Assembly: GCA_022478985.1 (NCBI GenBank)
Contig: JAKSZP010017344.1
Coordinates: forward strand, 55,244 to 119,243
Origin: Massospora cicadina
Lineage: Eukaryota > Entomophthoromycota > Entomophthoromycetes > Entomophthorales > Entomophthoraceae
Length of the DNA stretch: 64,000 nt
Direction: 5' to 3'
Below, piece by piece: positions 1 through 64,000 of the stretch. The translations under genes and the position numbers were made by a program. The number at the start of each line of letters is the position of its first letter. The first letter of the stretch is position 1. A model generated the notes under the pieces. It worked only from the letters and a program-made list of their open reading frames with translations, was not told where the DNA came from and ran no database searches.

Positions 1-1021
1 ACACAAGATTATTTCACCAACAGGGCTACAGCGGCAGTTACTCTTGGTCAGTTTCTCCGCCAATATGATCCCCAAAGACCTATATTTTTCTAAATCACTT
101 TTATAATCAAATTTAGTCTCCTTGAAGAGACTCTGATGGAGATCATAGATTAAACTAAGGCCCCAACCTGCACTATGGCATTCACATATGATACTGCCAT
201 CGCTTTTGATGCCCTGAGGATGCAACCCTTGATGCTGTGATTCTTGATAGGTAAATCAAGGCGTATAACGCTAAGGCCATCACCTTAAAAACAACAGTAG
301 TACAGATTGGGCACCCACAGATTCACCATCATATGGTCTGGACCCTACGCGCTACACTTTCCACTAACATGGTGATCCTGACTGACTTATAAGGAATCGC
401 ACTCAGTGCCAATGAGAACTTGATACTGCAAGCGGTGAACTCCAGGATTAATAGCTTAAAACAGATGAGAGATAACCATCCAGGTTTGAACCCTGATGGC
501 CAACATGTTCCTCTTATCTAAAATTTTTATTTTTACGCATGTCTGCCCATTTTCAGTCATATTATAAATGCGCCACAACGTTCTCCTTCTCTGTTGGATC
601 TGGGGCTCCAATCACCCACCCATGGCACTGTCATCAATAGCCCAACCTTGTAATGAAGGGGGCCTAGGGCTTCTGGATGCCTGATCTCATGTCACCTCAA
701 TTTACCTAGAGCTCTTTTGGCCAATTGTCTTTTATAACGCAAACACCATGCTTAGTGAACGCTTATCCTCCGCCAATCTAATCAGCATCTATGGCCTTTC
801 TAGAGTATTGCTGACACCTTTAGTGGAGTGGCTTACTACCCACCCAGGCCATCATTAGAAATTCTTCTCCTCTAAATATTGTAATAAGCTTTTCTTGTCC
901 TCAAATGAATGGACATACAGGTATACCACGTTTTCCCACACAGAAATGAGGGCCCAGACCTCAGCCCAATCGCCATGTGATAGTATATAATTAAGTTCTA
1001 GACATAGATCTCTCCTCAACT
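1..1021 (+). pseudogene. LINE ORF2 remnant (reverse transcriptase C-terminal part)
   Basis: Decayed plus-strand coding sequence with many stops. The clearest part, about 650-840, reads as a GGLGLLDA block followed by a leucine/tryptophan-rich stretch, which is the usual sequence after the polymerase domain of L1-like LINE proteins. The same block (GGMGLLDFESHAWRIWGKS) occurs in LINE F near 51170-51225. The rest of the interval has no intact frame. Element C begins at 1022, and LINE-like coding on the same strand resumes beyond its other end at 15557, so C probably landed in this LINE. The family assignment rests on a short motif. Confidence 0.5.
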
Positions 1022-2172
1022 TGTCAGGCAAACAGCAAGTTATTTCTAGACTGGCCTGCCAGTTTAAGTGATGAAGCACCCAAACGGAAAAACCAAATGC
1101 CAGTGGCACAGCTGCTCGTACAACAGTTATGGGACCAGGAAGAAATTCCGCCATTAAGTGCCCTTGAGCCATAATTGTTTATATGCACCTAGCAAAGTAC
1201 CTTGTGAACACGGCCATAAACCCTGATGGTTGTTAGAATACAGGAAGAAGGGGCGGTTTAGTTTTAATCATAAATCTAGAATTAGGTAAAGAGTTTTAAA
1301 GAAAAAACAAGTAAAGAAAATTGACCAACAATTTTCTCAGTGTGATGCAACTGATTAAATAGTGTTTAATTTGGTAGTAGGTCCAAGCAGGGATTAATAG
1401 CCCTCAAATTCGACCCAAACTGGCGAATTTTTGGGGGAGAGGGAAATTAATTATAATTAGAACTGACATCAAAGGATACAACAGCAGGCTGAGTCACTAC
1501 ATTTCAGCTGCCAACGCCTGGACCGAGGCTCAACTGTGTTTTTGTCAGTTGGCATGATGGCATCAAGCCCAAAGAGCACTAGGAATTCCCCAGGGCCACC
1601 CCACATAGGGGCGGTCACAATTGAATAAAACATATTTGGGATGCCCAATCCATCCAAGCCCGGTAACTGGGGCATTCATTTGACCAAATGAGATACACTG
1701 GGTGCAAATCCCAATTCAAGAAAGGGATTTCAAATTATCTGCAATAGTCCCCAATGGTAGCATATGCTCATCAGGGATTATCTTCAACAATTTCAAGGGG
1801 TGTTTGGCATTGGCGATCATACTGCTAGCTGACTCAAAACCATTAGCAATTCCAGCCAATAATTAGATACTTGTCCCTTCTTGACTATCAGCTTTCAAAT
1901 TTTCAGGCTTTATTCCCATTGGTTTTGGACCTTTCATCTTCAGTTTGGTAATCTGGCACAGATTTCCTCAATTTGGCTGACAAGTTTGGCAGAGGTGAGT
2001 GTGGGTACTGGGATTGAATTTTAGAGGGAGCGCTGTTACCCAGCACTCGTCTACCATGTGGGCGAGGTCACCCTGAGCGATGAGGGGTACAGCCTCCCTC
2101 TTTAAACCCTTCTTATTCAGAAATGGGAAAATCGCCCGATACATGCAAAGAGGATGTTCCCATGGACATACA
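1022..2172 (-). repeat. 3' LTR of element C
   Basis: Direct repeat of 14405-15556, collinear over its whole length with moderate divergence. On the minus strand it starts TGTATGTCC beside a polypurine tract and ends GCCTGACA at 1022. The reading frame at 855-1172 on the minus strand crosses the LTR edge and is probably fortuitous. Confidence 0.8.
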
Positions 2173-2196
2173 TTACCCTTTCCTTTTTCCAAAGGA
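2173..2196 (-). other. Polypurine tract of element C
   Basis: On the minus strand this is a run of purines (GGAAAAAGGAAAGGGTAA) touching the TGT start of the 3' LTR. This is the position and composition of a plus-strand DNA primer, and it fixes the orientation of the element. Confidence 0.75.
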
Positions 2197-2199
2197 GGG

Positions 2200-2797
2200 G
2201 AATTACCACCATGAAACTGCATGAGGGCTACATTTTTGTGAGCCTTTGGCAACTTGATCACCATTAAAGTCACAACTTTTTGGGGATGGGGAGCATCAGG
2301 ATGGGACTCATGAAATGCCTCAACTAGTTACATGCAGTTATTGAAATCACAGGCCTTAACCCAACTGTTCTTGTAGGCTGGATAGCCCTTCCAGGTGACA
2401 ATATACTAACTGACCTTAGATATTTGTGGGACGCTAATATGTTTCCCACCTCAGCCTCCTAAACATCCTCAATTACAATTGCTATGGGTCTATGGAAAAA
2501 GTCCCTTTAAATGAGGACATCTGAGAAACGTGGAAGACGGGGTGTTGTTTCCAGTGAGCTGCAGCTTTAAACAAAAAGCACCATTGCCCAAGTCTTCTTC
2601 CACCAAGTATGGACCCAAAAGCTTGCTTGCAAACTTCTAGGAAGGTACCAAATCTACAAATGGTGTGTATCAAGCATAATGTATAAACCCACTACTATAT
2701 CATGGCTAGAAAGCCCTTTTCGATCTGCAAACTGCTTGTAATCATTAATAGCTTAAGTGAGATGCTTTTGAACTAAGGCTTGAGTAGATCAAATTTT
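2200..2797 (-). pseudogene. Element C integrase C-terminus and chromodomain
   Basis: Minus-strand remnant. Around 2482-2673 it reads AAHWKQHPVFHVSQM, the conserved segment after the integrase GPY/F region (compare HPVLHVSQLK in element E). At about 2290-2440 another frame reads WKGYPAYKNSW followed by FHESHPDAP, the second half of a chromodomain. Chromodomains bind modified histone tails and direct integration to heterochromatin; that role is inferred from the family. Element D was inserted just beyond, at 2803. Stops and frameshifts make it non-functional. Confidence 0.7.
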
Positions 2798-2802
2798 CTC
2801 AG

Positions 2803-3950
2803 TGTTAGATTTTGATGGTTGACTCAAAAATAAACCCTTTGAGAAAACCATCAATGCTGATAGATTACTTCCATTGATGGATCCTTTGATTCTCCCAATT
2901 CATCTGCATAATTTGATATATCAGATTCACCTCATAACCACTCTAATTGTGTCTGAGGTGCCCAATTATTGTAGCTAATAATAGCTATGTTATACTTATT
3001 ATATTATAGCCGATTATGGGTACACTTGGGTGCAAAGTGGTCCCATGGCATTAACTAAATTGCACCTCCTAAATTAGTACATTAATCTTAATGCACTAAG
3101 GCAGAAGTTGGGTTCAGTTTAAAAATTGATAATTAAGCACTTAAACAAAGACGTCCCAATTATGGGCATACTTAGTGCTATTAAGAGGCCAGGCGACATC
3201 CCAAATTGGGGTGCATCATCTTTTATGATCATATATTTTTTATTCCCCATTTATTGTTAGATGTCAAGCTATGATGTAGCTCAAATTGAGAAGATTTTGA
3301 TGTTGAGTATAAAACCCAAAGTCATCCCAATTATGAGAGTAAAATTGCCTCCATTTAGCTGAAACTGTTTTTTTTAGTCAATTCATGGGCTGAATTGACT
3401 TGGGGATTTTTTATAATTATTGCCATGACCAGCAGAGGATTGGCATAATATGAATGAACTCATCTAATAGATGAGTTTGGCCAGGAGATGCCTGAGAGGT
3501 ATATAATACTGGCGCCTGGCTGATTAATAAAACATCAATTAATCATCATTTACTAGTTTATTAATCCTTAATAACTACTGTTGCTTAGTTTATTAATTAT
3601 TATCCATCTGTCATCTGTCAGATATTCATATCTGTCACCATTACATCTATATTAGATAGTTGTGTGTGTTTATTCTTCCTTAAGAGAAGTACATAGTTGC
3701 CTGCCAGAGAAGTAGTCCTGATTATAGAGGAATAATTTCCTGATTTTTTACAAAGACAGAAGGTCTTGTATATGTTGGTGCCAGTAGACTTAAGAATGGT
3801 GAGTATACCAGAGTTACTTGGCTATTATTGAGGATTATCGGAGAATCTACTTCCCAATTATGAGCAGGAGTTTCATTTGAAAGAGCGAGTTTATATCCTC
3901 AATTTCACTGTTAAGTTACTTAGCTTGCACCATCAGCTGAAAACTTAACA
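2803..3950 (+). repeat. 5' LTR of element D
   Basis: 1,148-bp direct repeat of 8122-9268 with TG...CA ends. From about 3420 to the end the two LTRs are nearly identical, while the first half has more differences (for example near 3330-3380). It is followed at once by a primer-binding site. Confidence 0.9.
3500..3506 (+). promoter_or_regulatory. TATA-like box in the 5' LTR of D
   Basis: TATATAA inside the LTR, repeated in the 3' LTR near 8819. It is the best candidate core promoter of the element; the transcription start is not visible from sequence. Confidence 0.5.
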
Positions 3951-3953
3951 TTT

Positions 3954-3969
3954 TGGTGCTCACTACAGG
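3954..3969 (+). other. Primer-binding site of element D
   Basis: TGGTGCTCACTACAGG begins 4 nt after the 5' LTR. The leading TGG pairs with the CCA end of a tRNA, so D is probably tRNA-primed. Element A has a related site next to its 5' LTR (TGGTGCTCATAACAGG on the minus strand, about 30713-30728). Confidence 0.65.
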
Positions 3970-4009
3970 AGCATCAAACATACCACAGGGACAAACACAA
4001 CTACTATAA

Positions 4010-4650
4010 TGGATTTTAATTTTCAACCATCAGAATTTGCCCAAAAATATGGAAACAACAAGACAGAAACTTATAAGGCAGTTTACACATTTTCATGTCC
4101 TCAAACCCACAATGAAGATGGAATGGATTTATTTAATTCCCTTAAAGCAGGCAGAAAATTGTTTGATATGGATTTCAATGCCTGAAGTTATTCTAAAAAT
4201 CTCTTCCTTGCACATCAAATGATTCTCACTTACATGAAAATATGGACACCAATGAATAATTAACCTCAGACAATGGTGGAAATTCCTCTGGTGAAAAACC
4301 TCCGCCTCAAGTTAGGGAAAATTTATCTACATCAAAATCAAACTTTACACAAAAATCCATTTTGGCTAGTAGTCCTTCATGCCATTCTAATGAGAGAAGC
4401 AATGCTTTAACTACTGGAGAATCAGGCCAAAGGGAGCTCAAACCTTATAATCTGCCAAAAACTGTCAATGAAGGCCATAAGTCACTAATAGCCGAGTTTG
4501 TGACACATCCCAATTTCAATTACAATATTCAAATCATATCTTCCATATCAGGACACTGCATATGGCCCTTGACCAGTTTTCTCTAGAGCAAAGAGACGAT
4601 CCTCTACCTTTTGGAAGTCATGTCTAAATTCAATTGGAGGATAGCTTGGC
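4010..4650 (+). pseudogene. Element D gag remnant
   Basis: An open frame from ATG 4010 to 4189 encodes about 59 residues beginning MDFNFQPSEFAQKYG, placed where Gag should start after the primer-binding site. A second open stretch, 4362-4586, holds serine- and asparagine-rich sequence. No zinc knuckle or capsid motif is recognisable. Sequence is evidently missing downstream, because RNase H follows directly without protease or reverse transcriptase. Confidence 0.5.
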
Positions 4651-4950
4651 AAAGAAGGCCATTATATCAGTTTTTAGCTAAAAATGCACCTATAATTGGG
4701 CAGGATCACTGATTGGAAAAAGTAAAACCTCCCTAATAGCCATTAAATTTTTCATAGGCTGGGCAGGGTAGGATAGAATTAGAAGAATATATGTAAAGGA
4801 AAGAAAAATCAATATAAAAATATATAAAGAGTATAAAAATATAAAAAAAATGATAACTAAAGTAATATAACACCTAATTTTATCAAAAAATAAAAAAGGG
4901 TCTCTTTTTAGTGAAATTTGGCCTGCTAGGAGGCATTTGACGAGCTTCAT
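4651..4950. other. Deletion-junction region of element D, no gene
   Basis: AT-rich stretch with A-runs and no coherent frame between the gag remnant and RNase H. The protease and polymerase domains expected here are absent, so the internal deletion of D lies in or near this interval. Confidence 0.5.
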
Positions 4951-4954
4951 TTGG

Positions 4955-5360
4955 CCCTATTAGTCGCACCAGTATTGTGCTATCCTGACTTTGACTGATA
5001 ATTTATTGTTCAGACTGATGCGTCATTAACAGCAATTGGAGCTGTTTTGTCCCAAGTCAGAGAAGATGGCAAAGAGCACTAGTAGCCTATGCTAGTCGGA
5101 CCCTAAATGCCCATGAAAGAAATTATACTGTAACCAAAAGAGAGTGTTTGGCTGTTATATATGCCTATAAACAGTTCCAAGTATACCTTCATGGAGTGCA
5201 TTTCACCGTGGTTACTGATCATGCACCCCTAAGCTGGCTTAACAATTTGAAGGAGCCAGAAGGACGTTTGGCTCGCTGGGCACTTGAGCTGCAGGCTTAT
5301 GACTATACCATTAAGCACTGGGCTGGTGCTAAGCATCAGAATGCTGATTGATTGTCCCGT
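4955..5360 (+). pseudogene. Element D RNase H domain
   Basis: Reads FIVQTDASLTAIGAVLSQ near 5000, a Ty3/Gypsy RNase H start with the catalytic D in TDAS, then RTLNAHERNYTVTKRECLAV with the catalytic E, and VVTDHAPLSWL with the third acidic residue. The last part, 5148-5351, is open. A frame change near 5080 and a TGA at about 5349-5351 (the AD-stop-LSRLP region) break it. The normal role is removing the RNA strand during reverse transcription. Confidence 0.8.
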
Positions 5361-6600
5361 CTGCCCATCGTAGCAACCCTCTGCCAGCCGGCGGATGACT
5401 TGTTCCAGAAGATGGTTAATGGAACTTTTGCCAATGAGCCCAAACAAGTGCAGAAAGTTCTCTCCGAATTAAAAAAGGATACCCAGACTGAAAAAGGAGT
5501 CTTATTCAAGGTGATTGATGGAAAGAAATATATATTTCCACATCCCTCGGCTCAAGCAGATCTAATTTTGGCTGCTCATAAGGCTACTGGCCATGGAGGC
5601 TTTAAGAAAACCAAAGAGCAGCTTAAACGAAATTACTATTGGGAATTGATGCATTTTGACATCCATGAAACTTTAAGCTGTTGCCAAGAGTGCCATGGGG
5701 AAAACCCTTCCAAAAAGCTACTTCATACCAGCTTGTTCAGCCCAAATTTTCTTGGCACACTATATCTATAGATGTGGTTGGACCCTCCCAATTAGCAATG
5801 TGAAAGCCAAATATATTATTGTGGCAGTTGATCACTTAACAAAATGGGTCAAATCCAGGGCTAATCAGGACTTAGGAGCCTCAACAACTGCTAAATTTAT
5901 CGTGGAGCAAGTTATTCATCAGCGCGGATGTCCTCAATCTATATTAACAGATAATGGCACAAATTTCACTGCAATTATTCTCTAGAAGCTTAATGAATTA
6001 ATGGGGGTGCATGGTGTTCTGTCAACTCCATACCACCCAGAGACAAATGGTGCAGTAGAACGAGTTAATGGAACACTTGTCAATATTCTAAGGAAACTGA
6101 CTTCTCAGAAGCCCTCTGAATGGAGCATGTTCCTCAGTTCAGCCATTTTTGCCTACAACATCTCTTACCATTCAGCCACGAAGATGTCTCCATTCCAACT
6201 TCTGTATGTGAAGCATCCAGCCTTACCACCATTGTTGTATTCTTTATTACATGAACCCCAGGAATTGAGCTATTCTCAGTATGTTGAGAGGCTTGCAGAG
6301 ACCTTAATTAAGCTGCAAGCCCAGGTTTTTGATAACAACTTCAAACTTTGTAAAGCCTGACATGAAAAAGATCAAAAAACCCAATACAATCTGCCAGAAT
6401 TCGCTGTGGGGGATGAAGTAAAATTTTGTAATACCTATGGTTCAGGGCAAATTCACAAGTTAAATCACATTTGGGTTGGTCCATTTGAAGTTATTGAGAA
6501 GACCTCAAGTTTTTCTTACACTATTAAGGAGAAAAATTTGGGTCATGTATATAATTGAGTCCATGCTAAATTCCTAAGAGAGATTAAAAAGTGGCCCAAT
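5361..6600 (+). pseudogene. Element D integrase
   Basis: Integrase in several frames. The zinc-binding N-terminal part has HKATGHGG (H...H) and CCQECH (C..C) near 5570-5695. The catalytic core has IDVVG near 5765-5785, TDNGTNF near 5950, and ETNGAVERVNG near 6040-6070, matching D, D and E of the DDE triad. The C-terminal part has VGPFEVIEK near 6480 and then HAKFLREI. No chromodomain follows, unlike elements B, C and E. Breaks include a frame change near 5750 and stops at about 5983, 6358 and 6556. Confidence 0.85.
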
Positions 6601-6780
6601 TAGAAGAGAGGAATTCAAACATAAGTATATACAATCAATTTAAACTAATAAATATGAAAAATATTAATAATAAAAAGAAAAAAATAATATAAAATAATGC
6701 AAAAAAAATTCTATCATTTATATAAGTAAAAAAAGGAATAAGATTTTATATTTCAAGTAATAAGAAAATCATAAATTTTA

Positions 6781-6913
6781 AGGGTGGTTAGCTGAGTGGG
6801 TAAAACTGCTTCCACCCCTAGTGCAGGTTTTGAGTTTGAAACCTGTACTGGCTAGAAAACTTTCTCAGTGTGGTATATTTGTCCCAAGGTCGACCCACCT
6901 CGAATAAATTTTT
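6781..6913 (+). mobile_element. SINE family I copy in element D
   Basis: 133-bp tRNA-derived SINE flanked by a 10-bp duplication ATAAATTTTA (6771-6780, 6914-6923). The head carries an A-box-like GGTTAGCTGAGTGGG and a B-box-like TTGAGTTTGAAACC, marks of an internal RNA polymerase III promoter. The tail has GTGTGGTATATTTGTCCC then GGTCGACCCACCTCGAATAA, which is shared with SINE family II. Confidence 0.85.
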
Positions 6914-6937
6914 ATAAATTTTAACAAATAAAACAAA

Positions 6938-8068
6938 TTATTCCTCAGCTTTGAGGGGAGGTGACTCAGAATCCAAACCTTCATCTTTGCGCACCAATTC
7001 AGCCCAGTCTAGTTGCTGGGTGACAAGAAAAAGGGCTGTAATGGCATAGAGCCAGATGCGCTGCACATTTGTTGAAGATGACTCCCAGTGAACAATGGGG
7101 AGAGGAGGCGCAAACCTATTTATAGTTACTTGATTGAGCCCACAATCAGGCGGGAAATTATGCGCCCAAGAGAAGACAGTCAACTAGGAAATCAGTTTGA
7201 TACTGATAAATTTCTGGGGTCGACAATCTAACATGATAAAGCTGGGTTTTCCACCACTCGATTAGAGGGGGAACATGCAACAAACGACCTGAAGGCATCT
7301 GGTCAGGGAAAAGGCACATAAGATGGCCAACTATGGCTATCCTGGGGAGGTATATATTAGCATTATCCTGATGAAGGGCCTCAAAAGCTTCCCAAACAGC
7401 TGAGTGTAAAAGAACATCTTGAACATCATGGGTATTCAAACCCAAAGAGGAAGAAAATTGGGCCAATTCTCAAGTGGCTCAGACCAGGAACCAAGGACCT
7501 CCTCCACAAAGCTGACAACCTGAACAAACTCTTGAGGTTGAACAGAGGTATTTTTGGCCAACAAAAGATGATTGGGGTTATAAAGATGATCATATTCAGC
7601 CTGAGTTTTGCTGAGCAGTTGGCCTCAGCGAGAATAGTTGGTAAACCCCAGCAGTGTACTGTAGTTTTGGGCCATTGGGAAATGGCCAATTACAAAGAGA
7701 AACTCTGCCAGAAGATCGCCATCTTGATAAACTAGCTGGAGCAAAAAGGTTGGCTCTCTCAGATCAAAAGAGCGGCCAAAGTTGTTTGCTGTGACAGTTG
7801 TGGAAGCACAAAACATGAGCTCATACCCTATTGATCCTTGGGTAGGATCCACAACTTGGACACCTTCCTCCTCAAAGATGGTTTTGGGCCAAGTTGATAT
7901 CATGACAGTCAGCGCAGGAAGAAGCTGGCCCAACTCTGCTGCCTGGAGTGAGCCCAAGAACAGATTCATATGCATGGTTCTGGGCAGATGAGTAAACTGA
8001 TGCCACTGTTCAGGCTTGAAGGAAGCCATGAAATTGTGGTATGCAGAGGATGAGCTGTTTTCAGACAT
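6938..8068 (-). pseudogene. Antisense accessory ORF of element D
   Basis: On the strand opposite to D's own genes, coding-like sequence of about 377 codons runs from ATG at 8068 (MSENSSSSAYHNFMASF) to a stop at 6938 (ending SPPLKAEE). It is open for 147 codons, meets a TGA, stays readable to about 7445, then continues in two further frames (7466-7158, then 7183-6938). Composition is hydrophobic and leucine-rich with conserved-looking W, P and H residues; I recognise no domain. A TATAAA on this strand lies at 8101-8096, and the ATG is 53 bp from the 3' LTR. Antisense ORFs in this place are known in some plant Ty3/Gypsy elements such as Grande; a link is not shown. Confidence 0.6.
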
Positions 8069-8109
8069 TGAAAATGAATTTGGGAAAATTCAGTGTTTAT
8101 ATTCCAGTC

Positions 8110-8121
8110 AAGTGGGGGAAA
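8110..8121 (+). other. Polypurine tract of element D
   Basis: AAGTGGGGGAAA directly before the TGTTAG start of the 3' LTR, the normal place for the plus-strand primer. Confidence 0.7.
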
Positions 8122-9268
8122 TGTTAGATTTTGATGGTTGACTCAAAAATAAATCCTTTGATAAAACTATCAATGCTGATAGATTACTTCCATTGATGGA
8201 TCCTTTGATTCTCCCAATTCATCTGCATAATTTGATAAATCATATTCACCTCATAACCACTCTAATTGTGTTTGAGGTGCCCAATTATTGTAGCTAATAA
8301 TAGCTATGATATTAATATATTATGGCCAATTATGGGTACGCTTGGGTGCAGCGTGGTCCCACGGTATTAACTAAATTGCACCTCCTAAATTAGTACATTA
8401 ATCTTAATGCACTAAGGCAGAAGTTGGGTTTGATTTAATGAAATTGATAATTGAGCACTTAAACATAGATGTCCCAATTATAAGCGTACTTAGTGCTATT
8501 AAGAGGCCTGCTGACATCCCAAATTGGGGTGCATCATCTTTTATGATCATATATTTTTCCCCATTTATTGTTGGATGTTGAGCTATGATGTAGCTCTAAT
8601 TGGGAAGATATAGATGTTGAGTTCAAAACCCAAAGTCGTCCCAATTATGAGAGTAAAATTGCCTCCATTTGGGCTGAAACGATTGTTATTTTTAGTCAAT
8701 TCATGGGCTGAATTGACTTGGGGATTTTTTATAATTATTGCCATGACCAGCAGAGGATTGGCATAATATGAATGAACTCATCTAATAGATGAGTTTGGCC
8801 AGGAGATGCCTGAGAGGTATATAATACTGGCGCCTGGCTGATTAATAAAACATCAATTAATCATCATTTACTAGTTTATTAATCCTTAATAACTACTGTT
8901 GCTTAGTTTATTAATTATTATCCATCTGTCATCTGTCAGATATTCATATCTGTCACCATTACATCTATATTAGATAGTTGTGTGTGTTTATTCTTCCTTA
9001 AGAGAAGTACATAGTTGCCTGCCAGAGAAGTAGTCCTGATTATAGAGGAATAATTTCCTGATTTTTTACAAATACAGAAGGTCTTGTATATGTTGGTGCC
9101 AGTAGACTTAAGAATGGTGAGTATACCAGAGTTACTTGGCTATTATTGAGGATTATCGGAGAATCTACTTCCCAATTATGAGCAGGAGTTTCATTTGAAA
9201 AAGCGAGTTTATATCCTCAATTTCACTGTTGAGTTACTTAGCTTGCACCATCAGCTGAAAACTTAACA
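8122..9268 (+). repeat. 3' LTR of element D
   Basis: 1,147-bp partner of 2803-3950, ending ACTTAACA and followed by the duplicated CTCAG. It carries its own substitutions and small indels relative to the 5' LTR. Confidence 0.9.
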
Positions 9269-9273
9269 CTCAG

Positions 9274-9644
9274 CATGATTGGCAGCAGCTGGGACCTCTG
9301 GACGCAGACAGGGACCAACTGAAAATGAGGTATTCTACCCCAATGTTGCTTCATAGGGAGAAAACCCCATAGAAGCGTGAGTTCAGTTGTTATAGGCAAA
9401 TTGAGCAAGGGGGAGGTCATTGGCCCAGGTATCCTGCATGGCCGCAGTGTAGAAGCACAAGTACTGTTTCAGAATTTGGTTAACCTGCTCAGTTTGCCCA
9501 TCAGACTGGGGGTGATATACTGTGGAATGGCAAAGGTTAATTTTAAGATGGATAAAAGCTCATTCCAGAAACGCGCTGTAAACTAGGGCCCACAGTCACT
9601 GATGATCTTCCTGTGTGAAACCAAACATAGAAAACACATGGCGT
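9274..9644 (-). pseudogene. Element C integrase, catalytic-core segment
   Basis: Minus-strand remnant between the insertion points of D and the ORF1-only element. Near 9440-9540 it reads as HPQSDGQ(T)EQVNQ and then [17 protein letters not shown], including the third acidic residue of the DDE triad and the following conserved helix; compare [17 protein letters not shown] in element B. Several stops. Confidence 0.7.
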
Positions 9645-9661
9645 ATGAAGATACAAGAGGT

Positions 9662-11582
9662 ACCTCTCTCTCTGCTTGGAATAACTTTCCAAGCAATTTA
9701 TCTGGTAAATTAAAAGCAAACACTTAATTGCACATCAAAGTCTTGCTCCAATGTCATCAGATCCCCCACCAACTGTCCCAGCATGGGGCAGCAGCAAAAC
9801 TCCCCCTCTGTTTTCTGTCTGACAGGAAAATGTGCTTGGACTGGCTCGCCCAGTCATTCCAAACCCTTAGGATGATTTGTTCCTCCCAAATATCTCGATG
9901 CCCATCTTGCCTGAACCCAAGCAGTGCCCCACTGCCCCCGGGTGCTCCCTGGAGCAACATGCATTTCAGCCTTAGGGCCAAATATGGGAAATTCTTCCCC
10001 TACAACGACCAAGCCATTATCAAAATGGCTCGGGCAGTGATGACACCAGCCTGTTTTATTGACTTCCGCCCCTATAAAGGGGTACTTTGATCTTGGTTTC
10101 CCCTGTGAAGCTGATGCAGCCACTGTGGCAATGATACCACTAAAATTCAATAATATTCCCTTCCCAACAACTCAGACCCAGCTCCCAACGGACACCACCA
10201 TGGTGGTCCAGTTCTCTGGTTTGCCCACCTACCTCCCCCCGAAGTGCTCCACCAGGAGCTGATGGAAGGTTTGGCAGCATACGGTGCCAACCCCAACTTA
10301 CAATTTGTGGTCCTAAATGGGGCCACATGCCTTGCTGGGCCTCGGGCATATGCCATTATCAGCCCTGAATTTACAAAAATTTCTTTAGCAATTTCACCTC
10401 GCGCCACCATCCCATCTGCCCCCAACCATCCGTTCTGGGCCCATGTCAAGGGCGGATGGATGATTTGTCCATCCTGTTTCGAGTTAGACCACTCAAAATG
10501 CAAATGCCCATACTCAGAAACTTCCGCTGATGCCAAAAGTTTTCTGACGCCCACCAATCTGCTGCCCACCCCGCGCCAACTCTGACATGGGGTACGATCC
10601 TACCTTCCCCTCCTCCAATGCCTGATGCTGCAGATGCACCTGCAGCCACCAATCAGCATCCACCTTTCCCCAGGGCCACGCATGATTCTTCCAATCAAGT
10701 GCAGGATTGGACCCTGGTTCAAATCCAGGAAAATTCCAGAAAACCAGCCAATCCTCAACCATATGACGATTCCTCAATCCAATTCAACCAAAACCCATGG
10801 GAGTATTTGAATAGAAATTGACGAATCAGGTAATGTCATCAAAGAACCGTTGCTGCAAGTTGAGCAGCTCTGTAACGCAGAATGGGATGCAAAATTCCCG
10901 CCTCAGAAATATGTCCCACAGCCTAACGCCAAACTGTTCTACAGTGACCACCAGCTTTCAGCAGAAGCAGCCGCCACAACAGATTGTCATCCACTCAGCA
11001 AAGCTGGCTATAAATCCGTGGCTGCACTTGCAGGAGGAATTCCACCTCCCGTTATCCCCATAGATCTTACTGCACAAAGTAAGATCAACATGAAAATTTT
11101 GCACAAAAACGTCACTGAAGCCATCCAGAATGTGGCAACAGTAGCACAGAATCCAAAAGCAAAAATAACCTGAACCAACATTGCCACATTTGTTAAATTC
11201 CCAGATGTCCGCCTCAAAGCTGAAGACGCTTTGGCCAAATACATTGTTGGAATCATGATGGCTAACAACTATTTGGAAGTTCCAGTCATCAGGGAAAATT
11301 AACCCCATACCGCCAATGCCCCCACACCCCTACTATCTGCCTTAACACGCACCCTACTCTGGAATGAGATGGATGCAGCTGAAGATGAGCCCCCTGATCC
11401 CCCTCCCCGTCCACCATGGAGGGATAGCAGTATTCGTTACCCACCTGGTTGGATATTTGTTAGGTATGATTCAATCAATCCGTCCATTTTGGGCGTTTTG
11501 TTTGAATTGTTAATTTTTTATTATGATTTTAGTTTTAGTTTGATTATGTCCATCCCCTGGTTGGCTTACCTCATTTAAATAA
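9662..11582 (+). mobile_element. ORF1-only non-LTR element, copy 1
   Basis: A 1,921-bp insertion into the integrase of C, flanked by a 17-bp duplication with one mismatch (9645-9661 and 11583-11599, ATGAAGATACAAGAGGT against ATGAAGAGACAAGAGGT). It has no LTRs, an 89-bp 5' leader, one long reading frame, and a 3' end in TTTAAATAAA. Long duplications and an A-rich end are typical of target-primed reverse transcription. No endonuclease or reverse transcriptase is present, so it must be mobilised in trans. Copies 2 and 3 have the same layout and nearly the same length. It resembles mammalian HAL1 elements in concept only. Confidence 0.8.
9751..11420 (+). pseudogene. ORF1-like zinc-knuckle protein of copy 1
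   Basis: Start ATG at 9751 (MSSDPPPTVPAWGSSK) is conserved in copy 2 (MSSAQPPTAPKWGSGK). About 555 codons over several frames. Order: proline-rich start; a block FFPYNDQAIIKMARAVM then FIDFRPYKGYFDLGFPCEAD (about 9995-10110); a possible RNA-recognition fold, VVQFSGLPTYLPP through NLQFVVLNGA (about 10203-10325); a zinc knuckle CPSCFELDHSKCKC (C-x2-C-x4-H-x4-C, about 10467-10508); a linker; an alanine-rich segment; and a proline-rich end (PPDPPPRPPWRDSS). At least two stops and several frameshifts. Nucleic-acid binding is inferred from the knuckle; the family is not one I can name. Confidence 0.7.
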
Positions 11583-11599
11583 ATGAAGAGACAAGAGGT

Positions 11600-11960
11600 T
11601 TCTTCTGATGTAATTGTGGAAGAGCATGGATTAAATAGGGAAATTTTAGCAAAATGATTGATCACCACTATTACCGCTTTAAATCTATTAGAACAGGGAA
11701 GTCTAACAATAAAGTCCATGGACATTAGTGTCCATGGACTCTCCGCCTGTTGTAAAGGATGAAGTAGACCATTCCTTCCTGATCAATCTGACTTGGTTCA
11801 TGAACAAGTAATGCAATTGGCGATCCAGGCTGGTACTACTTTTGATAAACCCACCCAATTAAAAGTCCTCTTGATCAACTTGGTACATTTCTTATTGCCC
11901 AGATGACCAATTGTGGGAGGGTCGTGATGTTCCCAAAACACCTCAGCTCTGAAGAAAAGG
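11600..11960 (-). pseudogene. Element C integrase, core start and zinc-binding part
   Basis: Continues the integrase on the far side of copy 1. Near 11590-11725 the minus strand reads SMDFIVRLPCSN then AVIVVINHFAKISLF, the first acidic residue of the DDE core. The zinc-binding region lies toward 11960, in broken frames. The ORF1-only element split the core just after SEETSCLF. Confidence 0.75.
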
Positions 11961-12720
11961 GAAACCCAAACCCACAATTAAAAACAAATGAGATCCTCCA
12001 CCAAGGAATATAGGGAATGTTTGTGAGTTTGAAGGGACAATTGGTCTAATAATTATACTTCTTCAGGACAGGTCATTTGAGCTCCTAAAACCCGTGAAAT
12101 AAGGGGGGCATCAGTATATAAGTTTAATGATGAGACCATGGGGTACATAGATAAAATTTGGGTGGTGGGAATCACAGTAACTAGGTCCACTTCATCCAAG
12201 CCTGTGGGGCAATGAGCTGTATTGCGTCTAAGGAAATTGGGGAGCAAATTCAATTCACTTTTCAAAAATTCATGTTTAAATTTATAGCTGCATAATTTCA
12301 ATAGTTATGAGCTTGACTATGTGCCAATTTCTGCGGCATGCAAAAATACAGAATAGCTTAGTGATCTGTACGCACTGTTAACTCATGCTGAGCGCCTTGT
12401 AACAGATACTGCCAATGAGTCAGAGCCCATTCTATGGCTGCCAACTCCTTATAATAGATGTCAAAGGATTGCTCAGTAGAGGAGATTTTTGGGAAAAGCA
12501 CGCGACTGGATGTTATAAAACGTCATGCTCCTGGAGGAGAACAGCCCCCACTGCATCAGATGAAACATCGCATGCACTGATATACGTTCTGGATAAATCA
12601 GCATGTTTTAAAATGGGATTTGATAAGAACAACTCTTTGATTGACTCTAACGCCTGCTGGAACTCGGGTGTTTAACAAAGAGGAACATTCTTACCTTTGA
12701 GGGGGTGAAGTGGAGCGGCT
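11961..12720 (-). pseudogene. Element C RNase H region (decayed)
   Basis: By position between integrase and reverse transcriptase this must hold RNase H. The minus strand gives QYLLQGAQHELTVRTDH near 12360-12410 and related short matches but no continuous frame. The same segment in element B (20450-20950) is clearer. Confidence 0.55.
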
Positions 12721-13800
12721 AGTTGGGAAAGGGCTTAAGAAATTATCTTCAGGAAAATAATGGCGCCCAATAAATTTCATAATTGTTTCTGGGTTGTTAG
12801 GGTTGACCATTTGTGGATGGCATCCAACTTGCTGGGAAAATCGCATACCCATCTTTTAGTAAAAGGTTTCTGAGAAAAGCAACTTCTTCCCTAACAAGAC
12901 TCGCATTTTATGGCTTGACAAACAGGCCTGCCTTATGCAAATAAGCCACTAAAGCTTCCAAGTTTTTTGCATGTTGTTTGGGAGAAGGGGTGTGAATAAA
13001 AATGTCATCAATATATGCAACTGCGCAAGTAAATTGGAGGTTGCCCAGCACACTATTAATCATTCTTTGAAATGTGGCTGGCGCATTCTTCAATCCAGAG
13101 GGCATTACATGGAATTGGAAATGCCTCACTTTGTTCAGATTACAATAAGCCATTCTTGACCTTCGATCACTCATATTTGGTTGAAGGCATTAATGAGATC
13201 AAGCTTTGAGAACACACAAGGCTTAGCATCGCTTGACTGATAGTTTGCTCCAGTGGCAAAGGGTAGGGATTGTGCACTGTAATTTTGTTTAGGTGTCCAT
13301 AATCCATTCATGGACTGAGGTAACCATTGGCCTTCTTAACAAAATCTATGGGAGAAGCAACTGGTGATGTCTATTTAAATAACCTCCCTTTCTTAAGTAT
13401 ATTGTCTAACCAAGTGTTAAGAGAAGCCTCCTCCTCCACAGTGTGCGGATACAAGGGACAGTTGATATTCACAAACTGTACCATTATTTAGAATCCTAAG
13501 TCAACTTTAGTGTGAGTGGGAAGATGGTCAGCCTTCTCAGAGTTGAAGATACTTTTATAGCACAATAATTTTTTGGGAAAATCAGATGGAAGGCCCGAAG
13601 AAATGAGGGAAGTGATGGAGCTGTGGCCTTGAGTTTTATAAGATTAATGACTAAAGGAAATTCTTCTTCCGTTTGATCATTAACAAATGACAACATATTT
13701 GACACCAGGTGAGTTTTAACATGTTGTTGACACCACCATCCGACCCCCAATATTACTGGAAACACCAAGTTTGGCATTATTGAGAACCAATTGCAAAAGC
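12721..13800 (-). pseudogene. Element C reverse transcriptase
   Basis: Minus strand. At 12908-13174 it reads FHVMPSGLKNAPATFQRMIN and then AVAYIDDIFIHTPSP, which holds the polymerase YIDD catalytic box, followed by LEALVAYLHKAGLFVKP of the thumb region. The N-terminal palm is recognisable in pieces around 13200-13480. Frameshifts and stops throughout. Confidence 0.85.
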
Positions 13801-14404
13801 TAATCTGATGTACTGAGAAAGGTACAAGACGTCAGACTAGATATGAGGTCTGGGAGGCTGATAAAGCAATTATTACTAAAGGACCTAGACTCAGGTCAAG
13901 CTCCAATTGTTGGGTAGCTCAACACTCATAAAATTACCCATGGCTCTGGTATCCACCAAAGCCTAAAAGGAGACGTGGTGAGACTTGATATTAATCTTCA
14001 TGGGTAATAAAAATAGGCGAATTTCTTTATTGGCAGCTTTAATTGAATCTGTATATACATAAGAGATGGTACTAGGATTGAGGGAAACCACTAGGTTGGT
14101 AACTAGAGTAAACACTCCATAAGTTGGAACGATAGAACATAATGACATGTGCATGATGGCTGTGGTAACTATGGAATGTGGTTTGGACAATGATTAGAGC
14201 TGGGCTTTGACACCAAGGCCACCTTGGTGGCTATCATGAAAATTTCATTTAGGAGGGTAAGCTTGGATGATTAAAGAGGAACTAGACTATTATGACAATA
14301 GTAAATTTCTTCACAACCTGACTCAACTGAGAAAAAAAGGATCATTGCTACGCCAATATCAACGAGAAAGGCATAAATGGTTAGGAAATATGGTTAGTCA
14401 ATTA
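13801..14404 (-). pseudogene. Element C protease and residual gag
   Basis: The aspartic-protease active site is visible at about 13930-13960 as ALVDTRAMGNFM; the usual DTGA has become DTRA, which would abolish catalysis. Upstream, 13963-14190 is open and encodes the segment before the protease. From 14190 to the LTR only about 215 bp remains, so gag is largely deleted. Element B reads ALLDTGAAGNFMDL at the same place. Confidence 0.7.
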
Positions 14405-15556
14405 TGTAAGGCAAACAGCAAGTTCTTTTTAGATCAGTCTGCCAGTTTAATTGCTGAAGCACCCAAACGGCAAACCTAAATGCCAGTGGCACTGCTGCTG
14501 GTATGATGGTTATGGAACCAGGAAGAAATTCCGCCATTAAGTGCCCATGAGCCACAATCATGTATAGCACCTAGCAAAGTACCAGATTAACATGGCCATA
14601 AACCCCAAGGGTTGTTGGAATACAGACGGAAAGGGCGGTTTAGTTTAAGCATAAAAACTAGAATTAGGTAAAGAGTTTTAATGGAAAGACAAGTAAAGAA
14701 AATCGACCAACAATTTCTCAGTGCAATGCAGCTGATTAAATAGTGTTTAATATGGTAGTAGGTCCAAGCAGGGATTGGGGCCCTCAAATTTGACCTAAAC
14801 CCGCAAATTTTCAGGGGAAAGGGAAAAATAATTTTAATTAGAACCAACATGGAAGGATTCAGTGGTAGGCTGAGTCACTATTGGTCCAGCTGCAAACGCC
14901 TAGACTGAGGCTCAACTGCGTTTTCATCAGTTGGAATGATGGCATCTGGCTTAGTGAGCAACGGGAACTTCCCAGGGCCACCCCACATAGAGGCGGTCCC
15001 AATTGGTTGGAAACAGGTTTGGGATGCCAAACCATCCAAGCCCGGTCACTGGGGCATTCATTTGACCAAATGAGTTACACTGGGTGCAAATCCCATTCAT
15101 TAGATAGGGGTTTCAAATTATCTTTGATAGTCCCTGAAGGTACCATCTGCTCTTTGCAGATCATCACCAAAGATTTCAAGGGGTGTTTGGCAATGGTGAT
15201 TGTACTGCTAGCTGACTCAAAATCATCAGCAATTCTGGCCAATAATTCAATACTTGTCCCTTCTTGACTATTAGTTTTCCAATTGTTGGGCTTTATTCCC
15301 ATTGGTTTCAGACCTTTCATCTTCAATTCAGTAACCTTGGCGCAGTTTTCCTCAATTTGGCGGACAAGTTCATCAGAAATGAGCGGGGGTACCAGAGGAG
15401 GAATCTTTATAGGGAGCGCTGTTACCTAGCGCTCGTCTATCATGTGGGCGAGGTTGCCTTGGGTGATGAGGGGTACAGCCACCCATTTTTGACCCTTCTT
15501 ATTCAGAAATGGGAAATCGCTTGATCCACGCAAAGGATACGTTCCCTGGACTTACA
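14405..15556 (-). repeat. 5' LTR of element C
   Basis: 1,152-bp partner of 1022-2172. On the minus strand it starts TGTAAGTCC at 15556 and ends GCCTTACA at 14405. The following bases (TAATTGACTAACC on the minus strand) resemble those after the LTR of element B (TAATGGGCCAACC), suggesting a common, non-TGG priming site in these two chromoviruses. Confidence 0.85.
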
Positions 15557-16200
15557 CAGCCTCCATAATAGGCCTCCAAACCACCCGCTCCTTTTTGAAC
15601 TCCTCCCCCCTCAGTGAGCATAACCATCTGGAGGCTCTGGAAGGATTTGTACCACTTAATAATTTCTGTAAAGGTGTATAACACCTATGGATGGTGCTCC
15701 ATTGTTTTACAGGACAGAATTGATCTGGCCCTACTCTTCAACACCACAGCTTCCCCTGTTGTTTAGAGCCAATTGACTCCCATATCTACCACTTTTTCAC
15801 CTGCCCATGTGTCACCGTGTTCTTGACAAGATGTGCTATCTCTTCATTCCATTCCATGGCTTAAAACCTTGTTCAATTATGTTCTTTAAGCATACCCTAG
15901 CTAGATACCACTACCCTCTCTGAGTCCTTGACTTAATCATGTCAAAATGGAAAATCAAAAAGATTTCTCTTCAGGCATCCTTTGCCTTATAAGTGTGGAC
16001 TCTACCGCACATGATTTCCCAATTCAAGTGTATTTGAGACATCCCTGAAATTCTCACTATGTCGCCAGCTCACCCCCTACTCAGTCTCAACTGCAGAAAA
16101 GCTATAGCGCACCAATCCCCCTCCCTTTCTTATGTCTTCTCTTTCCTTTTACATTGCCTCCAGCTTTTTAGGAGCCAAGGCTTAATTAAATAAACACCAA
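15557..16200 (+). pseudogene. LINE 3' fragment (ORF2 C-terminus and 3' end)
   Basis: Plus-strand frame near 15765-15870 reads CCLEPIDSHIYHFFTCP, the cysteine/histidine motif at the C-terminus of many L1-like ORF2 proteins. Coding decays after about 15860 and the fragment ends near 16190 with TTAATTAAATAAA, a plausible LINE 3' end. It lies on the same strand as the LINE remnant at 1-1021 and probably is its continuation past element C. Confidence 0.6.
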
Positions 16201-16520
16201 TCAATTTCTCTTGTTTGGGACCATCTAGTAATTAAAAACTCATATGTTTTTAAAAAGGTCAATTTAGCCTGGCCCATTTTTAGAGAGATTATAAACCTTT
16301 TATAGACTCCAAAACATTGATTAGATTCTAGAAAATCATGAGTACCCAGTCTGTAAGGAATTGGGGGAGCCCAAGTTGGCTCTAGTTGCAAACTGGCGGG
16401 TTCCTATCTGCTATCAGAGGTAATAATCAAACTACTGTCATTGTGGCCCATAAACCCTCTAGTTGACGAGGTAAGTACCATCTTTACATCTGCACAGAAG
16501 CAGCCTCACTGGGCGCCATG
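16201..16520. other. Unassigned stretch left of element A
   Basis: Between the LINE 3' end and the target duplication of A. The minus strand is open over 16182-16391 (69 residues), with nothing recognisable. It was probably the insertion target of A. Confidence 0.4.
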
Positions 16521-16525
16521 ACTCT

Positions 16526-16869
16526 TTTTGAAGTTTTGAATTGTACTTCTGAAGTGGATAGGATAGTCTTGAAGTTACTTTGTGAAATCTCCAAAAAGAT
16601 AGTAAAGATAGTAAATATATGTTGTAAAAGTACCTATTTTTTATTATCAAAAAGGAATATATATTTTTTGGTTTTAAAGTAGCTCAGGATTTATCAGCTC
16701 TTTTCAATTGTTGAGCAATCAAATCTTCTGATATCACCTGATTGGATAAGCGTTAAAGTTCTTTTTAAACTTGATAATATTAAATTCATTAAGTTCTTCC
16801 TCCAAAATTATTTGTGGAATATTTGAGTTAAATGTTTTGTGAACTGAAGAATTTGGTGAAATTTTGACA
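16526..16869 (-). repeat. 3' LTR of element A
   Basis: Direct repeat of the 30732-31294 LTR, and the paralogous empty site for the SINE there (AAGTGGATAGGATAG near 16549). It starts TGTCAAAATTTC on the minus strand right after a polypurine tract. Confidence 0.85.
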
Positions 16870-16886
16870 CCTCCCCCTCAAGATTT
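16870..16886 (-). other. Polypurine tract of element A
   Basis: CTTGAGGGGGAGG on the minus strand, adjoining the start of the 3' LTR and overlapping the end of the integrase frame. Confidence 0.75.
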
Positions 16887-17009
16887 GATCGTAGAGGAGG
16901 ATGAATCCTCAAAATCCAGGGTGATACAATTTACAACTATATATATCCATATCTACATGGACAATTCACTATAAGCCCCTTTTGGAATATAACTCAATAA
17001 GGACCATCG
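16887..17009 (-). pseudogene. Element A integrase C-terminal end
   Basis: The minus strand ends with LDFEDSSSSTIKS then a stop just before the polypurine tract, a common Ty3/Gypsy Pol ending. It continues the integrase that begins on the other side of B at 25258; the junction reads as DGPY, likely the GPY/F region. Confidence 0.6.
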
Positions 17010-18753
17010 TTTCATGTAATCTTCTGATTAAGTAAGACGGGCTTCCAATATGAGTGTGTAACAACCCAGTGGAAATCCCAGAATACCAAGAGCATAGCAG
17101 TTCTGGTTAGTTGTAGGAGGGGTCCCCTATTATTCTTGTGAGGGAAATAAAAGTAAATTAACATACCAATGGCCCCATAGCAAACCAAATGACTGCAATG
17201 GGGGCAACCATGGGTCTTGCTGAGGCATCTCCCAGGGGTGGGAGAGGCTAGAAGGATGACTAATAAAACTGGGTTTGCATTTGGTGACCTTTGGGCTCCT
17301 TTTTCAAACTTTCTTGGACTGGTTCATCATAATAAAATTTCTGAAAATCATAACAATTTTCAAAATTTTTGAAATGCTGATTGAGTTTGCCAATCGAATT
17401 GAATTGAATCAATCCAACCATTAGGAGGCCTTAAGACTTGTCTTGTGTCCATTGAGGAGTTTCATGATGCAAAGAGAGGTCATGTACGTCGCCAAAATGG
17501 TGGATCTATTTAATAAATTGACTTGGATCATATTGGTCCTCAGCAAAATGGCCCAGATGGTCTAGTGCCTGGTCACCACCTCACAGGTGTTAAACAGCAG
17601 TTCTTTAACACCAAACGGATAATTGCAATTAGTGGAGACAGCCTCATTCCACCTGAATTTCGCCATACCATTAGCAGATCAATAGGGCATATTAGTTAGA
17701 ATTCACTGACTATTTTGCAAAGTGGGAGGCAGACCTTAAGCTGGTCCATCAGTGGCCAAATGGGAAAAAGGTCGTTGCAAAGAATTTTGCAGATCTAAAA
17801 CTCTTCAGAAGTGGCGGATCATCATCATAATCTTGAGTCGACTTCTTGGACTGTGATCACCATTTGGTGGGCTGCCAGATTGATGTCTTGGAGGACCACT
17901 CGATGACCATCAGTCCTAAAACACAGATCACTGTGTACTTCGGTGGGATAATTGAAAGTGTTTTGGAAAAAAGTGATAGAGCATGCAGAGTAGGTTTGGC
18001 ATGAGTAGTTTTATTAAACTTAATAGTGGGAACAGACTAACAACTGCTCCTTTCAGAGGCAGTTGCCTTATATGCAAAAAGCTAAAAATGTGGCCTTGGG
18101 TAAGTTTTCTTAGGCAGCAGCAGCTTAAGTACTCATGGGTGCTCAGCCTGGGTTGGGGCTTTGTCATCCAGCTTATGCAAAGGTCACAAAAGCTCTGGCA
18201 ACATAATCGTTTGATCCACCAGGGAGGGACCCTCATGATCCAAACGTAAGTGGATTTACTCAGATCAAAAGGGTGGCCGAATTGAGTTCTGCCAGGATCA
18301 ATATGACGAATTTGTAAAAGATTTTTTAAATTTCCAAAAGTGAATTTCTGACTTGAATTGGTTTTCTTAAACCCAGAAGCTTGGATTCCATTTTTAGGAC
18401 CGGGTTTCCTGACTCAGGAACCATTTCCTGAGTTTTAAGGCCAATTTCCTTCTTTTCCAAGTAAGTAAAAGATGGCGGAGTGGGGCCTAGTGGAGGGGAT
18501 AGGTGCCATTGGTGACTTCTGGCCTGTATTACCTCTTTAAAAACCTCTTTTATCCTTTCAATCAAAAAGAAACAGCCAAATGGGATACTATGGTGGGGTC
18601 TTTTGGGGCCAATGCAGTGACCTGGCGTTCATCAACCACATGACCAAAGTCCCCCAGTTGAGCAAGGGCTCCACAGGGGCATTAGGTCCCTTCTTCTTTC
18701 TAAAAGGTACCTTTTCCCGATCCAACCCATAAGGTTGGGTCTCTAGACTTACA
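17010..18753 (-). repeat. 3' LTR of element B
   Basis: Partner of 23502-25257. The right border (TGTAAGTCTAGAG on the minus strand) is firm because a polypurine tract adjoins it. The left border is less certain: a TGTAACA at 17057 would also fit, but homology with the other copy continues down to about 17010. ORFs inside it on both strands (for example 17928-18249) match in both LTRs only because the LTRs are copies. Confidence 0.75.
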
Positions 18754-18778
18754 TTATACTCTCCTTTTTGAACGGGAA
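18754..18778 (-). other. Polypurine tract of element B
   Basis: AAAAAGGAGAGTATAA on the minus strand immediately before the TGTAAG start of the 3' LTR. Confidence 0.7.
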
Positions 18779-18879
18779 ATATTACTCCTCCTGGCATGCT
18801 AACCAGGATATAGTTCTTGTGTCTAGTAGGAGATTTGATGGCCAAAATCGTAGCAATTTTCTTGGGTGAATAGGGGGCT

Positions 18880-19405
18880 TCAGGATGTGACTCGTGGAAC
18901 TCAGCTACTAACTTCTTTCAATTCTCACAATCCTTTGCACTTATTCAACTATTTTCATAGGCTGGGTAGCTTTTCCATGCAACCAAGTACTGGACTGACC
19001 TTCTGATTTCCTTGAGGCCAGTATTGCCTCCACTTCGGCCTCTTGAGAGTCTCCCAAAATAATAGGTTCAGGGGTAGAAGGAAGCTCACCCTTAAAGGGG
19101 AATATTTGAGAGATGTGGAAAACATTATGTTGTTTCCAATGGGCAGGAAACTTGATGCGGTATGCGCCGTTACCCAAATCCTTCTCTACTTCAAAAGGGC
19201 TATAGAGCTTACTAGCCAACTTCCTGGAGGGAACCTTTATATTTAAGTGGTGAGTGACAAGCATAATAAGTGAGCCTAAAGAGATTTCATGTCCTGGAAG
19301 TTGTTTTCTATCAGAAAATTTCTTATAGTCTTCAATGGCTTTTTCAGTGCTCTTGGAAAAGATTTTGGATCTCTCGGATCTGGGTGACCCAGTCCTCTTC
19401 TGCAA
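18880..19405 (-). pseudogene. Element B integrase C-terminus and chromodomain
   Basis: Minus-strand open frame 18941-19405 has LASKLYSPFEVEKDL (GPY/F-like region), FPAHWKQHNVFHISQI, and then EAEVEAILASRK, the first strand of a chromodomain. The second half, YPAYENS then ISAKDCEN and FHESHPEAP, follows in another frame at about 18885-18975 with two stops. Chromodomain integrases target heterochromatin, which suits the nested insertions seen here. Confidence 0.8.
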
Positions 19406-20147
19406 GGACTGCTGAGGTTAAGCGTGCTCCAATCTGTAAAGTGGGGTTATAACCCAACGTTACTTCAAAGGGGGAAAGTCTAGTGGAAGAGTGTGGGGCA
19501 TTGTTGTAGGCAAATTGCGCTAAAGGGAGGTCTGTGGCCCAAGTGTTCTGGGTGGCTGAGGAGTAACAATGTAAATATTGTTCTAACATTTGATTAACTC
19601 TCTCAGTTTGCCCATCTGATTGTGGGTGATAAGCTGTAGAACGTCAGGCTTTGATGCTAAGAAGTCCCAGCAAAGCATCCCAAAACCTGGCTGTGAACTG
19701 TGGACCACGGTCACATACAATTTCCGTTGGGAGTCCAAACATGGAAAAGACATGAGTGATGAAGAATGCTGCATTATCTGCCGCCGTTATATAAGTGATG
19801 CAAGGGATAAACAGCGCAAACTTGGTGAACCTATCCGCCGCCACCATTATGACATCAAACCCCTTGGAAATGGGAAGTTCAACAATTAAATACACTGAGA
19901 CAGACGTCCAGGGACCCTCAGCTTGTTGCAAAGGATAGAGTAGGCCCTTTTTTCCTTTGCGGTCTGATTTAGAGCGAGCACAGGTAACATAGCTTGATAC
20001 CCAAGCAGGGATATTCTTGGAGATCCCAGGCCAATTGTAGGTTCTTTTGACTAACTCAGCACATTTCTTTGAACCATGATGGCCTACTGTGGGTGGGGTG
20101 TGATGCTCTTTTAAAAATCCTGCATGAACAGGGTAGGTGGGACCCAA
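19344..20147 (-). pseudogene. Element B integrase catalytic core and zinc-binding domain
   Basis: Frame 20147-19644 has HTPPTVGHHGSKKCAELV and SYVTCARSK (zinc-binding region, one cysteine apparently lost), then VSVYLIVELPISKGFD, where the first catalytic aspartate position reads Y, and VCDRGPQFTARFW with the second. The next frame, from about 19650 to 19344, holds [14 protein letters not shown] (third acidic residue) and [16 protein letters not shown] stop and frame change separate them. Confidence 0.85.
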
Positions 20148-21000
20148 ATCCTATCCCAAAATAAGATTATCCCTTCCTTTAAGTAATACAGAGGCCGTTT
20201 GAGCTGCTTAGTCTTAGGTCACTTACTACTTCAGTTCCCTCTGGGCAACATAGTTGACCTGATAAAACGCGTTTGAACATGGGTGTTTCTGGAGATATAT
20301 TGGCATATGCTACCGTGACAGGGGCGAGGGAGAGGATCATGGTGGAAGGCACCACTGTGGTGAGTTCAGAATGGTCCTCCTCTGGGCCTGGAGCCAAGGC
20401 AGTGTTGCAACTCAAAATAATCAGTAGCATATTTAGGGGCACTTTTATGAACTCAAATTTATAGTTAAAGTTACAAAGCTCCCTGTATGTGCGTTCTTGA
20501 CGGTAAGCCAGCTTTTGGGGTTTCCATTAATACAATAAGGACTTATGGTCAGTGCATACTGTGACTTCATGCTTTGCTCCTTGAAGAAGATATCTCCAAA
20601 GAGTCAGTGATCATGTCACCGCAGCCAACTCTTTATCATAGCTTGCCCATGCTTGTTCCGTGGAGGTGAATTTCCTTGAGAAGTATGCCGCTGGGTGCTC
20701 CCTCCCTTAATGCTCTTGCAACAGTACCGCTCCCACTGAAAATGGTGATGCATCACATGCCACAATGAATGGCTTGGATGTGTCAGCATGCCGCGGGATT
20801 GGCGCTGAAAGAAAAGTTTTGATTGCCTTAAAGGTTTGTTGATTCTCGTTTTTCCATTTGAAAGGGACATTCTTCTCTGTCAGTGGGTGGAGGGGTGATT
20901 CCAGCTGGGTGAGCGCAGGAGAAAACTTCTTTAGGAAAATCAAAGTTCCCAGGAAACTTCTTAGTTGTTTTTGGGTGGCAGGGGTTGGCTGGGACTGAAT
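20148..21000 (-). pseudogene. Element B RNase H
   Basis: The minus strand at 20707-20943 reads LTEKNVPFKWKNENQQTF, then KPFIVACDASPFSVGAVLLQ with the first RNase H aspartate, the thumb/connection region just before it. The remainder toward 20450 is split over frames. The interval 20179-20442 contains TVVPSTMILSLAP, part of the linker to integrase. Confidence 0.75.
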
Positions 21001-21831
21001 TGCCTCTAGCTTACAGGGGGGACAGCATACCCATCCTCAAGGAGCAGGTTCCCTAAGAATGTTACTTCCTCTCGAAAGAATTCGCATTTGGAAGGATTGA
21101 CAAAGAGCCCTGCCTTGAGAAGGTCATCCATTACAGCCTCCAAACCCTTGATGTGCTGTTCATGGGTTGGGGAATGGATTAATATCATCAGTGTAAGCGA
21201 CAGCACAGGTAAATCTTAGGTCCCCCAGGACATCATTAATCAAACGTTGTAAGGTTGCTGGTGCGTTCCTCAGTCCAAATGGCATCACCATGAACTGGAA
21301 TATCCCACGCCTTGTCCTAATGGCTGTGAGCCACTTTTTCCTTGACCCTCACCTGGTTAAAGGCATTATCCAGGCCCAACTTTTAAAAGACTCTGGATTT
21401 AGCAATGACCTGTGCAATGGTTTGTTCCAAGGGGAGGAGGTATGGAGCTGAAACTGTCACATTGTTAACATGGCCATAGTCCACATATGGGCGTATGGTC
21501 CCATCCGACTTCTGGGCATAGACAACTGGTGAGGCAATGGGGAAAATTCCTGATAATCCATCCTTTGTCCAGCATCATATAGCCATATGCCCAGCGCCTT
21601 ATCTTCTTCCTTCGTGTGATGGTATAACGAGCAGTTGATATTGACAAGATGCACTGTCAGCTGGAAGGCAAGATTATATTCTGAATGGGGAGGAAGTTGA
21701 GTTGCAAGTCTCATGTCGAAGACATCCTTATATGGGACTAGGAAGTCAGGAAAATCTTGGGGGAGGTCCAAAGGGGTCAGCTCCAAATGAAGAAATTGAG
21801 CTGAGTGAGTGCTCTGTTGTGAGAGCTTCAA
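21001..21831 (-). pseudogene. Element B reverse transcriptase
   Basis: The N-terminal palm at 21831-21457 includes FDMRLATQLPPHSEYNLAFQ and the YHHTKEEDKALGIWLYD region. The catalytic YIDD segment near 21180 is disrupted (reads LMILIHSPTHEQH), followed by LEAVMDDLLKAGLFVNPSKC and FLGNLLLEDG. About five frame changes or stops. Confidence 0.8.
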
Positions 21832-22049
21832 TTAGTGATAATTCCTTTACTACATCTCTTATTGGCAAAGGACAAAGAGTTAAGTTCCAGATTGATGTTC
21901 ACCTGTTGGCAACACCACCCATCTACTCCATGATGACAGGGTATAGTTAATCAGGTATCGCTGTAAAGTGGTCACAGAAGCCAAATTGGGGGATAAAGAG
22001 CTGAACTGGACGTTGGACAGTATGGCAGGTCATTGGTGTAGATGAAGCG

Positions 22050-22250
22050 CATAGTATAGAAGGAGCAAGCACCATGTCCAGGTCTAGAGAATGTGCCACT
22101 CTATAAATCCATAAAGTTGCCCGCTGCTCCAGTATCCAGGAGAGCTTATACTTTGACCTTCCGTACTCCTACTCTGAAGTTAATGGGAAACAGGAAATAA
22201 GCCTGGTCCTCTTTATTGGCCATAGAAAGAGTGAGGGCAGCGGAAAGTGA
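22050..22250 (-). pseudogene. Element B aspartic protease active-site region
   Basis: The minus strand reads ALLDTGAAGNFMDL at about 22110-22150. DTGA is the catalytic loop of retroviral-type aspartic proteases. Stops flank it on both sides. Confidence 0.7.
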
Positions 22251-23501
22251 TAGTTGGTCCCATAATGAGAAGTGGCCCTTTAGTAACTAATAAGCTACTC
22301 TGCTTCTCATAGGATCCCTCTGTGAGGTTCTCCTTGTCCCTAGGCATGATAGGATTAAATGGTTCTACCATTATGCCTTTGTTCATCACTGTTATGAGGG
22401 AGGGACTTTCATGGTTACATATGTTGGGTGAGGCTGACTCAGTGGGAGAAGAACTAGAGTCAGTGGTATGAGAATCAGTTTCCAGATTAGGTGCGACATG
22501 GGCTTCCATCTGGGCCATTTGTGTGGTTTTTAGAGTAGGATACTTGGGTCCAATGTCACAGTTAACTCCTCATCCGCAGAGAAAGGGAAGGGACTCTCCA
22601 CTGGTGGTATGTTACTCTTCAAAGTAACCTGCGGGTAGGGAGCTACCACTGCAACCCCAGGTAGCGCTTCCCTGGACCCTTGTTCCCTGAAGAGGTAGGA
22701 GAGGGTGGTCTGGACTGGAATGAACTATCAGGGAGGGTGTTTGCCAATGGATGCGATGTCATTACTGCCACTAATGGTATACTTGTATGGAGGGGTTTTG
22801 CCCCCACTGAATACGCTAAGGTAAATGCAGCCTCCATTGATACTGGGAGAGGATCCTATGCATCATTGCTAGCTGCAGAGTTGTCCAAGGCTGCTCTGAA
22901 ATCTGCAACGAAATTTCCGTAGGAATCCTAGCTGAAAGCACTAATGCTGTGAAGGCCTCTACCAGTGACGGAAAGTTGGGGACCTTCTGGTGGATGGTAA
23001 AGAGACTGTAGAGGCGGTATGCTCTAGATTCAGTTCTTGGACCGCATCAGATACTAAACTCAATAAGGGAGTCTGATTCCCCATTTTGGTTGCAGCCCAT
23101 AATAATCCTCTGACCCAGCGGCGTGCTCTTTATCAAGAGCATCTAAGAGAGCCACACTTCTCTGTGCATCAGTGGGAGTGGAAGTTTGAGACCCCCCAGC
23201 TGCAAAGCATACATGAAGCTCTGCCAGAGCATTTAGAACCTGTTCTGCTAGTTCAAGTGATGGGACTGGGGGAGTCCCATTATTACTACACTTTCCAAAG
23301 GTGCAACCTGATTTGCTGGTGCTGGATAAATGTTATCCTGGGTCAACAGAAGTCGTTTGCATGCCCTGCAGAAGGAGATGAGTGACCAGCAGAGAAGACT
23401 AAGTCACATAGGGAATGCAAATTAATTGTAATTAAGTAAGCAACTGCTACGCCTGATCCCATGAGGAGGGCGGAAAGTGCTGAAGTTATTGGTTGGCCCA
23501 T
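22213..23501 (-). pseudogene. Element B gag region and leader
   Basis: Minus-strand pieces between the 5' LTR and protease. Readable segments are 22518-22213 (serine/threonine-rich, starting MAQMEAHVAPNLETDSH) and 22837-22643 (proline- and serine-rich). No zinc knuckle is seen. Position and composition support a Gag remnant; direct domain evidence is weak. Confidence 0.55.
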
Positions 23502-25257
23502 TATGTCATGGAATTTGCTGATTAAATTAAGACTGGGCTTCCAATCTGGGTTTGTGACAACCCAGTGGAAAGCCCAGAATTCCAAGGTCATAGCAGCTCT
23601 GATCAGTTGTAGGATGGGTCCCCTATTATTCTTGTGAGGGAAATAAAAGTTAATAAACATACCAAAGGCCCCCATATCAAACCAAATGGCTGCAATGGGG
23701 GCAACCGTGGGTCTTGCTGAGGCATCTCCCAGGGGTGGGAGAGGCTAGAAGGATGACTAATAAAACAGGGTTTGCATTTGGTGACATTTGGGCTCTTTTT
23801 TCAAACTTTCTTGGACTGGTTCATCATAATAAAAATTCTGAAAATCATAAAGCTTTATAAAATTTTTTGAAATGCTGATTGGGTTTACAAATCAAATTGA
23901 ATCAAATCAATCCAACCATTGGGAGGCCTTGAGACTTGTCTTGTGTCCATTGAGGAGTCTCATGATGCATAGAGAGGTCAGGTACGTCTCCAGAATGGCG
24001 GATCAATTTAATAATTTATTTTGGACCAGATTGGCCCTCAGCAAAATGGCCCAGATGGTCTGGTGCCTGGTCACCACCTTGCGGTTTTGTGGATGGCAGT
24101 TCCTCACCACCAAACAGAGAATTGCAATTAGCGGAGACAGCCTCATACCGCCTGAATTGCACTAAACCATTAGAAAATTTCTAGGGTGTATAGTTCGAAT
24201 TCTCTGGCTATTTTGCAAAGTGGGAGGCAGACCTGAAGCTGGTCCGCCAGTGGCCAAATGGGAAACAGGTCGTTGCAAAGAGTTTGGAAGATCCAAAAAC
24301 TCTTCAGAAGCTGCAAATTGGCATCATAATTTTGAGGCGAATTCTTGGATTGTGATCACCATTTGGTGGGCTTCCAGATTGATGGCTTGGAGGACCACTC
24401 GATGACCATCATCCCCTAGAACACAGATCACTGTGTAATTCGCTGGGTTAAGTGGAAGTATTTTGGAAAAAAGTGATGGATCTCTCAGAGTAGGTTTTGG
24501 TTTGAGCTTTTTTATTAAACTTAAGAGTGGGAACAGACTAACAACTGCTCCTTTCAGAGGCAGTTGCCTTATATGCAAAAAGGTAAAAATGTGGCCTTGG
24601 GTAACTTTTCTTAGACAGCAGCAGCTTAATTACTCATGGGTGCTCAGCCTGGGTTGGGGATTTGTCATCCAGTCTATGCAAAGGTCACAAAAGCTCTGGC
24701 AACATAATCGTTTGATCCACCAGGGAGGGACCCTCATGATCCAAACGTAAGTGGATTTACTCAGATTGAAGGGGTGGCCGAATTGGGTTCTACCAGGGCC
24801 AATCTGACGAATTTTTAAAAGATTTTTAAGAATTCTTCCAAAAACAAATTTCTAATTCAGATTGGCTTTCTTAAACCCAGAATTTCAGATTCTGTGTTTT
24901 GGACCATGCTTCCTGACTCAGGAACCATTTCCTGAGTTTTAAGGCCAATTTCCTTCTTTTCCAAGGAATTAAAAAGATGGCGAAGTGGGACCCAGTGGAG
25001 GGGGAGGTGCCGTTGGTGACTTCTGGCCTGTATTACCTCTTTAAAAACCTCTTTTATCATTTCAATCAAAAAAAACAGCCAAATGGGATACTGTGGTGGG
25101 TTCTTTTGGGGCCAATGCAGTGACCCAGCGTTCATCAACCACATGGCCCAAGTCCCCCAGTTGAGCCAAGGGCTCCACAAGGGCATTAGGTCCCTTCTTC
25201 TTTATAAAAGGGACCTTTTCCCGATCCAACCCAAGAGGTTGGGTCTCTAGACTTACA
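23502..25257 (-). repeat. 5' LTR of element B
   Basis: 1,756-bp partner of 17010-18753. On the minus strand it starts TGTAAGTCTAGAG at 25257 and ends CCATGACA at 23502, then TAATGGGCCAACC. Its length is high for a fungal Ty3/Gypsy LTR. Confidence 0.75.
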
Positions 25258-26110
25258 CAGACCAGTTAGATCCCAACTTCTAGGTTCGTCCACCAGGTCA
25301 GGAGTGTAATACATAATATAATTTTCAATGTGATATTCATGCAAAACAGGTTTATGTTTATTACTTTTTAAGGCTCCTTTTTGGTGGTTACTTAAATTGC
25401 TTCCATGGCTTAAGCTTGAAGGCGAATGATCTCATTAGCCAGATTTTCATAATTAAATTAGAGTTTTCTGGTATACTTTGCTCATGTATTGCTTGAACAC
25501 TTGAAGGAACTGAGGGATCTCGCCTGTAAATACATTTAAAGGGCGACATCTTGATAATTTAATGATAACTTATTTGGTAAGTGAACAGGGCACTAGGTAA
25601 ATAGAAGTTCCACCAAGTTGAGTCCATTGAAACCATCTTCCTTAAGATAGAAATAAAGTTCCATTGACTCACTCAATGGCCCCATTAGTTAATGGATGGT
25701 AAGGAGCAACAAACTGTTGGTCAGTATTGAATAATTTTGGCAACTCTTGTAAAAGTTGAGTTTAAAGTTCGTTCCATTGTCTGACATAAGTACTTTGGGG
25801 CACCCATGTTGGGTGATGATATAGCAATAAAGGAATAAAGCAGTAGTTCTTGCAGAGGGAGTAGCAATGGATATGGCCTCAACCCATCTAGTTAAATGGA
25901 CAATATATATGATACTTACTGGTGTCCATGCAACCCCAAGGAAAAGATCCTACAACATTGATACTTACCACTTCAAACGCCTTAGTTGGTGGAATCACTT
26001 GATGTTGATAAGTAAGGTTGGTTGCGCCATAACTTTTATGGATGAGACATGAGTTAAGTGCCTCTATAATGGTTTCAGTCATATTATTCCAATAGTATCA
26101 AGTTTTTGAT
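25258..26110 (-). pseudogene. Element A integrase
   Basis: Minus strand. 26082-25888 reads CLIHKSYGATN then VVSINVVGSFPWG, the start of the catalytic core with the first aspartate replaced (SINVVG where SIDVVG is expected). Near 25690 it reads VAPYHPLTNGAIE then VNGTL, with the third acidic residue. Element B interrupts it at 25258, after DLVDEPRSWDLTGL. Confidence 0.8.
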
Positions 26111-27000
26111 CACTCTTGGGTTTTCCTTAACCCACTATGACCTACTTGCCCGTGTCCTTCCATGATGGCGTGGTATCCTGAATGTGGGTGCAAAAAGGGT
26201 AACCACTTGGTTTTGACCATCTTATACAAAGATTCTTCTCAGATCATGGTAACTGTAGTAGTAGTTTTTAGGAATGCATGATCTTCTTCATATTCTCGAT
26301 CCCACAAAATTGTCATCCAATTAGATTATATAATCGCTCTCCTTTCCAGAATCCAAGGTAAGTATAGGCAATTAGGATAGGCCAACAGCATTTTGATGTT
26401 GGGTATCTATGAAATGAGCAATTGAAAAATCGTAATTTTGTAGTCTTAGGGCCCAACGTGCTAGTCTCTCATCAAAATCCTACATATTTTGCAATCATCT
26501 TAAAGAAGAATGGTTGGTAATAACAGTAAAATGGTTGCTATATAGGAAGGGTCAGAAGGTTTAATTGCTAAAATACAGCTAAACACTCCCACTTGGTTAC
26601 AGCATAATTTCGCTCAGCTTTGGATAATGTTTTGCTGTAAAACACTACAGGATGGTCGACCTGCTCTTCATCACACTGGGATAGAGTAGCCCAATAGCTA
26701 CATTACTTGCATAAGTTTGTAGAATAAAAGGCTTTTCAAGTCAAGGATGGATTAAAACAGGTGTCTTAGTTAGAGCAGTTTGGAGAGAATTAAAAGATTG
26801 TTTCTGAGCTGAGCTCCACTCAAATGGCACACCTTTTTGTAATAATTGGAATAAGGGCTCTGCCATATTAACAAACTTGGGTATAAATTGACAATAGTAT
26901 CTAACCATACTGAGGAAGACTTGTATGTCCCACAAGGAGATTGGAGGAGTCATTTGAGGATATCAATTATTTTACCTAAAAGTGGTTGATTTCCTTTAGC
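26111..27000 (-). pseudogene. Element A RNase H and connection region
   Basis: The minus strand at 26953-26741 reads VFLSMVRYYCQFIPKFVNMAEPL and VPFEWSSAQKQSFNSLQTAL, the thumb-to-RNase H connection of Ty3/Gypsy Pol. RNase H sequence follows toward 26400 in broken frames. Confidence 0.75.
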
Positions 27001-27780
27001 CAACATATGTTGACCTAAGGACTCCATTCCATTCTGAAAAAAAGGAACATTTGGAGGGTTTAAGCTTTATTGAATAATTCCAAATTCGTCTAAAAACTCT
27101 TTTTAAATGATCCAGATGCTCAGTAAATGTTTTCAAGAAACACAGTAATATCATCCAAATATACCAGAACATGGGTCAACTTTAAATCCCGTAACATGCC
27201 ATCCATAACCCTATGGAATGTTGCTGGTGCGTTGTCAACCCTTGTGGCATATGGGTTGGTTCAAATAAGCCTCACTAGATATTAGGGCACATTTAGCTCA
27301 GTCTTCCGGTGCTAATTTTTTTTTCCAGTATCTGCTGGCTAAATTTATTGCCAAAAGATAGGTTGAGCCATCTAACAATTGTAGGGAATCATCAATCCTT
27401 AGTAAAGGGTAGCTATTTCGACAAGTAATTGCATTTAACCTGCAATAATCCATACCCACCCAATGAGAGCCATCATTCTTTTTAACCAATAAAAGAGGTG
27501 AGGCCCAGGGACTATTGGGGAATTTTATTAATCCAGCCTCCAATAGTTGATATGATTTTTTGGTGACCTGTGCTTCCTCCACTTTTGACTTACAATAGGA
27601 TTTGGAATGAACAGGAGGGTGATCTTCAGTTTCAACAGTATCCATTACTCCCTTCATTTTACCAAAATCATAAGTATGCCTGGCAAATATGTCGGAGTAT
27701 TCTTCCAATAATTGAAGTACTTGACTATCCTGTTGTTTAGTAAGGTGTTTTCCTATTGCAGGTCCCACAGTATGAATCTC
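27001..27780 (-). pseudogene. Element A reverse transcriptase
   Basis: Open frame 27768-27298 contains QLLEEYSDIFARHTYDFGKM, then LIKFPNSPWASPLLLVKKND, GSHWVGMDYCRLNAIT and YPLLRIDDSLQLLDGS, the standard N-terminal half of the polymerase. LLAINLASRYWKKKLAPED follows, where the first catalytic aspartate (LDL) reads INL. The YVDD box region near 27150 is degraded. Confidence 0.85.
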
Positions 27781-28139
27781 CTGTTTGGTTTCCAGCTCAA
27801 AGTCTTATAGACTTCCAAAAGTTTCTAAGTCATAAATTTGAGTTAGGGGTGATAGTTTGACATAGGCTATTGAATTTTTTGTTCTACAGTTTTTGGTTCA
27901 TTGGCAAGGTTTGCCAATAAAACAGGTGAAAATTCAGAATATGCATAGTTTAATACCCCAGGACAAGGCAAGATTTCTTTAATAAAAGGGCTGTAAATGT
28001 CTTTGGCTTGTAATAAATTGCCCTTGGGAATAAAAATATAAAATATATTGATAATAATCTGAGATTTTGGCGGAATAATCACAATCTCAGGAAAGAAAAT
28101 AGGCATCCCTTCTTTTATGTCAGCCATCTTAGGGGGTAA

Positions 28140-28600
28140 TTTTACTTGAGGACCTTCAACATGGTACTGAATGGAATAGGACCTCTTTGATCCCTAACAG
28201 ACATACCCAATGTCTAGTATGCTGAATTTGAGCATGTGCAGATAAAAGCAATGGAACTCTATACCCCAAAGGGATAGAGAATAGTCAGGGTAATTAATAA
28301 TTTTATCAAATTCCCGCAAAAATTGATTCCCCAAGAGAAGGTCATAACTCAAGTTATCAAGGATGATGGCAGGTACCATAAAAGTTAACTTCTTCAATTT
28401 TCTATGGGAGTGACAAAAAAGCTCCAATTGATCAAGTACTCTGAGGTCCTGCAGTGCCTTATTCTTCATAAAATTAAAATATTGGGCATTAATTTAATCC
28501 GCTTGATCAATTTTGACAAGGCTATATTCACAGGAGATCCAGTTTCAATAATAGCTTTAGTATTAATTTGATTCACTCAAAAATTAAAATGAGTGATTAT
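28140..28600 (-). pseudogene. Element A aspartic protease
   Basis: Minus strand: IIETGSPVNIALSKLIKRI near 28505-28560, where the catalytic DTGS has become ETGS, then a frame at 28469-28194 ending with YDLLLGNQFLREFD, the C-terminal protease signature. Inactive as it stands. Confidence 0.75.
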
Positions 28601-28699
28601 AAATCCAAACTGAGAGGGTAAAGCCAATAAGAAGGACAAGGAATAGGAAGAATGTCATCTTTACTATACTCTACAGGGTTTTGATTTTTCTGCTGCATA

Positions 28700-30715
28700 C
28701 TCATATCATTACCAAGATGGTAAATATTATTGGTTTTGTCTTTTTATCAGCTTCCTTTTTATAAAAATAATCTTCTGTATGTAAGTATCAGAGACAATAA
28801 TCACACTGAATATCTCTAGCATTTTCAGGCACTGCGTATACTTTAGGATGACTGAGCCTTAGAGAGTCATAGATTTAAGGTTTTCAGTACTTTGAAGGGG
28901 AAATTCCAACAAAGTCTCCTTTGTGTCCAAGATACTTCCGAAGATAATTTATAAGCTAATAAAGTAGACATGCATTTGATCCCTAGAAGTGAAAGCAGAC
29001 ATAATAGCAGTAATACATCGTCCAAATTTAACCAGCCATATGCTACCAAAGTCTGAGCCTCCTTATAGAATTGATAAGCGTAGTCTTTGATAGTTTCATT
29101 TTGATGCGGCTATATGCCATAATATCCTGTTTCTGAGAGTATAAGGTTTGTTCACTCCCAAATTCTTTTATCAATGATTCCTTAACATGGGACTAAGTAG
29201 AAAAAGTCATCAAATGAGGTACCATAATATCATGGGCTAATTGAGTAAGACAATTTTTTAATAATTCATTTTTAATGGTCTATGGCATCACTCAGAGATT
29301 CTTATATAAATAGAGTAATGAGATGATACTGACTTCCCCAGGAGAGTACTTATCCTTGAATACAGGTTTAGAACTCATAGGAGCATTGGATGATAAATAG
29401 TGCACTCCAGGTTGTTCCAATTGAGTGAAGGCGTAAGAATTAGAGTCAGAAGCCTTAGAATATTGAGGATTGGAACCAGCTTGCCTCAATACAAATTTCA
29501 TTAATCTGACAATTTTGGGTCAGAAAGCCCCACTTTTCGTCCAATCTTTGAGATAACTCAAACATGCTACTGCTGTGCATGGTATCTAAGTTCCAAAGTT
29601 TCAATCTTCGTTTGAAGCATATTGCTTTTTAGATTCACAGGCCTGTAACAGGAGATTAGTATACTTTGCCCATTTACCCACATTATTTAATTTGTCAGAT
29701 AAGGATTGAAGCAATAACAAGGGATCAATAGGTACCCCATTGGAAGTTAAATTACACTCATTGGAAACTTTATGAAACTTCTTATACAATTGTTCAATCA
29801 TTCTCAATAGAGTTTCAGCCTGCTGAAGGGATCCTGAATGCCCATCAGCACCAGGAGGACCATGAGACCCTTCAGCATCTGGGTGTCCATGAGGTCCTTC
29901 AACAGCAGGAGAACCTTATTCCCCCTAGGGACCCATAGTTCCCAAGGTTTTTTCTACTTTGCTAACTCAAAATTGAATTCCAGAGTACAATTGCTCCAAT
30001 TGGAAGAGGCGATTTTTAATTTCCTCTTTCATCAATTAATTATGATTAGAGAGTCAGGAAAAAGTGTCTCTCCATTCAACCCGCATTGTCTGGCCTCGCT
30101 TCATTAATTGTAAGTCAAAAAACTATATATTACGTGATCAAACTGAATAAGTTGTTGTTGCACTTCATTAAGAAGATTTTGATTACTAATAATGGCGTCA
30201 CAACTATCTTTACTAAACTATGAGGCATACCTGAAGAACTTTAAAAATAAGTATTCAAGTATTGGAATCTTTTCTAATATATTAAGCATCACTTGATGAT
30301 GCATTCCTACTACTTGTAATAAGTGATATAAAGTAGAGTGTTCAAATTGGTGTAAATATTGCTTGGTACCAATCCCTGGAAATTAAATAATTTTATATAA
30401 ATCCCTCATTGTAGGGTTACATAATTATCTAAGTCAAGTATAACGGATTCCAATAATTAGAACCCCATCAAGCATCTGATTGATGTTTCTTAAGCCTCAG
30501 GCTGTATTAGAAAATTTGTAATAAAGCTTAAATGGGACCATAAAATTCTAAGTTGGCACAGAATTACAACATAGATGGTACCCTTGGGATTTTAGTTCTA
30601 GTGGAACGGACTCATCATAAAATACTGCCTTGCTCATGGTCTTGAGACTCTTAGGTGAAAAAAGAGAATCCATCTTAGTAATTGACTTTTCAAAAGAAAG
30701 TAACTCAGAGAACCC
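28700..30715 (-). pseudogene. Element A gag with collagen-like repeats
   Basis: The likely start is MDSLFSPKSLKTMSKAV at about 30671, 60 bp after the LTR. Near 29832-29940 a run of about eleven Gly-X-Y-like triplets occurs (GSPAVEGPHGHPDAEGSHG continuing to GPPGADGHSG). Then come a helical segment LLRMIEQLYKKFHKVSN, further capsid-like sequence at 29501-29292, and a partial zinc knuckle (CDYC then H) near 28785-28815. Multiple stops and frame changes. The triplet run is unusual for a Gag protein. Confidence 0.65.
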
Positions 30716-30731
30716 TGTTATGAGCACCACT

Positions 30732-31294
30732 TTTTAAAGTTTTGAATTGCACTTCTCAAGTGGATAGGTAAGACTTAAGGGTGGTTAGCCTGGCAGGTAA
30801 AACTGCTTCCACCCTAGTGCAGGTTTTGAGTTTGAAACTTGTACTGGCTATAAAAATTCTCAGTGTGGTATATTTGTCCCAAGGTCAACCCACCTCAAAT
30901 ATTCCAAAACCTGTACTGGCTAGAAAAATTCTTGGTGTGGTATACTTGTTCAAGGTAAACTCACCTCAAATATTAAGTGGATAGGTAAGTCTCAAAGTTA
31001 CTTTGTGGAATCTCCAATAAGATAGGAAAGACAGTTAATATAAGGTTGTAAATAGACCTATTTTTTTATTATCAAAAAGAATGAATAATTATAGGTTTTT
31101 AAATAGTTTTGTTTTTATCATATCTTTATAATTGCTGATCAATTAAATTTTCTGATATCACCTGATCGAGATAAGTTTGATTGTTCTTGTTAAGCTTGAT
31201 AATACTAGATTTATTGAGTTCCCACTCCAATATTATTGGTGGAATATTAGGTGTAAAAGTTTCATGAATGGAAGAACTTGGCAAAATCCCAACA
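30732..31294 (-). repeat. 5' LTR of element A with SINE insertion
   Basis: About 346 bp once the SINE and its duplicated target are removed, matching the 344-bp 3' LTR. It begins TGTTGGGATTTTG on the minus strand at 31294, and a primer-binding-like TGGTGCTCATAACAGG lies just inside the element. Confidence 0.85.
30773..30974 (+). mobile_element. SINE family I copy, partly dimeric, in the LTR of A
   Basis: Inserted between two perfect 15-bp copies of AAGTGGATAGGTAAG (30758-30772, 30975-30989). A full unit (about 30777-30902) is followed by a second partial unit made only of the B-box region and tail (about 30903-30974). The other LTR of A shows the unoccupied site. Confidence 0.9.
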
Positions 31295-31299
31295 ACTCT

Positions 31300-32880
31300 A
31301 AAATTGCTTAAAATGAAAAAACTGGTATGATAGAGAATGTTTTTTAAAAACAAAACATAGAGAGAAAAATAGGCCAGTACCTTTACAAGTAAGGGCACTG
31401 GCCTTAAGATAGGGAAGGAGTATTATGTTTTGTGGCACTGTCCTTGGGTTCTGAAGCTCTTGGGTAAGTATCTTTAGTAGCTGCAGGTTCCTTGGTTCAT
31501 GCTTGAGAGGAGAGGGTCAGTTTGCAAGTTGGCGCAAGAACTGAGGATGAGTTGGGTTATAGGACACGACATAATTTGCTGTTAACCAACTTAACTTTCT
31601 TTAAAATTCTTAAAATTTTCATAAATCAAAGCTGCTCTATACTCAGTGGTCCGGCGCTTAATTGGAAGCAATATATAAAAACAAAGGAGAGGGATATTAG
31701 GGAAATAACAAAGGGGAGGGTAAAATCAATGGCATGATTTTCAACATTCTTTAGCAAAATTAGTTTTTTGTATCTGGGACGTCATAAATCATTAAGAATT
31801 TTTGAATATTTATAACCTTGGGAAAATGGGTGGTAGTAATGAGGAGCTTATCTGGAGTACTTCTGCTGTTTTGATATAGTTGAGTAATTTCTCTACACAG
31901 GAGCTTAATTGTGTTAACATATCAAGTACTAGTCAGTGGGGATCTGGAGTAGTTGCAAATATGGGAATTTTTCTTAGAAAATTGGCTTTTTTTACCTAAA
32001 AAGGGATAATAGGCACAACTTAACTTCTTGCCCTTTATGAAAAGCCTTACACAGTCAGCTGCACTGGGTAAAAGATAGCACAATAAGTTTGCGCTGTAAA
32101 AAGATGTATGTGGGTATTTATAAGAGTGTAATAAGAATCTTTTAACTAAATAAAAGTTAGTGTCTGCTTTATCTCAGAAAGCAATTTGGCTGTTATTTGC
32201 AGTATGGTTTGTTCAGTGTCACATAAGGTCTGAAAAGATTATGTACATACATAAAAGAGAATGATACTACTTATGATTTAAGTTAGAAATATAAAAAAAA
32301 TCAAACATATTAAATTAATGAAAAAAGGTTGGTAAATATCATGGTGACCGTTACAAAAGGCCACCAAACCCAGCTTACAACCAAGGAAAGTCCTAAAAAA
32401 TGAATTTGTAACAGTAAAACAGTAGGTCAACTAATGTAAGAAAATTATCTGTTACTGTCTGATTCCTGGAAAGGCGTTGTGGGATCCAAACCCAAATATC
32501 AGGGAATCTAAAAATTAAGTCCAATAATAGGAATTACAGCGGGAGATGCCCACGCCTTGATAACATAAACACAAGCTAAAAATAAAGTGATATATAAATT
32601 TACAGAAGATGCCAATTACTAGGTCAAACTCCAATATAGATTTCATCAGTAGATGTATTTATGGTTCACAACTAGTTGTATAACAATTTTAAGAGTTCTA
32701 GAATTAATAAAATATTGAGTAGAATCTGCATCTATATTTAGGAGGTAAATTGATTTAGACTGTTAGACCTCCACAAGAAGGTCCACAGCTATATTTAACA
32801 GAGTCACATAAAAAGATTAGATCTTGATAGTTTATTAATTATAAAGTTGATAAATGAAAACTTTGGTCTATAAAATCAAA
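31300..32880. other. AT-rich non-coding interval
   Basis: No gene, RNA gene or element ends could be recognised. The longest frames are under 75 residues and match nothing. Confidence 0.5.
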
Positions 32881-32883
32881 TTA

Positions 32884-33165
32884 AAAAGAAGATACCCCAG
32901 TGGTAGAATAAGACCTCTACTGCTTCCTCCCAAAGTTTGATTCTGGTACAGGAACTTTGGGTAGGGGACAATTATGACTTTGTTGGTGTTGTGCACCAAT
33001 GCCCCAAACTGAGATAGCAAATAGCAAAGGCGGCCATGGAGTTCCTGGCCTATCATACGCCATGCATGGAGGTTTTCCAGATTTTTCCTCCTTTCCCATT
33101 TATTTGATTTCCCAATAATTGGTGCAGTATTTTCCCCAGGTCAGCCCACCTCAAATAAAATAAAA
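32884..33165 (+). mobile_element. SINE family II copy (older)
   Basis: Collinear with the 39821-40096 copy on the other strand: head GATACCCCAGTGGTAGAAT, B-box-like AAGTTTGATTCTGG, body with GGAGTTCCTGGCCTATCAT, and tail CCCCAGGTCAGCCCACCTC followed by AAATAAAATAAAA. Mutated boxes suggest an old, inactive copy. A long duplication is not evident. Confidence 0.8.
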
Positions 33166-34376
33166 ATTAACTTTAAGAAAGTTTGAAGTCTATATCATGA
33201 TACATTGTTTTAAATCTGTGCTCATGATACTCAATAGAAAATTTCTATTTGGTTGTACCATATCTGGAATATGCTTATAATCAAATTAGTGATTGCAAGC
33301 ATTAAGTACAGAACTTAATGAGTGAAGTTCTGTATAAAGATCAATCTAAGTGCAGATACTATAATTAACTCCCATCTGCACCTACCATATATTTAGTTAC
33401 TTTTTATGCGGTAGTTGCCACGATTATTAAAACATATATAGACGCCTTCATTACTACCTGGTCATGCTTAACCATTACCCAGCATCAGTTCAAAGTTTAA
33501 GTAATAGCAGGCAGAATGGCCAACTTGATAGATTTAGACTTGGCAAAAATCTTCTTTTTTATTGCGGTTGACAACAAAAATTGTGTCATAAGTATGTCAA
33601 TTTATTTAAAGAACTTTTATTTAAAAACTTGCTTAAAAGCGTCTCAGATCCTTGAGACCTGACATACAAACATAGGTGCATAGTGATCTTTCTGTATTGC
33701 TTCATTAACAAATTTATATATTATATTTTAGATCAAATTTGGTTACTTTGAACTCAAATTTATAAAAAACTAAGGAACAATCAACAGACCATCTAGTACT
33801 AAAAAAATAAGGAACAATCAACATAATGTATATAAATAGATATGAATTATGCTTTCTTATTTTAATTTTGTAACTGCAAAGACTGTAATAAATATAAATC
33901 ATCTTTAGCTTAGACTTTAGTAGATTATCAAACTATATATATCTTTATTTTTTCAATTTTAAAAGTTATGTTGACCTTGAAATTAAAAATACATGGATTT
34001 GACAGATGAGCAAATAAGTTTTTTAATTTATACCATTATTATGGACTCCAAAGTGTAGGTAAATTTCATTATAAAGGCTTGTGTGCTCTTCACTTATATA
34101 ATTCCATCTTGCATCATAGCATTTTGGCATCTATGCATGTAATATCCTAGCCAGATGGTCCCTGGGTCTGTCCACATAATTTTACACAATGGTTGCAATT
34201 TAGACCCATGTCATTATAGTAATAATTGGATGCCCCAACTAACTACTATTTACCATTTTCTCTTTAGTTTTAAGTATTACTTAATTAATAAATATGTATA
34301 ATATTCACTAAAAGATATACTTATAAATTAAAGGCTTCAAGTACCAAGAGGATATCTATACATGTGAATTTGCGCA
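33166..34376. other. AT-rich non-coding interval
   Basis: No coding or RNA feature supported. A local repeat of about 17 bp, AAGGAACAATCAACA, occurs twice near 33772 and 33811. Confidence 0.5.
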
Positions 34377-34575
34377 CCATGTCTCAGTCTGACTAAGCAA
34401 ATTAGTGAAATTAGATCATGTAATCCTGGCCTATCAGAACATGCACAGGAAGGCTTTACCACCTGTACTTGGGTTTTGTCCTTCACTCCTATATCTATTC
34501 TCCCCACTCCCTAACCCTTCTATTGGTGTGGTATGTTTGTCCCAAGGTTGGCCCACCTCAAGTAAAAAATAAAAT
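34377..34575 (+). mobile_element. SINE family II copy (very degraded)
   Basis: Retains TCCTGGCCTATCAGAACATGC and, at its end, TGGTGTGGTATGTTTGTCCC then GGCCCACCTCAAGTAAA, matching body and tail of family II. The tRNA-like head is hard to see. Confidence 0.6.
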
Positions 34576-34604
34576 CTTTAAGTTTTAAATAATGTTAAAC
34601 GAGG

Positions 34605-36536
34605 ATGATTTTTTCTGCTCAATAACACATTTGAGAGAATTTAAAATTACAGTATAACTAAACAACTCTGAAAAACTGACAAACAGCAAAACACCAATGT
34701 CCTCAGCTCAACCTCCCACTGCTCCAAAATGGGGCAGCGGCAAATACCCCCTAGCATCTTCCACCCAGCAGGGAAACACTTTTGAACCAGATTGACCAGC
34801 CCCCCAATTCCTTGGGTTAATAAATCCCCCAAAAGATCTCGCCCTCCACTTTGCACATTCTCAAACAGTGTGCATAGCCCCATTGTTCTCCCCTGAAGCA
34901 TGATGAGATTTAGTCTCTGGGTCAAATATGGCAACTTGTTCCCCTACAATGACAAACAAATAATAAAATTAAAACAGGCGCTTATGCAGCCTGCAGACTT
35001 TATTGACTTCTGCCCCTACAAAGGGTACTTTGACCTCAGATTAACTTGCGAAACTGATGCTGCAATCACAGCCAACATTCCCCTGGTGTTCCAGAAAACC
35101 CCATCCCAACCACTCATACCTAGTTGCTTCTGACACCACTCTTGTGGTTCAAATTGCAGGCCTCCCCACCCACCTCCCCCTGAAACTTTATAAAACAAAA
35201 TAATAGCTGGGTTGTCAGTATATGGCGCTGACCCCATTTTACAATTTGTGGTTTCTGAAGGAGCTAACCCACTTGTAGGCCCTTGCGCCTTTGCAACCAT
35301 ATGCTCATATCAACTGAAATTGCCATTTTCAATTCCCCTTGCACCATTGTCCCCTCTGCCCCCAAACACCCTTTCTGGGCCATAGTAGATAAGGGGCGCA
35401 TGATCTGCCCCATTTGTTTCAACCTGGACCACTCAAAGCAGTGCTGCCCCACCATAGCCTGAGATGGAGCCCACACGCTTGACTCCCCTCATGATGCTCC
35501 CATGGCTGACATAAAAACTTTTTTGAATGGGGCACAATCTTCCCTCCCCTCCACCCAAAATGGTAGATGCAACTGCCACAGATTCAACCATTAAGGAACT
35601 GACATGCCAAACCACCACTCCTACTCCAACTAATCAGTAGCCAGAACGGACCCCAGTAAATTCAAAAAAACCCACCCAGCCACCCAATCCAACCCACCCA
35701 TATGCTAATCAACCTATCGTCTCCAACCATAATCCCTTGGGATTATTTGGAGGAAGTTGATGATTTGGGAAATTCCATTCCTGACTCAGTTGAGGCCCCA
35801 GGCCTCAAAATATACCTAAACGCAGATTATGTGGCTCAATTCCCAACTCTCTGATATGCTCTACTCTCAGATGCTGATGAATTCTGAAGTAATCACCAAC
35901 TCACCAAATAGGATGTTGCCTCCCCTGATTGTCACCCCCTTCAAAAGGCCATAGCAAAATCAGTTGCAGTCTTGGCCAAGGGGGTACCTGCCCCTGTCCT
36001 TCCCCCATGCAATAAAATCATAAAAAGAATTTCTCAGATTCCAACAAGTTGCCCACAAGGAAGTACAAAAAGTTGCAATAGTCGTAAAATTTGGCCCTAA
36101 AACCTGCATTACCAGCAACAACATGGGCACCTTTACCAAGATACCCAAAGTTTGCCTCGAGGCTGAAAAAGCCCTATCCAAATATATCACAACCCTCCTC
36201 ATAGCTAAATTTGAGCTTCCCAAGCCACTTTGCTACATGACCCCCATTTTGAGTATGTACCCATGCCCATGATCTCAGCATTATGCTGTACACTGTCTGA
36301 TACAGAGAAGGAAGATTAGCCTCCTGATCCTGACTCACCCCCACCATGGATGCATAGCAGTTTACCACATCTGACCTGGTTGGTTCATTTTAGTTTTTAT
36401 TTTTATTTTCGTTTTTATTTGAGTGATACGCTCATCTCTTTCTGTTTGCCTAAATTCTATCTTAGTATAAGTTTTGCTCCTCAGAGCTCGGTATTGTCTG
36501 TCCCCTGGTCATCTTGCCTCAGTTAAATAAAATAGA
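34605..36536 (+). mobile_element. ORF1-only non-LTR element, copy 2
   Basis: 1,932 bp, flanked by a 10-bp duplication TTAAACGAGG (34595-34604, 36537-36546). 92-bp leader, ATG at 34697, 3' end GTTAAATAAAATAGA. The conserved protein blocks are YNDKQIIKLKQALM, FIDFCPYKGYFDLRLTCETD, APKHPFWAIVD and a knuckle CPICFNLDHSKQCC near 35407-35452. Frame is broken by many stops. The second duplication copy lies in the tail of a SINE that continues at 36547, so this element landed in a SINE 3' end. Confidence 0.8.
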
Positions 36537-36540
36537 TTAA

Positions 36541-36680
36541 ACGAGGTGGGTCAACCTTGGGACAAATATACCACACCAAGTTTTTTATCCTGTGCTGGTT
36601 TCAAACCTCTTTTTTATCTAAACCCAACCCAGAGTGGAGCATGGCCCACCCTGCTATGCTACCACTCCTCAGCTTTATAT
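36541..36680 (-). mobile_element. SINE family I copy
   Basis: On the minus strand the tail (TTGGTGTGGTATATTTGTCCC region, then GACCCACCTCG) lies at the low coordinate and the B-box-like GAGGTTTGAAACC is near 36605-36617. The head is diverged. The tail was split off by the insertion of the ORF1-only copy 2. Confidence 0.7.
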
Positions 36681-36859
36681 TATGTTAAAAGTCACTTATT
36701 TCTCAATTAACATAGCATATAAGTCATGCAGCATTAGCAAAAATACTTGATTAAGTGTATTAGTAAACCTAGTTGCTGAGGATATAAAAATAGTTATAAT
36801 GAAGTTTCTTAAAGATCAAAGATTAAATACAGACTTAGCTTTACAATAGAGCTACATAT

Positions 36860-38760
36860 TTTCTTTCCGCTCAGTATCACTTTTTAGTGATTTATATATA
36901 AAGTTGAGTAATAAACAACTACAAGTCAATGACTCATTTTTCAGCCTCAATGTCCATGGCACCACTGTCTGCTGTTCCAGTATGAGGCATCAGCAAACCC
37001 CTCCTAGCGTTTTCTACCCAACTGAAAATGAGTTTGTACTGGTTTAAACGATCCTCCCATCTCCTCAGTTCAATATATTCCTCCCAATAAATTTGACCTC
37101 CACCTTGCACAATCCCATATGGTTCCTTGCAGCCCCATTGTGCTCCTTATAGCAGTATGCAATTCAGCCTAGTGTTGAATATGAAAACATGTTTCTGTAC
37201 AATGACCAACAGAATTTTAAATCATCTCAGGCGCTTATGAAGCCTGCAGGCTTTATTGAATTCCGCCCCCAAAAGGGTGTTTTGACCTGAGCTTCACTTG
37301 AGAAGTTGGAAGCTGCAATTGCAGCTACCATTCCCTGGTATTCCGAGATGACCTCCTCCCAACCACTTGTACCCAGTTGCCCACTATACCACTCTTGTAA
37401 ATCAGTTTGTGGGGCTCTTTCACACACCTGCCTCAAATTATTGCATGAGGAGCTGGTCATCAGATTATTGGCATATGTCTTTGACTTCATCTTTCAATTT
37501 TGGTTTCTAATGAAGCCGCCTGAATTGCAGGCCCTCACACTTTTGTAACAATTTTCCCCACTACAACAGAAAATGCTTTCCTGATTCCCTCTTACACTAT
37601 TGTCCCTACTACCCCAAATCATCTTTTCTGGGCCGCACAGTTGGGGGGCACTATCTGCACCACCCTTGATGATTTAAGTCATTTGAAATAGTGCTGCCCT
37701 CCATTGCCCAATCTGTGGCCCCAAATCTGACTCCTCTCATGATGACCCTATTGCCATCCCAATTATTTTCTTCAATTAGGGCACAATCCTCCTTCCCCCT
37801 AAGGTGTTAGCTACAGCTGCCCCTTCACCGACCAATATGGAGACCTCTCACCAAGACTCTTCTCTTAAACCAGCCAATCAGGGGTCATATTGGACCTCAG
37901 GAAAATTTGAAACTCTACCCAGTCACCCGCCTTAGTTTATACATATTCAATGACCCATCATCTTCAACCAAAATCCTTGGAATTACTTGGAGGAGGTTAA
38001 TGTATCAGTTATCCTGTTCCTAACTTGGTTGAGGCTCTTTCCCTTAAGCTATACTAAATTCTGAATATGCAGCCCAATTCCCATCTCAGCATTATGTACC
38101 CTGCTATGATGCTGACCCATTCTGCAGCGACTAAAAACTGTCCAAAGAGGTAGTTGCCTCCCCTAAATGGTGCCCATCCAAAAAGCCATTGCAAAATAAG
38201 TCAAATTCTTGCTGAGGGCCTGCCTCCTCCTGCCTTCCCCACCACCATGCATCCAGTTCACAAAAAAGAACTCCTCTGCTTTCAGCAGGTTGCTAATAAA
38301 GTGGTACAATAAGTTGCAGCAGTTGCAAAGTTTGGTCCTTAAAACCTATATCACTCACAACAATATAACCATCTTTGCCACACTCCAAAAGTCCACCTTG
38401 AGGCTTATAAAAGCTATTTTAAGTATATTACTGCCCTCATCATATTAAAAATCAAGTTACAAGCCCCACTCTGCTACCCTGACCCTCACTTTCACAATGT
38501 ATCCATGCCCGTGCTCTCAGTTTTGTGCTAAACCCTGTCCATCCCAGATGAGGATCAAGAGTCTCATGTTCTCTTTCACCCTCTGCCACAATCAATTATC
38601 TTTTTATCACTTATAACTTCATTAATTTTTTATTTTTTAGAATTAGTTTAAGTGATCCCCTTGCCTTATTTTGACCATCTTTAGTTTAGTTTGGTTATTT
38701 TGCTCTTCTGAGCTTTAGTGATGTCTATCCCCTGATTGGCTTACACTCCAATAAATCTAA
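36860..38760 (+). mobile_element. ORF1-only non-LTR element, copy 3
   Basis: Same layout as copies 1 and 2: ATG at 36950, then YNDQQNFKSSQALMKPAGFI, EFRPQKG, a relic of the zinc-knuckle region near 37655-37695 with cysteines altered, and a 3' end TCTATCCCCTGATTGGCTTAC then AATAAA. The leader start is estimated from the other copies; no clear target duplication was found. It is the most decayed of the three. Confidence 0.65.
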
Positions 38761-39800
38761 AACTTTATATCAGAACTATGCTGAACTAAAAATCTTATAC
38801 TATGCAACTTATAATCTGTACTTACTCCTCAACCTGCACTTTTAGTTTAGTTGGTATATAACCTGTGCTGTTTAAATTAAATAAGTGAAGTTAACCATAA
38901 GACAACTGAGAGAATACATTTTAGGAGCCCTGTGACTTGATTGAACAACTTCTGCATAATAGATAAAACTAAACAACTAACTAAAAATACAATCTATGAA
39001 GGGTACTTACCCATATCTTTTCAGTTTGATTATAATTGTTTTTTATATTGTTTAGAGCTGGGTATTGGTTGATGGATATTTAATTACTCAGCAACCCCAA
39101 GTTCAAAATATCTTAATAGAAAAGACCATAAAATTCATACATAAAGCTTACAATTTGAAACTTAATACTGTACTATAGGTTATAATGAGTTATGCTTCTA
39201 GCTCTAGTTTATAATTCATATGCTTGTAGTATTTAAGCTATGAACTTGATTTAATAGTAGTTACTAAACGGTTTTAGAGCCATTAAAGAGCTTTTTGTTG
39301 CCAGGGCTGAAGTGTATCGACACATCAGTGACAAACAATTATAGCGCTTAATTTCAAATGAAAAAATGGCTGACACTTTATATAAGAAACTAAATCTTCT
39401 TTTAAGATTGATAATCGATTTGGGATTTTTGTCAGTTGAGATAACCTACATACCCAACTAAAGACCCAGCAGTTATATTCCCTGAAACCTTTTTGATATG
39501 TCATGCCTGACAACATTTAAATATAACAGTTATTTCAGCCTATAATCAAAGTCTAGTTCATCCTCAGGTAATTATCATAGCCAGATTAGTTTATTAGCAC
39601 TTATTTGTTTTTATGTTGTCTATATATAAAGGCATTTGAATATATCAGGAGTTTATGCAAAGCTTTTACAATTTTTTAGTAATTTGTATATGATAGTTTT
39701 AGCGTTAGTGGCTGATCTTTTATTACCAGTTTGAAATATGTATTAAGAGGCATAAGTATACAATTTAAAGAAAATAAGCTATATTATATAAATCAAAGGA
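38761..39800. other. AT-rich non-coding interval
   Basis: Nothing recognisable on either strand. Confidence 0.5.
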
Positions 39801-39820
39801 TTAGTGAGCAGTAATTTTAA

Positions 39821-40096
39821 ATTTTATTCGAGGTGGGCCGACCTGGGGACGGTACCGCACCGATTAGGGAAGTGAAGAAAATGGGAAAGGAGGATAAAAC
39901 CCGGAAAACCTCCATGCGCAGCGTATGATAGGCCAGGAACTCCATGGACCGCCTTTGCTATTCGCTATCTCGGTTCTGGGCATTGGCGCGCAAAACCAAC
40001 ACAGTCAAAATCGTCCCCTACCCAAAGTCCATTACCGGAATCGAACTCGGGAGGCAGTGGTAGAGGGTCCATACTCTACCACTGGGGTATCCTCCC
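39821..40096 (-). mobile_element. SINE family II copy (young, complete)
   Basis: 276 bp between two perfect 20-bp target duplications (39801-39820 and 40097-40116, starting TTAGTGAGCAG). On the minus strand the head GGAGGATACCCCAGTGGTAG and the B box GAGTTCGATTCC form a tRNA-like RNA polymerase III promoter; the tail CCCCAGGTCGGCCCACCTCG is followed by AATAAAAT. Intact boxes and a perfect duplication mark a recent insertion. Confidence 0.92.
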
Positions 40097-40116
40097 TTAG
40101 TGAGCAGTAATTTTAA

Positions 40117-40901
40117 TAGTTTAAAAGTTTGATAAGAGCTATTAGCTCAATGCCTAAGTCTTTTTTTTAGTACTAGATGCTCAATGCCTAAGTCTTCTGC
40201 TCTTCGTTTGCCAGCTCTCAAGCTTACCAATTCATGGAATATCTTGAAAATGAGATAAACTTAAGTTTACCTTATTTTTTTACGATAAACATGAGAAATT
40301 ATAGGTTTTAATCTAAGGTTACGTTAAATTGGGTTAACGCTACAATGTGATTATTAATTGGCAGCATTTTAATATCCTTATAGACTTTCAAAAATAAAAC
40401 ATTAATGTCTAAATTCATTATCTGCTGGCGCTATACCCGATAAACAACCCCACAGATACTCAACTTCACATTGATTTTTAACCTGCAACCCACGTTGTTT
40501 GTTAGCTATATATAATAGCGGATAATATGATTTATGACAATAGATCTTTATTATATTTTTGTTTTTATTGTATTCAAAATAGAACCTAGGACTACCACTA
40601 TCAGCAGTAAAAATTTACTGCATCTACTATTTACTAATTTATATGAATCATCCTTGTCATAATTGTTACAGCCTTTGCTAACAATTTATGATGTACTCTG
40701 GTTCTATACGTTTTAGTTGTTCATTAGTGCATATTAATAGAATCTTTATTAAATAGAATATAAAAATTTTACCGTAAAAAGTTGTAATGAAAGTTTTGTA
40801 GAATAAGTTATCAGTTTATTCTCAAAATGCTCGTTAAAAAGTATATCACATATTACAATGATATAAGATAATTAAAGCTGTCGATATGTTTATATATAAA
40901 T
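40117..40901. other. AT-rich interval downstream of PIG-Y
   Basis: No coding or RNA feature supported. It presumably holds the 3' end of the PIG-Y transcript, which is read from the other strand. Confidence 0.45.
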
Positions 40902-41210
40902 CTAGTTATGCCTAAAATATTTCATTCCTAACCAATTCAAAGAAACAAAAAATACACCTATCGGCAGCCCCAAAGGGAGCAGAAAACAATAGTGGTAGTC
41001 TTGTTCGATAAATTTCAAGACCTAAAGTTATTAGCGTTCCCGATTTATAATTACCTGTACAACATTCTTAGGCCATGTGGTTTCGCCAATTAGACTATCA
41101 ATTGGAATCAATTTACTGATATATAATGTATACATTGTCACAAAGAAAAATATCCAAGTTAACCAAAGTACTATCCAGCCCCAAAAAGCAAAACTTTTTC
41201 TCGATCCCAT
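40902..41210 (-). CDS. PIGY: GPI-GlcNAc transferase subunit PIG-Y, two exons
   Basis: Minus strand, exon 1 41210-41055, intron 41054-41022, exon 2 41021-40902; 91 residues. PIG-Y is a small membrane subunit of the endoplasmic-reticulum complex that adds GlcNAc to phosphatidylinositol, the first step of GPI-anchor synthesis. Two membrane segments are visible: residues about 7-31 (FAFWGWIVLWLTWIFFF...) and 64-84 (CFLLPLGLPIGVFFVSLNWL). The ending NWLGMKYFRHN is the family signature, and DYHYCFLLPL before it also fits. Length suits the family. The start is the first ATG, with no upstream alternative in frame before a stop. It is the only host gene found here; without the intron the frame ends after VIINRER. 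Confidence 0.85.
41022..41054 (-). other. PIG-Y intron, 33 nt
   Basis: Begins GTAATT after a CAG exon end, contains CTAATAAC (a good branch-point match) close to the end, and finishes TTTAG. It joins the exons in phase 0 and restores the conserved C-terminus. Its length is below the usual fungal range. Confidence 0.75.
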
Positions 41211-41598
41211 GGTATTAGAGAACTAAGAAATTAATTAGCTTCAATGTTGTATATAATGAAAAATCCGCTGTACTTAGAAATTTAAATATAAACGACTACA
41301 AAAGGATTTTAAAATGGTAACTCGTAGATGCCAAGTTTACGCTTTACAGCTAATTTTATTAGTGCTTGTTTACAGTTCAAAAATTAGAATTGTGAAATTT
41401 TTAACAGACCCAAAGTCTTATAAGCACTTCTAGAAGTAGAAGAAGCCCCATAATGTTTTAAAGTGAGATTTAATCACCGTCACTCCTCAGCGTAGAGCAC
41501 ATATCTACGATGACAACTTTTAATCAAAAATTATGCTTGTGAATCAATATATATAAATTAACTACTAGTTCTCTGGTAGAATATAAGCTTTGACTACT
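41211..41598. other. Upstream region of PIG-Y
   Basis: Probable promoter side of the PIG-Y gene; no clear TATA box or other element. A 39-codon plus-strand frame at 41313-41432 is mentioned under rejected items. Confidence 0.4.
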
Positions 41599-42480
41599 AG
41601 CGGAGTTACCCGTGCTTCGCTTCGGTATCTATAGAATTTCAGATATTCAAATTTAACTTAGATTTTATACTTAAATAAACAATAACCAATCAGCCAAATT
41701 TTATTGCTCAATAGAATTAACCAAAAACCACCAACCACCCAGCTAAACTTAACTGAACTTATTAAATCAACCAATAACTAATCACCCTTCAAAACTAAAC
41801 TGTGTCCTATTGATTCGACCAAAAGTTATCAACCACTCAGCCAAATAAAATAAACCTATCGAGTCAATCAAATAACACCAAACTGCTACCCAAAACATCT
41901 CTATATATTTAGAATTATTGTGTATGTAATATATCTTGCAAACTACTAAATCAACTTCTACTTAACTTGCCAAAAGTATTTTAATAATTAGGGGAACCAA
42001 ATTAGGCAGGTTTTTTTAAGATTATATAAAACTAACTTCAAGATTCCTGTGCTTTGCTATGGTGTTTAAACTTTATCAGATAATCCATATTGATAAACCA
42101 CCAAACCGCTTAGCTAAAACTATTGATATACCAAATCAACCAATCACCAACTGCCTCGCAAAACTAAACTTAACAAAGTCGAAACCAAAACCACCAACGA
42201 CTTACTAATAACTAAAATTATTAATGTACCAAATCAACCAATTTCCATCCGCTTCGTATTCGTAAATCAAATCTAAACTTATCAAAACAACCAAAATCAC
42301 CAACTACTTACCAAAGCCAATTAACCTATCGAATCAATCAACCACTAATGCTTTATTAAAACCGTTAAGCTTATTAATCAACCCAAAATCACCAACCACT
42401 CGCCAAAACCATTTAAACTAGCAAATCAACCGAATATCAAACTTCTCGGACGTAACAATATACCGATTTCCATTAAAAAC
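41599..42480. repeat. Degenerate CCAAC-rich repeat array
   Basis: Opens with GCGGAGTTACCCGTGCTTCG at 41600, followed by about 800 bp in which AATCAACC, ACCAACCACC, CCAAA and ACTAAACTT recur irregularly about every 40-60 bp. A weaker copy of the opening motif lies near 42040-42065 (TCCTGTGCTTTGCTATGGTG). No coding frame. It looks like a decayed minisatellite or the inside of a repeat-rich DNA element. Confidence 0.6.
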
Positions 42481-42540
42481 ATATAAAATTTTAACTTGTT
42501 ACATATAAAACTTTTTGTTTTATTATGAAGATTAAAAATC

Positions 42541-42796
42541 TGGCTTCGAGGTGCACACGGACCCCCTCCCGTCCACCTATAGCCAAATTTTCAGAGCTCA
42601 ACCTGCTCTAATTTTGGCTGGGCATCGCGCACATACAAACACACACATTTGCTTTTGCATAAATAGATATATAAGTTTGTCTAAATGGTACTTCAAGGTT
42701 GGTTGTAGATATACAAGCTTTTTGAGTAAAAATATTCAATAATTGCTTAAATGATTTTTAAAAAAACTTTGTGTGAATAAGTTTCATTAAAATCAG
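42541..42796. other. Short GC-richer patch, unassigned
   Basis: Starts GGCTTCGAGGTGCACACGG and contains a CA-rich run near 42630-42650. It differs in composition from its surroundings, but no feature could be assigned. Confidence 0.3.
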
Positions 42797-42806
42797 ATAA
42801 AAAATA

Positions 42807-42949
42807 AAAAATTATTCGAGGTGGGTCGACCTTGGGACAAATATACCACACCGAGAATTTTTTGCCAGTACAGGTTTCGAACTCGTAGTGAACAAAACCT
42901 ACACTAGGGTGGAAGCAGGAATTACCCTGCCAGGCTAAACATCCTTCAA
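42807..42949 (-). mobile_element. SINE family I copy
   Basis: Flanked by ATAAAAAATA on both sides (42797-42806, 42950-42959); this AT-rich duplication is suggestive, not conclusive. On the minus strand the B-box-like GAGTTCGAAACCTG is intact and the tail reads GGTGTGGTATATTTGTCCC then GGTCGACCCACCTCG. Head GCCTGGCAGGGTAATTCC. Confidence 0.88.
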
Positions 42950-43274
42950 ATAAAAAATATAGTCGAGAATAAAATAACATTTAACAATTTAAAAAAGTAG
43001 GCAAAAGTAGAATAAGATTTAAGCTTTGTTAAGTATAATTAGATAGTGTAATTGAATAGTGTAGTTTAGAAACTCAACCTGCTTTAAACTTCATAGGAAT
43101 TCGTACCCTTTGAACAAATTAAAAGCCGAATTAAAATATATGAAAATATAGAAAACATGTAAAGTTGGATTGGCAAAAGTAAAAGGTGCCTCATTTGGTT
43201 TAAATAAGATTGTCAACTAAAGTATAGTAGTTATATTGCAAAGAGTTTTCATACTAGTTGGCCAAAATAAAAAA

Positions 43275-43452
43275 GGTAAAATAGCAAAAAGAGCCCAAAA
43301 CGTTGCGATAAAAATCCTTTATAAGCTTTATAAAGTAAGCAAAAAGCAAAAAAGTAAAAAAGGGGTAAAATAGCAAAAAGAGCCCAAAACGTTGCGATAA
43401 AAAGCATTTATAAGCTTTATAAAGTAGGCAAAAAGCAAAAAAAGTAAAAATT
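43275..43452 (+). repeat. Two-copy 89-bp tandem repeat
   Basis: Two nearly identical units, 43275-43363 and 43364-43452, each with GAGCCCAAAACGTTGCGATA and then TTTATAAGCTTTATAAAGTA. Only a few differences separate them, so the duplication is recent. Confidence 0.85.
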
Positions 43453-43561
43453 TAAAGTTTGCTGTCTTGCCTTGAAACTAGAAACCATCTCGTTAAAAAT
43501 AAAGCAAGCTTAAAAGCAAACAGTTGATACAAATTTACTTTAGTTAAGTAAAAATAATAAG

Positions 43562-43767
43562 TAAAGGGGGCTAGTCTGGCAGGGCAAATCCTGTTTCTGC
43601 TCTTTTTTAGCACCAGTGATGCCCAACCCAAAAGGGGGAGCCGCCACGCATCAATCCTTTCTACTCTGGTGCAAGTTTTGTTCAACACGTTCGAAACCTG
43701 TACTGGCTATAAAAAAATCTCGGTATGGTATATCTTTCCTAAGGTCGACCCGCCTCTATTACTTTTT
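43562..43767 (+). mobile_element. SINE family I copy with extra internal segment
   Basis: Flanked by a perfect 16-bp duplication AAGTAAAAATAATAAG (43546-43561, 43768-43783). It has the family head GCTAGTCTGGCAGGGCAAATC, B box GTTCGAAACCTG and tail GGTCGACCCGCCTC, but about 65 bp longer than other copies between head and B box, including CCCAACCCAAAAGGGGGAG. Confidence 0.85.
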
Positions 43768-43783
43768 AAGTAAAAATAATAAG

Positions 43784-44342
43784 AGTGAATAAAAAATCAT
43801 AATGTAAAAAGCGCCTGAATACAAAACTTATGAATCAAAAGCACAAAACGAGGGAAAACTTACCAACTTTGCTTAGATTGAACTAATGCTTAAATATAAA
43901 GGAAATCAAGTTACCTAGCCTAAACCTAGTTATAAACTAAATATTCTTAGAGTTATATGTTAACCAACATACACAAATAACATTTCTAAACTGGGCAAGT
44001 GAACTTAAGAAATATATAAATATGTAACAAAGCTAAAAAGAAATGTCAACCTAGTCAAAAAGGATAGTGGCCTATCCTGACAGCTAAAAAAGCCAGACTA
44101 TAAAAATTTGGGTATCAATAGTACTATCATAACTCTCGGTAGAACAAAAATGTACAATTGTGCTGGAAAAGTATGGCTTAAAATAGAATTACGATGTTTG
44201 GTTTTGGAACCGAGTGAAGAAAGCAATTTGAAGAAATTATACTAAATATTTACAACGCTGGCAGACTGAAGTCTGATTTTTGACCAAAGTGAAGACAGAG
44301 TATTGCTATTCTTTACTACCATAAAGCTGCTATATCTGATTC
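43784..44342. other. AT-rich interval before LINE F
   Basis: No gene or repeat recognised. Confidence 0.45.
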
Positions 44343-44424
44343 ATATGCAATACTCCAATAACTGGGTATAGTTTTTCTCTCTCTCGAGCCTCACTTTTTA
44401 AATCAAAAGTGTGCTGTACAAGAA

Positions 44425-47400
44425 TTGAGGGAGCATCCAACTGCCAGTGTACACTGCAACTATAGAGCAGTGATCCATGGCCAACCACCCAAGCGTAGGG
44501 AAGTCAATCCACCCATCTGTGCGAAGCACATAGAAATGGACAGCTTGCCTGTGCAGATATTAAATAATAAAATGAAGGATGCCAAGATAGATGTACCATC
44601 TGATGGACTTCCTGCTGGCCCATGCCCCTACATAATTAATAACAGGGAAGGCCTGATAAACATGTGCATATCAAATAACAATTTGGTGACACAAATGATG
44701 ATGAAATACATGAACGCATTGAAGGGTCACAGAGCCCTTGCAACTAGTATAGATAATGGAGCTGACTCCCCAGGATTGGTGTCTACCAACAACCAGATGA
44801 CAGGTGTTACCCTTGGGAAGCAAGGCCCAATGCCAAGAACAGCAGTGTCAGGAATATTCCCCACTGGACCTCATCCAGTGGAGGGGATCAGGGCCTCGCA
44901 GGGTAAAATAATTTTTGGAAAAAATAAAAAACCCAGATGAAGTATTGGTTGGATCTGAAACTGACTCAGATTTGATCACAATAATCAGCCACTCAAACTA
45001 ACAGGGCAATGACATAAAAAGTTTTCTGCTAATATAGAAAAACTTACCAAATTTGCTCAGAGTATTTGAGTAAAGGAGAAGTCAGGCACAAGTTCTGATA
45101 AGGCCCAGTGGGGGGGAGAATGGTCCCCAACCAAAATTGATCTGGCACCCTGAGTAAATTTTTAGGCATGATCCCCAATGCACTATCAGGTACAATCTCT
45201 AATAAATTTATATCAACAGTGGGGTCTGGCTCAACCAAGAATTGATAGCCAATCCCAAACAGACTATTGGAAACAAACCCTGACAATTCTAAGCTATTGA
45301 AGGGAGCTAGATTAGCACAAAGTCAATTGCTAAACTAATACAAACTATCAGGGACCAACCCCAATGGTGGTGAAGCTATATCAGGGACCAAATCCAAGGG
45401 ATTGGACACTTGATAAAAGTCAGCAAAAAAAAACTAAAAGTACTACCAGAAGTGACTAAAACCCTGACAGTGGTCAAGTTGGTGGCTAGGACCCCAGTGA
45501 AATATACCCCAATTCAGACAGACATGTTAGCATATCATGGCATGTCTGCCCATAAAGTCAAACAATGGGAGGCCTTCCAGTTCCTGTACTCAACAATGAC
45601 TCAATGGGTCTCCAAAAATATCAAACCAGCTATCACAGATATGTGGCAAGACCACAAGTTTTTCTGCTGGAGTGGCCAAATACTGGCTCAATACCCAAAT
45701 CTCAATCAACATGGCAATACTCTTCAAGGCATCATGAGTTCAGACTGAAGATGCCCTGGAATTGATGAAAATCCCCATGGAGAACAAGGTGATCAAGACT
45801 GCAATTTGCAAAGATTTAAAACTGGTGGATGCAAAGGCCTGGATGGATGCCAGCATTGACCTTTTAAATGTGATAGAGTATAACAAGTCTGTTATTACAG
45901 CACAATCTGCTCAAGCCATTGGGAGCTCAGGCCTCAACCCAACAGAATTAACTGAATATGCAAAACAATTCTTGAACATCTCAACTGCCCTTGAATGGGC
46001 CTGACAATATTCCAGTAGACATGGCACTGGAATAGTATAATATCACATTCTCCCCAGAGGAGGCACTACCATGGATCACAGCTGGGTTCAAGGCCACCAA
46101 GGCCCTACACTGGTCATACACCCAAATCCCACCAACCACTGCATCAGACCTGATGAAAATGGGCTGGACAAAGGAAAAAGTGGTGGAGTGGGGACCATTC
46201 TGGGATTGGTCACTGGAAGATGCCATAAACTGGTCCACCAACAGATTCACACTGATAGAAATGACATACTGGTTCTAAGCGGGGCCAGCATAGACCTAGT
46301 GCACAAATGGGCAGAGCTGGGGGTGACTAAACCAATTCATGAAACCCTTAGAGGCCAACCCTTCCCTATTGAAAAGTGGAAAATATGGCATGACATCATA
46401 ACAATTGCTGAAGCTGCAGACTGGGATGCAGCGGGGTTCACCCCAGAGTCAGCCCAACCGTGGATGGAACATGAGATTTCATCACAGGTGGCAATGGCGA
46501 TGAAAGGGGTCATGACCCTGGACCTGGGCCAAGAATGGTTCAAAGTGGGGATCTGCATCAAAACCTTCCAGGATTGGAAGCAATCCTTCCCAGAACCAAT
46601 GCTAGTGGCCCTATATGCCGCTGAAGGTTTCACCCCCTCCAAAGCATTCCAATGGAGTGAGGCAGGAGTTCTGGCAGCCATGGCACAAATATTTACAGAT
46701 GGGGGATGGAATAGTGTCACAGTAAGGAACTGGTGCCAGCATAGCTCAGTTACGCTGAAGTTCTTTCAAAAATACCTACAACTGACGTGCGGCCTGAAAT
46801 CTGACCTCAAGTGGTACCAACTGAGGTTCTTGCTGACAGATGCCCTTGAGTGGAAAAACCTTGGGATTGGAGCACAAATGGCTAAAAATATCAGTTGCTG
46901 AGGTATCAGCATTCATCAAATTGAAGCGTTTCTCAATTGGGGATTCAGCCTCAATGAATCAGTAAGCTGGATTTTGAAAGGGAAGACCCCCTCTGAAGTA
47001 CCCAAACCAAGAATGAAAACCAAATCTTACAGATTCAGCGGAAGCGCATACCAATGACAACACCTGGAATGGAGCTGGGAGCCACATTGAGTACATCCAT
47101 CAGTTGGTCAGTGGGGGCTTTATGGGCCGCCAGGCGCCAAAATTGTACCTAAAGGACACTATCTGAATCCATCTGCAGCTAGTGGAGGAGGAGGAATGGT
47201 CTGACCTGATATTGTCAATTTATCAGGAACTCAACGAAGTCCTAGCAGAAGGGGACTTTGATCACCACTGGGGAACCTGAACAAGAGTATATCAATATAG
47301 CAATTCCAGGCAAATTGGACTGCAAGGAACTCCTCAAAACTGGCATCAAATACAAGGGGATTTATCTGAGAACAAAGCCAACCAGATACGCCAACCAAAC

Positions 47401-48588
47401 AGCAAGGTGGGTAACCTTTCAGAGCCTCCTAACCGATCATGAATGGGAGTGGGTGAACAAAGCAATCCAGACCAGATTATATTACTATGGTTTTATGAGA
47501 ATTTTGGCAATCCAGCGGTGATTACATCACAAAGTGCCTCCACCCCTGGACAGTGGAAGCGCTTTATGAACTGGCACCCTGGATGAAACCAAACAAAATA
47601 GGCCTACCCCAATTCATCCGCCTGCCTGGCCTAAACAGGGTAGTATACATCAAACAAGAAGATGCCAAACAAGTGTGCCAGTTCTGTTACCAGACTGGCC
47701 ACACAATGGCTCAATGCCATCACCGCAAAGGTAAAACTACTTGGGAGTACAAATATGACCCCATTGGGGGGTAACCAAGGTCAGTACCAAGACTTTCCTC
47801 CACCCAAAAGCCAGAGAAGGGATCCTGCATAACCTAATGGAGGTAGCAGATATGAAACGCCAACAACAAGAATTGGATCTGGCACAAAGGGAAGCATGGA
47901 AGCAAGAAGCAGCCAAGCAACCTGAAGCAGACGATGAGCCATTTATAAATCCAAATCCCAAATTGTATGTAATGGATGTTAAGAAAGAATCCTGTACTAA
48001 CAGAGCCACATCCATCCCAAGCAGAATGGACAATCCGCTGGGGAGGAAAGATGGCAGAAGGTGAACCCAAAGAAGTCCCCCAAGAAGGGACGGATGCAGG
48101 AAGCCAACAAATTGAAATTGAAGCCCAACAAGCTGAAAGCGAATACTAAATTGAATTGGAAGTCATTGGCAAACAAACCCAAGGAGACTGGCAAAAAATC
48201 AGTAGATGCGACAAAATTGGCAAAGTCAGCTGGACAATCACTGACTAAAAAATCGAGTTCTGCTGACAAATTGAACAAAGGGGTGAGAATCTTAATGATG
48301 GAGGAGGGGGAATCCACCGCTCTGCCAGTAGGGGACAAGGGACACCCAGACCCAATCATAAAACCATCCCCATAATCCATCAATATGGAGACAGGGATAG
48401 TGACTGAATTCCCAGTGCACAGGATGCCAGGGAATATAATCCCAGTACCAACCAACTGGCCCCAAAAACCGAGTAATACCCCCCACCAACCATCAACTCC
48501 ATCTTCAGCTACCAAACAGATCTCAGTATGTGACTCGATCCATAACCCAGATAACACTAATCCTCATACCCATGAGTTGGGCAGCTAG
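44425..48588 (+). pseudogene. LINE F ORF1 protein
   Basis: Very long for an ORF1, about 1,380 codons over several frames. Open parts include 44425-44940 (start MREHPTASVHCNYRAVIHG), 45410-45748, 45762-46004, 46071-46901, 47258-47521, 47553-47774 and 48061-48375. From about 45530 to 46900 a degenerate repeat with tryptophan and Gly-Phe-x-Pro recurs (AAGFTPESAQPWM, AEGFTPSKAFQWSEAG, MGWTKEKVVEWG), suggesting stacked helical hairpins. A zinc knuckle CQFCYQTGHTMAQC lies at 47676-47717. The C-terminus is lysine-rich (KKSPKKGRMQEANKLKLKPN), typical of RNA binding. The start is uncertain. Confidence 0.7.
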
Positions 48589-48590
48589 AA

Positions 48591-51500
48591 ATGAGGATTG
48601 CAACTACAAATGCTCAGGGGATGACGAGCATACAAATGAGGAGGAGGAAAATGCACCATTTAAAAGATAATAATATTGCCTTAATTTTTATTTCAGATAT
48701 GCAAGCTGGTAACCAAAAGGAAATGGTGCCAAGCTTAAACCATGACGTGAAGAACCAATCCATGGTCCCGCCAAATAGGCTACCAAGCCCTCTGGATGGA
48801 CCATGTGGCGATCGTCACAATGGACAAGAAAATAGACATAAAATTTGTGGAGGAAACTCACGCCGGAAGAATCTTGATAATGATGGTTACAAACAGAGAA
48901 ACTGGCAAAAGCATACAAACAGTAGCAGTCTACGCTCCACCAAGGCTCCACAAAAACCATATTTTTTGGGAATATTTAGTGGATGTGCCATCTGAAGTGA
49001 CAACCGTAATAGCAGGAGAACTGAACTTTTGGATGAATGTGAGCTGGGATTTGTTCCTGACAAGAGAACGTCCCAACAGAAAGGCCAACGAGATTCTGGA
49101 TTACATAGTCAAATTGGGGATGTGCCTAACGATTGACAAAGAGGATGATGACCTGGCCAACTTAATGTGATGTCATATGACTCTGCTTGATCCCCACAGT
49201 CTGGATCACGTTTATACTATATTTAGTGTCATCAGATCTCAAGCCAATGACATCCAACAGCAAGGTAAGCATAAATGCTGAAAGTGACCACATGGTCATC
49301 CATGTGGATATTGATCTTGATGAACCCCCAAGGAACCACAAATGGCAACTGGCACCAGCCACGCTGAGGGACGGGTAATGGCACCAAAAGATTGACGCAG
49401 GACTGGATTGACTGGTAGCATATATAGACAACCGCCTGGAGTTGGACCCATTATAATGATGGACTCGGATCAAAGTTGAAACTGAAGCATGATAGCATGA
49501 AGTTTGAAAAAGTGACCTCCTACAAGAAAACTGCCGCCGCAAAGCAGCTGAAGTCTAAATTAGAAAGGCTGAGGCTCACCCAGTGGGACAGCGAAGACTG
49601 GTGGAGTGAGTACCAAACAACGCACAAAAAGTATCAGGCCATAATGATGAAGCAAGACTTGGAGAGATGGACCAATGTGACTTACCAATATCAGAGCCTA
49701 GTGGGGACAATGACCAAAGAGGGCCTGAAGCACCTCAAGGAAATTCAAACCAAGGCTAGGATACAGGAAGTGGAGACAGCAGAAGGGGGAGTATCAACAG
49801 ATCCAGAAACAATCAAGCGCAAGGTCAAGTAATTCTATGGTAATCTTTTCTGACAATGAGAAACGAGCGAATCAGCAACAAATACCCTTATTGACCTGGA
49901 CAAGCTGGCACTAGGGGGCTTTACGCTGGAAGATGTCACCAAATTATCCGCCAAAATCTCTATTGATGAAGTTAAGAGGGTGCTAAAGTAGTCTCCAAGG
50001 ATGAAAGCACCAGGCCCCAACAATATGTGCACAGAAATATACAGTGCATTCCACAACTGCATCGCACCAGAGCTCAAAGCCCTCTTTAACCACTGTTTAC
50101 AAAATGGCCAGAAAATTCCAGGGGGCCAAGAGACCTGAATTGTACTCTTATACAAAAAGGGACTCCGACGCCAACTTCAGAACTGGTGCCTGATTACACT
50201 ATCAAACACTGATTATAAACTGCTCACATGCATACTATCTAATTGGCTGATGGCAATGGCACCGCACACACTCCATAAAGCCCATAACGGCTTCATCAAA
50301 GGCTGGAGTATATGGGACAGCATTGGTTCAGTCCAAAGTGTACTCCAGGATGTGAGGGGTATTGAGCTGGGGTACCTTATGTTCCTCAACATGGAAAAGG
50401 CATATGACCAAGTAGTGTGGTCATTCCTAAATGAGGCGCTAAAGGCAGTCAGTATCCCTGACACTTTTTGAGCATTGATCTTGACGCTGTACTTGGGCCT
50501 GATAACAAAGGTGATTGTCGCAGATGACATAACCAACTAAATCCCAGTCAGGTGGGGTCTCCAATAAGGTGACCCTATGTCACCAATACTCTTTAATTTT
50601 GCAGCCAACATTCTGCTGGTGGCAGCGGACGCAAAACTCTGGGGCCTAGTCCACCCTAATCAAATGCCACTGAAGATGCTAGCATCCACTGATAACACAG
50701 TAGTAGGCATAATCTCACTGACTGACCTCCAGGGCGCCAAGGAACTATTGAAATTTTACCAGCTAGCTTTGTTACAAAAGTCTACTTGGCAAAACCTCAG
50801 TGATGAGGATCATCAACTTAGACTTCAGCCCACCGATTGACACAACGCCAATCATGAACTCCCAGACAATCCAATACCTCAGGAAACTATTCAATGATAT
50901 AGGACCAGTGGTACTGGAGACTGAACAGGAAGTATTGTCAAGCTCATCAATCCAAATGGCATGCTGGAAGAACGCCAGACTATGCCTCAAGGAGAAATTT
51001 GCAGGCAATCAACGTCTTCATCTTCTCTAAGTTGTGGTACATCGCTCATGTGCTGATAATGAGTCCAAACCTAGAGAAGAAAATCAGTACAATGCTCCAA
51101 ATCTTCCTGTGGTTTTGGAAAAGGTGACGCCTATAGCGCTGGAAGCCCTGTCAAAACCAAAGAACAAAGGAGGCATGGGCCTCTTGGACTTTGAATCTCA
51201 CGCCTGGCGAATATGGGGGAAGTCGTTCCTTAAGCTAACACACAGACACACATGCGTTGCCCGACCCTAGCATGGGGCGTGAACTGGGAAAGAGCCCAAG
51301 GTCTTCAAGAGCCAGTCTCACCCCGCTCAATACATGAATGGATGGTACATCACCCGTGGATAACCTCCCGAAAGGGTACTTCACACCTTACTGACAACTA
51401 TGCAATTGGGCCATGCACTAGGGTGGATAGTCATTTGAGCAATTGTCCCAAGATGCTGATCAAATTCAAAAGGACATCAAAGAACATAATTCCGCAATGA

Positions 51501-52130
51501 TTTCCGCAACAAGCTGGGAAGAGTGTAACCAAATTACCAACAAATACACAACCAAGTTGATCAAAAATAAGGTACAAATTGACGCTGATAGAATATGGGG
51601 ATCCACTCCTGAAACTGGGATGCAATCTGCCCACCCATCCACAGATCCTAAATGACTGGACTACCAAAGGCCACGACACCAGTTACATGACAAAGGAGTT
51701 GATTTTGGGCCTGAACTCCCATTTGGTAATGGCCAAACAGTGTTTGGTAACCTGGCAGATCCTAAACCAGGCATTAAAATTGGGCAAGCACAGTGGGCTG
51801 GAATACTAGCACAAAGAGTGCCCCATATGCACTGAAACTGAAGCAGACATCATCACCGTTATTATGAATGCGCCATGTTCAAGAAATACTGGTACACAAT
51901 GTGAAACATCCTATCAGGCAAACAATTGCTGATGGGAATAAATTCATTGCAGGATCTTTTCTCCATGAAAACCCTGAGAATGGCTCCAATCCAACTATGA
52001 GCCTTCATTTACTATTATTGTGTATGGGCAGTTCACTGTGCACTCGTTGCCAAGATTTTGAGCAATGAGCGCCCCCACCACATAGGTTTGGTATTGAAGA
52101 CCAATCAGATTATTTTTTATCAGCTCCGTC
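48591..52130 (+). pseudogene. LINE F ORF2: endonuclease and reverse transcriptase
   Basis: ATG 48591, two bases after the ORF1 stop. The endonuclease has RIATTNAQGMTS at the start, GRILIMMVTNRETG and VAVYAPPRLHKN near 48870-48950, VIAGELNF near 49010 (GDFN expected), and SDHMVIHVDI near 49285. The reverse transcriptase has MKAPGPNN near 50000, WCLITLSNTDYKLL near 50185-50225, HNGFIKGWSIWDSIGSV near 50285-50335, LNMEKAYDQVVWSFL near 50388, and GDPMSPILFNFAAN near 50570. The catalytic YADD-type box reads STDN near 50690. A CPICTE...H...C motif lies near 51818-51880. At least ten stops or frame changes. Confidence 0.85.
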
Positions 52131-52374
52131 AGATCTCAAAATTTTTGTGCCTAATCCCCAGGTGTTATAAAGCTGCATGTTTGGCTTTCCCTGCTGGATC
52201 GCTTGTTGTACATGATGAGGCAACTAATTGACTGAGAATCAAATGGCCTGTAAGCCCGCCAATGCTAGAACCTTGGCTAGCAATGGTGATCGCCAATCTG
52301 CAATGGTTGAGGGGTGCTAGAACTCTAGCAGCCCAAACTTCCAGTTTTTTTAATCTTGGCCAAATTGCCTGTAT

Positions 52375-52834
52375 TCCGCCCTCCCCTCTTACTTTCCATT
52401 TTTTTAGATTCAGTAGTAGCAGGAACCACCCTGCATGAAAACCACCCAAATCTTCCTTTTTAACTCCATATCATCAATTAATTGATTAATGATAAGAGGG
52501 GATGGAGGAAATTATGTTCATCCTAGCCAGAACAGGTTTTGAACCTGTTACAGCATTTTTACCCCTCTTACTTTCCTTAAAAATTCATTTTAAAATAAAG
52601 TATGGAGTTTTAAAAAATAACTGGGTGTAGTTGTGCACACCTGTAACCACACAAGCTAAGGTGAGGTAAAAATTCTGTAACAGTTTCAAAACCTGTTCTG
52701 GCTATAATGAACATAATTTCCTCCATCCCCTCTTATCATTAATTAATTAGTTGATGATATTAAGTTAAAAAGGAAGATTTGGGTGGTTGTCATGCAGGGT
52801 GGTTCCTACTACTGCCAAATCTTTTTTAAAGAAA
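52375..52834. repeat. Inverted repeat at the 3' end of LINE F
   Basis: Left arm about 52390-52560 is the reverse complement of right arm about 52660-52815, with some differences. Both arms carry AGGTTCAAAACCTG-like palindromic sequence, CCTCCATCCCCTCTTATCA and GATTTGGGTGGTTGTCATGC (right-arm orientation). The spacer is about 100 bp. In RNA this would form a long hairpin at the LINE 3' end. Confidence 0.85.
52618..52834 (+). mobile_element. SINE-like unit with 7SL-like head
   Basis: The first 45 bases, ACTGGGTGTAGTTGTGCACA then CCTGTAACC and AGCTAAGGTGAGG, resemble the 5' Alu domain of 7SL RNA (GGYGYGGT, GCCTGTARYC, AGCTA..GGCTGAGG). A B-box-like GTTTCAAAACC follows at about 52683. It may be a SINE fused to, or sharing its 3' end with, the LINE. 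No separate target duplication is seen inside LINE F. Tentative. Confidence 0.4.
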
Positions 52835-52852
52835 ATATGCAATACTCCAATA

Positions 52853-53355
52853 TGTTAACTTTTGACAGTATTTATGGACAGGATCTTATTTCTATATAGA
52901 ATCTTAGCAAGGATATGACAGCTTGCTAAGTATTAATATATGTAGTGATAAAACAATTACTGTCAGAAAATTATAGTCAATCTACTGTACCCCCAGCTGG
53001 TATATTTAAAATTTTTTATTAGCAATAGTAAAACTACCAAGGATCAAACAATTGGATTCAAATAGTGTCACCCTAGACCTGCCTGCTATAATTTTTTTGA
53101 GTGATGGAGATCTCTTTGTAAGCCAAAAACCCATTTTATTAGTTCTTCACTTTATAACTTAGTCAATATCATATATATAAGAAATATAGAGAATCTCAAT
53201 GATAATATCATTTGAGACCCTATATAAACAGAAAGCTAGTTAAAAAGGCATATATGTCAAGGTTTTTATAGTAAAGACAAATAATTCAATAAATTGTAAA
53301 GATGATACTGATCTTTATTATCTAGTAGAAACCTGTACCAAGTATCAGATGATTA
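52853..53355. other. AT-rich non-coding interval
   Basis: Between LINE F and element E; no feature recognised. Confidence 0.5.
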
Positions 53356-53360
53356 CAAGT

Positions 53361-54186
53361 TGTGACAGTTGAAGTCTATCCTCAGCATCACATTGCCCTG
53401 ATCTTTGGTAAGACAGGGCAGGCTGTGTCTGGATGTATGGAGGAGGAGGGGGCGTTGGTCCTGGCAAGGACGCCTAAGGGGCAGGAGCTTGAAGGAGGCC
53501 AAGGAGCAAGATGGACGTCCAAAATCAAGGAAAAACGGGAATTGAGTAACAGGGATAGTTTTGAGATTCAATTTGAATTCAAATCGAGAATGGAATGGAA
53601 CGGATGCTTGGAATTTTCGCAGTTCGCTCAGGATTCAAAATGGAACTGGCGCGGAACTGTTGAGGATCAGAAATGGTACATAACCATTGAGTGAGGATTC
53701 CGCGATCCTGCTGTAAGGTTTACACCAAGTATCAGTCAGATTAGCACCATAAGCTTGTGTTATATTTTATATTAGCTTGTAGCATGTGTATATAGGGAAG
53801 GAACTGGGAGCTGGAGGCTTCTCAGTTCTGTTTTCTATCAACCTGGCCAAAATTAAATAAAAGAACTTTAAAATTCATATATTTATAGTTTGAGTTTATT
53901 TTAAAATATTGCCTAACTGCAGCCATGTTTGGCTTGAATCAACAAGAATTGGACTTTGAGAGTGAGCTTGGGAGAGCTATTGCCTCCCTTTATACATTGT
54001 CTTGGAGTCAAGGCATGTTGCTGGGGTTAAGTATATTTGCAACTGTCTTCCAGGGGGTGCTTGTCCAATCTTGTAGCGCGCGCACAAGGAGAGTAGTATC
54101 AGGAGCCCTGTCAGCCCTATGGTCTGTAACATGGATCCTGTTGCCCAACTCATTTGTGGCTCATTGAAAGGAGCCAGTGCGTTACA
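53361..54186 (+). repeat. 5' LTR of element E
   Basis: 826 bp, TGTGACAG...GTTACA. It contains a TATA box (53789-53794) and a possible polyadenylation signal AATAAA (about 53855). It differs from the 3' LTR at roughly seven bases and by one GC dinucleotide in the GCGCGCGC run near 54076. Confidence 0.93.
53789..53794 (+). promoter_or_regulatory. TATA box of element E
   Basis: TATATA in both LTRs. Transcription would be expected about 25-32 bp downstream, near 53814-53826, which is where the sequence complementary to the priming site lies. Confidence 0.55.
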
Positions 54187-54188
54187 TT

Positions 54189-54198
54189 AAACAGAACT
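54189..54198 (+). other. Candidate self-priming site of element E
   Basis: AAACAGAACT, 2 nt inside the 5' LTR boundary, is perfectly complementary over 10 nt to AGTTCTGTTT at 53824-53833 in the LTR, at the predicted 5' end of the transcript. In Tf1 the first bases of the mRNA fold onto such a site and prime minus-strand DNA. Confidence 0.6.
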
Positions 54199-54349
54199 CA
54201 TTTACTTTCCTGTCGTTGTGGTGGCAAGCAAAAGAGGTGCCAGAAGAAGTTGTGTTTCCAAAGTGGTATAACCATACTGCAACACTCTTGATGGTGATAT
54301 TCTCCACTGCCTTTTTGCTTCATGAATTATACTGGGTTTTGGAGTGTGT

Positions 54350-54945
54350 GTCCCGGAATGGTGGGAAAGTGGTAGGGCCTGGGAAGGATAAAGGAAGAAT
54401 TCCCACGGTTTTGAAATTGAAAGACTTGGAACTGATCCACCAGACGTTTAGCCGGGTTCAGTTTCAGGGACATTTGACAAAGGCAGCGGGTGGGGAGGGA
54501 TTCGTTTGCCTTGCAGTTAAGTCAGGGTTCTGTTGGCACTTCCAGTAAAGCAGTCCAACTGGGTGCGAGAACTTTTGGAAGAGCAGTCAGGGTTACCCAT
54601 ATCAGTGGAGGAATGTCTGGATTGGATTGATTGTGCAGCATGTCCAGATTAGACGCAGGATTTGGCCTGGGCGGCTTTACTGCAGTGTGGTCAAGGGAAG
54701 AAGTCAGTGGAGGAGTATGGCCATATGTTCCGCGCATTGGCAAGAGAAGCAAAGGCACCTGAGTCTCAGCTTCCACGCATGTTTCGCCAAAACTTGCAAG
54801 CTGATCTATTATTGGCAATGGCGGCGGTGAAACCTGCAGCGACGTTGGAGGAAGAGGTGGGTTTGGCCTTGCAGGTAGAACGACAGTTGAGTTTGGTACG
54901 GGCCTGTCAGGAAGTTGTGCGAACCCCAATGGGATTCTGAGGACA
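54350..54945 (+). pseudogene. Element E gag
   Basis: A frame through 54548-54940 reads SNWVRELLEEQSGLP, a stop, then LAWAALLQCGQGKKSVEEYG and MFRQNLQADLLLAMAA, the helical capsid-like domain of retrotransposon Gag. It ends at a TGA near 54938. No cysteine-rich zinc knuckle follows, as in Tf1. The true start is unclear; a long frame beginning at 54177 starts inside the LTR and is probably not the gene start. Confidence 0.65.
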
Positions 54946-55003
54946 GAGTGGTGAAAGAAGGGCAGGTTCCGAGCCCATATAAGGTTCTAAGGGGTTTAGC
55001 TAT

Positions 55004-55933
55004 GTGGAGGAAGGGAAGAAAAGTCAAGGGAATCCTGAGGGTATGGTGGAGGTGCGAGAGACAAGGATTCCCATCGAGATTACCACTCAGGATCCTGAGG
55101 CTCAGAATAAGAAGGCTCCTTATAATTTTCACAAGAAACCGGTGAATCTGGTACCTCAAAATAAACCGCTTACTTCATCTTATCCTTATCTGATTTTGCC
55201 CATCAGTGTGCTTGTGGGGGATGAAGGAATGGATTGCGGTGAAGTTCTGGCTTTGATTGATACTGGAGCTGGGGAAAATTATGTTGAGGAGAAGTGGGCA
55301 AGAAGCCATGGATTGTCATTACAGAAGGATGGATGGGTGAAGTTGGCAGACACCTCCAAAAGAACGGCGGTTTGGCGAGTACAGGCCAAGGTCCTGTTGA
55401 GGCAAGGCCTGGAGGTATTCAGGGAGGAGTTTCACGCCGTAGCTCACCTGCCACATTCTGTGGTGCTGGGGATGAGATGGTGGCACCATGTCCGTCCACA
55501 GTTTAATATGAAGAGAGAGAGGGTTCTGCTGTCACCTAGAGGTCAGGGGACGTGTGAATGGACGTTTCAGTCCCAGGGTTCGATGGTGAAGCACATGGGT
55601 GGAATCACCTCAAGTGTGTCAGCGGAAGGATTGCCAAGGGAGTATCAGGATTTCGCGGAGGTGTTTGAGCCTAAAGGTGATGCGCCCTTTTCACCTACAG
55701 GGGATTTTGCATTTGGATTCCGGTTCAAGGAAGGCTCTGAGTTACCAAAGGGTTGTCCAGTCTATCCATTGAATCCCCAGGCCCGAGAGGCATTGGAGAG
55801 TTATGTCCATAAGATGCTGGATATGGGTTTGATTGCGCCTTCCAAGTCGCCGGTGGTTTCGCCAGTCCTGTTGGTTCCCAAGTCAGGGGGGAGTTACGTC
55901 CTTGTGTTGATTTCTGACGCCTTAATGAGGTAA
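55004..55933 (+). pseudogene. Element E pol, part 1: protease and start of reverse transcriptase
   Basis: 309 codons open. Aspartic protease with catalytic ALIDTGAGENYVEEKW near 55249-55296 and the C-terminal VVLGMRWW near 55460-55485. It then runs into the reverse transcriptase N-terminus: FAEVFEPKGDAPFSPTGD, PVYPLNPQAREALESYV and MGLIAPSKSPVVSPVLLVPK. At about 55887-55892 a run of six G shifts the frame; in the other frame RT sequence continues but a TGA interrupts it at about 55916-55918. Confidence 0.85.
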
Positions 55934-56800
55934 TGGAACCTGACCCCTATCCAATGCCACTCATGGAGAACGTTCTGCCCATGATCTCCGGGTGTGGGGT
56001 GTTCAAATTGGATTTGGTGGACGCTTTTAATCAAATTCCTGTTCGCCCTGAGCACCAGCGGTATACGGCATTCAAATGTCATCTGGGAAACTTCGAGTAC
56101 AGGGTTATGCCATTTGGCCTACGCAATGCCCCTGCAGTTTTCCAGCGCATGATTGATCATGTATTGGGGGACTTAGTGGGTAAGTGTTGTGTTGCCTATA
56201 TGGATGACATCCTGGTGTTTTCCAAATCAGTACAGGACCATGTGAGGGATGTGAGAAGTGTGTTGGAGGTGGTTAGGAACGCGGGCTTGAAGTTGAAGCC
56301 ATCCAAGTGCGAGTTCAATAAAGAATCGGTGTCCTTCCTTGGGAACGTGGTCCTCCAAGAAGGGATAGCGATCTGTCCTGATAAGTTGCGGGCGGTGCGG
56401 GAATGGAAGGCTCCTGGGAATAGGACTGAAGTGCGAAGCTTCTTGGGGGTGGTGAATTTCGTGCGGAGGTTTTCTAGGGATCTGGACCAAAGGGCTGTGC
56501 CGTTGACAAGACTGATGGGAAACATGCCGTTAGTTTGGGGGGAGGCTGAGGAGAGGGCATTTCAGCAGGTGAAGACGAGTTTGCTGACAGCCCCAGTTCT
56601 GGCACACCCTGACCCAAACAAACCATTCGTGGTAGAGACTGACGCGTCAAATTTTGCACTTGGAGCTGTGTTGTTGCAGGAGGGTAAAGATGGGATTGAA
56701 CATCCTGTCTGTTATTTCAGTCAGAAGATGGCACCAGCTGAAACCAACTATCCAGTTTACGATAAGGAACTTTTGGCAATAGTTGCAGCCTTAGGGGGAG
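55919..56800 (+). pseudogene. Element E pol, part 2: reverse transcriptase
   Basis: Frame 55933-56874. KLDLVDAFNQIPV holds the first catalytic aspartate; MPFGLRNAPAVFQRMIDHVL and AYMDDILVFSKS (YMDD at 56197-56208) complete the palm; LKLKPSKCEFNKESVSFLGN and VVNFVRRFSRDLDQ form the thumb. RNase H begins at VVETDASNFALGAVLLQEG, with KELLAIVAAL near 56770. All visible catalytic residues are intact. The frame shifts in a G-run at about 56792. Confidence 0.92.
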
Positions 56801-57440
56801 TGGCAACATCACCTATTGTATGCCAGGCACCCAGTTGTCATCCAAACGGACCATCGAGCCTTAGAATACTATAAGTCTCCACGCCTGATGAACCAGAGGC
56901 AGGCCCGATGGCACTTAGAGTTGGTTTAATATGACCTGCGGATTGAATACAAGCTGGGAAAAAAAAATATCTTGCCAGATTTATTGAGCCATGATTCTGG
57001 ACTGGTGTTTTCTGATGAGGAGTTGAGGAAGTTCAACACAGCCACGATGTTGCCACAGAACTTGTTTGCAACGATCCAGGGCTGGAGAGAAGGAATGGCA
57101 GGAAGAATCCAAACTGCGCAGCAAAGATGTGAGCTGGGCCAACGGATAAGAGAAGAGACAGGAGAAGGTGAGGCAAGCAGGGGGCATGCAGGATTCTTGG
57201 TTCGGGGTGGTATCATATGCCATGAGGGAAGGATTTGGGTCCTGGTGAAGAGTCTGCAACAAGAGGTAATGGCAGCTAATCACGACCATCCTCTGGCAGG
57301 TCATCCCGGTCAAGAAAAGACGTTAGATCTTGTTCGCCGTCACTATTTGTGGAGAGGTGTGGGTGAGGTGGTGCAGAAGTATGTTTCACATTGTGTGGTT
57401 TGCGCCAGGGCGAAGGCCCAACGGGTGGCACTGGGGGGAA
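56801..57440 (+). pseudogene. Element E pol, part 3: end of RNase H and integrase zinc domain
   Basis: After the shift the frame reads [18 protein letters not shown], a TAA at about 56926-56928, then DLRIEYKLGKKNILPDLLS, ending RNase H. The integrase zinc-binding domain is intact: HDHPLAGHPGQEKTLDLV (H...H) and CVVCARAKAQR (C..C). A six-G run at about 57432 changes frame again before the catalytic core. Confidence 0.85.
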
Positions 57441-58508
57441 TTGAAGCCGCTTCAAATTCCTTCTAGGCCATGGTCCTCAGTGAGTGTGGATTTCATCACA
57501 GGACTGCCCAAGTCACAGGGGATGGATGCCTTGATGGTGGTGGTGGATCACCTGACTAAATATGCAGAGTTTTTCCCTTGTCAGTTGACCATTTCTGCAA
57601 AAGTGGCAGGACAGATTTTTGTAAATGAGATTTTCTCCAGACATGGGGTGCCTGAAGAGATTGCGTCAGATTGGGGTCCGCAATTTACATCTAAATTCTG
57701 GCTCCACATGTTGGGAAATCTAAAGATCAAGGCTTGCCATTTGTCAGCATACCATCCTCAGTCAGACGGCCAAACTGAGAGAGTAAATCAGATATTGGAG
57801 CAGTATTTAAGGTGCTATGTCTCAGGGCGGCAGGATGACTGGGTGTATTGGGTGAAGCTGGCTCAATTTGCTTATAACAATCATAAGCATTCATCCATGG
57901 GTATGACCCCATTTTTCGCAAATCACGGCCAACACCCAGAGGGTATGGGGCCTAGGGAGCAAGGGCGGAATCCAGCGGCAGATGAACTGTCACGAGATAC
58001 CCGGGACACCCTGGAGCTCCTGAAGAAGAATTTGGTGGTGGCAGTCGCAGCTCAGAAGAGGAAGGCAGACCGGCATAGATCTGAAGGTAGAGCTTTCAAG
58101 AGAGGGGATTGGGTCTTAGTGAATGCTCAGATCTACGCCTTGCCTGTAAGGAGCCAGAAATTGGGGCCAGTGGCATTGGGCCCATATCAGGTAGTGAGGG
58201 CGGTGAATGAGGTGGCATTCGAGCTGAAGCTTCCAGAAGGGTCAAGAGCTCATCCGGTGTTGCATGTATCGCAGCTCAAGCCATTCTTTGGCCAGCCACC
58301 TGGAAGTCCTTCTCCTTTATTCCCAGCTGGGGGAGGAGCTGAAGAGTATGAAGTTGAGGAGATTCTTGACACCAAAGTGGTGAAAGGACGTCGTTCATTT
58401 TTGGTACGTTGGGTGGGTCATCCTATTGAGGAGTCCACATGGCAGTCAGCTAGGGATTATGCCCGATGTCCTGAGAAAATCCAAGAGTTCTTCCTGTCTA
58501 GGGGGTGA
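57441..58508 (+). pseudogene. Element E pol, part 4: integrase core, GPY/F motif and chromodomain
   Basis: Open to the final stop. Catalytic D, D, E in VSVDFITGLPK (57480s), IASDWGPQFTSKFW (57660s) and [14 protein letters not shown] (57750s). LGPYQVVRAVNEVAFELKLP is the GPY/F region, then HPVLHVSQLKPF. The C-terminal chromodomain is complete: EEYEVEEILDTKVVKGRRSF followed by LVRWVGHPIEESTWQSARD and a last helix. The stop TGA (58506-58508) abuts the 3' LTR. Known chromodomains of this kind steer integration to heterochromatin. Confidence 0.93.
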
Positions 58509-59332
58509 TGTGATGGTTGAGGTCTATCCTCAGCATCACATTGCCCTGATCTTTGGTAAGACAGGGCAGGCTGTGTCTGGATGTATGGAGGAGGAGGGGG
58601 CGTTGGTCCTGGCAAGGACGCCTAAGGGGCAGGAGCTTGAAGGAGGCCAAGGAGCAAGATGGACGTCCAAAATCAAGGAAAAACGGGAATTGAGTAACAG
58701 GGATAGTTTTGAGATTCAATTTGAATTCAAATCGAGAATGGAATGGAACGGATGCTTGGAATTTTCGCAGTTCGCTCAGGATTCAAAATGGAACTGGCGC
58801 GGAACTGTTGAGGATCAGAAATGGTACAGAACCATTGAGTGAGGATTCCGCGATCCTGCTGTAAGGTTTACACCAAGTATCAGTCAGATTAGCACCATAA
58901 GCTTGTGTTATATTTTATATTAGCTTGTAGCATGTGTATATAGGGAAGGAACTGGGAGCTGGAGGCTTCTCAGTTCTGTTTTCTATCAACCTGGCCAAAA
59001 TTAAATAAAAGAACTTTAAAATTCATATATTTATAGTTTGAGTTTATTTTAAAATATTGCCTAACTGCAGCCATGTTTGGCTTGAATCAACAAGAATTGG
59101 ACTTTGAGAGTGAGCTTGGGAGAGCTATTGCCTCCCTTTATACCTTGTCTTGGAGTCAAGGCATGTTGCTGGGGTTAAGTATATTTGCAACTGTCTTCCA
59201 GGGGGTGCTTGTCCAATCTTGTAGCGCGCACAAGGAGAGTAGTATCAGGAGCCCTGTCAGCCCTATGGTCTGTAACATGGATCCTGTTGCCCAACTCATT
59301 TGTGGCTCATTGGAAGGAGCCAGTGCGTTACA
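58509..59332 (+). repeat. 3' LTR of element E
   Basis: 824 bp, TGTGATGG...GTTACA, directly after the pol stop, so the polypurine tract (AGGGGG at about 58500-58505) lies within the last codons. Confidence 0.93.
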
Positions 59333-59337
59333 CAAGT

Positions 59338-61170
59338 CCAAATTTATAATATGAGTTCTTCAGTTTATAGTAAGGTTGAATTTAGCTAAAAGACCTTGGG
59401 CAATTCTTGGTAGAACCCCTTGAATTGGGGTGATTCTATTCTATCCACTTCTTGGCCAAATTTTAGTTCTTAATAATTAGGTTATGACAAACCTGTGGCC
59501 AATTATGGGGAGTTATACCAAGGCTCCTCCCCAGCCCCTCAACAATTCAGTTCAAGTGCATAGGTGGAGACCACCCCTTTTATAGAGGTGGAGGGGGTCC
59601 TGCAAGGTGAAAATATTATCTTGCCCATTGATTGGGTTGAATATATTAAATCCTTCCTTAATAGACTTATCTTACACAGTATTGACCCTCCATCAGCTGG
59701 TCCATTTAAGCGAGGTGAAGTTAAAGAGCCTAAATAGGTCCAAACCCTATATTTCTTAATTTGGCTATTCCTAGCATAAACCAAATTTTGTGCCTCACTT
59801 ACTTCAAGCCTCAACATATTTGAATATTAAGCAGTGACAGGGCAGCGCTCCCCTTCATCTTCCACTCACAAAGCTCAGCTTTCAAAGTTAGCTATCAATT
59901 TGCATTGCTTCTCTTCTTCTTCAGAGCAGTATTCCAAAGTGGCTGAAGTGTTGTATCCTGCCAAGGCTCTATCTCTATTCCCTGGGCATCTCCTCCAGCT
60001 GTCCCTCACCCAAAACCTATAGCCATAGGGCATCCTAGACCTGTCACTTCCAAGGCCAAAGTTAAAGAAATTAATATTATAATGCCTCCCTAAAAGTTAA
60101 TAAGGTGGAGGGGCAATCCCAGGACCTATCTTACCATAAGGGAAGCCAAGAATCTATTTCAACTCCTATGGGCTTCATGACATGAATTTGCAACCCCTCC
60201 AATGATAAATCTGAAGTGGATTGTGGAGATGTGGGTCATTATATTTTAGAAGCCCCAGGTGAAGTGGAGGTACCTGACAGGTTGAGCCCTGAGAGAGTGG
60301 ATATGGCTAGGATACCCCACCAACCTTATCCTCATCAATTTTGAGGGGTCTGGAGGTTATTGACACTGCTAGTGATGCCAACCAGCTCATTGCCTTACTA
60401 ATACAATTACCCAGAGTGTGCTTACCCTACAATCTATCCAGGAGAAATACCCTGAGACTGCCAAATTACTAGTTTCCACTCTCCAGCTTAAAGAGGTCTT
60501 AGCTCTTTCCCCCAACTTGGGTGAAACACTAACAAAAGTGGAGGTTGTCATTAATGGAGTAAGGGTCATGGCTATCCTTAACACTGGATCATCTGTTAAA
60601 GTTGTGTCATCCAAACTCATCAAAAAAATTAATCTAGCTTCTGACCTTGACTATACCCATGAGTTTGGTACTGCTGGTCCTTCCAACACATGTGCTATTG
60701 AGGCATACTCTTCTTTGCCCATGAGATTTGGGAAGCTCATCTTTTGAGCCCCAGCAGTGACCTTGGTTAACAATACCTGAGATCTACTCATTGGCACACA
60801 GTTCATACTTGAGTATAAAGGGAACATTAACTTGAATCAGGGCTATCTCTCCCTGCTTAACTACAAGGTCCCTCTGATTTTGACCAATAGTGAGCTTAAT
60901 AAAAAATTACACCTACACAGTGGAATACCTGTCAGTTCACATGATTTTATTAAGGGACCAACTGCATAGATAAGGCTGGACGTCAGGAGTTCAAAAATGT
61001 CAAACTTCAGAAACTTCCTGACCTCAAGCACTTCGTTGACCAATGCTGGGTGCAGGCCAGATACGCCCAAGTTGGTCCAAAGGAAGTGAAAAATGGCCAG
61101 CCCTGGGTTATGGTGGTGGTTTCTAAAACGGATGTCACCTTTTTAATCACAACGGTTTGGTCCAGTTGAT
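59338..61170 (+). pseudogene. Gag-protease remnant of an LTR element
   Basis: Plus-strand fragments. 59540-59730 reads VEYIKSFLNRLILHSIDPPS, Gag-like by position only. The frame 60418-60747 contains VEVVINGVRVMAILNTGSSV, an aspartic-protease active site with DTGS changed to NTGS, followed after stops by DLLIGTQFILEYKGNINL, the protease C-terminal signature. 60960-61150 continues with LKHFVDQCWVQARYAQVG. No LTR or polymerase was found with it. Element E was inserted just left of it. Confidence 0.65.
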
Positions 61171-61830
61171 TAGCAAACATGGTTTCAAAACCAGTTCAAT
61201 TTTCAAAACTTTCAGCTTGGATTGGCCTTGTCTTCAATCAATAACCTGAATTTGGTCAATCATTATTACAGTACCCTTTCCAATGAAAATGCACTTATTG
61301 GTGCACCAAGGCTTAGCACCACTTCTATTGATCACCGATTCCCCAATTAGCCTAGATATGTTTGCTTGAGAACAACCTTTCTCACTGGTCATCTTTCCTT
61401 TAAATAAATCACGCATTCAATTACAGTTTTTAAGCTATGGCTACTATTACAGTTGGGATTTTTGCCCATATTTCAAGCCAGCAAGATTACCAGGAATTGC
61501 TAGGGGATAATTCCCTATTGTGAGTTGAATTGGAAATCAGTTGACCATGCTTTTGGGGTAACTATGTTCAGGGTATTTTAGGTTATTCGCCTGGTCAGAT
61601 CTGTCAGGGATTGATCTGGATGAATGCTTAAGATCTCATTAGGAAGAGTTGCTGACAAAATATGGGCATCTGATAGTTGATTAACTATAAGGTGTACCAA
61701 TTGGGATCAGTCAGGTTTCATCACTGACTGATTGGGAATGTAAGGAGTAAGTTGTGAGGCGAGTGATGATTTCTACAACTAGCAAATCGGTCAGTTGGTT
61801 TGTGACCTGCCTTAATGGGTAACAAGTTCC
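61171..61830. other. Interval without recognised feature
   Basis: No supported gene; only short frames on both strands. Confidence 0.4.
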
Positions 61831-62200
61831 ATTAACTAAGCAGGTCGCTAGCCAAATATGGTTGGTTCACTTGGATCGAGAGGAAAAAATTAGGGAAATG
61901 TTTTCTGACTCTTTCTGTTTTAAGTCTTGAGGATGTCCAAAGACGGAATCCTATCCAGGATGGGGAAGACCATCGCTGCTGAGACAAGAATGGGTGATTC
62001 AATGGCAACAGCAGCCATTTCTTCGAAGATCTGGAAACCAAGGGTTGGGTGCTGAATCCCCCCACTATAAATTCTCTAAAATTCACCAATAAAGATATAG
62101 CTAAAATGGTATACAGTAGATATACTAGCTTAGTACAATTATTAAGCATTCATTTGTTCTATTCTTTCTCAGGGATATTATTGCAGTGTGCAATAATTGG
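61831..62200 (+). promoter_or_regulatory. Possible LTR or promoter fragment of the right-edge element
   Basis: TATAAATT at 62066-62073 is followed by AATAAAGATATAG near 62089, and gag-like sequence follows downstream. That order would suit the end of a 5' LTR, but no partner repeat is in the window, so the borders are unknown. Confidence 0.25.
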
Positions 62201-62559
62201 GAGACTCTTTAAGAAAAAGAGTAAGGATCTGAGCGGAGATCCAGATCAGAAACAGATATCAAATCGCGGATTGCTTCTGACTGCGTGTCAAAACTGGAGA
62301 AACCGTCAACAGGAATCTAAGAGAAGATTGGATTAGATGGTACAAGGGAACAAATCCCTATTTTGAGACATCACACGTATTTTGAGGGAGGTACTGGCTA
62401 AGCAAGGGGCTGAGATCTAGGACTTCCATTCAAATACAGATAATAGTCGTCATATTATTATCAACCAATCATATCAACTATTATACAACGCGGATGAAAT
62501 GCACAAAACTTGAACCTGTGCAAGTAATAATTTATAGGGTTATTGGCCAAAAATAATCA

Positions 62560-64000
62560 AACCTATAAATTTTTACAATTGTAAACCTGTGTGCAGACCT
62601 CCTTGAGGAGGTCTTTAACAACATTGTCCGTCCCACATGCATTGGAGTATCTAAAAGATCAAGTACAACATTGGGCCCCCTTGGTCCCTCCAAAACTGAG
62701 GCACTTAAACCCTCCAGCACTGCTCTCAGCTTAACTATGGGCTCCTCAGTGTGGCCCTCCCAAGTGTTCCTGTTTATCTGTTTCCAAATACTCTACACCA
62801 CGTTATACTCTCTTGCACAGGGTTACTTTAGCTCTGGTGCCCTTTGCGGCCCCTTCTTACCATAATTCTGATGATGTGATTTCTGGCTTTGTGGCTGTTC
62901 ACTGTGTACCACCTCGCTGGGGACTGGAGAGTTATAGACACTCTCCTAACATTAGTCAACCAACCATTTATATTTACATGCACAAACCTTTTCCTAGTGG
63001 AGCTTTTGCAAAGTGCAAATAGTGTGCACCAGCTGGTGGCCATGGCCACAATGGGGCTCACAACTGATTTCGCATTTTGCCAAGGGTTGGAGCATTCTGG
63101 CGATATTCTTGCTACCTCTGACTGGAAAGTACTCACCCTTCTTTCCTGTACCTTGTAGATACAGACGCTTTACAATCCAAGAGTTGTGATTCCCTGACTT
63201 TCCACCAAATTTACTAAAATTGACACCAACAAATCATTTTTCTTCAGCACCGCATTTGGATGGTGCAGGCGGGATCATCAACAAATGGCATGGTGGTGTT
63301 GTCCTTGGATAACGTCACACAACCCATCGCCAAAATGGGTATAGGGTCAATCATGGCCCAAAATGCGTTTTATGACGACGTTTACATATATAAAACTGAG
63401 CCTAATATCTTCACTTATAGCTCATATATGACCCCATTTTAGTGTATTAAATCACCCCAGAGAACCCACGCTCGAGCACCACAATGATCCATGGAAGCCA
63501 GGAGGTGGAAAAGGTGCTAAAATTTCAAACAAAAATGTTATGAAGTTGCTGAAGATATGGTGGGATATGAGACCTCATTAATAAAAGTGGCCAAACATTC
63601 CTCTCCATTCTATGATGCAAAAATGTACCCTGGGGGTATGTACAAACCTGAAGAAGAGTCTGGTGGTGAAGTGTTGGCTTTCTCTGTTATTAATAAAGAT
63701 TATTAGGGTTATTTTTTATTAACTGCTACCATTTCATCCCCTTTAGGGAAAATCAACACTACTATTTTGGTGGATACAGAAGCCTCTGAGAATTTTATTG
63801 GTCAAGCCCTAGCCGACTACCTTGATCTGAGTTACTTGCAAGGTGGTATGGTTAGAGGAGGGGCTTTCCAAGGAAATCCCACGCTGAAAATTATAGGGTT
63901 AGTGGATTATCAAATTGGCAAATATTAAATGTCTGACCGCTTTCAAGCTATCAAAAACTTCTTTTACCCCATCAATTTTGGGTGTAGAGTAGTGGTGAAA
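62560..64000 (+). pseudogene. Gag-protease of a Ty3/Gypsy-like element, running off the window
   Basis: Broken plus-strand coding. Near 63010-63060 a cysteine/histidine cluster, CK-stop-CAPAGGHGHNG, resembles a zinc knuckle. At 63740-63830 the frame reads INTTILVDTEASENFIGQAL, an aspartic-protease site in which the glycine of DTGA is E. Upstream, 63520-63700 has YETSLIKVAKHSSPFYD and GGEVLAFSVINKDY. The reverse transcriptase would lie beyond 64000. Confidence 0.6.

Follow-up and report, generated by a model that had tools for sequence, protein, structure and literature searches.

Three collinear non-LTR elements lie within the 64 000 nt stretch of Massospora cicadina DNA analysed herein (the window), at positions 9662–11582, 34605–36536 and about 36860–38760. 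Their features are as follows.

9645–9661 (no strand): 5′ target-site duplication of copy 1, 17 bp, one mismatch to 11583–11599
9662–11582 (+): copy 1, a full-length family A element (ORF1-only, 1921 bp) whose frame is broken
9751–11416 (+): ORF1-like frame of copy 1, beginning MSS and interrupted by stops and indels; its length of about 555 codons follows from setting it against other copies
10055–10095 (+): conserved FIDFRPYKGYFDL block of copy 1; an extra base here breaks the frame
10466–10507 (+): CCHC zinc knuckle of copy 1, C-x2-C-x4-H-x4-C, as read in the sequence
11542–11570 (+): 3′ tail hairpin of copy 1, common to LINE1, LINE2, other ORF1-only families and a SINE
11583–11599 (no strand): 3′ target-site duplication of copy 1
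34595–34604 (no strand): 5′ target-site duplication of copy 2, 10 bp
34605–36536 (+): copy 2, ORF1-only element of family B2, frame broken
36490–36518 (+): 3′ tail hairpin of copy 2
36537–36546 (no strand): 3′ target-site duplication of copy 2
36860–38760 (+): copy 3, ORF1-only element of family B3, with a broken frame and without a detectable duplication
38717–38745 (+): 3′ tail hairpin of copy 3

The collinear architecture ascribed to these copies in a preliminary description of the window is borne out, with each possessing a leader of about 90 nt, an MSS start, a FID(F)xPYKGYFDL block, the knuckle and a TAAATAA-type end. Also upheld is the absence of a polymerase, as an endonuclease/reverse transcriptase (EN/RT) frame does not fit within 1.9 kb that align end to end with ORF1-only copies. 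The same description had regarded the three as a single family with one frame of some 555 codons in each, and on both counts it has to be corrected. Copy 1 displays only ~65–67 % nucleotide identity to copies 2 and 3 over alignable parts, as do copies 2 and 3 to each other, such that three related but diverged families are present; the frame is broken in all of them, with longest open stretches of 143, 82 and 85 codons for copies 1, 2 and 3, respectively, and is discernible at its ~555-codon length only through comparison with other copies. The two target duplications reported for copy 1 (17 bp, one mismatch) and copy 2 (10 bp, perfect) were recovered, and none was detected for copy 3 (best score 5, against 9 for the highest of 50 random pairs). 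Scanning of the window with Rfam (gathering scores) and ARAGORN returned no matches, despite tRNA-like SINEs being recognisable there by eye. One short RT motif, scanned across the window, gave a single RT-like context, of LTR type by eye.

Copies, coding frame and protein of the ORF1-only families

A genome search with copy 1 produced 11757 candidates, of which 40 were scored and 42 rows listed. Amongst those scored are 39 further family A copies with 86–90 % identity to copy 1, the other listed rows being copy 1 itself, the second piece of one copy and one 72 % relative; best-scored copies predominate in this and all other samples. All but two of the 39 start within the first 44 nt and end at position 1910 or beyond, and length and ends are fixed over dozens of copies. 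Those fetched finish in a defined tail and not in an EN/RT frame, an outcome that the preliminary description had named as refutation. Target duplications of score 11 or more, with a median of 16 bp, flank 32 of the 39. Two copies, L032 and L033, have one site in common and are probably a single insertion. Whilst 5′ truncation is common, if not obligatory, in non-LTR retrotransposons, it was not seen as a frequent event in family A: when 20 copies were chosen by their 3′ 400 bp alone, 16 began no more than 15 nt from the 5′ end, two more came near it, matching from nt 83, and two had no match in that region. First-look candidates numbered 6990 with a 5′ probe of family A and 3823 with a 3′ probe. 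In its variable-length target duplications, dispersed sites and fixed 3′ end, the family behaves as a mobile non-LTR retrotransposon; its boundaries and duplications are typical of target-primed reverse transcription, and the three elements of the window are genuine non-LTR retroelements that lack both endonuclease and polymerase.

The best copy, L005, retains 536 open codons. Between families the frame is under purifying selection, the dN/dS ratio, for which a value near 1 had been proposed as refutation, being 0.23–0.38 over the conserved part. Specifically, it is 0.31 for A–A2 (nt 87–1150) and, over nt 87–1720, 0.38 for A–L041, 0.23 for A–win2 and 0.31 for A–win3, with dS near saturation for the last two (1.95 to win2 and 1.72 to win3). 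Family A and its sister A2 form a mosaic, and in the part shared by recombination (nt 1150–1720) their ratio is 0.57. Divergence by codon position is 0.36/0.29/0.60 for A–win2 and 0.037/0.035/0.041 within family A, where the frame is decaying neutrally, mostly at CpG. The codon-position signal stops near element nt 1720, and dN/dS for nt 1720–1912 is 0.96, 0.38 and 0.87 in three comparisons; therefore the position at which the protein ends is uncertain. The possibility that the 3′ part is wholly untranslated is weakened by the frame being open to, or nearly to, a TAA within the terminal TTAAATAA, as holds for copy 2 and for the majority sequence of family A. In two of the three comparisons, the 3′ part near TTAAATAA gives a flat codon signal.

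With regard to the protein itself, some 170 residues, the last of them at the zinc knuckle, show homology to the ORF1 proteins of two complete LINEs of this genome, LINE1 and LINE2, at 27–30 % identity (26.9 % over 186 columns and E 6e-8 for LINE1; 29.6 % over 125 and E 7e-9 for LINE2). Profile comparison of ORF1-only and LINE ORF1 proteins returns 94 % probability (E 1e-7), and the knuckle region of L005 aligns with that of LINE1 ORF1. For the C-terminal half, neither LINE1 nor LINE2 gave a significant match (best E 0.13). The L005 frame drew no significant hit in Pfam or among PDB sequences: the knuckle went unrecognised by Pfam, which likewise found no EN/RT in this frame, and element length is fixed at 1.9 kb. 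The protein is a long-diverged relative of the partner ORF1 with a C-terminal half of its own, and not a copy of it. A protein database search returned just two partial Massospora proteins; one of them, P0001, gives on visual inspection the impression of ORF1-only sequence fused to LINE-like ORF1 sequence.

The 3′ tail and its LINE counterparts

The complete LINEs of the genome are separate elements of 5.2–5.3 kb that carry RT, and the comparison made here covers two families of them. By Pfam, the RT of LINE1 is well recognised and its EN piece not at all, whilst EN and RT pieces of LINE2 appear solely under the cut-offs. The search for a partner through the 3′ end, as had been suggested, led to LINE2, whose tail is near-identical and whose ORF1 is a distant homologue. 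The LINE2 tail is 92.5 % identical to the family A majority over 40 nt, with single copies reaching up to 97.6 % over 41 nt; the alignment scores 64, where shuffles attain no more than 24. A degenerate tail pattern is matched at 26/26 positions by LINE2 and at 21–22/26 by five of six LINE1 copies, the sixth falling below the listing threshold. This tail sits within LINE2's own perfect 16-bp duplication, and all 40 scored LINE2 3′ matches, one of which is the known copy, extend as far as that end. LINE2 is abundant (5104 candidates), with 40/40 scored matches at 94 % identity or more. A 3′ tail in common with the LINE, one feature expected of a LINE2-dependent element, is possessed by family A.

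Plain alignment of other tail pairs is less distinctive. Scores are slightly or modestly above the shuffle maximum for A–win3 (34; maximum 33), A–SINE2 (30; 27) and A–LINE1 (29; 23), and not above it for A–SINE1 (21; 30), LINE2–SINE1 (16; 27), LINE2–SINE2 (25; 26) and win2–win3 (32; 33). At the level of structure, the tail folds into a hairpin that shows compensatory changes among the LINEs, the ORF1-only families and a tRNA-like SINE. In the alignment 88.1 % of cells are paired, compared with 45.6 % at most for slid structures, and 18 two-sided changes were observed versus 7.7 in shuffles; none of 500 shuffles reached the pairing, the two-sided-change count or the covariation score. Two of the five measures were ordinary, namely pairs with a two-sided change (5; 100/500 shuffles as high) and further pair types (12; 114/500), and the LINE2 tail alone has no unusual stability (z +0.5). 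LINE1, LINE2, a SINE and several further families all possess this hairpin type, which therefore belongs to more than one lineage.

A 5′ leader common to family A and the LINEs was also considered, and was not established by shuffling: the family A leader hardly aligns with that of LINE1 (6/300 shuffles as high) or LINE2 (52/300). Leaders that do align are those of LINE1 and LINE2 (33; shuffle maximum 24) and of copies 2 and 3 (37; 26).

Mechanism, alternatives and relation to known elements

Taken from sequence comparison, the reading that we hold with considerable confidence is that these are non-autonomous non-LTR elements of an old lineage, encoding an ORF1-type protein alone, their RNA being copied by the EN/RT of LINE2 in the manner of HAL1 or HeT-A. 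The element RNA bears at its 3′ end nearly the hairpin tail of LINE2, and because an RNA hairpin near-identical to that of a complete LINE is present, the LINE copying enzyme is very probably borrowed. The ORF1-type protein, of a nucleic-acid-binding kind, would package the RNA that encodes it as an RNP, and the EN/RT of LINE2, possibly also that of its relatives, would recognise the hairpin and copy the RNA into new sites. With its own ORF1p and a borrowed polymerase, such an element would therefore work like mammalian HAL1 or Drosophila HeT-A. The preliminary proposal of an own RNA-binding protein combined with a borrowed LINE RT is supported, a partner with a near-identical tail and a homologous ORF1 having been found; RNA binding and RT use are predicted. 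The lineage is old, comprising several families at ~65 % nucleotide identity that have kept the frame, and its members exchange parts, as in the A/A2 mosaic.

That the elements are instead internally deleted or truncated LINEs, passive passengers without a functional protein, would agree with the partial homology of the frame to LINE ORF1, the LINE tail and the decay seen in each sampled copy. Such a reading is already disfavoured, and we consider it very improbable, given that length and ends are fixed over dozens of copies, that several families at ~65 % identity display dN/dS of 0.23–0.38, that the C-terminal half lacks a significant LINE1 or LINE2 match (best E 0.13), and that ORF1 identity to either LINE is just 27–30 %. 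Equally improbable, in our view, is that the protein acts mainly on the LINE, as a dominant competitor of LINE2 ORF1p that redirects the RNP to parasite RNA: its homology to LINE ORF1p, the same hairpin on both RNAs and candidate matches in the thousands would suit this, but LINE2 is abundant and young, and therefore does not look suppressed. The true partner could also be a different LINE with the same tail type, beyond LINE1 and LINE2, as the hairpin is common to several lineages; this we regard as unlikely, since the tail pattern is complete in LINE2 and reaches only 21–22/26 in five of six LINE1 copies. As an extension of the preferred reading, that of borrowed LINE2 EN/RT, one may picture an ancient self-standing ORF1-only lineage in entomophthoralean fungi, its packaging protein outlasting any LINE family, swapping body and tail modules by recombination and riding whichever LINE polymerase reads the hairpin, with the LINE perhaps using the parasite's ORF1p; this is a speculative picture, to which we would give a small but appreciable chance.

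HAL1 (half-L1) of mammals is described as non-autonomous and LINE-derived, with several origins and ORF1p only (PMC5753468), and as likely moved by L1 (PMC4161310). The ORF1-only families likewise encode nothing but ORF1p. HAL1 is, however, an L1 derivative, whereas the protein herein is 27–30 % identical to local LINE ORF1 (a comparison that leaves out L1 itself); the unrelated C-terminal half, CCHC knuckle and defined hairpin tail are further differences, the HAL1 tail being poly(A). The ORF1-only families would work like HAL1, yet are not filed as HAL1 members. At Drosophila telomeres, HeT-A is presented as a Gag-only non-LTR element for which TART or TAHRE is believed to supply the polymerase, and with its gag apparently under negative selection (PMC5537684). 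The resemblance lies in a protein with a CCHC knuckle and in the lack of a polymerase within the element. HeT-A Gag is also of CCHC type, and TART depends on it for telomere targeting. HeT-A is found at chromosome ends, in telomere arrays without target duplications, whereas ORF1-only copies occur on many contigs, at dispersed sites and with target duplications. For stringent-type LINE/SINE pairs, a common 3′ tail with a stem–loop recognised by the LINE protein is reported (PMC5135761, PMC4176376). SINEs with LINE tails are short and non-coding, unlike the 1.9 kb ORF1-only elements with their conserved encoded protein. UnaL2 exemplifies tail pairing of this stringent type.

To our knowledge, the reason for a LINE parasite to keep an ORF1 protein of its own is open for both HAL1 and HeT-A. 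A single genome here holds an ORF1-only element, a complete partner LINE, a common RNA signal and a SINE that bears a signal of this type, in very many copies, and the question therefore becomes testable by setting coding against non-coding parasites. A protein-coding LINE parasite is now placed outside animals, and, for a fungal genome that ranks among the largest, some of the repeat content is given a name.

Judging solely from literature searches, a protein-coding, polymerase-free family of this kind may be undescribed in fungi. In barley powdery mildew, the EKA family and the LINEs Satine and Kryze are described as many-copy sequences from LINE ORF1 (PMC4641428). EKA consists of truncated ORF1 copies that full LINEs gave rise to more than once and that became effector genes; unlike the ORF1-only families, it is not an independent family of elements with ends and a tail of its own. 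A non-autonomous retroelement with a coding role, encoding a peptide, is also reported from this fungus (PMC6022598); that peptide acts in the host plant, and is not an ORF1-type knuckle protein such as the one found here.

Copies, ends and decay of the ORF1-only families

Genome searches covered an assembly of 1.47 Gb in 16968 contigs; the published Massospora cicadina assembly is 1.488 Gb with 92 % transposable elements (PMC9584336), and a 2024 comparison places a LINE expansion in M. cicadina after that of Ty3 elements (PMC11105155). A search with copy 1 (9662-11582; 1921 bp) returned 42 rows from the best 40 scored of 11757 first-look candidates. All were read, and comprise copy 1 itself, 39 copies at 86-90 % identity, another piece of one such copy, and L041, a 72 % relative. 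Within this best 40 of 11757, 37 of the 39 family-A copies span from the first 44 nt, or closer to the start, to position 1910 or beyond. The typical start is (A)CTCTCTCTCTGC and the typical end CTTACCTC(G/A)GTTAAATAA(A), with a scripted search finding a target duplication scoring at least 11 in 32 of the 39 (median length 16); this count excludes L039 (without a 3′ end), L041 and window copies 2 and 3. These are retroposed copies with fixed ends. Copy 2 (34605-36536) and copy 3 (about 36860-38760) represent related families, B2 and B3; over the alignable parts, the three window copies are about 65-67 % identical in every pairing. Copy 2 has a perfect 10-bp target duplication, none was found on looking for one at copy 3, and the frame is disrupted in copies 1, 2 and 3 alike. 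Two loci, L032 and L033 on contigs C4896 and C1518, are apparently the same insertion; given their common target site they are probably one insertion assembled twice, so that the assembly carries some sequence in duplicate.

Because complete copies are favoured in ranked lists, the 3′ 400 bp alone were also used as a probe. Nine of the best 40 scored (of 3823 candidates) were already in the copy-1 list, and among the 31 new places the first 20 were taken, with 311 bp read at the expected 5′ end of each. This end was reached within 15 nt in 16 of the 20, with two further copies matching from nt 83 and two having no match at the 5′ end, and a 5′ 400-bp probe gave 6990 first-look candidates. There is, therefore, no sign among these 20 copies of the 5′ truncation that is usual for L1. 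The candidate numbers, which do not equal copy counts, point to thousands of copies. The same 20 copies, all picked for a family-A 3′ end, have 5′ ends of family A in 8 cases and of its sister A2 in 10, with none found in 2. A2 5′ ends are 78-90 % identical among themselves and 74-79 % to A. One A2 copy, L100, was read in its entirety; in steps of 100 columns its identity to A is 58-90 % up to about nt 1150 and 92-94 % thereafter, dN/dS between A and A2 being 0.31 in the diverged and 0.57 in the shared part. From the alignment, this mosaic looks like recombination inside the frame.

Damage to family A is mostly CpG decay. Across 38 aligned copies (those kept after dropping L039, L040, L041 and window copies 2 and 3), divergence from a CpG-adjusted majority averages 3.8 % (2.2-5.9 %) once CpG-type columns are set aside, and 37.5 % at the 125 sites inferred to be CpG, which would fit the expectation from cytosine methylation. 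The family majority shifts frame twice because two C-runs differ in length between copies; both homopolymer error, in an assembly made largely of nanopore reads, and real slippage fit this variation.

A selected frame related to LINE ORF1

Within family A, non-CpG substitutions per codon position are nearly even (0.037, 0.035 and 0.041), which is the pattern of dead copies. Between families the frame is under selection, with uneven divergence at the three positions for family A vs L041 (0.24/0.23/0.37), copy 2 (0.36/0.29/0.60) and copy 3 (0.42/0.35/0.61). Over nt 87-1720, after dropping codons with a gap or stop, dN/dS is 0.38 (dS 0.67), 0.23 (dS 1.95, near saturation) and 0.31 (dS 1.72, near saturation), respectively; in the last 190 nt it is 0.96, 0.38 and 0.87. 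L041, copy 2 and copy 3 are each one decayed copy, so neutral decay is expected to raise these between-family values. A protein database search returned only two relatives of the frame, both partial hypothetical M. cicadina proteins (one with 67 % identity over 23 % of the query, the other with 84 % over 6 %).

A genome search for RVT_1 listed 150 rows, most of them showing the short, LTR-type spacing; judged from lengths, about 10 among the matches listed are of the longer, LINE type. LINE1, read from six of these loci (L072-L077), is about 5.28 kb long, with target duplications of 12-21 bp that are clear in five of six copies and doubtful in the sixth. Its ORF1 has a CCHC knuckle by eye, RVT_1 matches at E 1.9e-38, zf-RVT falls below the cut-off, and the endonuclease piece, without a Pfam match, was assigned by eye. 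At L075:1023-6296 a LINE1 lies nested, with a 16-bp duplication, inside a second element, LINE2, whose remaining parts were also read. LINE2 comprises an ORF1 with knuckle, an endonuclease piece and an RT piece (Exo_endo_phos E 0.0097 and RVT_1 E 0.019, both below cut-off), and is 56-60 % identical to LINE1 in RT and 40-43 % in ORF1.

The ORF1-only protein is homologous to both LINE ORF1s. Using the best family-A frame (L005, 536 codons open), residues 55-225 match LINE1 at 26.9 % over 186 columns (E 6e-8) and residues 85-202 match LINE2 at 29.6 % over 125 columns (E 7e-9), with a profile comparison giving 94 % probability. The homologous stretch is the part ending with, and including, the knuckle; residues 221-536 have no significant match in either LINE (best E 0.13). 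At L073:6282-8215 (-), a full-length family-A copy adjoins a LINE1 3′ end and has LINE2-like sequence on its other side.

The shared tail and its hairpin

The family-A tail is near-identical to that of LINE2, a complete LINE and the proposed partner. A degenerate tail pattern of 26 positions is matched in full by LINE2, and at 21-22 positions by five of six LINE1 copies. Identity of the LINE2 tail is 92.5 % to the family-A majority over 40 nt and 80-97.6 % to single listed copies over 38-90 nt, the local alignment with the family-A tail scoring 64, with none of 300 shuffles above 24; the two differ mostly at CpG-type sites and by an upstream gap of 5 nt. This tail is LINE2's own rather than that of an inserted parasite, as a perfect 16-bp duplication encloses LINE2 together with the tail, and all 40 scored LINE2 3′ matches, the known copy included, run to the tail end (94-100 % identity; best 40 of 5104).

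Similar tails occur on several other elements (window positions unless a locus is named):

6865-6918 (+), 30863-30903 (+): SINE1 and SINE1-like, tRNA-like, with B-box-like stretch and LINE-type tail
42801-42854 (-), 36533-36568 (-), 43731-43766 (+): further places of this SINE1 and SINE1-like family, with the same features
39813-39866 (-), 33121-33150 (+): SINE2, a second tRNA-like SINE family, tail with covarying hairpin
34523-34576 (+): short, unclassified element immediately preceding copy 2, its tail of the SINE type
L030:28-81 (-), L035:2541-2594 (-): two further elements carrying the shared hairpin

By eye, the SINE2 copy at 39813 is bounded by a direct repeat.

The tails contain a conserved two-part hairpin. 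It was assessed in 17 tails (16 distinct), taken from a scripted pattern (46 places) and from reading of the window: four of LINE1, one of LINE2, five of family A, copies 2 and 3, L041, two unclassified elements and two of a tRNA-like SINE. Three SINE1 tails and one SINE1-like tail with a longer loop, wrongly cut in an earlier 21-tail alignment, were dropped. Paired cells amount to 88.1 %, cells with two-sided change to 18 (7.7 in shuffles) and covariation to 0.356 (0.192 in shuffles), each with 0 of 500 shuffles as high, and slid versions reach at most 45.6 % paired. Two other counts are ordinary: 5 pairs show two-sided change (100 of 500 shuffles are as high), and there are 12 further pair types (114 of 500). 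Because CpG decay can produce some of the covariation in the inner stem, the outer stem (UA/AU, AU/GC, AU/GC/CG) carries more weight as evidence. Folded singly, the tails of LINE1 (z -2.35) and SINE1 (z -2.56) show unusual stability, and that of LINE2 (z +0.5) does not. Plain alignment places the SINE tails near one another (46, with shuffles reaching at most 23), with no clear closeness to LINE2 (SINE1 16, SINE2 25; shuffle maxima 27 and 26), and the SINEs may, therefore, depend on a LINE other than LINE2.

Putative mechanism and other window features

In the proposed mechanism, the ORF1-only protein would bind its own RNA, and the LINE2 RT would read the tail hairpin and prime at the target nick. 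The elements would thereby work like HAL1 of mammals and HeT-A of Drosophila telomeres, but they are neither L1-derived, as is HAL1, nor telomeric, as is HeT-A. A search of openly available literature found no fungal ORF1-only LINE families; the closest fungal examples in it, both from powdery mildew, are EKA and a non-autonomous retroelement that encodes a peptide.

Elsewhere in the window, a 276-codon open frame at 46071-46901 (+) has no Pfam match at all. A further retroelement is also present:

54983-58508 (+): Ty3-type retroelement with three long frames, RT and integrase assigned by eye

Its first frame has protease matches just below the Pfam cut-offs.
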